Origin: a virus
Length of the DNA: 33,511 nucleotides
Strand: one strand, 5' to 3'
Virus record (IMG/VR): IMGVR_UViG_3300025096_000068
Coordinates: 1 to 33,511 of that record
Shown here: piece after piece, positions 1 to 33,511 of the stretch
Layout of the letters: the number at the start of each line of letters is the position of its first letter
How positions within the stretch are numbered: the stretch's first letter is position 1
The notes under the pieces: generated by a model
The model's database searches: none
The model's input: only the letters and a program-made list of their open reading frames with translations
What the model was told of the DNA's origin: nothing
Program-made: the position numbers and the translations under genes

Positions 1-179
1 AACATGGGATCTATATTATCTGGAAATTCAATCTTATTAAGAATGTTATAAAAGTAAAACTGCTTACCATTTTTACCTTCTGTGTATATTCTAAATATTC
101 TCTCATACCGCGTCAATGGAAGCGGTTCTAATGCTTCTATGTCGTCTTGATATTTTCCTGTTGTACCTGTTAAACTCAT
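1..179 (-). CDS. Small T4-like structural (baseplate-region) protein, 3' end outside window
   Basis: The first 59 codons of a leftward gene are visible; the rest lies beyond the left edge. The protein starts MSLTGTTGKYQ and continues with a charged segment and an aromatic YERIFRIY/FYFYN stretch. It is the last visible member of the tail block and follows the tube-cap gene by 14 nt. Upstream of the ATG at 179 lies TATACATA (192-185), one mismatch from the T4 late consensus, followed by the 5-nt spacer seen at the other late genes. That supports the start and late expression. The position next to the gp48/54-like gene suggests a baseplate component (T4 gene 53 lies in this functional group), but I do not recognise the sequence well enough to name it. 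Confidence 0.6.
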   Translation of the reverse strand, partial: MSLTGTTGKYQDDIEALEPLPLTRYERIFRIYTEGKNGKQFYFYNILNKIEFPDNIDPM

Positions 180-184
180 CTTAT

Positions 185-192
185 TATGTATA
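185..192 (-). promoter_or_regulatory. Late promoter TATACATA
   Basis: One mismatch to the T4 late consensus; 5 nt before ATG 179. Confidence 0.5.
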
Positions 193-193
193 T

Positions 194-1246
194 TTAAAAT
201 CCACCACCACCGCCGGCTGCTGTTGCTTGTTCTCTCAATTCACCCAAAGCTACAGCGCGCTCTCTTTGATATTGACCTCCAGATTGACTTGGAGTTTGTA
301 CCATTTTCATAAAATTAGCTGGTTCTACTGTTAAAGATGTAAAGCTCAAAGTAACTGTATAAGCTTCAGGAATGATAACACCGTCAATTTTTCTTCTTTG
401 GCCTAATAATGAAACATTCATGTTGTCTAGAGAAGCCCACTCTATATATCTTAAACCGGGGACCTCGATGTGGTAGATTGCTGGAAAGGTCATGCCTAAT
501 GGCCCTTCCCTTGTAGGCCTATTTATCTTAGTAAACTCTTTTATAAACTCAGCATTTTTAGCTGGCGCGTCATCGTTTAAAGTATTAGATAAAACAAATT
601 GTAACTCTAGACCTTGGTCAGTGTTAGCATATTGATAAAATTTTGGAGTCTCAATATAGCTACCTGGCGCACCTATAGTTTTAGCACCAGCCATAGTTGT
701 TTTCATGCTCTGGATACCTTTAACAAAACTATCCGATGAAAAGAGATCTGCCGCAGTGCCGCTCTTAAGAGCACCAAATGCTTCACCTCCTAAATTTTTA
801 ACATTTTCTACTAACCCACCACCAATTGAACCAATGCCTTTCGCTAATTCCAGACCACCACCAACAATTTTTTCACCGGCACCAGCTAAGTTTTCAAGAA
901 CTTCAGCACCAATCATTCTTGCACCTCTTTGACTTATTGGGGAAAACGTATCTGCATATTCACTGCTGAATGAACGATATGCATCAGTAAAGAAGGGAAA
1001 GAAAAATGTTCCTAGTGTCTTCGATCCTTTGTACAACCCTTTATAAAATGCAATTCCAGCATCTTGATTTGTTGCTAACATACTGTCTAACTGAACAGTA
1101 TTTAGATACCCGTTGATAAATTGTTGTAGTTGGTTGTTTTCTAACTGATGCGCAACCACAATAGCATTAGGAGCCTCTTCACGTAAAGGCGAATTTCTTG
1201 GAACAGAAGTCCAGTCATAATCTCTAACTATATCGTAGTCGGCCAT
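194..1246 (-). CDS. Baseplate tail-tube cap/initiator, gp48/gp54-like
   Basis: A 350-residue protein. The N-terminal half is predicted helical and Gly/Ala-rich (about 110-190). The C-terminal part (about 200-315) is beta-rich, with the pattern IPEAYTVTLSFTSLTVEP near 293-310, like the tube-fold C-terminus of T4 gp48/gp54 proteins that nucleate the tail tube on the baseplate. The tail is low-complexity (AAGGGGGF). Length fits T4 gp48 (about 364) and gp54 (about 320). The gene directly follows the tape measure gene, as in T4 where 48 and 54 follow 29. The start is fixed by CATAAATA at 1259-1252, 5 nt from the ATG. The stop codon overlaps the next late promoter region. Assignment to the gp48/54 group is moderately safe; which of the two is not decided. 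Confidence 0.6.
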   Translation of the reverse strand: MADYDIVRDYDWTSVPRNSPLREEAPNAIVVAHQLENNQLQQFINGYLNTVQLDSMLATNQDAGIAFYKGLYKGSKTLGTFFFPFFTDAYRSFSSEYADTFSPISQRGARMIGAEVLENLAGAGEKIVGGGLELAKGIGSIGGGLVENVKNLGGEAFGALKSGTAADLFSSDSFVKGIQSMKTTMAGAKTIGAPGSYIETPKFYQYANTDQGLELQFVLSNTLNDDAPAKNAEFIKEFTKINRPTREGPLGMTFPAIYHIEVPGLRYIEWASLDNMNVSLLGQRRKIDGVIIPEAYTVTLSFTSLTVEPANFMKMVQTPSQSGGQYQRERAVALGELREQATAAGGGGGF

Positions 1247-1251
1247 AATAA

Positions 1252-1259
1252 TATTTATG
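1252..1259 (-). promoter_or_regulatory. Late promoter CATAAATA
   Basis: 5 nt before ATG 1246 (tube cap gene); overlaps the stop region of the tape measure gene on its downstream side. Confidence 0.8.
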
Positions 1260-3204
1260 TAAGAGATCCGGGTGTATGCATGCTATAAGGTGAATTATAG
1301 AACTCTACTCTACTATCTGCAAAACTTGGGCCATCCGGGCTCCCTTGTGTACCAGGAATGCTATTATCTTGACGTGGCATTGGTAAAGCTCTAGTTCCCC
1401 CTCCCGCCGGCTTTTTAACTAGCAACTCCGTAAGCTGTACTAATTGATGTAGATACTTATTAGAAATTTCAATCGCGGATACTTGAAGCGCAGCAAGTTT
1501 ACCCGAAAACTTTTCATCTGGAGAAAGAAATGAATCATCTAGCAACTGACTTATAGCACCACCTGCCTTCATTCCTAAAAGCTCGTCCTTTGAACTAAAT
1601 GGCATTACCGTGCCACGTTGCATAATAAAGTCTTGCATTTCAGAAGCCGGCTTTTTCTTTGTTAAAGCACCAAGAGCAAACCCGCCAATATCTTGTACCC
1701 ATTTTGGCTTCAGTACATGATCAGAAATTAATCCCCCAATAAATCTACCTAAAAGATCACCACCTATCGCACCTATTAAAGTACCCACAACCGGTATAGG
1801 TATAAGACTGCCACCTATAGCTCCAATAGCAGCACCCGCCATTGCTGTGACCCCTTTTACTGCTCTTTTACCTGCTTGTTGCCTTAACTCATCTTCAGTA
1901 ATTTCTCCCGCTTCATACCTTTTTTGTAGTTTCTGCAAGTCACCTTTCATAAAAAACCCTTCAATAATAGGGCCTATAACAGGTATTTTAGCAAACTTCT
2001 TTAATATACCAAGTATACCACCTGCTCTTTTTACCATCCCACCGGCGTATTTTGAAATTGCATTTTTAGCCGGTGTTAATGCTTTGTCTTTCATCCAGGC
2101 GGACCCCTTACCTATGTATGATCCAGCTGCTTTTACACCACTCCATGCAGCTGTAGCGCCTCCTTTAATAGCTCCTCCTACAGCTGTAGCGCCTCCTTTA
2201 ATAGCGCCTCCTACAGCTGTAGCACCTCCTTTAATAGCGCCTCCAACCTGACTTGCCTTTTGACCGACAAAACTAGCTGCTCTTTTCCACCATGGCCCTT
2301 TCGCAGCTTGTTGAGGTCTAGGAGCAGGGGCCGGCCTAGGCGGCCTTGTAGCAGCAGTAGCACCTGCAGTTGCGGCGGCTACAGAGCTCTTTGCTAGCGC
2401 TGGAAACAGTTTACCTATACCAGGTATCTTCGAAATTGCATTCTTAAAAAAGGTACCAACAGCTTTTAAAGCTCCAACAACTCTATCCTTTACAGAGTTA
2501 AATAGAGCTTTTGCAGCCTCTTTTCCTTTAGTGAGCATTTCACCAAATTTTTTCCATATAGGCAGCTCTTTAAAACCAGTCCATAATTTACTAAAGAATC
2601 GACCTACACCTCGAATGCCGCTCTTTACCATGTTCCACGCGCCGCGGCCTACTGCCTTTATACCCGCCCATGCCTTTTTGAACATTCCTTTTAACAAATC
2701 CCAACCTTTACCAAGGGCCCATTTAATAAACCCCCATAGCTTACCACCCATCCATTTTATAGATCTCCATAACCAACCACCTATTGCTTTAAATATTCCT
2801 TTCTTTGCTCCACCGAAAAATCCTAAAGTACCTAATAAACTAGATAACCAACCTAAGAGCCCCTTACCGGCCTTTTTGCCCTCGCCCTTGAGGTTTTTAG
2901 CCATATCCGCAGCATCTTGACCATCCCTTTGTGATTTTGATACAACAGTTTCTGGCTTTGTATCTTTGTCGTACTTTGACTTTATCTTAAACCATCTCTC
3001 AACAATAACGTCCGTTGTATTCTTAACACGTGTTTTTTCTGGCGAAGTTAAAGAAGGTTTTACTTTACCTTTAACGCCATATAAAGATGAATTAACAACG
3101 TTCTTTCCAATACTATCGGTAGCTTCGGAGTCAGAAGCTGAGCCCTGCACTGCTTCTAGTGCTTGAGATACGATTGCTAATATTTCACTGGTAGATGTTG
3201 CCAC
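1255..3204 (-). CDS. Tail tape measure protein (gp29-like)
   Basis: A 649-residue protein, close to T4 gp29 (590). It is rich in Gly, Ala, Lys and Trp, with long amphipathic helical stretches (about 100-260). There is a Pro/Ala linker near 285-300, three tandem 11-residue repeats (GGAIKGGATAV type, about 320-352), and a strongly hydrophobic Gly-rich segment (about 450-495, IGGSLIPIPVVGTLIGAIGG) that could cross a membrane during ejection. These are tape-measure hallmarks, and the gene lies between hub genes and the tube cap as expected. As one helix at about 0.15 nm per residue it would give a tail near 100 nm. The start is GTG at 3204, chosen because ATTAAATA (3217-3210) ends 5 nt before it. 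The late promoter overlaps the stop of the upstream gene. Confidence 0.8.
   Translation of the reverse strand: MATSTSEILAIVSQALEAVQGSASDSEATDSIGKNVVNSSLYGVKGKVKPSLTSPEKTRVKNTTDVIVERWFKIKSKYDKDTKPETVVSKSQRDGQDAADMAKNLKGEGKKAGKGLLGWLSSLLGTLGFFGGAKKGIFKAIGGWLWRSIKWMGGKLWGFIKWALGKGWDLLKGMFKKAWAGIKAVGRGAWNMVKSGIRGVGRFFSKLWTGFKELPIWKKFGEMLTKGKEAAKALFNSVKDRVVGALKAVGTFFKNAISKIPGIGKLFPALAKSSVAAATAGATAATRPPRPAPAPRPQQAAKGPWWKRAASFVGQKASQVGGAIKGGATAVGGAIKGGATAVGGAIKGGATAAWSGVKAAGSYIGKGSAWMKDKALTPAKNAISKYAGGMVKRAGGILGILKKFAKIPVIGPIIEGFFMKGDLQKLQKRYEAGEITEDELRQQAGKRAVKGVTAMAGAAIGAIGGSLIPIPVVGTLIGAIGGDLLGRFIGGLISDHVLKPKWVQDIGGFALGALTKKKPASEMQDFIMQRGTVMPFSSKDELLGMKAGGAISQLLDDSFLSPDEKFSGKLAALQVSAIEISNKYLHQLVQLTELLVKKPAGGGTRALPMPRQDNSIPGTQGSPDGPSFADSRVEFYNSPYSMHTPGSLT
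2149..2247 (-). repeat. Three tandem 33-nt repeats in the tape measure gene
   Basis: Units 2149-2181, 2182-2214 and 2215-2247 differ by only a few bases and encode three 11-residue GGAIKGGATAV-type units. Confidence 0.9.
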
Positions 3205-3209
3205 CTAAA

Positions 3210-3217
3210 TATTTAAT
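3210..3217 (-). promoter_or_regulatory. Late promoter ATTAAATA
   Basis: 5 nt before GTG 3204 (tape measure); decides that start. Confidence 0.75.
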
Positions 3218-3941
3218 CATCCGCCGAAGTATCGAAAAAGTCAGCATCGATAGAAACTTCCGTCTCATCTACTGTTAAAACGTTACTATTATACACATTA
3301 ACACTTTCAATAAAGTCTGAAATTTTCGAATATGTACTAAGGGGAAGCCTTTCAACAAGCTTTACGCGTTCATGAATCCGAACATCTTCCATATTAAGTA
3401 CATCGTCATCCACCTGAATACTGTCAATATACTTAATAATCTCGTAAATATATAATTTACCTACGCCTTCTTTTAACAGCTCCTGCTCATTGTCGATCTC
3501 CTGTTCACATTTTTTTAACAAAACATTTTCCTGTCTCAGTGTAGGTATTTTAAGAGTCAGTTTTAAGTTACCCTCTTTAATAGAAGCCTCATCTTTAACG
3601 CTAATAGGTATATTTTTTAAATTATCGAGAACCTTCTGCAACTCAACAGAGCCAGCTTTTGTACCTAGAGCATTTTTTCTCAGCGTTACAACAAACGGTA
3701 ATTTATCATAAACTTTTAAATCAGATAAACCGGAATTGTCGATAATAATCTTATTAAGCGTCTTGTTAAAATCTAATGTACCTCTAAGCCCATCCAAAGC
3801 AGAAGAGATAAGATCTTTTTGCTGTTTTAAATTTAAAGGCTTGGTAGGTACTTTCTTTTTTAAAGAAGGTACAAAAACATCAATCGTCTTCTCGTTGAGT
3901 TTATCTAATTTGGATATAAAAGAAGAAACATTTTTACTCAT
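3213..3941 (-). CDS. Baseplate hub subunit, gp26-like
   Basis: A 242-residue acidic protein. The N-terminus has a KPLNLKQQKDLI segment (about 35-46). The middle is beta/alpha mixed and the C-terminus is acidic, ending near IDADFFDTSADD. This organisation recalls the T4 gp26 baseplate hub family in marine T4-like phages, and the position between the gp51-like gene and the tape measure agrees. No catalytic motif is seen. GCTAAATA (3954-3947), 5 nt from the ATG, supports the start and late expression. Upstream and downstream genes are separated by only 8 nt each. A tail-assembly chaperone is the alternative. Confidence 0.55.
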   Translation of the reverse strand: MSKNVSSFISKLDKLNEKTIDVFVPSLKKKVPTKPLNLKQQKDLISSALDGLRGTLDFNKTLNKIIIDNSGLSDLKVYDKLPFVVTLRKNALGTKAGSVELQKVLDNLKNIPISVKDEASIKEGNLKLTLKIPTLRQENVLLKKCEQEIDNEQELLKEGVGKLYIYEIIKYIDSIQVDDDVLNMEDVRIHERVKLVERLPLSTYSKISDFIESVNVYNSNVLTVDETEVSIDADFFDTSADD

Positions 3942-3946
3942 ACAGA

Positions 3947-3954
3947 TATTTAGC
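3947..3954 (-). promoter_or_regulatory. Late promoter GCTAAATA
   Basis: 5 nt before ATG 3941 (gp26-like). Confidence 0.7.
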
Positions 3955-4744
3955 TAGCATTTTGTTTTTGCAAGTTTTCGTTCTGCTTTTCAACTTCATC
4001 TGCATACAACTTATAAAAATCTTCAATCTCCAAATACGTACAGTTTATTAAAAAAGATACATCGGGTATTCTTCTGCTTAATACAAAAAGCATTTCTCTA
4101 TAATTAGTAGCAGTTACACAATCAAATATTCTAGCAATAAACGATGGGAGGGTCGGGTCTAACATGTTTAGCTCAATTTCATCCATTTCTAGATTTTCTC
4201 TTTCTTCAAATGCTATCATTTTAAAATGAGATCTATTCTTTTGTACAAAATTCTCTAGATGTTCAAAAATAGCCTCGGGCAATTTACTGATAATTTTACT
4301 ATATTCCTCTTCAGATAACAATGCCATAGCTATCTTCATATCATCAATTTTTACGCTCTTAATAAGTGAAAATATAAAATCAGAACTACCTAGGTTAAAT
4401 CTTGAAGGGTAATCTAAAACACACTGAATATCTCCGACATCTATTACTTCATGGATTTCATCAAATGTACCTATATTTGTTCTTAATAAATTTAAATCTA
4501 CATTAACGTTACCTTTGCTAGACCCAACGGTAATCTCCTCACCAATACATTTCTCTCTTAACAAAAAAAATGTGAACAACTTGTCAATTACATTTAAATC
4601 TTTAGTTAAAATAAATGATTCTAAAAAATTAACTGTACCAGTTACTGAAGTATCACTATATAAGGCTATTTTTCTTAGATCTTTATATAGAATTTCATTT
4701 ACCAAAACCTCCTTTTTGTTAGGAAGCGTAAAAGTTATTTCCAT
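3950..4744 (-). CDS. Baseplate hub assembly protein, gp51-like
   Basis: A 264-residue, mostly helical, acidic protein. The most conserved-looking part is residues about 190-255 (LDPTLPSFIARIFDCV, YREMLFVLSRR, INCTYLEIEDFYKLYADE), which matches my memory of T4 gp51-type hub assembly factors. The end is a Gln/Asn/Lys-rich helix (VEKQNENLQKQNAS) likely to be coiled coil. The place between tail tube and tape measure is where contractile phages encode tape-measure or hub chaperones. TATAATTA (4757-4750), one mismatch from the late consensus, ends 5 nt from the ATG. The family name is from recalled pattern only. Confidence 0.5.
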   Translation of the reverse strand: MEITFTLPNKKEVLVNEILYKDLRKIALYSDTSVTGTVNFLESFILTKDLNVIDKLFTFFLLREKCIGEEITVGSSKGNVNVDLNLLRTNIGTFDEIHEVIDVGDIQCVLDYPSRFNLGSSDFIFSLIKSVKIDDMKIAMALLSEEEYSKIISKLPEAIFEHLENFVQKNRSHFKMIAFEERENLEMDEIELNMLDPTLPSFIARIFDCVTATNYREMLFVLSRRIPDVSFLINCTYLEIEDFYKLYADEVEKQNENLQKQNAS

Positions 4745-4749
4745 ATTAT

Positions 4750-4757
4750 TAATTATA
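4750..4757 (-). promoter_or_regulatory. Late promoter TATAATTA
   Basis: One mismatch to TATAAATA; 5 nt before ATG 4744 (gp51-like). Confidence 0.55.
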
Positions 4758-4770
4758 ACACTAATTGTGT

Positions 4771-5379
4771 TTATAAAGGCGCGTAATTTTTAAATGCAAA
4801 AGTAACACTCTTTTCTAAAAATGACTCATTATCGTAATCAATTGTATACCCTTCAACATTAGTAGGGAATACATCTGTAAAGTTATATCCTTTACGTACT
4901 TCACCTTTATGGTTATATTGCCTTAAAATTACATTAGGACAAAGCAAACCTCTATTAATTAACCCGTCAATACCAACCGCTATCATCCACGGTCTAAAGA
5001 AATTATGTTCTAAGTCATCATCTGTGTCAAAAATATTTACAGCTAACGTTCTAGTTAAAAATCCTTGCCGGCGATTAACACCATAAGCAGGTAAAAAGCC
5101 TCCTAGGTTTACATCTGCACCTGCTTCTAAAAATTCTGTTGTCTCGCCCGGAACTGCGACTTCGCGCGCGACTAACGTATTACCATTTGATACAAACTCT
5201 TCAGGTGTGTTTTTTACTCTCCAGCTTTCACCAGCCTTTTCTAATGCTTGGTCGACTTGACCTCTTACAGAACCAGCATTAGAAAATTCTATCTTCCAAA
5301 GAGTAGGGAGAGAGAGATAGTATCTTGAGGGACCTCCAACGCTATAGTTGTTAAGAAAATCGTATACTTCACCAGCCAT
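4771..5379 (-). CDS. Tail-tube-fold structural protein (gp19-like paralogue 2)
   Basis: A 202-residue protein. It carries tail-tube-like features: N-terminal aromatic segment, VAREVAVPGETTEFLEAG (about 70-87, comparable to the PG loop region of gp19), a central RPWMIAVGIDG stretch, and a C-terminal beta strand pair (SFLEKSVTFAFKNYAPL). In gp19 proteins the equivalent C-terminal strand completes the tube barrel. It is immediately downstream of the true tube gene. It may cap or connect the tube, as T4 gp3 or neck proteins do. ATTAAATA (5393-5386) lies 6 nt from the ATG. Confidence 0.6.
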   Translation of the reverse strand: MAGEVYDFLNNYSVGGPSRYYLSLPTLWKIEFSNAGSVRGQVDQALEKAGESWRVKNTPEEFVSNGNTLVAREVAVPGETTEFLEAGADVNLGGFLPAYGVNRRQGFLTRTLAVNIFDTDDDLEHNFFRPWMIAVGIDGLINRGLLCPNVILRQYNHKGEVRKGYNFTDVFPTNVEGYTIDYDNESFLEKSVTFAFKNYAPL

Positions 5380-5385
5380 TAATAT

Positions 5386-5393
5386 TATTTAAT
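5386..5393 (-). promoter_or_regulatory. Late promoter ATTAAATA
   Basis: 6 nt before ATG 5379 (tube-like paralogue). Confidence 0.7.
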
Positions 5394-5415
5394 CAGCTAT
5401 CCGATTAAACATATA

Positions 5416-5952
5416 CTAACTAAAGTCTCTATAGAAGTGGTAGGCGAATGTAGTAGAGAAGTTTAACACTTCACCAGTACCTTCAGCAATAGAGTACTCA
5501 ATGTCACCAATTTCTCTAATTGATGCACCAACTAGTTCGATGTTTCTAACATCGTTTAAGTTTTTATCTATTTGTACTAAGTTAATTACTGATTCTTCTC
5601 CGGGCATGCCATATGCACCGGTGGATGTTTCATTATTAAACACTGCTCTTGAAGCAGCTTCCATTTTTGTTCGAAGCTCACAATTTTCATCATGATAGAA
5701 TTCAATTGAATAACCTTCAGCATTAGCATATGTCGCTCTACCTGGCACCTGAAATACTTGGCCAAAGTAATTAACGTTAACGTTGTCAATGTTTCTGCCA
5801 GGTAAAGATGCTGTCCTAGCATAAACCAGGTCATCCTCTCCATCAAACCTAATACCTCCTATTAAGTCTATTTGCCTTACTCGAAATAGAAAATCTCGAG
5901 AAAATTGCTTCGATGCAGCTCTGGTAAAGAAGTTCTGAATAGTTGTTGCCAT
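5416..5952 (-). CDS. gp19: Tail tube protein (gp19)
   Basis: A 178-residue protein, close to T4 gp19 (163). Features typical of the family: N-terminal FFTRAASKQFSRDFLFRVRQI, ARTASLPGRNIDNVNVNYFG (about 45-65, the tube PG motif), FYHDENCELRTKMEAASR (about 85-103), and a C-terminal strand ending in FSTTFAYHFYRDFS. It polymerises as stacked hexamer rings forming the inner tube through which DNA passes. The gene lies directly downstream of the sheath gene, as in T4. ATTAAATA (5965-5958) ends 5 nt from the ATG, indicating late transcription starting at the start codon. Confidence 0.9.
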   Translation of the reverse strand: MATTIQNFFTRAASKQFSRDFLFRVRQIDLIGGIRFDGEDDLVYARTASLPGRNIDNVNVNYFGQVFQVPGRATYANAEGYSIEFYHDENCELRTKMEAASRAVFNNETSTGAYGMPGEESVINLVQIDKNLNDVRNIELVGASIREIGDIEYSIAEGTGEVLNFSTTFAYHFYRDFS

Positions 5953-5957
5953 AATAT

Positions 5958-5965
5958 TATTTAAT
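5958..5965 (-). promoter_or_regulatory. Late promoter ATTAAATA
   Basis: 5 nt before ATG 5952 (tail tube). Confidence 0.75.
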
Positions 5966-5976
5966 TGTTTGATTCA

Positions 5977-8790
5977 TTAACCACCGACTAATTCTTCAAA
6001 ATTAGCATCTGTTCTAGTAGCGTAGAAGTTAACTAAGATAAACTCTGCGGTCCTTGTCGGTTTAATGTAGATGTCAACCACTAGCTCGTTAGCATCGATA
6101 ACCGCTGCAGTGTTGTTTCTCTCATCACACACGATCAAGTAGTCGTATAAGCCTTCATTGTTTTTAGCCCTTTCAAAGATTGGAGTAAGTGTATTAACTA
6201 ATCTAGTTCTGGTAAACTCTGTATTTTGTTCAAATACAAAGAACCTAGAAGCTTTCTTAGTTGGCCTCTCTAGTGATAAGAACAACCTTCTAACATTAAT
6301 TCTATCAAATGCGCTCGATTTCTTAGAAAGTGTCTTTTGACCAAATATTACTAATCCCTGTGATGGGAATTGTGCTACTGGGTTAATGTTAGCTTTATAA
6401 AGCTCATCTCTTTGCTTTTGATTTGGATTAACTGCAATGTCATTTGCAAATGTTACAAGACCTCTAGTGAAACCAGCTGGTGCAAACCATGGGAAGGTTG
6501 CTGCATCAGTTCTTGCCATTGTTGCTCCAGCGAAACCAGAGAATGGGGCCCAAACTTGGCGACCTGAGTAGCTATCATAAACTAATGCCCAGTTACCATA
6601 TGTAGCTGCATAAGAAGTATTTTCATTTTCAAACTGGTGCCTTATAGGCCAATATATATCTGTTTGGAAATTCTTATTCTTATCATCAAGAACCTTACCA
6701 TCAGAACCTTGTACAAAGATCTGACGTAACGGATCAGCAATGAATATGCAATCTCCTCTACTTCCACCTAAGTAAGGCGGTGAAACAAACTGCTCAAACT
6801 TATTAAAGATAGTAGAGTAGTTATTTCTAAGAGTTAAAGCAGTTCCAGCAACATCACCAGATGTTCTTAAGCCGTTAACAGCTGCTGTGATATTATCTGT
6901 TGTTGCATATTCATCATAATATGTCTTATTGTCTGCACTAGCAATGGCGTAGATTGTACCTAAGCCACCCTCAACAACAACGTCAATGTCGTAAATTTCA
7001 TCATTTCTGATTCCGTCGAGTGCTCTTTCTAACTTATTAGGAATATCGCCTAACTCTTTACCAATAGGTGACGATTCAGTATAAGCTCCAAGAGGGTAAA
7101 GGCTTTCTGCTTTACCTAATACTGAATCTATGCTAGTGTATAATCCAGCAGCAATTCCTGTTCTTGCTACTCCAGCAGCGGTAGTTTCTGTAGCTAATTG
7201 TGTAGTATATACTCTAACCCGCTTATTTACATCGCCATTAGCATCTAGAGCATTTGTACCTCTAAGTCTGTTAGAAACATAATCGTTAACTTTTACAACA
7301 ACATTTCGTGACGAATCATCTCGTGATTCTACGAAGAACGGTTGATCTTGCCCACCGTTAGGATTGAGCTTTGTTCTATAGTAGTTAATAGATCCAGCAA
7401 TTCCGTCTTCTAAGACGTAATCTAACTTAAATGCCTCATTTGCGTAAATTGATTTACGTAACTTAAATACACCTAAGCTTAAGATGTCATCATCATCTCT
7501 ACCATCAATCTCAAACTCTGTAAAGTTTTCTATTACTTCAGAGATTGTACCATCTGGACCAGTTTGGTAATTAGATGACAGTTTAAACACTTGTGTACCA
7601 GGAGGTATAATAGTAAACGATGTAGTAGCTGCAGCAGATGCTGTAATTGTCTTTGTTGTTAAAATATTATTAAAGTTACTACCCGGTGTAGTATTTGTAT
7701 TATCTGCAAGCCCAACATAATAACCTTCAAATTGGTTATTAACAGTTGAAGTCGACTTGTTTAAGATAACTGCACCAGCGGCACCTGCGTCAGCGATAGT
7801 AGAGAATGAATCTTTATTACCGGCTGTCTTTGACCATGTGAAAGCTGTACCATTTAAACCGCTAAGGTATTGTGCTTCAGTAAGTTCTAAATGTGTCGGT
7901 TCACCTAACACATACACTGCTGAAACTGTATCTAAGTCAGTTGAAATCTGTTGGTTCGATCTTGCCGATATACTAAATGTATCACTTGTATCCGTCCATG
8001 GCTCAACTACTGAATCTGAAATAGTGCCGTATGTTTGAGCAGCAACTGAGCCGCTAAGCGCTATTTTCATACTAAGTCCAATGCCCGAGTTTGTAAAGTT
8101 ATATGTTTCACCGGAGCCCTTTGCAGTATTAATAGCGCCGGAGATAGCAGTAAGGATGGTTGCTAATGTGTTACCACCAGCCCGCGCTGTGCAAAGCGTT
8201 ATGACGTTAGTAGTACCACCGCTGTTAATGTTAGTAGAAGATCCACTGTAAAAAATTGTGCCAGCAGGAAGTGAACCAGCCGGTGCACTTACACCAAAGA
8301 CAATGGAGCTTAATACACCGCTACCTGATTGAATTCCAATTTCAATGCCAGAGAGAGCGTTTACAGAATCAGTCGGAACTTGGTTCCCTGCAGCCGTTCC
8401 AGCAAAATTAAAGTTTAGTTGATAAGCACTTAATTGTCCTAACTCAGCATCACCAGTAACATTTCGTACTGGGTAAACTAATGCTGAGTATTTAGAACCA
8501 AATCCATCACCCGAACCATGACCATATGGTAATCTAGAAGCATATACATTTGCTGGTGAATTTAATAGTTCGGAAAGAGTATAATAGAAGTATCTTTCAG
8601 ATGAGTTCGTGGGAACTCCAAAAATTTGATTCAATTCTTGTTTAGTTGTAATCTTAAGAACTTCATCAAGGGGCCCTTGTTGAGCAAAGCCAGTAGCATA
8701 AACGTTTGTTCCAACGTTTAGGGGGGCTGTAAGTGAAAGATCGGATTCTCTAATTTCTACTCCGGGAGAGTTAATCGTACGCTGTGCCAT
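5977..8790 (-). CDS. gp18: Contractile tail sheath protein (gp18), enlarged
   Basis: A 937-residue protein. The N-terminus INSPGVEIRESDLS and the following AFAQQGP-like segment (ATGFAQQGPLDE) are the classic gp18 start. The C-terminal part contains the conserved polymerisation domain, with VNVRRLFLSLERPTKKASRF and the closing VDIYIKPTRTAEFILVNFYA. The protein is much longer than T4 gp18 (659). The extra mass is a Ser/Thr/Gly/Asn-rich beta-type insertion, roughly residues 110-420, which in sheath proteins is where outward-facing domains are inserted. The gene sits between two tube-like genes. GATAAATA (8803-8796) ends 5 nt from the ATG. Confidence 0.95.
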   Translation of the reverse strand: MAQRTINSPGVEIRESDLSLTAPLNVGTNVYATGFAQQGPLDEVLKITTKQELNQIFGVPTNSSERYFYYTLSELLNSPANVYASRLPYGHGSGDGFGSKYSALVYPVRNVTGDAELGQLSAYQLNFNFAGTAAGNQVPTDSVNALSGIEIGIQSGSGVLSSIVFGVSAPAGSLPAGTIFYSGSSTNINSGGTTNVITLCTARAGGNTLATILTAISGAINTAKGSGETYNFTNSGIGLSMKIALSGSVAAQTYGTISDSVVEPWTDTSDTFSISARSNQQISTDLDTVSAVYVLGEPTHLELTEAQYLSGLNGTAFTWSKTAGNKDSFSTIADAGAAGAVILNKSTSTVNNQFEGYYVGLADNTNTTPGSNFNNILTTKTITASAAATTSFTIIPPGTQVFKLSSNYQTGPDGTISEVIENFTEFEIDGRDDDDILSLGVFKLRKSIYANEAFKLDYVLEDGIAGSINYYRTKLNPNGGQDQPFFVESRDDSSRNVVVKVNDYVSNRLRGTNALDANGDVNKRVRVYTTQLATETTAAGVARTGIAAGLYTSIDSVLGKAESLYPLGAYTESSPIGKELGDIPNKLERALDGIRNDEIYDIDVVVEGGLGTIYAIASADNKTYYDEYATTDNITAAVNGLRTSGDVAGTALTLRNNYSTIFNKFEQFVSPPYLGGSRGDCIFIADPLRQIFVQGSDGKVLDDKNKNFQTDIYWPIRHQFENENTSYAATYGNWALVYDSYSGRQVWAPFSGFAGATMARTDAATFPWFAPAGFTRGLVTFANDIAVNPNQKQRDELYKANINPVAQFPSQGLVIFGQKTLSKKSSAFDRINVRRLFLSLERPTKKASRFFVFEQNTEFTRTRLVNTLTPIFERAKNNEGLYDYLIVCDERNNTAAVIDANELVVDIYIKPTRTAEFILVNFYATRTDANFEELVGG

Positions 8791-8795
8791 AAAAT

Positions 8796-8803
8796 TATTT
8801 ATC
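8796..8803 (-). promoter_or_regulatory. Late promoter GATAAATA
   Basis: 5 nt before ATG 8790 (sheath). Confidence 0.8.
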
Positions 8804-8822
8804 CATTTTCATACAAATATAT

Positions 8823-9410
8823 TCAAAAATCCATAACTTCAGTGTGTAATTGTGAATAGACAAAGGTAAAGCCAGAAGAAATTTCATCCGGATTTTGATA
8901 ATTATAATCTATTGTGTCAATAGTAGTGGGAAATGCTTTTGTATAAGTGAACTTTATCCTACTATTATTAAATTCATCCTTACCAAAAATAGTTAAATTT
9001 GTTTGGTAATCTTTAAAATTTTCATCCGGATCGTTCGAATTTATCTCCCGAGCATTATACCTTCCATCATATTGATCATGGAGTAGGTTAAGCCATTGAT
9101 AAATTACCCAGTAGTTTTTATATTCATTGTCAACATTAAATTTAACACTTACTGGTGGGTACGAGTTTTTACTATGAGAAGATACATAAAGAGTATTACC
9201 TGCATATCTATTTTCTACTGCTGGTACGGTTATTTCAGGGACCGCGGTCCCAAAAATAGAAAATTGAACTGAGTCACTAACAATTGTAGTATTGCTCTGT
9301 TTAAATTTTTTATCAAACTCTTTTAATATAGGCGGTATATCAAAAACAAGCAAGAACTTATCAGCTCTTGATTTATTGAGCACCGACTGCTGCATGGTGT
9401 TGTATGCCAT
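8823..9410 (-). CDS. Tail-tube-fold structural protein (gp19-like paralogue 1)
   Basis: A 195-residue protein with a beta-rich tube-like plan: N-terminal RADKFLLVFDIP, the segment VPEITVPAVENRYAG (about 57-71, matching the PG-loop position), YPPVSVKFNVDNEYKNYW (about 84-101), and a final strand SSGFTFVYSQLHTEVMDF. It lies between terminase and sheath, where T4-like phages do not always carry a second tube gene. A role as tube terminator or neck-proximal ring is plausible. AATAAATA (9424-9417) is 6 nt from the ATG. The family placement rests on pattern, not on strong identity. Confidence 0.6.
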   Translation of the reverse strand: MAYNTMQQSVLNKSRADKFLLVFDIPPILKEFDKKFKQSNTTIVSDSVQFSIFGTAVPEITVPAVENRYAGNTLYVSSHSKNSYPPVSVKFNVDNEYKNYWVIYQWLNLLHDQYDGRYNAREINSNDPDENFKDYQTNLTIFGKDEFNNSRIKFTYTKAFPTTIDTIDYNYQNPDEISSGFTFVYSQLHTEVMDF

Positions 9411-9416
9411 ATAATA

Positions 9417-9424
9417 TATTTATT
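9417..9424 (-). promoter_or_regulatory. Late promoter AATAAATA
   Basis: 6 nt before ATG 9410 (tube-like protein). Confidence 0.75.
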
Positions 9425-11168
9425 AGTGGCGACGGTAATCTACCGGTTGCCCTGTCCAATCCTCCGGTGGTTTTTCGCCAATAAGTTGATATCCAAATGC
9501 TTCTAGTTCATCTATATCAGCAGTTTGATCTTCACCCATGCCCCAAACTAGAGCATTCAGTTCATGAGTATGATCACCAACTATTTCACTGTCTAGGTAT
9601 ATGGATGTTGGTTCTTCAAAATACTGAACGCCGAAATCCATAGGCTCTATAATAGAAGGCTTACCCATATCATCAACTTCTACTATCTCAAAGAAGCGTT
9701 CTGTTATTTCTTTCTCTAATATAAAGAGACTGTATAACATTGCCATCACTCTATCATCATGAAACCCAGCTCGAGCCTTCCATGTACCGTTTGGATACCT
9801 TACAAAGTTTCTAAGCTCCATGACTGTCTCCTCTTCGTTAATATTAACAACTCTTACTTCGTTCATAAAGTAGCGCATATTAAGAACGCCTTTATATTTG
9901 GTATTAGTATGAGCTATCATCCCTCTCATTACATTACGACGATGAGCGTTAGCGTTACCATATGAAACGATTTTTTCATACCCCATGTCAACTGCTAGCC
10001 TATCCACGACCTGTGCGCCACAATTGTTTCTCTCTATGAGAGCCAGGGGAGACCCCCAGTTACGCAAAATCTTATATAATCTATTAGTAAACTCCAACGG
10101 GGGTATTTTATTGTTTCTATAAACAGCTACCTGCTTAATATCTTTTATATCGGTAATGTCTAATATCTGAATAACAGATGCATCTATACCCACACCTTCA
10201 GAGATATCTACCCCGGCTACATATAGTCTAGACTCATCCGGCTCTTCCCATAGTTTATAATGACCATCGTCGAGAATAATTTTTGGTTTAGAAACCTTAC
10301 CCATCATCTCTTCAAACAGTTCGTCATCTAATGTAGATTCACCTGAGTGAATAAACTCACATTCAAATTCTTGTAACCAGGCATCTGCAGACCCAAGAGC
10401 GGTTCTAGTAGCTTTAGCCCATTGCTTATCTCTACCGGGGATCTCATCCCACTTAATTTTGTCATAGGCCCAGCCGTTTTCATTTTCTATTGCTCCGGTG
10501 TATAATTTATAAAAAAGATTATCAGTACCATTAGCTGTAGAGCATACAAATACCTTAGAGTTTTTCGAGGAAGTAATAATAGGGAAAACGGATTTCCAGA
10601 ATTCTTCTACCAAGTGAGGCTCAATAAAGGCCATCTCATCAATAACAAGACAGTTCACAGATTGACCACGAGCAGCTGTACCGGTTGTGGTTGTAATACC
10701 TATCCTACTTCCATTTTCTAATGTCATTGATGTCTTAGCATATTCTTTAACAGGCGGCTTAAGCCAGTTTGGTAGCTCTTCATATGCCATTCTCACCCTT
10801 TGGAAGATTTCAATAGAGGTAGCTTCTTTGTTCGCTACTAACAGGATGCGCTGATCGCTATTAAAACACGCTTGCCATAATATGTATATGGTCATCATAG
10901 TCGACTTACCAATCTGCCTAGAAGCTAATAGAACAAAAAACCTATTATCTCTCATCTTTCTAAGAGTTCTTTTTTGGGGTTTGTATAAAGATATTTTTTC
11001 TTTACCTCTATCAAGGTTAACAATATGAAAGAAATTTTCAGCAAAGTAGAGTATGTTTGCACTAGCTTTTTTAAGGTCTCTTACTTGTTGCTTAGTGTAT
11101 TCACCTTTCCAATTAACATTGGGTAAGTTTTTATTACCCATATAGAACATATTATCTTGTCTAGCCAC
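9423..11168 (-). CDS. gp17: Large terminase subunit (gp17): packaging ATPase and nuclease
   Basis: A 581-residue protein, near T4 gp17 (610). It pumps DNA into the prohead and cuts the concatemer. Walker A is LLASRQIGKST (about 80-90), Walker B is LVIDE (174-178), and the coupling motif is STANG (210-214). The RNase-H-like nuclease domain shows Asp321 in VAGVDISEG, Glu379 in LIERN and Asp471/Asp472 in GFHDDR as metal ligands. The start is GTG at 11168: ATTAAATA (11181-11174) ends 5 nt upstream. The divergent gene starts at 11201, so two late promoters sit back to back in 32 nt. No small terminase is visible in the window. Confidence 0.97.
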   Translation of the reverse strand: MARQDNMFYMGNKNLPNVNWKGEYTKQQVRDLKKASANILYFAENFFHIVNLDRGKEKISLYKPQKRTLRKMRDNRFFVLLASRQIGKSTMMTIYILWQACFNSDQRILLVANKEATSIEIFQRVRMAYEELPNWLKPPVKEYAKTSMTLENGSRIGITTTTGTAARGQSVNCLVIDEMAFIEPHLVEEFWKSVFPIITSSKNSKVFVCSTANGTDNLFYKLYTGAIENENGWAYDKIKWDEIPGRDKQWAKATRTALGSADAWLQEFECEFIHSGESTLDDELFEEMMGKVSKPKIILDDGHYKLWEEPDESRLYVAGVDISEGVGIDASVIQILDITDIKDIKQVAVYRNNKIPPLEFTNRLYKILRNWGSPLALIERNNCGAQVVDRLAVDMGYEKIVSYGNANAHRRNVMRGMIAHTNTKYKGVLNMRYFMNEVRVVNINEEETVMELRNFVRYPNGTWKARAGFHDDRVMAMLYSLFILEKEITERFFEIVEVDDMGKPSIIEPMDFGVQYFEEPTSIYLDSEIVGDHTHELNALVWGMGEDQTADIDELEAFGYQLIGEKPPEDWTGQPVDYRRH

Positions 11169-11173
11169 AGAAA

Positions 11174-11181
11174 TATTTAAT
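11174..11181 (-). promoter_or_regulatory. Late promoter ATTAAATA (terminase)
   Basis: 5 nt before GTG 11168; back to back with the plus-strand late promoter at 11188. Confidence 0.75.
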
Positions 11182-11187
11182 GCTTAG

Positions 11188-11195
11188 CATAAATA
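11188..11195 (+). promoter_or_regulatory. Late promoter CATAAATA
   Basis: 5 nt before ATG 11201; lies inside the frame that would start at 11180 and so decides the start of the acidic protein gene. Confidence 0.8.
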
Positions 11196-11200
11196 ATTAC

Positions 11201-12208
11201 ATGTCAAAAAAGAAAGACTTGATGTCACTAGGTAAAGCATACGGAGATGTGCTCAATAAAGTTGTAATTAATGAAGAAGTCCCGGCCGGCGCTGTTGGTG
11301 AAGCTCCTCTAGAAACAGGAGGACCACAAGAAGATGGCGGCTGGAGACCACCGCTTGTCGACATTACTAAGCTATCTGATAAGGATAAAAAAGATAACAT
11401 TTATAATATTGGTGGGTTGACCTACGGTGATGGCAACGATCCAGGTATTAATAACCAACAGCCTGACCCAACTGGTCCTGAATTTGATCAAGTGCCATAT
11501 TCTGGTAATGTGGGACCGCCAGAAGAAGATGAAGAAGATCATGATGAGGATGAGGATAATGAGGATGAGGATAATGAAAAAAAAGCAAAAAAAGGTAAAA
11601 AGGGTGAAGAAGCTGAAGAAGATGAAGAAGATGAAGAAATTTTAGCAGAACACGAGAAAATTGCACGCGAGGGCCTAAATAATTTTATGAGCAAGACTTC
11701 TGTATTTGATAAACTTTATAATAAGGTAATGGTCAGTGAGAGCTTTGGTGAAAATGCTGAAGATGTTACTGAGCTTGAAGCCCTCGGAATTGAAACCGAC
11801 GTTGAGGAGGTTGTAGATGAGGTTCCAGAGGAAATCGCAGTAACCATTCCCGGTGAACTAGCACAAACACTCGCTGATATCTTACAAACAGCTTTAGCAC
11901 AACAAGAGACTGAGGTTGACATCGATGTTGATGTTGCAGAAGTCACTGATACACAGTTTGAAGAGGATGAAGAGGCCGCTATGAAAGATGGTGGTGGATA
12001 CGGCATTGATGCTGGATCGACTCTTAAGGGAGAAATTAACTACGGTAAAAATAACAAGGTTAGTAACTTAAAGACCCAGGGTGCTGCTGCACAGAAAGAT
12101 GGTGGTGGATACGGCGTTGATGCTGGATCGACTCTTTCGAAAGAAATTAACTACGGTAAGCAGAACAAAGTTGGTAACCTTAAAGTCGGTAAAAACGCTT
12201 TCGAATAA
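11201..12208 (+). CDS. Highly acidic repeat protein, possible prohead core/scaffold
   Basis: A 335-residue acidic protein. It contains a long Glu/Asp run with a basic KKAKKGKKG island (about 105-145). The segment FMSKTSVFDKLYNKVM (about 161-176) resembles short head-targeting motifs in phage core proteins. Two 30-residue repeats beginning KDGGGYGIDAGSTL close the C-terminus. I choose ATG 11201 (MSKKKDLMSLG), not the in-frame ATG at 11180, because CATAAATA (11188-11195) ends exactly 5 nt before 11201. The gene diverges from terminase and ends before a strong terminator. The acidic, low-complexity nature and location suggest a scaffold or core role like T4 gp67/gp68, but this is inference. Confidence 0.55.
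   Translation: MSKKKDLMSLGKAYGDVLNKVVINEEVPAGAVGEAPLETGGPQEDGGWRPPLVDITKLSDKDKKDNIYNIGGLTYGDGNDPGINNQQPDPTGPEFDQVPYSGNVGPPEEDEEDHDEDEDNEDEDNEKKAKKGKKGEEAEEDEEDEEILAEHEKIAREGLNNFMSKTSVFDKLYNKVMVSESFGENAEDVTELEALGIETDVEEVVDEVPEEIAVTIPGELAQTLADILQTALAQQETEVDIDVDVAEVTDTQFEEDEEAAMKDGGGYGIDAGSTLKGEINYGKNNKVSNLKTQGAAAQKDGGGYGVDAGSTLSKEINYGKQNKVGNLKVGKNAFE
11984..12184 (+). repeat. Two 90-nt direct repeats in the acidic protein gene
   Basis: 11984-12073 and 12095-12184 encode related KDGGGYG(I/V)DAGSTL units 37 codons apart. Confidence 0.85.
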
Positions 12209-12232
12209 GCCGCTCAAAAATTAAACAATAAT

Positions 12233-12268
12233 AAAAAGCCCGTTGAGTACACCTCTTCGGGCTTTTTT
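12233..12268 (+). terminator. Rho-independent terminator
   Basis: Stem AAAAAGCCCG / CGGGCTTTTT with a 15-nt loop and six T, ending the acidic-protein transcript. The T run directly abuts the next late promoter at 12269. Confidence 0.88.
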
Positions 12269-12276
12269 AATAAATA
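12269..12276 (+). promoter_or_regulatory. Late promoter AATAAATA
   Basis: 5 nt before GTG 12282; decides the start of the nucleotidyltransferase-fold gene. Confidence 0.8.
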
Positions 12277-12281
12277 TAGGT

Positions 12282-13316
12282 GTGAGGTTCTACAACGAAA
12301 CTTTAAATCAAAAATTTTGGTCTGAGGATAAAAAATTTGACCCAGATATAAGAGAAAAGCTTTTGTCTATAACCGATGATTTTATCGATAATTTAGATCT
12401 GCAAGGGGTGGAAATATATGATATTACTCTTACTGGTAGTAACAGCAATTACAATTACAATGAATATTCTGACTTAGATGTTCATGTACTGATTGACTTT
12501 AAGGATATTAATGAAGATGAAAAATTGGTAAAGAAGGCATTAGACGGGCCTCGCTTTGTGTGGAATCTTAGACATAACGTAAACCTTAGAGGGCATGATG
12601 TTGAAATGTACATGCAAGACAAAGATGAGCCGCATGTAGCTTCCGGTCTCTATTCGCTAAAAGATGATAAATGGATTACTGAACCATCGTATGACCCGCC
12701 TTCAATTGACATTAATGACGTATTTAAAAAAGCTAGGGCGATTGAAACCGACATCCAAATATTAAAGGAAAAAATCTCAACAGCCAAAGGACCGGACGCT
12801 AAAGAGTTACATGAAAAGGCGAACCGGTTAAAAGAGAAAATATCTAAAATGCGTAAACGTGGACTAGCACGTGAAGGCGAATTTAGTATCGAGAATTTAG
12901 CTTTTAAGGTACTTCGAAACACAGAAGCTATTGGTGATTTAATAGATATAATTTCTGCATCTTATGATAGCATTTATACGGAAAACTTTAAGACATTTTT
13001 CGAATACTACCAGGGTGACCCTATCATGAACCCTAAAATGCGTAATGGTAAAGATCCTAACAGAGTAGGCCTAACAAAAAAGCATTTAAATACGTTACCT
13101 AAAAAGCATAATCACAAATGCCCGCATGTAAGTAACTTAGTAAACGGATCCGCTCATCAAATAAAATTAATGGGACAGCCTCTGTTAAATACACTAGCTG
13201 AGTATGATGTAGATTACAAACCCGGAGTAACAAACGGCCTCGGTAACTCTGGTGTTGAAGTAGAAATGTTTGAGGATAATGAAGGAACCCCATGTGGAAT
13301 GTTAAGAAAGAAGTAA
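12282..13316 (+). CDS. Predicted nucleotidyltransferase-fold protein
   Basis: A 344-residue protein with a polymerase-beta-type nucleotidyltransferase core. The signature is TGSNSNYNYNEYSDLDVHVL (51-70): Gly-Ser at 52-53, then Asp64 and Asp66 as metal ligands. Residues about 155-205 are a Lys/Glu-rich helical region, probably coiled coil. Similar proteins sit among head genes of marine T4-like phages; the substrate is unknown. The start is GTG 12282 (MRFYNETLNQ). An in-frame TTG at 12243 lies inside the terminator and is rejected. AATAAATA (12269-12276) ends 5 nt before the GTG. The next gene begins 1 nt after the stop, implying co-transcription. Confidence 0.7.
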   Translation: MRFYNETLNQKFWSEDKKFDPDIREKLLSITDDFIDNLDLQGVEIYDITLTGSNSNYNYNEYSDLDVHVLIDFKDINEDEKLVKKALDGPRFVWNLRHNVNLRGHDVEMYMQDKDEPHVASGLYSLKDDKWITEPSYDPPSIDINDVFKKARAIETDIQILKEKISTAKGPDAKELHEKANRLKEKISKMRKRGLAREGEFSIENLAFKVLRNTEAIGDLIDIISASYDSIYTENFKTFFEYYQGDPIMNPKMRNGKDPNRVGLTKKHLNTLPKKHNHKCPHVSNLVNGSAHQIKLMGQPLLNTLAEYDVDYKPGVTNGLGNSGVEVEMFEDNEGTPCGMLRKK

Positions 13317-13317
13317 G

Positions 13318-14139
13318 ATGCCGGATTCACCTCCATGTAGTAATAATCGACTAAACTGTCTCCCAGCAGATGTTTTAGCTGCAACAGCTATTCCAACCTG
13401 TGGGCAATTAGTTAATCCAAATAACCTACAAGCGGAACAATTAGTCTTTGATCAGGCTTATAACGACCTAATTAATAATTTTGGTATTCCTGTAGAATAT
13501 TACATAAACACCTTTAATCTTTCAGCAGCTGATCTTCTGTATGGTGAAGATTTCGGCAATACCACTGATAGGAAACAGTTTCATGGTCCTCTTTCCGGAA
13601 TGCAAATGTATGTCGAGCTATCCGACGATGCGGTAAATTTATCTAAGTTTGGATTTGATCCGGATGACGAGTTTACAGCATTTGTTCATATAAGTACATT
13701 CCAATCTACAGCATCAGCATACTTCGACTATTCTGCTGTTGCGCAATCACCTGAGCCTAAAGCAGGCGATGTAATCGACTTAAAGGTTCTAGGTTGTGAT
13801 AGACCAAATCAGAGAGGCTCAGTTATGTTTCAAATAACTGAGCGAATGGATCAAGATCTTTCTACCTTAAACCCACTACTTGGACATTATGTCTATAGGC
13901 TTAGAGGTAAGAGATTTAACTACTCTTTCGAAAGCGGATTGTCTAGCGAGCCGGTCAATGAGCAAATCTATGATAGCACTGCTAGTGGCATACTGTCTAC
14001 AGATCTCTTTGGTCAGGAAGCGTCGGACGGGAAGCAGTACGCGAATGCAAATGATCCGTATGATATTGGAGACAACTCTAAGACCCAAGTAATGGATATG
14101 GATGTCAATGATACAGATATATACGGCTCTTACTATTGA
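13318..14139 (+). CDS. Neck protein, gp14-like
   Basis: A 273-residue protein. Recognisable T4 gp14-type elements in order are LLYGEDFG (about 73-80), MQMYVELSDDAVNLSKFGF (about 95-113), a DEFTAFVHISTFQ strand, PKAGDVIDLKVLG (about 147-159) and the domain end GHYVYRLRGKRFNYSFESGL. In gp14 proteins these correspond to the GEDP, SKFG, PKEGDLIYLPL and FEYS patterns. gp14 joins the head portal vertex to the tail. It follows the nucleotidyltransferase gene by 1 nt with no promoter of its own. Its 3' end overlaps the oppositely directed glycosyltransferase gene by 7 nt. The C-terminus is Asp/Asn-rich. Confidence 0.6.
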   Translation: MPDSPPCSNNRLNCLPADVLAATAIPTCGQLVNPNNLQAEQLVFDQAYNDLINNFGIPVEYYINTFNLSAADLLYGEDFGNTTDRKQFHGPLSGMQMYVELSDDAVNLSKFGFDPDDEFTAFVHISTFQSTASAYFDYSAVAQSPEPKAGDVIDLKVLGCDRPNQRGSVMFQITERMDQDLSTLNPLLGHYVYRLRGKRFNYSFESGLSSEPVNEQIYDSTASGILSTDLFGQEASDGKQYANANDPYDIGDNSKTQVMDMDVNDTDIYGSYY

Positions 14140-15032
14140 TCTAAGACAGCTTGAATTATACCCGGTACATTGTGTAACTCGTCTATGTTGTCGTACGGGC
14201 ATTGATGAATCACCCCCTGAAAATCATAATCATAGAGGTATGAATCAATTGTACCTTCATCACGCTTGACATTAGGTACAATATTTGTATGCATATCGTA
14301 TCCAAAAACCTTTGGCTGTGTGTTAACCCACACTACAACAGAAGGCAACTTTAGAGGAACAGCGGCGTGTTGTAAAGAAGAATCAATAAACAGCCTTTTG
14401 TCAGCATGAGCAATCATTGCAAACAATGGCTTCTTTCCAATCGTTCTCTCAAACCGGTGACAGTTGTCTAACTTAGGATGAAACTCATAACATATATGTA
14501 CAATATTAAATTTATCTGCTAAGCCATTGACAATTTCTTGTGCTTGAGCCGGATGTATATCTCTAGTCCAGGAGTAAGGGTGTTGCTGGTGGTCCTTCCC
14601 CGGCCCTCCAAACGGTTGAAATACCATCATCGGTCTTTTACCGTCACTAAAATCATTCATATAAGTCCGAGCTTCTTCAATTTCTCTAAAATTAAAATTT
14701 ATTACAGGGTCTTCATTATTAAACTTTACACCAACCATATCACACCATGTTTCAATTAGATGCGTTTTCTTTGTGATGTGGTTAGTTTGTCTGTATGGAT
14801 CTTGCGCAAATAATTTTACATCCTTACCCTTAATAACATCTTGATAAAAATAAGGAGTGTTACCGATTCTATAAAATCTTGCTATGTCTTTATTTTTAAC
14901 CCACACTTCAGGCCAAGCTGAAACGACAATAAGTTTTCGCTTTGGATTAGCTTTTTTATATGCAGCTGTAACAGCTGTCGCAGCAATGTTTTTACCAATG
15001 CCTCCTTCAATGTGAAATACGGTAGTAGCCAT
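14133..15032 (-). CDS. GT-B glycosyltransferase, GT9/heptosyltransferase-like
   Basis: A 299-residue protein. The N-terminus FHIEGGIGKNIAATAVTAAY (about 5-24) is the first Rossmann motif of GT9/ADP-heptose transferase-like enzymes. The C-terminal Rossmann half has FIDSSLQHAAVPLKLPSVVV (about 210-229) and a TQPKVFGYD loop, at the place of the nucleotide-sugar binding loop. An earlier in-frame ATG at 15050 exists, but MATTVFHIEGG at 15032 is the better start because the Rossmann strand begins there. It lies between the neck gene and the tail-fibre gene and runs with the fibre. It may glycosylate the fibre, using the deoxysugar made by the 20-22 kb operon (inference). No clear late motif precedes it. 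Confidence 0.65.
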   Translation of the reverse strand: MATTVFHIEGGIGKNIAATAVTAAYKKANPKRKLIVVSAWPEVWVKNKDIARFYRIGNTPYFYQDVIKGKDVKLFAQDPYRQTNHITKKTHLIETWCDMVGVKFNNEDPVINFNFREIEEARTYMNDFSDGKRPMMVFQPFGGPGKDHQQHPYSWTRDIHPAQAQEIVNGLADKFNIVHICYEFHPKLDNCHRFERTIGKKPLFAMIAHADKRLFIDSSLQHAAVPLKLPSVVVWVNTQPKVFGYDMHTNIVPNVKRDEGTIDSYLYDYDFQGVIHQCPYDNIDELHNVPGIIQAVLDQ

Positions 15033-15072
15033 ACATTGTATATATTGCACAATTGGTAAAATTCAATACCTA

Positions 15073-17451
15073 TTATGGCCCTGTTGAGATCTTTAAGTCA
15101 GTTCCGCTACGCCAAACTACACCTTCAACTTTAGGATCACTTACTGGTAAACCACATCCGCATTCATCTGCGCTAAGCCATAATCTATTTGTATGCATCA
15201 TACAAGCGGACATAGCTGTTATATTTGTACCAATGATACTGGAACCGGTAAATGCAGTATTGCTTATGGAATTATCATGACCGCCACCAACAAATCCATA
15301 ATCTGCACAAACATAATTACGAAGACCACTGGCAACACCACTATGAGTAGCTTTAATGCAGCCGTATTGCCCACCAGCAATCACTCCATAATGCCCAGTT
15401 CCATCTATTATGTTTGTATCACCTCCTCCAATGTGTGAATTTATAGCACACGCTTTATGCCTCGAACCACCAACAATCGAAGCACATGATCCGGTGTCAC
15501 AGACAACGTTGCATTGTCCACTTGTTATAGAACTGTGGTTATTAACAACGCAGTTTGTTTCTCCACCGCCTACAAAAGAACAATTACCGGCGGCAGATAG
15601 TGTGTGTCCACCTACTATACTCGAGTAGGTGCCTCGTGCAACACTGTTACACCCACCAACTACAATAGAGCAATTTCCAAGCGCGCAGTTTGTGCGCCCG
15701 GCACCAACAAAGGCACCTTGGCATGCTTTGTTGCCGTGTCCAGCGCCAACAAATGCACTTGCTCCGGAAAAATTTGTGCTACCTCCAACAATAACACCCC
15801 ATGGGCCTTCAGTTTGATTTCCTCTACCACCAACGATTATACCAGCACCACATAACGAGGTATTATCTTTACCACCGCCAATAAATGTGTAACCGCCGTA
15901 TGTTGTATCGGAACATGACCGGTTACCACATCCACCACCAACAACATCAAATACGTTGTTAGCAGATAATGTCAAACCACCTCCTATAAATGCACAACCA
16001 CCAGCCGATCTGTTTTCCTTACCACCGGCAATCGTATCACCACATGTTAAGATTCTATTACAGCAACCACCACCAACAAAAGAAAAGTCTGTAGTTGCGT
16101 CGTTTTTGTACCCCCCGGCTACTACGGCGTAATCACCGCATGCGCAATTACTATTACCTCCTAAAACACTTGAATTTGCACACTTGGCTAGGTTTGAATC
16201 ACCACCACCAACGGTTGAACTGATTCCACACGCGCAGTTTTTGTACCCCCCGGCTATAGTAGCGCAAGCACCGGAAGCTAGGTTTGTATTACCACCACCA
16301 ACAGCTCCCGCAACTCCAGTGACGGAGTTAGCATACCCCCCGGCTATAGTAGCACTGTTCCCAGCTGCAGCATTTCCAGCACCACCACCGACTACAGCAC
16401 ATGTTCCACCCCCGGCAGTATTTGCATCACCACCACCAACAGCAGCATTGGTACCACTAGCTTCGTTAGAGTGACCACCACCAATCACGCTACCTATTCC
16501 TGCAGCAGTATTACTTAGCCCGCCACCAATGAATGCACTTAGACCAGAAGCTGTATTAGCCATTCCGCCAACCACTGCCGAAGCGTTACTTCCGGAAGCA
16601 GTGTTCCCACATCCACCACCAACAAATGCACTTAAACCTGAAGCAGTATTTTTACCGCCACCTACAACAGCTGAATACTTAGCACTAGCACAGTTATCAA
16701 ATCCACCTCCAGAAAATCCATATTCTTCATAAACGCATCCACTAAGACCGCCAGCTACAGTTCCAAAATCTGCTGACGCTCGGTTGTGTTTTCCACCGCC
16801 TACTGTAGCACAATTACCGTTAGCTGTATTCCAATAACCACCACCAACAGTATCTATAACCCCACTGGCTGTATTTAGTTTCCCACCGCCTACTGTAGCA
16901 CATGCACCACTAGCAGTACCACCGCACCCTCCTAAAACACTTGCTCCGGCTCCTGATGCAGTATTTGCATCACCACCACCAACTGTAGAATATCCACCAA
17001 GACCGGTAGTGTTACCACATCCACCGCCTATGACAGAACATACACCACCAGCTGAATTTCCCTTACCACCGCCAATATGTGCATTATTTGCACTAGCAGT
17101 ATTAGTTGCACCACCAGCAACAGCCGCGCACCCACCAGCGGCGCTATTTCCAGTTCCACCTGCTACTGAGGCCAAGGTACCACCAACAGTAGTACTAGTA
17201 CCCATAGCAAGCTTACCTGATGCGCTTAAGTCTCCTACTGTTGATTGAGTTGCTTGAAAGAAATTATTAGCTAAGGGTGTAGCTATTGGACGGTCGACTG
17301 TACTTCCGGTGCAGTATTTAGCAGAAGAGAGATAATTTGTAATTGAACTTAGCGATGCTCGACGAGTTTGAGCTTCGTCAACCATTGCAACTTCTTCTGT
17401 CCCAGTATATGGTATTACGCCTACATTAAGCTGAGTAATCTTTTTGCCCAT
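15073..17451 (-). CDS. Cysteine-rich tail fibre with YadA-like repeat shaft
   Basis: A 792-residue protein. The N-terminus (1-45, MGKKITQLNVGV then EEVAMVDEAQTRRASLSSI) is a common virion-attachment module of phage fibres. Residues about 85-735 are over 40 degenerate repeats of about 14-15 residues of the form VGGGxxNxASGxxAx, as in left-handed beta-roll heads of trimeric adhesins. The end (about 765-792, LPVSDPKVEGVVWRSGTDLKIS) is the usual fibre C-terminus. By my count there are about 39 cysteines, mostly at repeat positions next to Gly or Asn, which is unusual for such shafts. CATAAATA (17464-17457) ends 5 nt from the ATG. A lysis pair lies just upstream and a glycosyltransferase downstream. 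Confidence 0.85.
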   Translation of the reverse strand: MGKKITQLNVGVIPYTGTEEVAMVDEAQTRRASLSSITNYLSSAKYCTGSTVDRPIATPLANNFFQATQSTVGDLSASGKLAMGTSTTVGGTLASVAGGTGNSAAGGCAAVAGGATNTASANNAHIGGGKGNSAGGVCSVIGGGCGNTTGLGGYSTVGGGDANTASGAGASVLGGCGGTASGACATVGGGKLNTASGVIDTVGGGYWNTANGNCATVGGGKHNRASADFGTVAGGLSGCVYEEYGFSGGGFDNCASAKYSAVVGGGKNTASGLSAFVGGGCGNTASGSNASAVVGGMANTASGLSAFIGGGLSNTAAGIGSVIGGGHSNEASGTNAAVGGGDANTAGGGTCAVVGGGAGNAAAGNSATIAGGYANSVTGVAGAVGGGNTNLASGACATIAGGYKNCACGISSTVGGGDSNLAKCANSSVLGGNSNCACGDYAVVAGGYKNDATTDFSFVGGGCCNRILTCGDTIAGGKENRSAGGCAFIGGGLTLSANNVFDVVGGGCGNRSCSDTTYGGYTFIGGGKDNTSLCGAGIIVGGRGNQTEGPWGVIVGGSTNFSGASAFVGAGHGNKACQGAFVGAGRTNCALGNCSIVVGGCNSVARGTYSSIVGGHTLSAAGNCSFVGGGETNCVVNNHSSITSGQCNVVCDTGSCASIVGGSRHKACAINSHIGGGDTNIIDGTGHYGVIAGGQYGCIKATHSGVASGLRNYVCADYGFVGGGHDNSISNTAFTGSSIIGTNITAMSACMMHTNRLWLSADECGCGLPVSDPKVEGVVWRSGTDLKISTGP

Positions 17452-17456
17452 ATGTA

Positions 17457-17464
17457 TATTTATG
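17457..17464 (-). promoter_or_regulatory. Late promoter CATAAATA
   Basis: 5 nt before ATG 17451 (tail fibre). Confidence 0.8.
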
Positions 17465-17704
17465 TTACTTCGGCGCTTTTAGCCTGCAACAAATTGCAAT
17501 TACTATAGCTAAGACACCTGATAGAAGTAAATGGTTCTTAAATCCTTCAACAGATGCACCTAACCCGTTAAAGTCGACTGCTTTACTACCACCTTGCTCG
17601 ATAGCATATAACGAGCATCGCATTTCCTCTGCGCAAGTGTAGCCTCTAATGACGAATGCTACAATAATAGCCACTAAAATGTAAACTAGGTATTTGGGCT
17701 TCAT
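17465..17704 (-). CDS. Small membrane protein, possible antiholin or second lysis factor
   Basis: A 79-residue protein with two hydrophobic segments, YLVYILVAIIVAFVIRGY (about 5-22) and HLLLSGVLAIVIAICC (about 58-73), and a short loop containing Cys24 and Cys30. Its ATG overlaps the stop of the holin-like gene in an ATGA, so the two are translationally coupled. Size, topology and coupling fit an antiholin, pinholin or spanin-like lysis accessory protein. The family is not recognised. Confidence 0.5.
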   Translation of the reverse strand: MKPKYLVYILVAIIVAFVIRGYTCAEEMRCSLYAIEQGGSKAVDFNGLGASVEGFKNHLLLSGVLAIVIAICCRLKAPK

Positions 17705-18018
17705 TTTTTAAGAACCTTTTCAGGATTATCTGCGAATCTCTTTCCTAGTTTTACTATTCCTGTTATCACCTCAGGTGAAATTACACCGATTATACCATAT
17801 GTAATAGCTTTATATAGTGATGAAATCTCAGTTTGCTCTAATATAAACCACGCAACGCCAGCTGCAATACCAGCTGTTAATATTTTTTTAAGTTGCTGGA
17901 GCCAAGTGTAGTTGTTTTCAGCAGATAGCATGCGCGCTAGCATAGCTCCTGCCCCGATTAAAGGCACGACCCAACCTCCTTGTAGAAACTCTTTTATTAA
18001 GGATTTTTCCGGCTCCAT
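17701..18018 (-). CDS. Holin-like membrane protein
   Basis: A 105-residue protein. The N-terminus MEPEKSLIKEFLQGGWVVPL, followed by IGAGAMLARMLS and two further hydrophobic stretches (about 46-60 and 71-89), resembles the LydA-like phage holin family (about 100 residues, two or three membrane spans). Holins permeabilise the inner membrane at the end of infection. The gene heads a two-gene unit with the next small membrane protein. CATAAATA (18033-18026) lies 7 nt upstream of the ATG, indicating late expression. No endolysin is visible nearby. Confidence 0.6.
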   Translation of the reverse strand: MEPEKSLIKEFLQGGWVVPLIGAGAMLARMLSAENNYTWLQQLKKILTAGIAAGVAWFILEQTEISSLYKAITYGIIGVISPEVITGIVKLGKRFADNPEKVLKK

Positions 18019-18025
18019 GTTATTA

Positions 18026-18033
18026 TATTTATG
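18026..18033 (-). promoter_or_regulatory. Late promoter CATAAATA
   Basis: 7 nt before ATG 18018 (holin-like); a short leader of about 2 nt. Confidence 0.75.
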
Positions 18034-18093
18034 TGTAAAAACACAGAGTTCTATAGAGTTGTATGTTTATTATTGATTTTATAATAATGTCCG

Positions 18094-18107
18094 TATAATA
18101 ATAAATA
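18094..18107 (+). promoter_or_regulatory. TATAAT -10 fused to ATAAATA
   Basis: TATAAT at 18094-18099 lies 8 nt before GTG 18108; ATAAATA at 18101-18107 abuts the GTG. A weak TTGATT at 18073 is 15 nt upstream of the -10. Confidence 0.5.
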
Positions 18108-18791
18108 GTGAAGATCAAATTCGACGAACCCACGCATACTTACACCCATATTGATACTGATAAGCCTTTTATATCTGTAACAACTTTACTAGGTAAATTC
18201 AAACAGCCCTTCGATAGACACGGCCACTCTAAAAGAGTAGCAGATAGAGAAGGAGTATCACAGGAGTTGGTATTAGAAATGTGGGAGGCAGAAAAAAATA
18301 GGGCATGCTCACGAGGTACTAACATTCATGCAGTGCTCGAGGATTATATTAATTTTGGTGAGGTAGAAGGTGAGTGGGGATGGTTATGCAAGTCATATGA
18401 TAAAGCTGTAGAACGATCGGTTGACTCATTTAAAACCGTTCTAAGTGAAAATCTACTATACAATGAAGAGCATGCCATTGCCGGCACTGCAGATTTAATT
18501 TATGAACATAAAAACGAATTTACAATCGGCGACTTTAAGACAAATAAGAGATTTAGATTTAGCTCACCCTACTCAGAACGTTTAAAAGACCCTGTAAGCC
18601 ATCTTCATAACTGTGAATTTAATTTGTATGGTTTGCAGCTGTCTCTGTATGCTTATCTCTATGAAAAAATGTCTGGTAAGAGGTGTAGGAAGTGTGTAAT
18701 CTTTTATCTAAACGATGATAGATTTATTTCCTATCACATAAATTATATGAAGGCAGAAGTGGAAGCTATTTTAGCTAGTATAAATAAATAG
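18108..18791 (+). CDS. PD-(D/E)XK superfamily exonuclease (RecB/Cas4-like fold)
   Basis: A 227-residue protein. The motifs run in canonical order: His74 in SRGTNIHAVLEDY, Asp129 in AIAGTADLIYE, Asp142 and Lys144 in IGDFKTNK, and GLQLSLYAYLY (Q177...Y181, the QxxxY motif). These are the catalytic residues of RecB/AddB-type nucleases. A role in phage recombination or host DNA degradation is likely. The start is GTG at 18108. Upstream lies TATAATAATAAATA (18094-18107), a -10 box fused to a late-like motif. The gene diverges from the lysis pair and probably opens the rightward metabolic unit. Three cysteines near 197-202 are not arranged like the Cas4 iron-sulphur cluster. Confidence 0.8.
   Translation: MKIKFDEPTHTYTHIDTDKPFISVTTLLGKFKQPFDRHGHSKRVADREGVSQELVLEMWEAEKNRACSRGTNIHAVLEDYINFGEVEGEWGWLCKSYDKAVERSVDSFKTVLSENLLYNEEHAIAGTADLIYEHKNEFTIGDFKTNKRFRFSSPYSERLKDPVSHLHNCEFNLYGLQLSLYAYLYEKMSGKRCRKCVIFYLNDDRFISYHINYMKAEVEAILASINK
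18783..18790 (+). promoter_or_regulatory. Late promoter AATAAATA
   Basis: 5 nt before ATG 18796; overlaps the nuclease stop codon. Confidence 0.65.
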
Positions 18792-18795
18792 CGAT

Positions 18796-18999
18796 ATGAA
18801 GCGAACTGCTGTTCTTAAAAAGTTTGATAAAGAGGTAGAAAGTTTATGGGACGTTCTGTATAACATTAAAGATTTGCTAGAAAATACGGACGACTATGAA
18901 TTAGCTGAATTAGCTGGAAAGTTCTTAGATCAGATTTCGGAAGGGTTTGAAAGCGGAGACGTTACTATTGAGGAGATTAGAGATCAAATATCAGGTTGA
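18796..18999 (+). CDS. Small acidic helical protein of unknown function
   Basis: A 67-residue, strongly acidic, all-helical protein (KKFDKEVESLWDVLYNIKDLL then two more helices). I do not recognise a family. It begins 4 nt after the nuclease gene. Immediately upstream, AATAAATA (18783-18790) overlaps the nuclease stop codon and ends 5 nt before the ATG, so it appears to have its own late promoter. The adjacency would fit an accessory or inhibitor of the nuclease, but that is a guess. Confidence 0.6.
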   Translation: MKRTAVLKKFDKEVESLWDVLYNIKDLLENTDDYELAELAGKFLDQISEGFESGDVTIEEIRDQISG

Positions 19000-19016
19000 T
19001 TTTATAAAATATACCT

Positions 19017-19027
19017 TATAATAAATA
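19017..19027 (+). promoter_or_regulatory. Composite -10/late motif before guaC
   Basis: TATAAT (19017-19022) overlaps AATAAATA (19020-19027); the ATG is 9 and 4 nt downstream respectively. Confidence 0.55.
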
Positions 19028-19031
19028 AGGA

Positions 19032-20075
19032 ATGCGTATAGAAACTGATCTTAAGTTAGACTTTGATGATGTACTTATTAGGCCAAAGAGGTCTACACTC
19101 GCATCAAGAAGAGATGTAGATCTGCGTAGGTCGTATAACTTTCTACACGGTGGTTCATATTTTGAAGGTATACCTATTATGGCCGCCAATATGGACGGCG
19201 TTGGAGAGTTAGAAGTTGGTGAAACACTTTCATCATTAAACCTGTTTACCTGCTATAAAAAGGATATTGATGAAGGCTCTCTAATAGAAGCACTCAGATC
19301 CGATCATAGATTCGATGTCGCTGTTACTATAGGGAGAAATGATTATGACTTCGATAAACTTGGGCGCATTAGTAAACATGTGACAGTTAAGAATATTTGC
19401 ATAGATGTTGCAAATGGATATAGTCAAGCGTTTGTAGACTTTGTAACAAAGGTCAGAGATAACTACCCTGACTCAAATATATTTGCTGGTAATGTTGTTA
19501 CAGGTGAGATGGTCGAAGAGCTACTATTAGCTGGGGCAGATGTAGTTAAGGTTGGAATTGGATCTGGGAGCGTATGTACAACTAGAATTAAAACAGGTGT
19601 AGGTTATCCTCAGTTTAGTTGCATTGCTGAATGTGCTGATGCTGCTCATGGCCTCAATGGTCATATTATTGCCGATGGCGGATGTACTACACCTGGTGAC
19701 GTAGCTAAAGCATTTGGAGCAGGAGCTGATTTTGTAATGCTCGGATCTATGTTAGCAGGGTCGACAGAAGGAGGCGGTGAAAAGGTTACGATCCTTGATA
19801 AGGAGTATGTTGAGTTCTATGGTATGAGTAGTAAGAAGGCTAATGAAAAGCACAGCGGTGGGTTAAAAGACTATAGGACATCTGAAGGCAGGAGAGTTGC
19901 TATACCGTATAAAGGTCCCATGGAGGACATTGTACAGGATATTTTAGGAGGTGTGAGAAGCGCTTGCACATACGCCGGCGCCTCAAAACTAAAGCATTTA
20001 AGTAAGTGTGCTACCTTTGTAAGATGTACTAAGACTCATAGTAAGATATATGAGTCTAATACTTTAGAAATTTAA
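19032..20075 (+). CDS. guaC: GMP reductase
   Basis: A 347-residue protein, the same length as E. coli GuaC. It is an (alpha/beta)8 barrel of the IMPDH/GMPR family without CBS domains. The catalytic loop GIGSGSVCTTRIKTGVGYPQ (175-194) holds Cys182. IIADGGCTTPGDVAKAFGAG and VMLGSMLAG form the phosphate-binding region, and YGMSSKKANEKHSGG is the GMPR-type flap. The enzyme converts GMP to IMP with NADPH, releasing ammonia, and so moves purine from G to A. It heads a tight operon: the next ATG overlaps its TAA. TATAAT (19017-19022) overlaps a late-like AATAAATA (19020-19027) just upstream. GMPR rather than IMPDH is supported by length and end-to-end resemblance to GuaC. Confidence 0.92.
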   Translation: MRIETDLKLDFDDVLIRPKRSTLASRRDVDLRRSYNFLHGGSYFEGIPIMAANMDGVGELEVGETLSSLNLFTCYKKDIDEGSLIEALRSDHRFDVAVTIGRNDYDFDKLGRISKHVTVKNICIDVANGYSQAFVDFVTKVRDNYPDSNIFAGNVVTGEMVEELLLAGADVVKVGIGSGSVCTTRIKTGVGYPQFSCIAECADAAHGLNGHIIADGGCTTPGDVAKAFGAGADFVMLGSMLAGSTEGGGEKVTILDKEYVEFYGMSSKKANEKHSGGLKDYRTSEGRRVAIPYKGPMEDIVQDILGGVRSACTYAGASKLKHLSKCATFVRCTKTHSKIYESNTLEI

Positions 20076-20944
20076 TGAAAAAGAAGATATTAATTATAGG
20101 CTACGGTTATGTGGGAGGCTACTTATACGAAAGACTCACACATAATAAAAATTGCGATGTAACGATAGTAAAGAGAGAGTTTCTCGATTACTCAAACTCT
20201 ACAGAAGTGGAAGGGTGGCTAAGGACAAAAAAGGATCACTTTAACTATATTATTAATTGTTCCGGCTTTACTGGGCGCCCTAATGTTGATGAAGGTGAAA
20301 AGAAACCTGAGTTGTGTTATGAGCTTAACACATTTACCCCGCTTCGAATTAGTAATCTTTGCAAGACATATAATATAGGTTACATACATATTTCTTCAGG
20401 TTGTATATATACAGGATACGACCATCCTTTTAGCGAAGATGAAGAACCAAATTTTGGATTGTTTAATCCGGAATCTTCAACGTATTCTAAGAGTAAGCAT
20501 GCATTTGAATTAGGGAGTGATTATGGGTTAATTCTTAGAGTAAGAATGCCTTTTTGTGATAAACTACATGACAGATCATACCTCACTAAAATTCTAAAAT
20601 ATAATAATTTAATTAACAACGTTAATTCTAAAACCTACATCCCACAGCTTTTAGATTTTATTGAACATGTATTAGATAAAGGGTATAACACTAGAAAAAA
20701 AGATATAGTTAATTTTGTTCACCCTAATGCACTAGCTACAGACGCAATAACAGAGCTCATGAAGGCCTACGATTTAAAAAATCCAAAGTGGGAATGGGTA
20801 ACTTTTGATGATCTTAATTGTGCTGCTAATAGATCTAATTGTGTAATGTCGGTAGAGAAGCTTCAGACAGAGTACAAATTTAATATTTGGGATGAAGAAG
20901 TTGCTATCCAATCAGCGCTGACTAATATAATAACGGATGAGTAG
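20075..20944 (+). CDS. NDP-4-keto-6-deoxysugar 3,5-epimerase/4-reductase-like (RHM C-terminal/RmlD type)
   Basis: A 289-residue extended short-chain dehydrogenase. IIGYGYVGGYL (7-17) is the NAD(P) glycine motif. CSGFTGRPNVDEGEKKP (62-78) and ISSGCIYTGYDHPF (106-119) closely resemble the plant UER1/RHM C-terminal domain and its giant-virus homologues. YSKSK (137-141) provides the catalytic Tyr137 and Lys141. LRVRMPFCDKLHDRSYLTKI is also family-typical. In those proteins the domain does both C3/C5 epimerisation and C4 reduction, yielding NDP-L-rhamnose. With the RmlB-like gene at 21371 this gives a two-enzyme route. It overlaps both neighbours by a few bases, which is an operon arrangement. Confidence 0.8.
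   Translation: MKKKILIIGYGYVGGYLYERLTHNKNCDVTIVKREFLDYSNSTEVEGWLRTKKDHFNYIINCSGFTGRPNVDEGEKKPELCYELNTFTPLRISNLCKTYNIGYIHISSGCIYTGYDHPFSEDEEPNFGLFNPESSTYSKSKHAFELGSDYGLILRVRMPFCDKLHDRSYLTKILKYNNLINNVNSKTYIPQLLDFIEHVLDKGYNTRKKDIVNFVHPNALATDAITELMKAYDLKNPKWEWVTFDDLNCAANRSNCVMSVEKLQTEYKFNIWDEEVAIQSALTNIITDE
20926..20931 (+). promoter_or_regulatory. Possible internal -10 TATAAT
   Basis: 5 nt before ATG 20937, within the end of the reductase gene. No GGAAC element. Confidence 0.35.
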
Positions 20945-21374
20945 AGAAATTTTAGGGTTTACTGCAGGTAATTTTGATCTATTACACCCTGGGTACATTA
21001 GATGCTTTAGAGAAGCTAAAAGACATTGCGATAGGTTTATTGTCTTTCTTCAAATAGATCCGTCTCTTCATAGAAAGAGTAAGTATAAGCCAGTTATCTC
21101 TCTGTACAATAGATATGAAGCATTAATGTCTATTAAGTATATTGATGACGTTTATACATATCAAACTGAGGAAGAGTTGTATGATTTAATAAAATTCTGG
21201 AGGCCTGATATTCGTATTCTAGGAGAAGATTATATCGGTAAGCCTTTTACAGGAGATGATCTCCCTCCGAGAATTGTTTACACTACACGGTCGCATGGCT
21301 GGTCTACCACCAAATTAAAAGATCAAATTACAAAGCAGACTATTAAGCAAAACCCTGATATTTTTAAAAAATGA
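20937..21374 (+). CDS. Cytidylyltransferase-like nucleotidyl transferase
   Basis: A 145-residue protein. The N-terminal motif GFTAGNFDLLHPGYIRCF (7-24) is the cytidylyltransferase HxGH motif with the last His replaced by Tyr (HPGY, 17-20). The second signature RSHGWSTTKLKD (about 117-128) corresponds to the ISSTxI region. The length matches glycerol-3-phosphate cytidylyltransferases (about 130). It would couple a phosphorylated small molecule or sugar phosphate to CMP or AMP. TATAAT (20926-20931) ends 5 nt before the ATG and may give an internal promoter. The gene sits between two deoxysugar genes, so activation of a sugar or polyol phosphate is likely. The Tyr substitution makes activity uncertain. 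Confidence 0.7.
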   Translation: MSREILGFTAGNFDLLHPGYIRCFREAKRHCDRFIVFLQIDPSLHRKSKYKPVISLYNRYEALMSIKYIDDVYTYQTEEELYDLIKFWRPDIRILGEDYIGKPFTGDDLPPRIVYTTRSHGWSTTKLKDQITKQTIKQNPDIFKK

Positions 21375-22360
21375 GCACATATGTTGTAACTGGAGGATGT
21401 GGCTTTATTGGGTCATATGTAATGAAAGAGCTGGTAGAGAGTACAGCTACAGATACCTTTATCTATAATATCGATAAAATGGGAGTTGGCTCTTCCGAAG
21501 AGAATGTTGTAGAGGATGAGAGAGTAGAGAATCATTTTATGGATATTGCTAATGGTGATGCTTGGAGGCTTCACATGGCTGATCCTTTAGACTTTATATC
21601 AAGAGATGTTGACTATGTAATTCATTTAGCTGCTGAGTCTCATGTTGATCGATCTATTGATAACCCTTTAGCGTTTGTTGATTCCAATTTAAAAGGTACA
21701 GCTAATATACTCGAATTAGTAAGAAAACATAAAGCTAGGATGGTTCACGTTTCGACAGACGAAGTATATGGTCATTTAGGAAAGGAAGATCCTCCGTTTA
21801 CAGAAGAGAGTCCTCTTGCTCCTAGGTCTCCTTACTCGGCAACTAAAGCTGGTTCTGATCTTCTAGTACGATCTTACATTGAAACGTTTGGTATTGATGC
21901 TTCTATTACAAGATGTTGTAACAACTATGGTCCTCGACAAGGGGATGAAAAATTAATACCTACTGTTATTAGATCAATTGTTAAGGGGGATAAGATACCA
22001 GTATACGGGACGGGGGAGAATATTAGAGAGTGGATTCATGCGGAAGATCATGCTAAGGCTATTATTGAAGTATTATATGATGACGTCCCAGCGCATGTAT
22101 ACAATATTCCAGGAAACGAAACATGTCCAAATATTCGGCTCATTAATAATATAATTGATGAGCTTGAATTACTATACCCTGAATATAAAAGAGAACGAGA
22201 AGGAGCAAGAATTGAATATATCGAGTTTGTTACAGATAGAAAAGGTCATGATTTTAAATATGAGCTCTCCACCAAACATAACTTGGAGGCTGTGAAGCGT
22301 CAGCAAGACTTCTCTATTGAGGATACAATAAAGTATTATGTTGAAAAATATAAAGCTTAA
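21371..22360 (+). CDS. rmlB: NDP-glucose 4,6-dehydratase (RmlB-like)
   Basis: A 329-residue extended short-chain dehydrogenase. TGGCGFIGSY (7-16) binds NAD. HLAAESHVDRSI (85-96) and STDEVYG (128-134) are RmlB signatures. Tyr155 and Lys159 in SPYSATKA are catalytic. RCCNNYGPRQ and RDKGHD-like DRKGHDFKYEL match the dTDP-glucose 4,6-dehydratase family (about 340-360 residues). It produces NDP-4-keto-6-deoxyglucose, the substrate for the reductase encoded at 20075. Its ATG overlaps the upstream stop by 4 nt (ATGA). The 3' end overlaps the oppositely directed gene at 22357 by 4 nt. Confidence 0.92.
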   Translation: MSTYVVTGGCGFIGSYVMKELVESTATDTFIYNIDKMGVGSSEENVVEDERVENHFMDIANGDAWRLHMADPLDFISRDVDYVIHLAAESHVDRSIDNPLAFVDSNLKGTANILELVRKHKARMVHVSTDEVYGHLGKEDPPFTEESPLAPRSPYSATKAGSDLLVRSYIETFGIDASITRCCNNYGPRQGDEKLIPTVIRSIVKGDKIPVYGTGENIREWIHAEDHAKAIIEVLYDDVPAHVYNIPGNETCPNIRLINNIIDELELLYPEYKREREGARIEYIEFVTDRKGHDFKYELSTKHNLEAVKRQQDFSIEDTIKYYVEKYKA

Positions 22361-22845
22361 AGCTTGTTTGGATCTACCTCGAAGAATTTTAAGAGCATTT
22401 CCTCTTCAGTCATCTCCTGCTCTACTATAGTTTCCTCTTTTGTCTCTTCTGCATCACTGTAGTATTTGTAGATGTCTTCCTCCTCCATACTGTAATCAAA
22501 GTTAGTTGATGTAGCAACAGTTGTATCAAACTTCGATCTAATATCACCAATGATAGTATGTTTGAGCTGCTTAACAGCATTATCTTTCTCTGCTCTCTCA
22601 AGAAAATCAGTTACATTATCTTTTGTAAATTTTCCTTTTAAGGTTTCAAAAGGGTCAGGGTATGCACTCCAAATGTGATGAACAAGATACTTTTGCGTAA
22701 TCATTGCGCAGTCTCTAATAACATAGTAAGCTGATTTATTTTGAATCTCTACGCCAATATCCGGCTTCTTATGAGCACGTTCAGCGGGACCCAAAAGCTT
22801 TGCTTGTTTTTCTGAGCTATTGTCTAATATAATCTGTTCTAACAC
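22357..22845 (-). CDS. Late-expressed protein of unknown function
   Basis: A 162-residue acidic protein, mostly helical, with a conserved-looking middle (YYVIRDCAMITQKYLVHHIW, about 39-58) and a Glu-rich C-terminus. The open frame extends to 23076, but I place the start at GTG 22845 because CATAAATA (22858-22851) ends exactly 5 nt upstream. The longer form would also run across the oppositely directed gene at 22897. Late expression on the strand of the virion block suggests a structural or assembly role. No family is recognised. Confidence 0.65.
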   Translation of the reverse strand: MLEQIILDNSSEKQAKLLGPAERAHKKPDIGVEIQNKSAYYVIRDCAMITQKYLVHHIWSAYPDPFETLKGKFTKDNVTDFLERAEKDNAVKQLKHTIIGDIRSKFDTTVATSTNFDYSMEEEDIYKYYSDAEETKEETIVEQEMTEEEMLLKFFEVDPNKL

Positions 22846-22850
22846 GCTAT

Positions 22851-22858
22851 TATTTATG
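22851..22858 (-). promoter_or_regulatory. Late promoter CATAAATA
   Basis: 5 nt before GTG 22845; shortens the apparent 239-codon frame to 162 residues. Confidence 0.8.
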
Positions 22859-22871
22859 TTGCAATGCATAA

Positions 22872-22887
22872 GGAACCAGCTTATAAT
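22872..22887 (+). promoter_or_regulatory. GGAACC-N4-TATAAT promoter
   Basis: GGAACC, AGCT, TATAAT; 9 nt before ATG 22897. Confidence 0.65.
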
Positions 22888-22896
22888 GAAAAGGAA

Positions 22897-23085
22897 ATGC
22901 CTAAACGTAGACCACCCATAAAACCGTTTGTTTATGGAAAATATCTTGTTGAATATAGAGAAAAAAAGGGCGATCTGCTCCGGTTCTATAAGGAACACAT
23001 TGATAATTATAAGGTGGCGGAAAAAATTTGCGAAAAGCTCTCGAGAGAGGGTTACTATGAACCAGTTATTAAACAAGTTGGATGA
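22897..23085 (+). CDS. Small basic protein of unknown function
   Basis: A 62-residue Lys/Arg-rich protein (MPKRRPPIKPFVYGKYL...). An upstream in-frame ATG at 22864 is possible, but GGAACC-AGCT-TATAAT (22872-22887) lies between the two ATGs, and the second ATG is 9 nt beyond the -10. The stop (TGA) overlaps the ATG of the metallopeptidase-like gene by 4 nt, so the two are co-transcribed and coupled. Confidence 0.6.
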   Translation: MPKRRPPIKPFVYGKYLVEYREKKGDLLRFYKEHIDNYKVAEKICEKLSREGYYEPVIKQVG

Positions 23086-23531
23086 TTAAATTTCTCCCAT
23101 CAAGAAGAATAAAAAAGGAGACAGGAATCGATTTTATGCTCTTAAGTAAGATTTGTACTGATGTCTTTGAAAGGGGGTTTAAGAGAAAGATCAATGTTTA
23201 TTGTAAGGTCTGGAGGAGTAAGGAAAAGGAGACGTCAACTATGGAGTGCATTAAAGGTCGGTGTCACTTCACAATGCACTTAGATACTGCGGGTGATGAG
23301 AGATATGTTTTTGGGAGTATTCTCCATGAATTAAGACACGCGTTTCAAGAATATCTGTTTAAGTTTACTACTATCGCGAGGTTTACTTCTTATACTGCTT
23401 ACTATAAATCTCTCGAAGAGCGAGATGCCAGAAAGCAAGAGAAGCTAACTAGTGAGATTATTAAGATTTATGATAATTATGAGAAAGCCGACGAAAAATT
23501 TAGAGAATTTAACTTAAAGGAACTAGGTTAA
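23082..23531 (+). CDS. Zincin-like putative metallopeptidase
   Basis: A 149-residue protein with an HExxH zinc site: LHELRHAFQ, giving His82, Glu83 and His86. A likely third ligand is Glu112/Glu113 in YYKSLEERDAR, about 26-30 residues downstream, as in gluzincin-type small peptidases such as ImmA/IrrE. A strand before the helix (RYVFGSIL) fits the zincin fold. There is no signal peptide, so action in the cytoplasm is expected. Substrate unknown. It is coupled to the small basic protein upstream. The promoter of the DUF932 gene overlaps its last codons. Confidence 0.6.
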   Translation: MIKFLPSRRIKKETGIDFMLLSKICTDVFERGFKRKINVYCKVWRSKEKETSTMECIKGRCHFTMHLDTAGDERYVFGSILHELRHAFQEYLFKFTTIARFTSYTAYYKSLEERDARKQEKLTSEIIKIYDNYEKADEKFREFNLKELG

Positions 23532-23534
23532 AAT
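23519..23534 (+). promoter_or_regulatory. GGAACT-N4-TAAAAT promoter
   Basis: Overlaps the last codons of the metallopeptidase-like gene; the DUF932 ATG is 30 nt downstream. Confidence 0.6.
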
Positions 23535-23564
23535 AAGAGAGTAGAACAAACAACAAATAAAAAA

Positions 23565-24404
23565 ATGGGATTCTTAACAGAAATCAAAACACTAGAAGAA
23601 GTACCTCGCTTTGAGGTAGAAAAAGCGCCGCTTGTTAATCCAGCTGGCGAACACAACGGAGTATTTGCTTTGCAACGCTCTGATAACGGGGCACACCTCG
23701 GGTCGTGCGGTAAAAAGTATCGTCCAATTCAGATGGATGAGATGTTTGACATTCTCAACACTGCCAGTGACGAAGTAGGTGGTATTAACCATACAGGCTA
23801 CACTTTTGCTGGAGATGGTAAGAGGGTTGTGGTACAGTCCAAACTCGGCGAGCCGATTGATGTTCAAGGTGACAAGGTAGATGGTTATTTCTACACTGTT
23901 ATTGATCACACTGGAATGAGTTCCAATAAGTGTGCTCCTTCCACACAGCGTATTGCTTGTGACAATGCTCTTCATTTGATTGAAAAGCGTCGAGGTGATA
24001 ATCTTCGCCATTCTGAAACCTTCGATAGTAATGTCAAGGGTATGATTGGTAGGATTATTCGCAACATTAAAGACTTCACTGGGTTCGGTGACACTATCAA
24101 GTTCTTGAAGGGCTCTAAGTTTTCACGCAACCAGATGACTAAGCTTACTCAGTTGCTCATCCCAGTTGAAAAGGATGAGTCCACTCGTAGGATTAATCAG
24201 CGAGAAGGTATCGTTGAGCTCTACGAATCCGGTCAAGGTAACATAGGAGAGTCTCGTTGGGATGCTCTAAATGCTTTCACTGAGTTCGAAACTCACAAAC
24301 GCAGACAGTCTCCGGAGAAGCTCGTAAGGTCCCTCATGGGCAATACACTCTCCACTAAAGCGCTCCGAGTGCTAAGGGAGCCGAAGATCCAGTGGGCGGG
24401 ATAA
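23565..24404 (+). CDS. DUF932 phage/plasmid-like protein
   Basis: A 279-residue protein resembling the DUF932 (phage/plasmid-like TIGR03299) family. It has LGSCGKKYRPIQMDEMFDIL near 47-66, then GKRVVVQSKLGEP, a DGYFYTVIDHTGMSSNK strand-loop (about 107-123), CAPSTQRIACDNAL, and a Lys/Arg-rich helical C-terminus. Function in the family is unknown. The coding sequence uses more C- and G-ending codons than its neighbours, suggesting high expression or separate origin. The promoter GGAACT-AGGT-TAAAAT (23519-23534) leaves a leader of about 23 nt, which is exceptional here. AACAAATA (23552-23559), 5 nt before the ATG, may be a weak late motif. Confidence 0.75.
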   Translation: MGFLTEIKTLEEVPRFEVEKAPLVNPAGEHNGVFALQRSDNGAHLGSCGKKYRPIQMDEMFDILNTASDEVGGINHTGYTFAGDGKRVVVQSKLGEPIDVQGDKVDGYFYTVIDHTGMSSNKCAPSTQRIACDNALHLIEKRRGDNLRHSETFDSNVKGMIGRIIRNIKDFTGFGDTIKFLKGSKFSRNQMTKLTQLLIPVEKDESTRRINQREGIVELYESGQGNIGESRWDALNAFTEFETHKRRQSPEKLVRSLMGNTLSTKALRVLREPKIQWAG

Positions 24405-24625
24405 ATATTCATAGAGTCTTAATACCTCCATCCCCATATGGGGATGGGGTGTTGATTCAAGCCCAATACACTTTAGATAAAAAAGATGTTAATGTTTTCA
24501 AACTACAAGTATATACTATAGTTGACGGTATAATTGGAAACGATATCGGAGAAGATCTTGATTTAATTAGCCACCTCTTTATAACAAAATTAGTTGAAGC
24601 AGATTTTAATGAAACAATCATATGA
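24392..24625 (+). CDS. Hypothetical protein
   Basis: A 77-residue protein from GTG 24392, overlapping the DUF932 gene by 13 nt. An alternative start is GTG 24449 (58 residues, MLIQAQYTLDKKD...), just after a 20-nt perfect palindrome at 24428-24447. The core is beta-strand rich with an acidic C-terminal helix. No family is recognised. The stop overlaps the next ATG (ATGA). The start is uncertain. Confidence 0.5.
   Translation: MGGINIHRVLIPPSPYGDGVLIQAQYTLDKKDVNVFKLQVYTIVDGIIGNDIGEDLDLISHLFITKLVEADFNETII
24428..24447. repeat. 20-nt perfect palindrome
   Basis: CCATCCCCAT followed directly by ATGGGGATGG. It lies near the start of a small ORF, 1 nt before an alternative GTG start at 24449. Confidence 0.85.
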
Positions 24626-24804
24626 ACGGTAAAATTGGAGAGTTCACGTTTGAGTTAGATACCACGTTAAGCAGAATTGATGTATATCAACGCGGAGAAG
24701 GTTCAGAACCATCGTGGTATATTTCCGTAGGTCGCGACATTGATGAGAAAGATTTTCATTATGAGATAATGGATTGGTATTCTAAGAAAACTGAGGAGTC
24801 ATAA
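24622..24804 (+). CDS. Hypothetical protein
   Basis: A 60-residue acidic protein with alternating strands (GEFTFELDTTLSRIDVYQRG) and an aromatic segment (PSWYISVG). It is translationally coupled to the gene before it through ATGA and is followed by the GGAACC-type promoter of the next gene. Not recognised. Confidence 0.5.
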   Translation: MNGKIGEFTFELDTTLSRIDVYQRGEGSEPSWYISVGRDIDEKDFHYEIMDWYSKKTEES

Positions 24805-24820
24805 GGAACCTCAGTATAAT
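24805..24820 (+). promoter_or_regulatory. GGAACC-N4-TATAAT promoter
   Basis: GGAACC, TCAG, TATAAT; 6 nt before ATG 24827, predicted leaderless. Confidence 0.7.
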
Positions 24821-24826
24821 AAAGGT

Positions 24827-25015
24827 ATGACAATAAAGCTTACCGAATCTGATAAAGCGTACGCGCGCCAGCACGGTTTAACTTTCGGAGAAATGAGAGG
24901 ATTTGTAGAGGATCAAATCAAAGAGGAGGAGATGATAAAGACCTACTACGAGCAGCAGCAGAAGGAACATGAAGATTTTAAGAATTCCCCTCAAGCTATT
25001 TATGCAGCATGGTAA
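24827..25015 (+). CDS. Small helical protein of unknown function
   Basis: A 62-residue protein, helical and Glu/Gln-rich in its second half (QIKEEEMIKTYYEQQQKEHE). TATAAT at 24815-24820, preceded at 4 nt by GGAACC (24805-24810), ends 6 nt before the ATG, so the mRNA should begin at the start codon. A short basic ORF overlaps its end. Function unknown. Confidence 0.6.
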   Translation: MTIKLTESDKAYARQHGLTFGEMRGFVEDQIKEEEMIKTYYEQQQKEHEDFKNSPQAIYAAW

Positions 25016-25118
25016 TCTTATAGCCATAAGACTGGTGGGGAAATTGAAATACTTCCAGAGGAAAGTTGGAATGAAAATAAAAAGTATTTTATCCCGAATG
25101 GCGCGCAATCGTCAGTAA
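25002..25118 (+). CDS. Very small basic peptide
   Basis: A 38-residue ORF (MQHGNLIAIRLVGKLKYFQR then a Lys/Arg-rich tail) overlapping the end of the preceding gene by 14 nt in another frame and ending before the terminator at 25149-25178. Its composition (many Lys/Arg, Leu, Ile, one Trp-free amphipathic helix) looks like a real small phage peptide rather than noise, but there is no dedicated promoter. Low confidence. Confidence 0.35.
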   Translation: MQHGNLIAIRLVGKLKYFQRKVGMKIKSILSRMARNRQ

Positions 25119-25124
25119 AGAATT

Positions 25125-25283
25125 TTAGTCGGAGCGTACGTTCATAAGGAGAGCCTCGATTCTATCGAGGCTCTTTTTGGTTTCGACCTTATGTTTGGCT
25201 AATTCAGCCATTATGCTAATGCAAAAAAATAATATACCAAGTCCTATTATTGTACGAGTCCATCTGGCCTCGTCACGACTCAT
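25125..25283 (-). CDS. Small single-span membrane protein
   Basis: A 52-residue ORF on the minus strand. It has an Arg/Glu-rich N-terminus (MSRDEARWTR), one hydrophobic segment TIIGLGILFFCISIMA (11-26), and a charged helix (ETKKSLDRIEALLMNVRSD). Its ATG overlaps the TAA of the interrupted upstream gene (TAATG), so it would be translationally coupled. The DNA for KSLDRIEAL is at the same time the plus-strand terminator hairpin. Modest confidence, because it rests on frame, membrane helix and coupling only. Confidence 0.45.
   Translation of the reverse strand: MSRDEARWTRTIIGLGILFFCISIMAELAKHKVETKKSLDRIEALLMNVRSD
25149..25178 (+). terminator. Rho-independent terminator (plus strand)
   Basis: Stem GAGCCTCGAT / ATCGAGGCTC with a 3-nt loop and five T. 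It ends the 22.9-25.1 kb plus-strand unit. The same bases encode part of the minus-strand small membrane ORF at 25125-25283. Confidence 0.9.
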
Positions 25284-25627
25284 TATTTATCTTTCTCTTC
25301 CTCGTCAGAATCTAGCTCTTCAGCGTCATCTCTCTCAGGCTTCTCTCCGTGTTCATCCTCTTCAGCATGTTCTTTAATAACAATGACCTTAGCTTCATCT
25401 GCTGGAACAGCGACTAATTTACCTTTATGCTTAACATAATATTCAGTAATAACTCCATCACTAGTTAAACTATGATCAACAACAGCGAACTCTTCATCTT
25501 CTTCACCCAGACCTGGGTGTGCAATTGTCTTTGCTCATGTATGCTGGATAGCGTCAGCTGCGCTATTAATAAAGTTTTCATCTAACCTGCTCAAGATATC
25601 GTTTGCTGCTTTATCGAATTCACTCAT
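25283..25627 (-). pseudogene. Acidic late gene interrupted by one in-frame TGA
   Basis: From ATG 25627 the frame reads 30 residues (MSEFDKAANDILSRLDENFI then NSAADAIQHT). It meets TGA at 25537-25535, then stays open for another 83 residues (AKTIAHPGLGEEDEEFAVVD...) with an acidic Glu/Asp/Lys C-terminus to TAA at 25285-25283. The composition is coherent across the break, with no shift of frame. A perfect T4 late consensus TATAAATA (25640-25633) lies 5 nt before the ATG. TGA is a normal stop elsewhere in this window (for example at 14139, 21374 and 23085). So this is a point nonsense mutation (TGG to TGA would restore Trp), readthrough, or a sequencing error. Confidence 0.65.
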
Positions 25628-25632
25628 AACAT

Positions 25633-25640
25633 TATTTATA
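25633..25640 (-). promoter_or_regulatory. Late promoter TATAAATA (perfect consensus)
   Basis: 5 nt before ATG 25627 of the interrupted acidic gene. Confidence 0.8.
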
Positions 25641-25670
25641 TTATACTGATTGAAAATCTATGAAAAGCAA

Positions 25671-25676
25671 TATAAT
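25671..25676 (+). promoter_or_regulatory. -10 box of tRNA-Arg
   Basis: TATAAT, 8 nt upstream of the tRNA. GAAAA at the GGAAC position is only a partial match. Confidence 0.55.
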
Positions 25677-25684
25677 ACAAACAC

Positions 25685-25759
25685 GCTCCTGTAGTTCAAC
25701 GGATAGAACAAGGCACTTCTAATGCTTAGATCCAAGTTCGATTCTTGGTAGGAGTACCA
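25685..25759 (+). tRNA. tRNA-Arg (anticodon UCU)
   Basis: A complete cloverleaf: acceptor GCTCCTG with TAGGAGT, D stem GTTC/GAAC, anticodon stem AGGCA/TGCTT with loop CTTCTAA (anticodon TCT), T stem CCAAG/CTTGG, discriminator A and encoded CCA. It reads AGA. TATAAT (25671-25676) lies 8 nt upstream. The CCA ends 7 nt before the SET-domain gene. Confidence 0.93.
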
Positions 25760-25766
25760 TACCGTT

Positions 25767-26108
25767 ATGAAATTTAATAAAAATAGTTATAGGCCCTTAC
25801 CAGAAGGACTGACAATAAAAGAAAGTTCTATTGATGGTCTTGGGTTATTTGCAACAAAAGACTGGGATGCAGGAGAGGAGATAGGCATTTCTCATGTATT
25901 ATGTAAGAGCTTGGATCATGATATTGAGGAATGGATTCGTACTCCTTTAGGCGGGTTCATTAATCATAGTAATAACCCCAATTGTTTTATGGTTTATGAA
26001 AGGGTAAATGGAGCGAAATTCTATTGGCGGCGGAGAGCATATATAGTAAAGCCTGTAAAGGCGGGAGAGGAAGTAACTGTATATTATACTCTTCTTAACC
26101 ATAAATAA
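25767..26108 (+). CDS. SET-domain protein
   Basis: A 113-residue protein holding just the SET fold. IDGLGLFATKDWDAGEEIG (22-40) is the SET-N strand region, GGFINHSNNPNC (62-73) is the NHS..PNC motif binding S-adenosylmethionine, and KAGEEVTVYY (98-107) is the C-terminal GEEL.xxY element with Tyr106/107. No pre- or post-SET zinc motifs are present. Bacterial and viral members of this small type are lysine methyltransferases in some cases; the target here is unknown. The gene begins 7 nt after the tRNA-Arg CCA, so processing of a shared transcript would leave an almost leaderless mRNA. Confidence 0.85.
   Translation: MKFNKNSYRPLPEGLTIKESSIDGLGLFATKDWDAGEEIGISHVLCKSLDHDIEEWIRTPLGGFINHSNNPNCFMVYERVNGAKFYWRRRAYIVKPVKAGEEVTVYYTLLNHK
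26100..26107 (+). promoter_or_regulatory. Possible late promoter CATAAATA
   Basis: Overlaps the SET-gene stop, 8 nt before ATG 26116; spacing longer than usual. Confidence 0.4.
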
Positions 26109-26115
26109 CTAACCC

Positions 26116-26385
26116 ATGAACCACCCTGATGTATTAAGAGTATATTCCTTAAACAATTTTTTGTTTATGTTTAAACAAGACTGTTTAGAGATAAGTTCTA
26201 AGGATATTAAATGGACTATTACCGGTAATGATAAAATGATACAATGGAAACTGGATAGAGCTAACGTGTCTATGGATCAAGTAGGTCCCTTTATTTTACC
26301 TGGAAGTTGCCCGTTAGCTGATTTGGAGGGTACTCTTTTCTATAACCAAATTAAAGAGTGGATACAGCTAAGCAATAACTTATAA
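26116..26385 (+). CDS. Hypothetical protein
   Basis: An 89-residue protein of mixed strands and helices (CLEISSKDIKWTITGNDKMI..., then ILPGSCPLADLEGTLF). No family is recognised. CATAAATA (26100-26107), overlapping the SET-gene stop, lies 8 nt before the ATG and may be a late promoter with an unusual spacing. The next gene's -10 box overlaps its stop. Confidence 0.55.
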   Translation: MNHPDVLRVYSLNNFLFMFKQDCLEISSKDIKWTITGNDKMIQWKLDRANVSMDQVGPFILPGSCPLADLEGTLFYNQIKEWIQLSNNL

Positions 26386-26386
26386 T
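26381..26386 (+). promoter_or_regulatory. -10 box TATAAT
   Basis: 5 nt before ATG 26392; overlaps the upstream stop codon. Confidence 0.45.
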
Positions 26387-26391
26387 GGAGT

Positions 26392-26631
26392 ATGGTTATT
26401 TCTGAATTAATTGGTAAACTAGAAGAGCAAAAAAAACTACATGGGGACTGTGATATTGAGTTGCTTAGCATTACCTCAACTAGCTGGAATAGTAGCGATC
26501 CTAACCTTCCGGAAGAAAAGATAATTGAGCAATCTTCAGAAGAGCAACATAAAATAAAAATCGTCTTAACAGAAGATGATAAGGAAGGCGTAAACATTAG
26601 AGCGTACCGCGGCGCCGCCTTGTTTGTTTAA
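26392..26631 (+). CDS. Small acidic protein of unknown function
   Basis: A 79-residue acidic protein. The N-terminus MVISELIGKLEEQKKLHGDC followed by DIELLSI is a widespread phage small-protein opening of unknown function (ELI..L...k..hGD..v). The C-terminus is strand-like with an EDDKEG turn. TATAAT (26381-26386) ends 5 nt before the ATG. Confidence 0.6.
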   Translation: MVISELIGKLEEQKKLHGDCDIELLSITSTSWNSSDPNLPEEKIIEQSSEEQHKIKIVLTEDDKEGVNIRAYRGAALFV

Positions 26632-26647
26632 GGAACTATAGTACAAT
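26632..26647 (+). promoter_or_regulatory. GGAACT-N4-TACAAT promoter
   Basis: GGAACT, ATAG, TACAAT; 6 nt before ATG 26654 and directly abutting ATG 26648, so it favours the second ATG. Confidence 0.65.
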
Positions 26648-26653
26648 ATGCTT

Positions 26654-26989
26654 ATGGAACGAACCAATTTATCACTAGAAATTCGAATTTTTATCTGCTT
26701 CATCCTAACTATTTTTTATGTCAGCTACGTAGTAAAGTCAAATAAAGATAACTTACCTAAAACTGTAACAGTTCAAGAGAAAGTTTTAGAAGGATTTGAA
26801 ATTCGAATCGTAAATGATCATGCTAATGAGCGACTAGAAGTAACAAACACTCTAGGACAAGCGCTATCGTATATCGAAAGATACTCTATGCATCATGATG
26901 ATCTTATAGCATTTGATCTATCTACTGGGGCTATGGTTGCTAGTAGTGGAGAAGGTGTTGGAGTAATTCACACAGGATATATAGACTAG
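26654..26989 (+). CDS. Single-span membrane protein of unknown function
   Basis: A 111-residue protein with one N-terminal transmembrane helix (IRIFICFILTIFYVSYVV, about 10-27) and a soluble C-terminal domain probably outside the inner membrane. The start is ATG 26654, not 26648: TACAAT (26642-26647), preceded at 4 nt by GGAACT, would be immediately next to the first ATG but lies 6 nt before the second. The TAG stop shares its G with the first base of the downstream tRNA. Function unknown. Confidence 0.65.
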   Translation: MERTNLSLEIRIFICFILTIFYVSYVVKSNKDNLPKTVTVQEKVLEGFEIRIVNDHANERLEVTNTLGQALSYIERYSMHHDDLIAFDLSTGAMVASSGEGVGVIHTGYID

Positions 26990-27064
26990 CGCTTGTAGCT
27001 CAGTGGTTAGAGCAGGGGACTCATAATCCCTTGGCCGTAGGTTCGAATCCTACCAGGCGCACCA
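26989..27064 (+). tRNA. tRNA with anticodon CAU, probably tRNA-Ile2 (AUA)
   Basis: A full cloverleaf with acceptor GCGCTTG/CAGGCGC, anticodon stem GGGGA/TCCCT, loop CTCATAA (anticodon CAT), T stem GTAGG/CCTAC and encoded CCA. D arm and anticodon region (AGCTCAGTGGTTAGAGCAG, CTCATAATC, CTTGG) resemble E. coli tRNA-Ile2 more than elongator Met. With lysidine at position 34 it would read AUA. Elongator Met remains possible. Its first G is the last base of the upstream TAG. Confidence 0.88.
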
Positions 27065-27090
27065 TCACTTTAAATTTAAACAAAAAACAT

Positions 27091-27096
27091 TACAAT
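27091..27096 (+). promoter_or_regulatory. Possible -10 TACAAT before tRNA-UAA
   Basis: 6 nt upstream of the tRNA at 27103. Confidence 0.4.
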
Positions 27097-27102
27097 ATAA
27101 CC

Positions 27103-27178
27103 GGGAGTGTAGTCCAACGGCAGAGACAGCGGACTTAAAATCCGTCCAGTGCGGGTTCGACTCCCGCCACTCCTACCA
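27103..27178 (+). tRNA. tRNA with anticodon UAA (Leu by anticodon), short variable arm
   Basis: Acceptor GGGAGTG/CACTCCT, anticodon stem GCGGA/TCCGT with loop CTTAAAA (anticodon TAA), variable region of only 5 nt (CCAGT), T stem GCGGG/CCCGC, encoded CCA. Bacterial Leu tRNAs normally have a long variable arm, so the amino-acid identity is less sure than the structure. TACAAT (27091-27096) lies 6 nt upstream. The CCA ends 4 nt before the next ATG. Confidence 0.85.
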
Positions 27179-27182
27179 ATTT

Positions 27183-28385
27183 ATGAAAACCATAACTGCA
27201 CTATTAATATTAACAGCTTCAATCGCTAATGCTCAACGCCCTGGACCGCCACCGCATTCACTAATGCTAGTAAAACCTATAACTAAGCTCACTAGTATAG
27301 CTCCTAAGAGTCCATTGGAGAGTCCTAAAGTTCAAGAGAAGCTATTAGGTCTCTTTAAATCTTCAACGAAGAAGAGTCGCCTGGTTGGTTATAAGGCTGT
27401 GAGAGATAAGTTTAAAGCGGGGGAGCTTAAAGCAGACGACCGGCGACTGTATAGAGTTCTTATTAGTAAAGCTGCCGACTACCATCTAGGTGAACTTAAA
27501 TCACACGTTGAAGAGACAACTAAAGGATCACCTCTAGCTAAAGATGAGAGTACAGGCATGTTTAAAACGTTTAATAAGAATTATGATCAATGGTATATAT
27601 CTGCTCTCAACTGTAGGGAGATGGTACAAACAGACTGGAGAAGGGTGCAGCAGTTTGGGTCGTTTAAAGGGATGCAAAAAGAGTTTAAAGAATGCTGTGA
27701 TGTATTTTTTCCAAAGATGTCTACGAGTTGGGAAACAATAAGAGATAGTAGCGATTATTTAGCTTTATATGAAACATGTGAAGCTATTAATGAATGTAGA
27801 GCAGAAGCTTCGTGGTGTGATGGGGAAGATGATTATGAAAAGACACCCATTACTAGGATGGTTACTGCAGTTCCTGCAGGTGTAAGTCTTAAGAGATCTC
27901 TAGAGAGAATTGAAAGTTTTGATAAGCAAATAAAAGACTATGCAGCAGCACATTCATATAACGAGAAGCAGCAGTGGGCTTCGGCTGCGGTTAGACAAAC
28001 AGTTCAAATTATAAACGATAAACGTTTTAAAATTGGGTTGGTATGCTATAAACTAGATGAAATTCTATCGCGAGTCTGTACAGAGCACTCTCATGATATG
28101 GTAAAGAGAGAATTCTATTCACATAAAGGATCTAACGGCAAGGATTACGAACAACGTGTAAGAGATGCAGAGTGGTATGGTGGAACATTTGGAGAGGTCC
28201 TACATGCAGGCTCTATAATCCCACGTGATGTACATAGTACCTGGTGGAGAAGCGAAGACAGCAGGCCTAAATTATACACACCACACCTCAATAGAATTGG
28301 CATAGGTATCATAAATAAAACCTGGACTGTTGTCGTTGGGTCGACTTATTCCGGACCAACTAAACAACACTATATAGTGGAATAA
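27183..28385 (+). CDS. Secreted CAP-domain (SCP/PR-1, YkwD-like) protein
   Basis: A 400-residue protein. Residues 1-18 are a signal peptide (MKTITALLILTASIANA|Q). Residues about 45-270 are a helical domain of unknown type with seven Cys (144, 171-172, 199, 205, 212). Residues about 288-386 are a CAP domain: LDEILSRVCTEHSHDMVKRE (291-310), FYSH (311-314), GEVLHAG (337-343, in place of GENI..G), WWRSEDSRPKLYTP, and HLNRIGIGIINKTWTVVV (368-385). Candidate metal/tetrad residues are His302/304, Glu338 and His368. CAP proteins are extracellular and bind lipids or act as peptidases or adhesins in different lineages. The gene begins 4 nt after a tRNA and has no promoter of its own. Confidence 0.8.
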   Translation: MKTITALLILTASIANAQRPGPPPHSLMLVKPITKLTSIAPKSPLESPKVQEKLLGLFKSSTKKSRLVGYKAVRDKFKAGELKADDRRLYRVLISKAADYHLGELKSHVEETTKGSPLAKDESTGMFKTFNKNYDQWYISALNCREMVQTDWRRVQQFGSFKGMQKEFKECCDVFFPKMSTSWETIRDSSDYLALYETCEAINECRAEASWCDGEDDYEKTPITRMVTAVPAGVSLKRSLERIESFDKQIKDYAAAHSYNEKQQWASAAVRQTVQIINDKRFKIGLVCYKLDEILSRVCTEHSHDMVKREFYSHKGSNGKDYEQRVRDAEWYGGTFGEVLHAGSIIPRDVHSTWWRSEDSRPKLYTPHLNRIGIGIINKTWTVVVGSTYSGPTKQHYIVE

Positions 28386-28398
28386 TAACCCATTGAGT

Positions 28399-28406
28399 AA
28401 TAAATA
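28399..28406 (+). promoter_or_regulatory. Late promoter AATAAATA
   Basis: 5 nt before GTG 28412 (secreted two-repeat protein). Confidence 0.75.
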
Positions 28407-28411
28407 ATTAG

Positions 28412-29473
28412 GTGAAGGCCCTCATACTAACCATAGGGCTCTTAACATTAGCATTACAATCTTTTTTAGGAGCTCAATCATCTACTTCTGCACCTATAGG
28501 ATTCCACTCCGAGCTGGTTAAGGCGGACTCTTTCTCGCTTATAGGTGTTAATGTAACAAATAACGCTAATGAGCCTCATCATCGAAGCATTGAGGAAATG
28601 TTTGGTCCGAATAATGAAACCGGCCTTAATGCAGGTAAGCCAAAGGAAGCTGATATCGTTTGGCTTCCAGACTTTGACCGTGGTTATGTTAAAATATATT
28701 ACAATGACAAACTTCAAACATTCCCCCCTATAACTGTAGGGTGGAGAGGTGTAGGGTTTGGTAATACAGATATGTCTCAGTTTGAGCCTCCTAGCAATGG
28801 AGGATTTTTTATAGAATCTAAGAAAGATTATGACTGGTACATAGCATTTGGTGGCTATATAAAACAAACAGAAATGTTTTATGATGTTGAACCTGGAATG
28901 AATATTCTAAATAAAGGCTTTCCTACTAATATTCAATTAAATCAATCTGGTATTGAGCAGTCAGAAGGGTTTGAACACGGAGATCAAAACACCGGTGATA
29001 TAATTTGGTTGTACAGAACAAATGGTATGTATGATAGATATTACTATAGTGATGGTCAATCATTTCCGCCGCTTTCACCCGGATGGAAGCTGATCGGCGG
29101 CGGTGATGAAGATGTAGGCCATCATATTTTATCTTCATCGTTTATTGTTGAAACTAAAGGAGGCGGCGGAGAGATTATGTTACACCCACCTCCAGGGTTT
29201 ATAAGGTCTAAGGGAGCTACTGATCCGCTAGCGCCTCCTCGTGCTAATATATACTGGTCAATATTAGAAGATGTCAATGGCATACCCAATTTTGTAATGT
29301 GGTGGGATTCTCTCGGCGGTAATATTATATATACAACAGAAGTTTATAACGGGTCGAGTTGGATGTTTATTTCAGAGCAAAGAAATTTACCAGGTCAAGT
29401 TTTATCTAATTATGCAACATTGGGGATGGGTTGGGGCGTTGCACGCGTAGTCGCTGAATATAGTTCCTTTTAA
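28412..29473 (+). CDS. Secreted two-repeat protein, paralogue of the gene at 33241
   Basis: A 353-residue protein. Residues 1-21 are a signal peptide (LTLALQSFLGA|Q). The rest contains two related blocks with DIVWLP..., YYNDKLQTFPPITVGWRGVG (about 95-114) and DIIWLYRTNG..., YYSDGQSFPPLSPGWKLIGG (about 207-227), each followed by a FFIE/FIVE strand. There are many Tyr, Trp, Gly and Asn. The blocks loosely recall a Verrucomicrobia repeat family (TIGR02597-like); this comes from memory only. AATAAATA (28399-28406) ends 5 nt before the GTG start, so the gene is late. A secreted late protein may remodel the envelope, exclude other phages, or be exported after lysis. Confidence 0.7.
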   Translation: MKALILTIGLLTLALQSFLGAQSSTSAPIGFHSELVKADSFSLIGVNVTNNANEPHHRSIEEMFGPNNETGLNAGKPKEADIVWLPDFDRGYVKIYYNDKLQTFPPITVGWRGVGFGNTDMSQFEPPSNGGFFIESKKDYDWYIAFGGYIKQTEMFYDVEPGMNILNKGFPTNIQLNQSGIEQSEGFEHGDQNTGDIIWLYRTNGMYDRYYYSDGQSFPPLSPGWKLIGGGDEDVGHHILSSSFIVETKGGGGEIMLHPPPGFIRSKGATDPLAPPRANIYWSILEDVNGIPNFVMWWDSLGGNIIYTTEVYNGSSWMFISEQRNLPGQVLSNYATLGMGWGVARVVAEYSSF

Positions 29474-29485
29474 TCAAAAGGAACT
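29462..29485. repeat. Perfect inverted repeat containing GGAACT
   Basis: AGTTCCTTTT, 4-nt loop, AAAAGGAACT. It overlaps the stop of the 28412 gene. No T run follows the stem, so it is not a standard terminator. Confidence 0.75.
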
Positions 29486-29562
29486 CCGCAAAATAATACA
29501 AATCATCAGTTGAACCTATACTGATATGACATTATATTAAGAGGTAGTTAATAACAATAAAA

Positions 29563-29578
29563 GGAACTCTAATATAAT
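29563..29578 (+). promoter_or_regulatory. GGAACT-N4-TATAAT promoter of the sigma factor
   Basis: GGAACT, CTAA, TATAAT; 6 nt before ATG 29585, predicted leaderless. No TTGACA-like -35. Confidence 0.7.
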
Positions 29579-29584
29579 AAGATA

Positions 29585-30730
29585 ATGCCAGTAACTAAAG
29601 AACGCGCAAATGATCCAGTCCGCGCATATATGAAACAAATGGGTCAGACAGAGCTTCTTACAAAAGAGCAAGAAGTTGAAATTTTTAAATGTATTGAAAA
29701 ATCTCAGAGGAAGGCGTTTAATCTTCTCTGTAAGGATAACGATACGCTTACTCGCTTTAGCGAATTAGGTCGCGATCTTATTAACGGAAGAGTAAGATTT
29801 GAAGACAATGTTGATTGTGAATCTAAGGAAAGATTTATGAAAGGTCTTCATAAGTTAGTAGAAGCTTTAGAGGAGAATCATACAGACATAAAGAGGAAAA
29901 CACTCTACAAGCGGTTTTGTTTAAAGCAGTCAGTTATTGATAGCTGGTGTGATAAGATTGCTGAACGCGGTGACGACGACATGACTCAAGCTCTTAAAAA
30001 GCTTAACCATTCTAAAGGAGAAATGGTTAAAGCTAACTTGAGGTTAGTGGTTGCAAACGCTAAAAAATATACCAAACGCGGCGTTGCATTGCTTGATCTT
30101 ATTCAAGAAGGTAACTTAGGCTTAATAAAAGCCGTTGAAAGGTTTGAGTACAAACGAGGTTATAAGTTTTCGACTTATGCTACTTGGTGGATCCGCCAAT
30201 CGATTACTAAATGTGTAGGAGAGACTGGAAGAACTATCAGGATCCCGATGCATATGATCGACACGATTAATAAAGTCTTTCGTATACAGCGATCACTCGT
30301 TCAGGCCGGTGGGTGTGAACCATCACCAGAAGAGATTGCGCATGAGATCGATCTTCCCGTTAGTCGTGTTAAGACCATTCTTAAGGTAGCAATGCATCCG
30401 ATATCGCTCCAAACGCCTGTAGGAGATGGTACGACCACGATTGCTGATTTTATTGAAGATGAAAGAGAGGCTGGGAGTGTGAATACTGAAGCTCTTATAG
30501 GGATGAAGGATAAGATTGCTGAGGCGATATCCACACTTAATGAGCGTGAGCTTGGAGTAATGGAGATGCGATTTGGAATGATTGATGGAGTTAGACGTAC
30601 TCTTGAAGAAGTGGGAGATAGGTTCCAAGTAACTCGTGAGAGAATTCGACAGATTGAAGCAAAAGCTATTCGTAAGCTTGCAAATCCCCTACGACTTCAA
30701 AAGCTTGAGATGTTTAACCGCATCGCTTAA
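29585..30730 (+). CDS. Sigma-70 family RNA polymerase sigma factor (primary type)
   Basis: A 381-residue protein with all core regions. Region 1.2 is DPVRAYMKQMGQTELLTKEQ (10-29). Region 2 is 146-212, including LLDLIQEGNLGLIKAVERFE and YKFSTYATWWIRQSIT (the -10 recognition helix). Region 3 runs from TIRIPMHMIDTINKV to about 290. Region 4 is about 306-370, with the -35 helix TLEEVGDRFQVTRERIRQIE. Only the non-conserved region between 1.2 and 2.1 is short. It is much closer to host RpoD than to the divergent T4 late sigma gp55. Its own promoter is GGAACT-CTAA-TATAAT (29563-29578), 6 nt before the ATG. It probably redirects polymerase to phage or stress promoters. Confidence 0.95.
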   Translation: MPVTKERANDPVRAYMKQMGQTELLTKEQEVEIFKCIEKSQRKAFNLLCKDNDTLTRFSELGRDLINGRVRFEDNVDCESKERFMKGLHKLVEALEENHTDIKRKTLYKRFCLKQSVIDSWCDKIAERGDDDMTQALKKLNHSKGEMVKANLRLVVANAKKYTKRGVALLDLIQEGNLGLIKAVERFEYKRGYKFSTYATWWIRQSITKCVGETGRTIRIPMHMIDTINKVFRIQRSLVQAGGCEPSPEEIAHEIDLPVSRVKTILKVAMHPISLQTPVGDGTTTIADFIEDEREAGSVNTEALIGMKDKIAEAISTLNERELGVMEMRFGMIDGVRRTLEEVGDRFQVTRERIRQIEAKAIRKLANPLRLQKLEMFNRIA

Positions 30731-30751
30731 CGAACTAGACTATAATAAATA
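30731..30751 (+). promoter_or_regulatory. CGAACT-N4-TATAAT promoter overlapping a late motif
   Basis: CGAACT, AGAC, TATAAT (30741-30746), with AATAAATA at 30744-30751, 6 nt before ATG 30758. Confidence 0.65.
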
Positions 30752-30757
30752 ATAAAG

Positions 30758-31003
30758 ATGAAAATAATAAAGCCCTTTTTATTCGCAATTTTAGCAGCAG
30801 TTTCACTCTCTTCATGCACACTTGATAGTGCTAGTTTTGGAGTAAGTGCTGTCAGTTATCCTTCATATATTGAAGCGAGACCGGTACGTCGCCATCAACC
30901 AGCCATCTATCATACAACTCAGTATTATCGATATGATGTGCGCCCGGACTGGATGAGGTATGGTGGCAATTGGGTCCCAGCACGTCGTTACCATCGCCGT
31001 TAA
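30758..31003 (+). CDS. Small lipoprotein, His/Tyr/Arg-rich
   Basis: An 81-residue protein with a clear lipoprotein signal: MKIIKPFLFAILAAVSLSSC, lipobox LSSC with Cys20. The mature part is short, basic and rich in Tyr, Arg and His (RPVRRHQPAIYHTTQYYRYD, ending RRYHRR). It is probably anchored in the outer or inner membrane. The promoter CGAACT-AGAC-TATAAT (30731-30746) also contains AATAAATA (30744-30751, 6 nt from ATG), so it may be read both early and late. A second putative lipoprotein follows 4 nt later. A superinfection-exclusion or spanin role is possible but not shown. Confidence 0.7.
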   Translation: MKIIKPFLFAILAAVSLSSCTLDSASFGVSAVSYPSYIEARPVRRHQPAIYHTTQYYRYDVRPDWMRYGGNWVPARRYHRR

Positions 31004-31007
31004 TTTT

Positions 31008-31169
31008 ATGTACAAATATATTGTTCTTGCAATCGCGTTGTCAACTACTTCCTGTGTTACAAACTGGGAGAGAAACAGAAAGCTCAATAAAGAAATCTTT
31101 ACTGAGTATTTGGTAAGACCAATGATGGGTCAAGATGGCCCTGAATGCTCTACAACGTCAACAAAGTAG
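31008..31169 (+). CDS. Second small putative lipoprotein
   Basis: A 53-residue protein MYKYIVLAIALSTTSCVTNW...: a hydrophobic N-terminus followed by Cys16 in a weak lipobox (TTSC). The mature part is charged (ERNRKLNKEIFTEYLVRP). I start it at ATG 31008; a longer in-frame start at 30960 would lie inside the previous gene and bury the signal sequence. It is paired with the lipoprotein upstream, 4 nt apart, probably in the same transcript. Confidence 0.6.
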   Translation: MYKYIVLAIALSTTSCVTNWERNRKLNKEIFTEYLVRPMMGQDGPECSTTSTK

Positions 31170-31192
31170 AAGCGTAGACCTCCACTATTAGC

Positions 31193-31200
31193 ATTAAATA
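31193..31200 (+). promoter_or_regulatory. Late promoter ATTAAATA
   Basis: 6 nt before ATG 31207 (nuclease). Confidence 0.65.
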
Positions 31201-31206
31201 ACGTAT

Positions 31207-31569
31207 ATGTACGAATACAATGCTGAATTAAGAAGAGTAGTAGATGGTGATACAGTTGATGTTACCATTGATTGTGGGTTTAATATACACGTCAAAGAGC
31301 GTGTAAGATTGAAAGGCATCGACACACCGGAGAGTCGCACAAGAGATTTAGAGGAGAAGAAGAGAGGTTTAGCAGCTAAAGATAGACTGATCGACATTAT
31401 AGCATCATTTGGTAACAAATTTGTTATAAAGACATCTATTGATAAGAAGGGGAAGTTTGGAAGATTGCTTGGTGAGCTAATTAGTAAAGACGGTGAGCAA
31501 AACGCTAACCAAATGCTTTTAGAGGAAGGCCACGCCGTTGAATACTTTGGCGGGAAGAAGACTAAATAA
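31207..31569 (+). CDS. Staphylococcal-type (thermo)nuclease
   Basis: A 120-residue SNase-fold protein without a signal peptide. VVDGDTVDVTID (11-22) opens the OB fold. RVRLKGIDTPES (32-43) supplies Arg34, Asp39 and Glu42, and KFGRLLGEL (83-91) supplies Arg86, matching the catalytic Arg/Asp/Glu/Arg set. It is compact but complete enough for activity. It would hydrolyse DNA or RNA in a calcium-dependent way. ATTAAATA (31193-31200) lies 6 nt before the ATG, indicating late expression. Confidence 0.9.
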   Translation: MYEYNAELRRVVDGDTVDVTIDCGFNIHVKERVRLKGIDTPESRTRDLEEKKRGLAAKDRLIDIIASFGNKFVIKTSIDKKGKFGRLLGELISKDGEQNANQMLLEEGHAVEYFGGKKTK

Positions 31570-31577
31570 ATGTAGAT

Positions 31578-31961
31578 ATGCCATTTGAATCAGAAAAGCA
31601 GAGACGTTGGATGTACGCGAATAAGCCAGAAATGGCAAAGGAGTGGGAAGCAAAAGAAGATAATGAAGAGACTTTCAATGATGCTGTAGAGAGAGTCATA
31701 CAGCAAACGGAACGCACAAAAGTTGATCCATCTAACCCTGAAGTGCATGTGCCGGGGTTAGGGGTGTGGACGGTTAATACCTTAAAAGAGAGCCTGATTA
31801 ATCATATTGAGGAAGTTGGCCGGCGTGGTGATGCTAGTAAAAGCCAACATAATGTTATACGTGCAAAGCTAGACACCTTGCTCAAGGCAGAAAAGGAAAT
31901 GTCCAACCCAGCTTGGAAAGGCAAAGTAACAAGACATACAAGGACAAGTGAAAAAGGATAG
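31578..31961 (+). CDS. Phage protein with SEKQRRWM N-terminal motif
   Basis: A 127-residue protein. The opening MPFESEKQRRWMYANKPEMA is a motif shared by many small phage proteins of unknown function. The rest is helical and charged. It begins 8 nt after the nuclease stop. ACTAAATA (31561-31568) is 9 nt upstream of the ATG, longer than the usual spacing. The stop region overlaps the GTG of the small membrane protein that follows. Confidence 0.6.
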   Translation: MPFESEKQRRWMYANKPEMAKEWEAKEDNEETFNDAVERVIQQTERTKVDPSNPEVHVPGLGVWTVNTLKESLINHIEEVGRRGDASKSQHNVIRAKLDTLLKAEKEMSNPAWKGKVTRHTRTSEKG

Positions 31962-32106
31962 TTATTACAAATACTTAAGAAAAAAGCACCACCGGTGGGA
32001 CAAAACAAAAAAGCCGATGCACCCATTTATTGTATTTGTATTAACACTTATCGGGAGTTTAGCAGTCACTGCTGTAGCAGGGCTTACTTTAAGTTTGTTT
32101 TTCTAG
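31948..32106 (+). CDS. Small single-span membrane protein
   Basis: A 52-residue protein from GTG 31948, overlapping the previous gene by 14 nt in another frame. The N-terminus is very basic (KKDSYYKYLRKKHHRWDKTK) and is followed by one strong hydrophobic helix (FIVFVLTLIGSLAVTAVAGL, about 27-46). This gives an N-in topology by the positive-inside rule. Family unknown. Support is frame, composition and the absence of any other gene in 31962-32144. Confidence 0.55.
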   Translation: MKKDSYYKYLRKKHHRWDKTKKPMHPFIVFVLTLIGSLAVTAVAGLTLSLFF

Positions 32107-32128
32107 GTAGCTTTTCTTAGATAGTTGT

Positions 32129-32134
32129 TATAAT
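32129..32134 (+). promoter_or_regulatory. Possible -10 TATAAT
   Basis: 10 nt before ATG 32145 (beta-helix protein). Confidence 0.4.
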
Positions 32135-32144
32135 TACTATAACG

Positions 32145-33149
32145 ATGAAAAAGAAAGCGGAGATTATCCCCACGAGGGACGAGGCAACGGCGGAGCTTAT
32201 AAAAGCAAAAGATATCTTAGACAGATATGGGATTGAAAACACAATTGATCCTGAAGCACCAATCGATTGGGTGGACTATATCGACAAAGCTCAAGATCGA
32301 ATTGGTAAGTCTGGAAGCGGGCAGCGATCCGGATCCATTGTTTTAACTGATAACTATCCTATCAGTAGGACGTTATATTTAGATGCACATGTTACACTAG
32401 AGGGATCCGTTCGCGCTAAATGGCATGTAAATAGTAGTCATGGATTCTATATTGATGGAGATGATTTCACCGGTGAGTTTATGCTGGAGTGGCGCCAGCC
32501 TGTCAGCCGCGGCAAGGCCGATAATTATTCAAACTTTGGTGCAGGTATTCATCAGGTCCATGTCGAATCGAAGCCCGGGACTAGTGGAGTATACTTTCGA
32601 GGAGCTCAGCAGGCTTGTAGAGTCGATAATTTAATCGTTAGAGGCTTTGGAGAGAACGCTGTCGGCATTCAACTAGCAGGCGACACATATACAGTCCGCG
32701 ACACCTTCAGCGACGCAGCTAAGGGGGGAGAGAAGTCTGTAACAAGAGAAGGTTCTACTGGCTTTAACTTGAAAGATAGGATTTATAGTCTTGCTTTACA
32801 TAATATTACTACTCATAACTGTGCTGTTGGAGTGTGTTGGAATGATGCGCATCAGCTATTAATCACTAACTACGAGTCAGAGTTAACTGAGACGCCCTTA
32901 AAGACAACTTATCAGAGTATGGGTGTAACGATTCAAAACGCTAGCTTCCGACATACAGATTGGATTTTAGACCTCCGAAAAGCTCGATTTACAGATAACT
33001 TTCAGATTAAACTCGATGGCATGATGGCCGATCACAAGGAAGGAGTTATCAATTATCCCATTGATAAAGTTTGGCGATCAGGTAAGCTGTTTGATGTAAC
33101 CATCACCGGAGAGGGAAGAGGATTAAAGGTAGTCGATCATAGGGGATAG
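32145..33149 (+). CDS. Right-handed beta-helix (pectate-lyase-like) protein
   Basis: A 334-residue protein without a signal peptide. After a helical N-terminus (1-50), repeated short strands with Asn and Gly turns run to the end: GSIVLTDNYPISRTLYLDAH, SGVYFRGAQQACRVDNLIVR, SLALHNITTHNCAVGVCWND. This is the rung pattern of parallel beta-helix proteins such as phage tailspikes. It could be a receptor-binding or depolymerase subunit, but no catalytic residues can be assigned. TATAAT (32129-32134) lies 10 nt upstream. The TAG stop shares its G with the tRNA-Thr. Base composition is visibly more GC-rich than in neighbouring genes. Confidence 0.6.
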   Translation: MKKKAEIIPTRDEATAELIKAKDILDRYGIENTIDPEAPIDWVDYIDKAQDRIGKSGSGQRSGSIVLTDNYPISRTLYLDAHVTLEGSVRAKWHVNSSHGFYIDGDDFTGEFMLEWRQPVSRGKADNYSNFGAGIHQVHVESKPGTSGVYFRGAQQACRVDNLIVRGFGENAVGIQLAGDTYTVRDTFSDAAKGGEKSVTREGSTGFNLKDRIYSLALHNITTHNCAVGVCWNDAHQLLITNYESELTETPLKTTYQSMGVTIQNASFRHTDWILDLRKARFTDNFQIKLDGMMADHKEGVINYPIDKVWRSGKLFDVTITGEGRGLKVVDHRG

Positions 33150-33225
33150 CCAACTTAGCTCAGCTGGCTAGAGCGGCTCACTTGTAATGAGCAGGTCGTC
33201 GGTTCGAACCCGACAGTTGGCTCCA
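33149..33225 (+). tRNA. tRNA-Thr (anticodon UGU)
   Basis: A complete cloverleaf: acceptor GCCAACT/AGTTGGC, anticodon stem GCTCA/TGAGC with loop CTTGTAA (anticodon TGT), T stem GTCGG/CCGAC, discriminator T and encoded CCA. It reads ACA. The first G is the last base of the TAG stop of the beta-helix gene. Confidence 0.95.
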
Positions 33226-33227
33226 AC

Positions 33228-33235
33228 ACTAAATA
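33228..33235 (+). promoter_or_regulatory. Late promoter ACTAAATA
   Basis: 5 nt before ATG 33241, 2 nt after the tRNA-Thr CCA. Confidence 0.7.
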
Positions 33236-33240
33236 AAGAT

Positions 33241-33511
33241 ATGAAGCTCTTACACAACATAGTAAGTCTCTTGCTATTAGCGCCTATTCTTACTGAAGCC
33301 CAACAATCGACGTCTTCTTATTTTGGGTTTCATACTGAATTGGTGCGCGCACATGCGACTACCCCGCTTTGTTCCAATGTTACTCCTCTCCCGAATGAGT
33401 CGTTTAACCAGACAATTGAAGAGCTCTTTGGTCCGAACAACGAGATCGGCCTCAAGGCAGGTAACATACACATGGGAGACCCAGATATAGTGTGGGTCGA
33501 GAACAGGGATG
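33241..33511 (+). CDS. Secreted protein, paralogue of the gene at 28412 (cut off by window end)
   Basis: The first 90 residues are visible. There is a signal peptide (MKLLHNIVSLLLLAPILTEA|Q), then a region clearly related to the 28412 product: GFHTELVRA against GFHSELVKA, TIEELFGPNNEIGLKAG against SIEEMFGPNNETGLNAG, and PDIVWV against ADIVWL. ACTAAATA (33228-33235) ends 5 nt before the ATG, so it too is a late gene. It continues beyond the right edge. Confidence 0.75.
   Translation, partial: MKLLHNIVSLLLLAPILTEAQQSTSSYFGFHTELVRAHATTPLCSNVTPLPNESFNQTIEELFGPNNEIGLKAGNIHMGDPDIVWVENRD

Follow-up and report, generated by a model that had tools for sequence, protein, structure and literature searches.

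The DNA analysed here, referred to as the window, is the whole 33,511-nt IMG/VR record IMGVR_UViG_3300025096_000068, a fragment of an uncultured T4-like myovirus. In phmmer searches with T4, S-SM2, S-PM2 and HTVC008M proteins as queries, the window has genes for gp17, gp18 and a gp19-like protein, and the T4-type core of gp17, gp18, gp20, gp21, gp23, gp43 and gp55 is complete (7/7) in each of the relatives G001, G002 and G003; window and relatives can be regarded as a T4-like myovirus lineage. The boxes that precede the window genes are collected in Table 1. The start codons of the divergent genes 9423-11168 and 11201-12208 are 32 bp apart, and the head-closure gene 13318-14139 has no late box.

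Table 1. Boxes near start codons, and the sigma factor gene, in the window; distances run from the last base of the box to the start codon
Feature	Coordinates	Strand	Distance and start	Gene	Remarks
Late box TAAATA	1252..1257	-	5 nt, ATG	194-1246	TAA = stop of 1255-3204
Late box	3210..3215	-	5 nt, GTG	1255-3204 (weak tape-measure-like match)	TAA = stop of 3213-3941
Late box	3947..3952	-	5 nt, ATG	3213-3941 (baseplate hub, phrog_150)	TAA = stop of 3950-4744
TATAAT	4752..4757	-	7 nt, ATG	3950-4744 (baseplate hub, phrog_150)	Exception, without late box
Late box	5386..5391	-	6 nt, ATG	4771-5379 (tail tube-like)	
Late box	5958..5963	-	5 nt, ATG	5416-5952 (tail tube, gp19-like)	
Late box	8796..8801	-	5 nt, ATG	5977-8790 (tail sheath gp18)	
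Late box	9417..9422	-	6 nt, ATG	8823-9410 (tail tube-like)	Weak gp3 match
Late box	11174..11179	-	5 nt, GTG	9423-11168 (large terminase gp17)	
Late box, divergent	11190..11195	+	5 nt, ATG 11201	11201-12208	
Late box, nested	11676..11681	+	5 nt, in-frame ATG 11687	Inside 11201-12208	
Late box	12271..12276	+	5 nt, GTG 12282	12282-13316	
Late box	17457..17462	-	5 nt, ATG	15073-17451 (792 aa, unknown)	
Late box	18026..18031	-	7 nt, ATG	17701-18018 (weak holin match)	
TATAAT	18094..18099	+	8 nt, GTG	18108-18791 (exonuclease)	TTGATT upstream
Late box	18785..18790	+	5 nt, ATG	18796-18999	
Late box	22851..22856	-	5 nt, GTG 22845	22357-22845	
AAGGAAC-N5-TATAAT	24803..24820	+	6 nt, ATG	24827-25015	Third class
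Late box	25633..25638	-	5 nt, ATG	30-codon frame	Gene doubtful
Late box	28401..28406	+	5 nt, GTG	28412-29473 (353 aa, unknown)	
AAGGAAC-N5-TATAAT	29561..29578	+	6 nt, ATG	RpoD-like sigma gene	Third class
Primary-type sigma factor gene	29585..30730	+			Phage-encoded; regions 1.2, 2, 3, 4
Late box	30746..30751	+	6 nt, ATG	30758-31003	
Late box	31195..31200	+	6 nt, ATG	31207-31569 (endonuclease)	
Late box	33230..33235	+	5 nt, ATG 33241	Runs off record	

Late box geometry in the window

The arrangement TAAATA-N5-ATG/GTG is found at 15 sites in the window, as compared with 1.47 expected and a maximum of 5 among 100 dinucleotide shuffles, none of which (0/100) reaches 15. The count of the strict motif ATAAATA was rejected as a signal, the motif not being over-represented in the window (21 vs 15.6 expected, with 12 of 100 shuffles reaching 21), and the base preceding TAAATA may also be T, C or G. 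The signal is the fixed distance to the start, not motif abundance. A spacing of 6 nt is shared by five sites that open 30 codons or more, of which four belong to genes (4771-5379, 8823-9410, 30758-31003 and 31207-31569) and the fifth, a 64-codon frame inside 32145-33149, is left out of the gene count; other spacings are 7 nt at 17701-18018, 8 nt at 26116-26385 and 4 nt at 19032-20075. These counts agree with the first-pass annotation, which had described such a motif at about 20 genes, mostly 5 nt and in a few cases 6-7 nt before the start, and each of the 13 motif ends that it listed lies exactly 5 nt before an ATG or GTG. Twelve of the 13 open frames of at least 90 codons, the frame at 33235 running off the record, and site 25633 opens 30 codons only. 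The T4 late box spans -13 to -6 (PMC1524935), so that the N5 spacing would make the start codon +1.

One of the 15 N5 sites (11676-11681) lies within the coding sequence of 11201-12208, and all 47 distinct homologues of the gene retain this nested TAAATA-N5-ATG; the predicted product from ATG 11687 has 173 codons and is the C-terminal part of 11201-12208. The LNNF codons of the box are fixed, and since the neighbouring codons (E at -11, K at -10 and K at +8) are equally fixed, the argument from synonymous sites is only supportive and not decisive. The stronger point comes from three homologues (L077, L079 and L080) in which the peptide is altered yet the box is kept. Identification of gene 11201-12208 as gp16 was rejected, since its C-terminal product is not significantly similar to gp16 of either P-SSM2 or HTVC008M.

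Conservation, gene classes and late-transcription machinery

The same distance recurs in the relatives, where sites at 5 nt number 47 in G001, 45 in G002 and 37 in G003, against 0-6 at offsets above 11. In the pooled loci L002-L065 a spacing of 5 nt occurs 258 times and one of 6 nt 73 times, over a background of 7.0 per offset at 10-44, and in L066 together with L068-L081 they occur 64 and 23 times, respectively, over a background of 1.2. Frames of at least 60 codons follow 123 of the 143 ATG/GTG at 5 nt vs 107 of 726 at offsets 10-40. All terminase loci with enough upstream DNA have the box at 5 nt (51/65) or 6 nt (14/65), and the sequence between both divergent boxes is variable despite this constant spacing. 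For gp18, the box lies at 5 nt in the 4/4 orthologues examined. In G001-G003, spacer letters change at gp18, gp32, UvsX, gp55 and gp61 while the spacing is constant, and at gp13 and gp21 both are kept. The 5-nt peak is absent from the T4, cyanophage, rhizobial and Pseudoalteromonas comparators. Thus the scan of distances to start codons that the first-pass annotation had proposed gives the peak at 5 nt in both the window and its relatives, and its reading of a T4-type late box with the start codon as putative +1 finds good support in the sequence, in its conservation and in the controls.

Among homologues drawn from G001-G003 plus the window, a TATAAATA-like box precedes 26 of 40 virion rows (TATAAT 0, neither 14) and none of 42 replication or regulation rows (TATAAT 19, neither 23). 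The partition gives a Fisher value of 4e-13, for rows that are not independent because orthologues repeat (10 vs 6 gene families), and the window has exceptions: TATAAT-N7 precedes the baseplate-hub gene 3950-4744, a late box lies 6 nt before the endonuclease gene 31207-31569, and the GMP reductase gene 19032-20075 combines TAAATA at a distance of 4 nt with TATAAT at 9 nt. Virion genes with a late promoter of their own, as first proposed, are therefore borne out by 26 of 40 rows, but "nearly every" was too strong; gp6, gp15 and gp4 have no exact late box in G001-G003 and the window, and gp20 and gp23 have it in one of three genomes each. The logo of late boxes near starts lacks a -35 signal, with AGGAAC in 0 of 212 and a mild excess of TTGA upstream (15/212 vs 27/1094, p 0.002).

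A gp55 homologue is present in G001-G003 (phmmer, E 1e-17 to 6e-19) and absent from the window record itself. Weak matches to sigma region 2 occur in G001-G004, those of G001-G003 at the gp55 places. The gp44 clamp loader was found by phmmer, gp45 and gp33 gave no phmmer match at 1e-4, and PF02916 (gp45) gave a single sub-threshold match with an internal stop among 7 records.

Further promoter classes, Shine-Dalgarno sequences and coupling

In the relatives, TATAAT lies 6-7 nt before starts in two further classes, a sigma70-type TTGA ... TATAAT and AAGGAAC-N5-TATAAT. TTGA is found 15-19 nt upstream of 33/80 start-proximal TATAAT vs 64/1523 elsewhere, and AGGAAC-N5 at 15/80 vs 22/1523. The exonuclease (18108-18791) orthologues have TATAAT spacings of 7, 8, 8 and 8 nt (n=4). 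As TATAAT-N6-ATG by itself does not reach significance in the window (3 vs 1.0 expected, 9/100 shuffles), the TATAAT class rests on the relatives. A role of AAGGAAC as a Shine-Dalgarno sequence is unlikely: in most cases 17 nt separate its end from the start, and TATAAT lies in between at a constant spacing. The full AAGGAAC-N5-TATAAT-N6-ATG arrangement occurs in IMG/VR in at least 120 stretches and at least 80 loci, a lead only, the N6 peak among these loci being biased by their choice through that pattern; no such promoter stands at the candidate start of the sigma gene of G001. All in all, the leaderless geometry that the first-pass annotation saw in late genes stands, while its confinement to them does not, since both further classes show the same geometry in the relatives.

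SD-like tetramers 4-9 nt before starts show no clear excess in G001-G005, nor in L002-L065 (62.8 per offset vs 57.5 background), so that the absence of Shine-Dalgarno sequences noted at first holds as a group property. The controls T4 (10.8 vs 3.7) and HTVC008M (31.0 vs 8.1) do have an excess. Among the comparators, phages infecting E. coli, SAR11, OM43 and Pseudoalteromonas show it clearly and cyanophages weakly or not at all, and because it differs by host group, the SD pattern may help to assign a host. Start codons of the clade are preceded at about 10-12 nt by a -10-like box and lack an SD, and leaderless, SD-free late mRNAs are a well supported prediction; that the host itself depends on leaderless translation would be a further inference from the sequence.

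The 569 called genes of G001-G003 comprise 215 with an exact box, 160 coupled and 194 with neither; about one third (194/569) fit no scheme. Overlap with the preceding stop is found in 160 of 354 genes without a box vs 11 of 215 with one. Coupling is not specific to the clade, as 17/48 genes of T4 and 20/61 of S-PM2 are likewise counted as coupled. Phage translation factors were considered as a cause, and neither an IF3 C-domain nor ribosomal protein S21 was found among 7 records. In a host search, an alignment of the phage sigma factors, scanned against genome contigs, returned 24 distant relatives from unrelated phyla (best match 54 percent over residues 142-377), from which no host was inferred. 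One peptide motif, which we take to be typical of Verrucomicrobia, occurs at one locus (L308) and at 0 of the window-clade loci searched, and was not used for the host.

Probable fusion of promoters to start codons

These data very probably reflect a T4-like lineage whose promoters are fused to start codons and whose mRNAs are leaderless. In late genes, a T4-type gp55 box with TAAATA at -11 to -6, 5 nt before ATG/GTG, would place the first transcribed base on the first letter of the start codon, giving a leaderless mRNA. Other genes would use TTGA ... TATAAT or AAGGAAC-N5-TATAAT, with +1 on or beside the start codon. The first gene of a transcript would be translated in leaderless fashion and part of the remaining genes through coupling to the stop codon ahead of them, which would make Shine-Dalgarno sequences dispensable. 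From the DNA we infer the transcription start itself, the translation mode and the tolerance of the host for leaderless mRNA, as we do the class names early, middle and late. A wider reading, to which we give somewhat less than an even chance, is a marine T4-like lineage without 5' leaders in all promoter classes, its starts welded to start codons and its promoters placed in stop codons, in divergent gaps of about 32 bp and in one coding sequence (the nested leaderless gene), with leaderless initiation and stop-start coupling, and with the RpoD-like sigma factor possibly serving AAGGAAC-N5-TATAAT. Two points lower its standing, namely that T4 shows stop-start coupling at about the same frequency and that the partition has exceptions.

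The most serious alternative, though an unlikely one, is that the promoters are real and that slippage or initiation at neighbouring bases leaves short leaders of 1-6 nt; indeed, the 6-nt class (73 vs 258) and TATAAT at 7-8 nt would leave 1-2 nt. However, the mode of the late box is exactly 5 nt, which is +1 under the T4 rule, and such mRNAs would functionally still be near leaderless. The box might also, instead of being a promoter, act in leadered mRNAs as a translation enhancer or an S1-type A/U-rich signal, its distance being set by ribosome placement. The absent SD peak would fit this, and AT-rich bias near -10 of non-SD genes may, according to PMC5397173, reflect S1 sites as well as promoters. 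It is nevertheless improbable, given that the two boxes are largely split by gene class, that TATAAT carries TTGA or AAGGAAC upstream at fixed spacing, that gp55 is known to recognise the late sequence and is encoded by relatives, that the overlap with preceding stops is concentrated in box-less genes, and that the cyanophages S-PM2 and S-SM2, with SD weak or absent, have 0-1 late boxes at 5 nt. Least credible of all, to the point of being nearly negligible, is that the ATG/GTG after the box is a chance or decoy codon and that true starts with ribosome sites lie downstream. Boxes do arise by chance in AT-rich genomes, where the RTG found elsewhere also open 60 codons at times, but the much higher proportion at 5 nt, the lack of an SD peak at the clade's candidate starts and the 13/13 HTVC008M sites at 5-6 nt that are annotated CDS starts all speak against it.

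T4 late transcription is the textbook system, and its late mRNAs are leadered. The late boxes of the window clade share with T4 late promoters (gp55/gp33/gp45) the TAAATA core at the -10 place, mostly at virion genes and on both strands, and gp55 itself, with its homologue in G001-G003. In contrast, candidate starts in T4, S-SM2 and S-PM2 lie mostly 11-44 nt after ATAAATA (21, 12 and 10 starts; 29, 15 and 20 boxes), only 0-2 late boxes are at 5 nt, and T4 has a Shine-Dalgarno peak. A partial case is HTVC008M (NC_020484), a Pelagibacter phage of the Kyanoviridae with the cultured host Candidatus Pelagibacter ubique HTCC1062, in which 12 of 185 TAAATA have a candidate start after exactly 5 nt, over a background of 1.2 per offset. 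Examples are at 16007 (-), 18916 (-), 18943 (+), 19456 (+), 31132 (+) and 75830 (+), and the starts include those of DNA-end-protector, head-closure, tube-cap, baseplate-wedge, tail-completion and tape-measure genes. It differs in having a strong SD peak and no TATAAT peak, in that only 11 of 176 called genes are concerned, and in that some boxed genes are non-virion (oxygenase, curli-type, cyclase).

Most middle and late mRNAs of Thermus phage phiYS40 are leaderless, and a shift in the IF2/IF3 balance of its host is reported (PMC3594737). This phage is a precedent for leaderless phage mRNAs, cited for its likeness; it differs in its thermophilic host, and in the window clade the geometry is common to a late box of T4 type and to additional promoter classes. 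In Actinobacteria and Deinococcus-Thermus, leaderless genes are recognised by a -10-like box that precedes the start codon by about 10-12 bp (PMC3160421). The position of the box is shared, whereas those TA-led genes are cellular and use host sigma, and the window clade has phage genes, a gp55-type box and two further classes. The AR9 paper remarks briefly that transcripts of phages frequently lack a leader (PMC5312081), which counts against novelty. A search by title and abstract start, covering mainly openly available journal papers, found no paper on leaderless promoters in T4-like phages.

If the fused arrangement is true, promoter and translation start can merge genome-wide in a tailed phage that retains the gp55 box, which would be unusual for the well-studied T4 group and would concern a large environmental lineage. 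A start codon on +1 would probably suit a host poor in SD-led translation. The fixed spacing provides a precise start rule for gene finders on many contigs and predicts the nested gene, and leaderless phage translation becomes testable, as HTVC008M grows in a cultured host.

Late boxes and start codons

The first-pass annotation had placed the T4-type late box TAAATA before the start codons of about 20 genes, in most of them at exactly 5 nt and in a few at 6-7 nt, and indeed the 5-nt distance to an ATG or GTG (RTG) is found in all 13 of its examples. In the window, 15 TAAATA-N5-RTG sites are observed versus 1.47 expected (shuffle maximum 5, 100 shuffles), and the motif by itself, regardless of position, is not enriched. 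The distance peak that such an arrangement entails is also present in the relatives, as a spike at 5 nt with a shoulder at 6: once repeated contexts are removed, the IMG/VR loci L002-L065 have 258 sites at 5 nt versus a background of 7.0 per offset; the corresponding figures for L066 plus L068-L081 are 64 and 1.2. Offset profiles covering 40-50 kb of each comparator phage stay at background (T4, 2; S-SM2, S-PM2, Melnitz and phiM12, 1 each; P-SSM2, AG-345-F15, XG4 and phiM9, 0). By a crude gene caller (frames of at least 70 codons), the box lies at 5-6 nt in 48/229, 58/184 and 42/156 genes of three long IMG/VR relatives (G001, G002 and G003) and in 14/37 genes of the window, with shifted-offset controls at 0.4 to 1.4; the same count is 0/48 in T4, 0/33 in S-SM2, 0/61 in S-PM2 and 0/34 in XG4. 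Moreover, an ATG or GTG at 5 nt opens at least 60 codons in 123 of 143 cases, versus 107 of 726 at 10-40 nt.

In T4, late boxes are described as spanning -13 to -6 relative to the start site (PMC1524935), so that with five bases after TAAATA the start codon falls at +1. A gp55-type polymerase would then start these late mRNAs directly on AUG or GUG; their 5' ends would lie at the start codon, initiation would be leaderless, and the host would have to tolerate leaderless mRNA. The positions and conservation of the boxes, the partition of gene classes with its exceptions, gp55 in relatives and the lack of a Shine-Dalgarno (SD) peak are the observations behind this proposal. The absence of SD sequences, also claimed initially, extends to the clade, which has no clear SD excess. 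An exact box precedes 215 of the 569 called genes of G001-G003; overlap or contact with the preceding stop occurs in 160 of the 354 genes lacking one versus 11 of the 215 having one. Since the rate is similar in T4 (17/48) and S-PM2 (20/61), coupling as such is ordinary. Neither box nor coupling accounts for 194 genes.

Spacing conservation and a probable nested gene

Among the 231 IMG/VR stretches encoding a relative, 80 were retained, and 65 of these, which align from residue 1, have 45 or more upstream bases and comprise 29 distinct sequences, could be compared upstream of the terminase gene. The late box is present in 65/65, at 5 nt in 51 and at 6 nt in 14; in the sequences listed a second box points the opposite way, with variable sequence between the two. 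The divergent start codons of the window are separated by 32 bp, so a longer leader for either mRNA would need a start beyond the opposite box. In G001-G003, 112 of 164 late sites have a same-strand upstream gene ending nearby, with gaps of 8 nt (20), 4 nt (10) and 12 nt (9) the commonest; gaps of 8 and 4 are expected where the upstream stop codon forms part of TAAATA(A), as occurs in the window at 1252, 3210 and 3947.

A further box lies inside the gene at 11201-12208, 5 nt before an in-frame ATG (11687), and is retained in 47/47 distinct homologues. Its L-N-N-F codons are CTA in 46/47 (TTA once), AAT, AAT and TTT, and several flanking codons vary, although those for E (-11), K (-10) and K (+8) are equally fixed. 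In three loci (L077, L079 and L080) the peptide is L-N-I-F and box and distance are still kept. The C-terminal products share 45-86 percent identity with that of the window, and a nested leaderless gene of 157-214 aa across homologues is probable.

Features of the window
Feature	Positions	Remark
Baseplate-hub gene	3950-4744	exception: TATAAT-N7
Sheath	5977-8790	T4-type virion gene
Large terminase	9423-11168	T4-type virion gene
Nested late box	11676-11681	inside 11201-12208
Nested leaderless gene (predicted)	11676-12208	probable
GMP reductase	19032-20075	exception: TAAATA at 4 nt and TATAAT at 9 nt
Third-class promoter, AAGGAAC-N5-TATAAT	22870-22887	
Third-class promoter, AAGGAAC-N5-TATAAT	24803-24820	
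Third-class promoter, AAGGAAC-N5-TATAAT	29561-29578	
Primary-type (RpoD-like) sigma factor	29585-30730	
Endonuclease	31207-31569	exception: late box at 6 nt

Gene classes and TATAAT promoters

A phmmer search for homologues of T4-type genes was tallied by counting every row listed. Virion rows (n = 40) comprise 26 with a late box, 0 with TATAAT and 14 with neither, versus 0, 19 and 23 among replication/regulation rows (n = 42); by gene family, there are ten late-box versus six TATAAT families. The G001 gp23 box sits 159 nt into a stop-to-stop frame and may be a chance match. The three exceptions in the table belong to the window and fall outside the homologue rows. The gp55 gene is preceded by TTGA/TATAAT-N7 in 3/3 genomes (G001-G003), and G001 carries in addition a separate RpoD-like sigma. 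An AAGGAAC promoter is present at the sigma gene of the window and absent from that of G001. A primary-type sigma is also encoded in L308 (9983-10885); like that of the window, it may be a stand-in for the host factor. Searches for gp33 and gp45 gave no convincing match.

A TATAAT peak lies 6-7 nt ahead of starts in G001, G003 and G004 and is weaker in G002 and G005, and the pooled L002-L065 sites at 6 and 7 nt number 32 and 14 versus a background of 4.1; TATAAT-N6-ATG does not reach significance when the window is taken by itself. The logo of the N7 set (35 sites) has TTG at the -35 place, and many members of the N6 set (44 sites) carry AAGGAAC five bases before TATAAT. This third class occurs 16, 5, 3, 5 and 5 times in G001-G005, 3 times in the window (0.02 in shuffles) and in none of seven comparators tested. 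Start-proximal TATAAT carries TTGA in 33/80 versus 64/1523 elsewhere, AGGAAC-N5 in 15/80 versus 22/1523, and neither in 33/80; TTGA is mildly enriched at start-proximal late boxes too (15/212 versus 27/1094). A pattern-based IMG/VR search gave, among the matches listed, at least six loci with 9 to 26 copies each of AGGAAC-N5-TANNNT (L264, L285, L303, L305, L308 and L316, chosen by this pattern), a hint that this promoter architecture extends to a broader group of phages.

Known systems, relatives and gene content

The promoter matches that of T4 late genes by sequence and context, whereas the box-to-start arrangement differs from those of T4 and the cyanophages examined. Leaderless phage mRNA is already known, as middle and late mRNAs of the Thermus phage phiYS40 are described as leaderless (PMC3594737); its fusion with a T4 late system was not found in the literature searched. 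The cultured SAR11 myophage HTVC008M (L090, L132 and L133) has a partial form alongside ordinary SD sites: 12 late boxes stand at exactly 5 nt from an annotated start, each of the 13 sites at 5-6 nt (frame of at least 40 codons) coincides with an annotated CDS start, and the rest of the genome is SD-led. The arrangement can thus be tested in a cultured system.

The 33,511 bases are a complete IMG/VR record, and the five long relatives G001-G005, taken in full, measure 196,877, 170,908, 154,604, 91,501 and 77,320 bases. The window terminase is matched at 100 percent identity in L002 and L003, whose contigs measure 77 and 53 kb; longer sequence from this population, or from one very close to it, may therefore be available. 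Against named phages, the first 25,000 bases have no megablast match, and all 2,600 records matching the terminase are below 60 percent identity (at most 36.7 percent among the 30 matches listed). Other T4-type virion genes are three tube-like, two baseplate-hub and one head-closure; metabolic and nuclease genes and four tRNAs are also present. Within 4771-9410, three tail-tube-like genes flank the 937-aa sheath, in which a long insert seems present, as matches to named phages fall mainly within its C-terminal third. The GMP reductase scores over the NCBIfam cut-off for PRK05096 and seems unusual in a T4-like phage.
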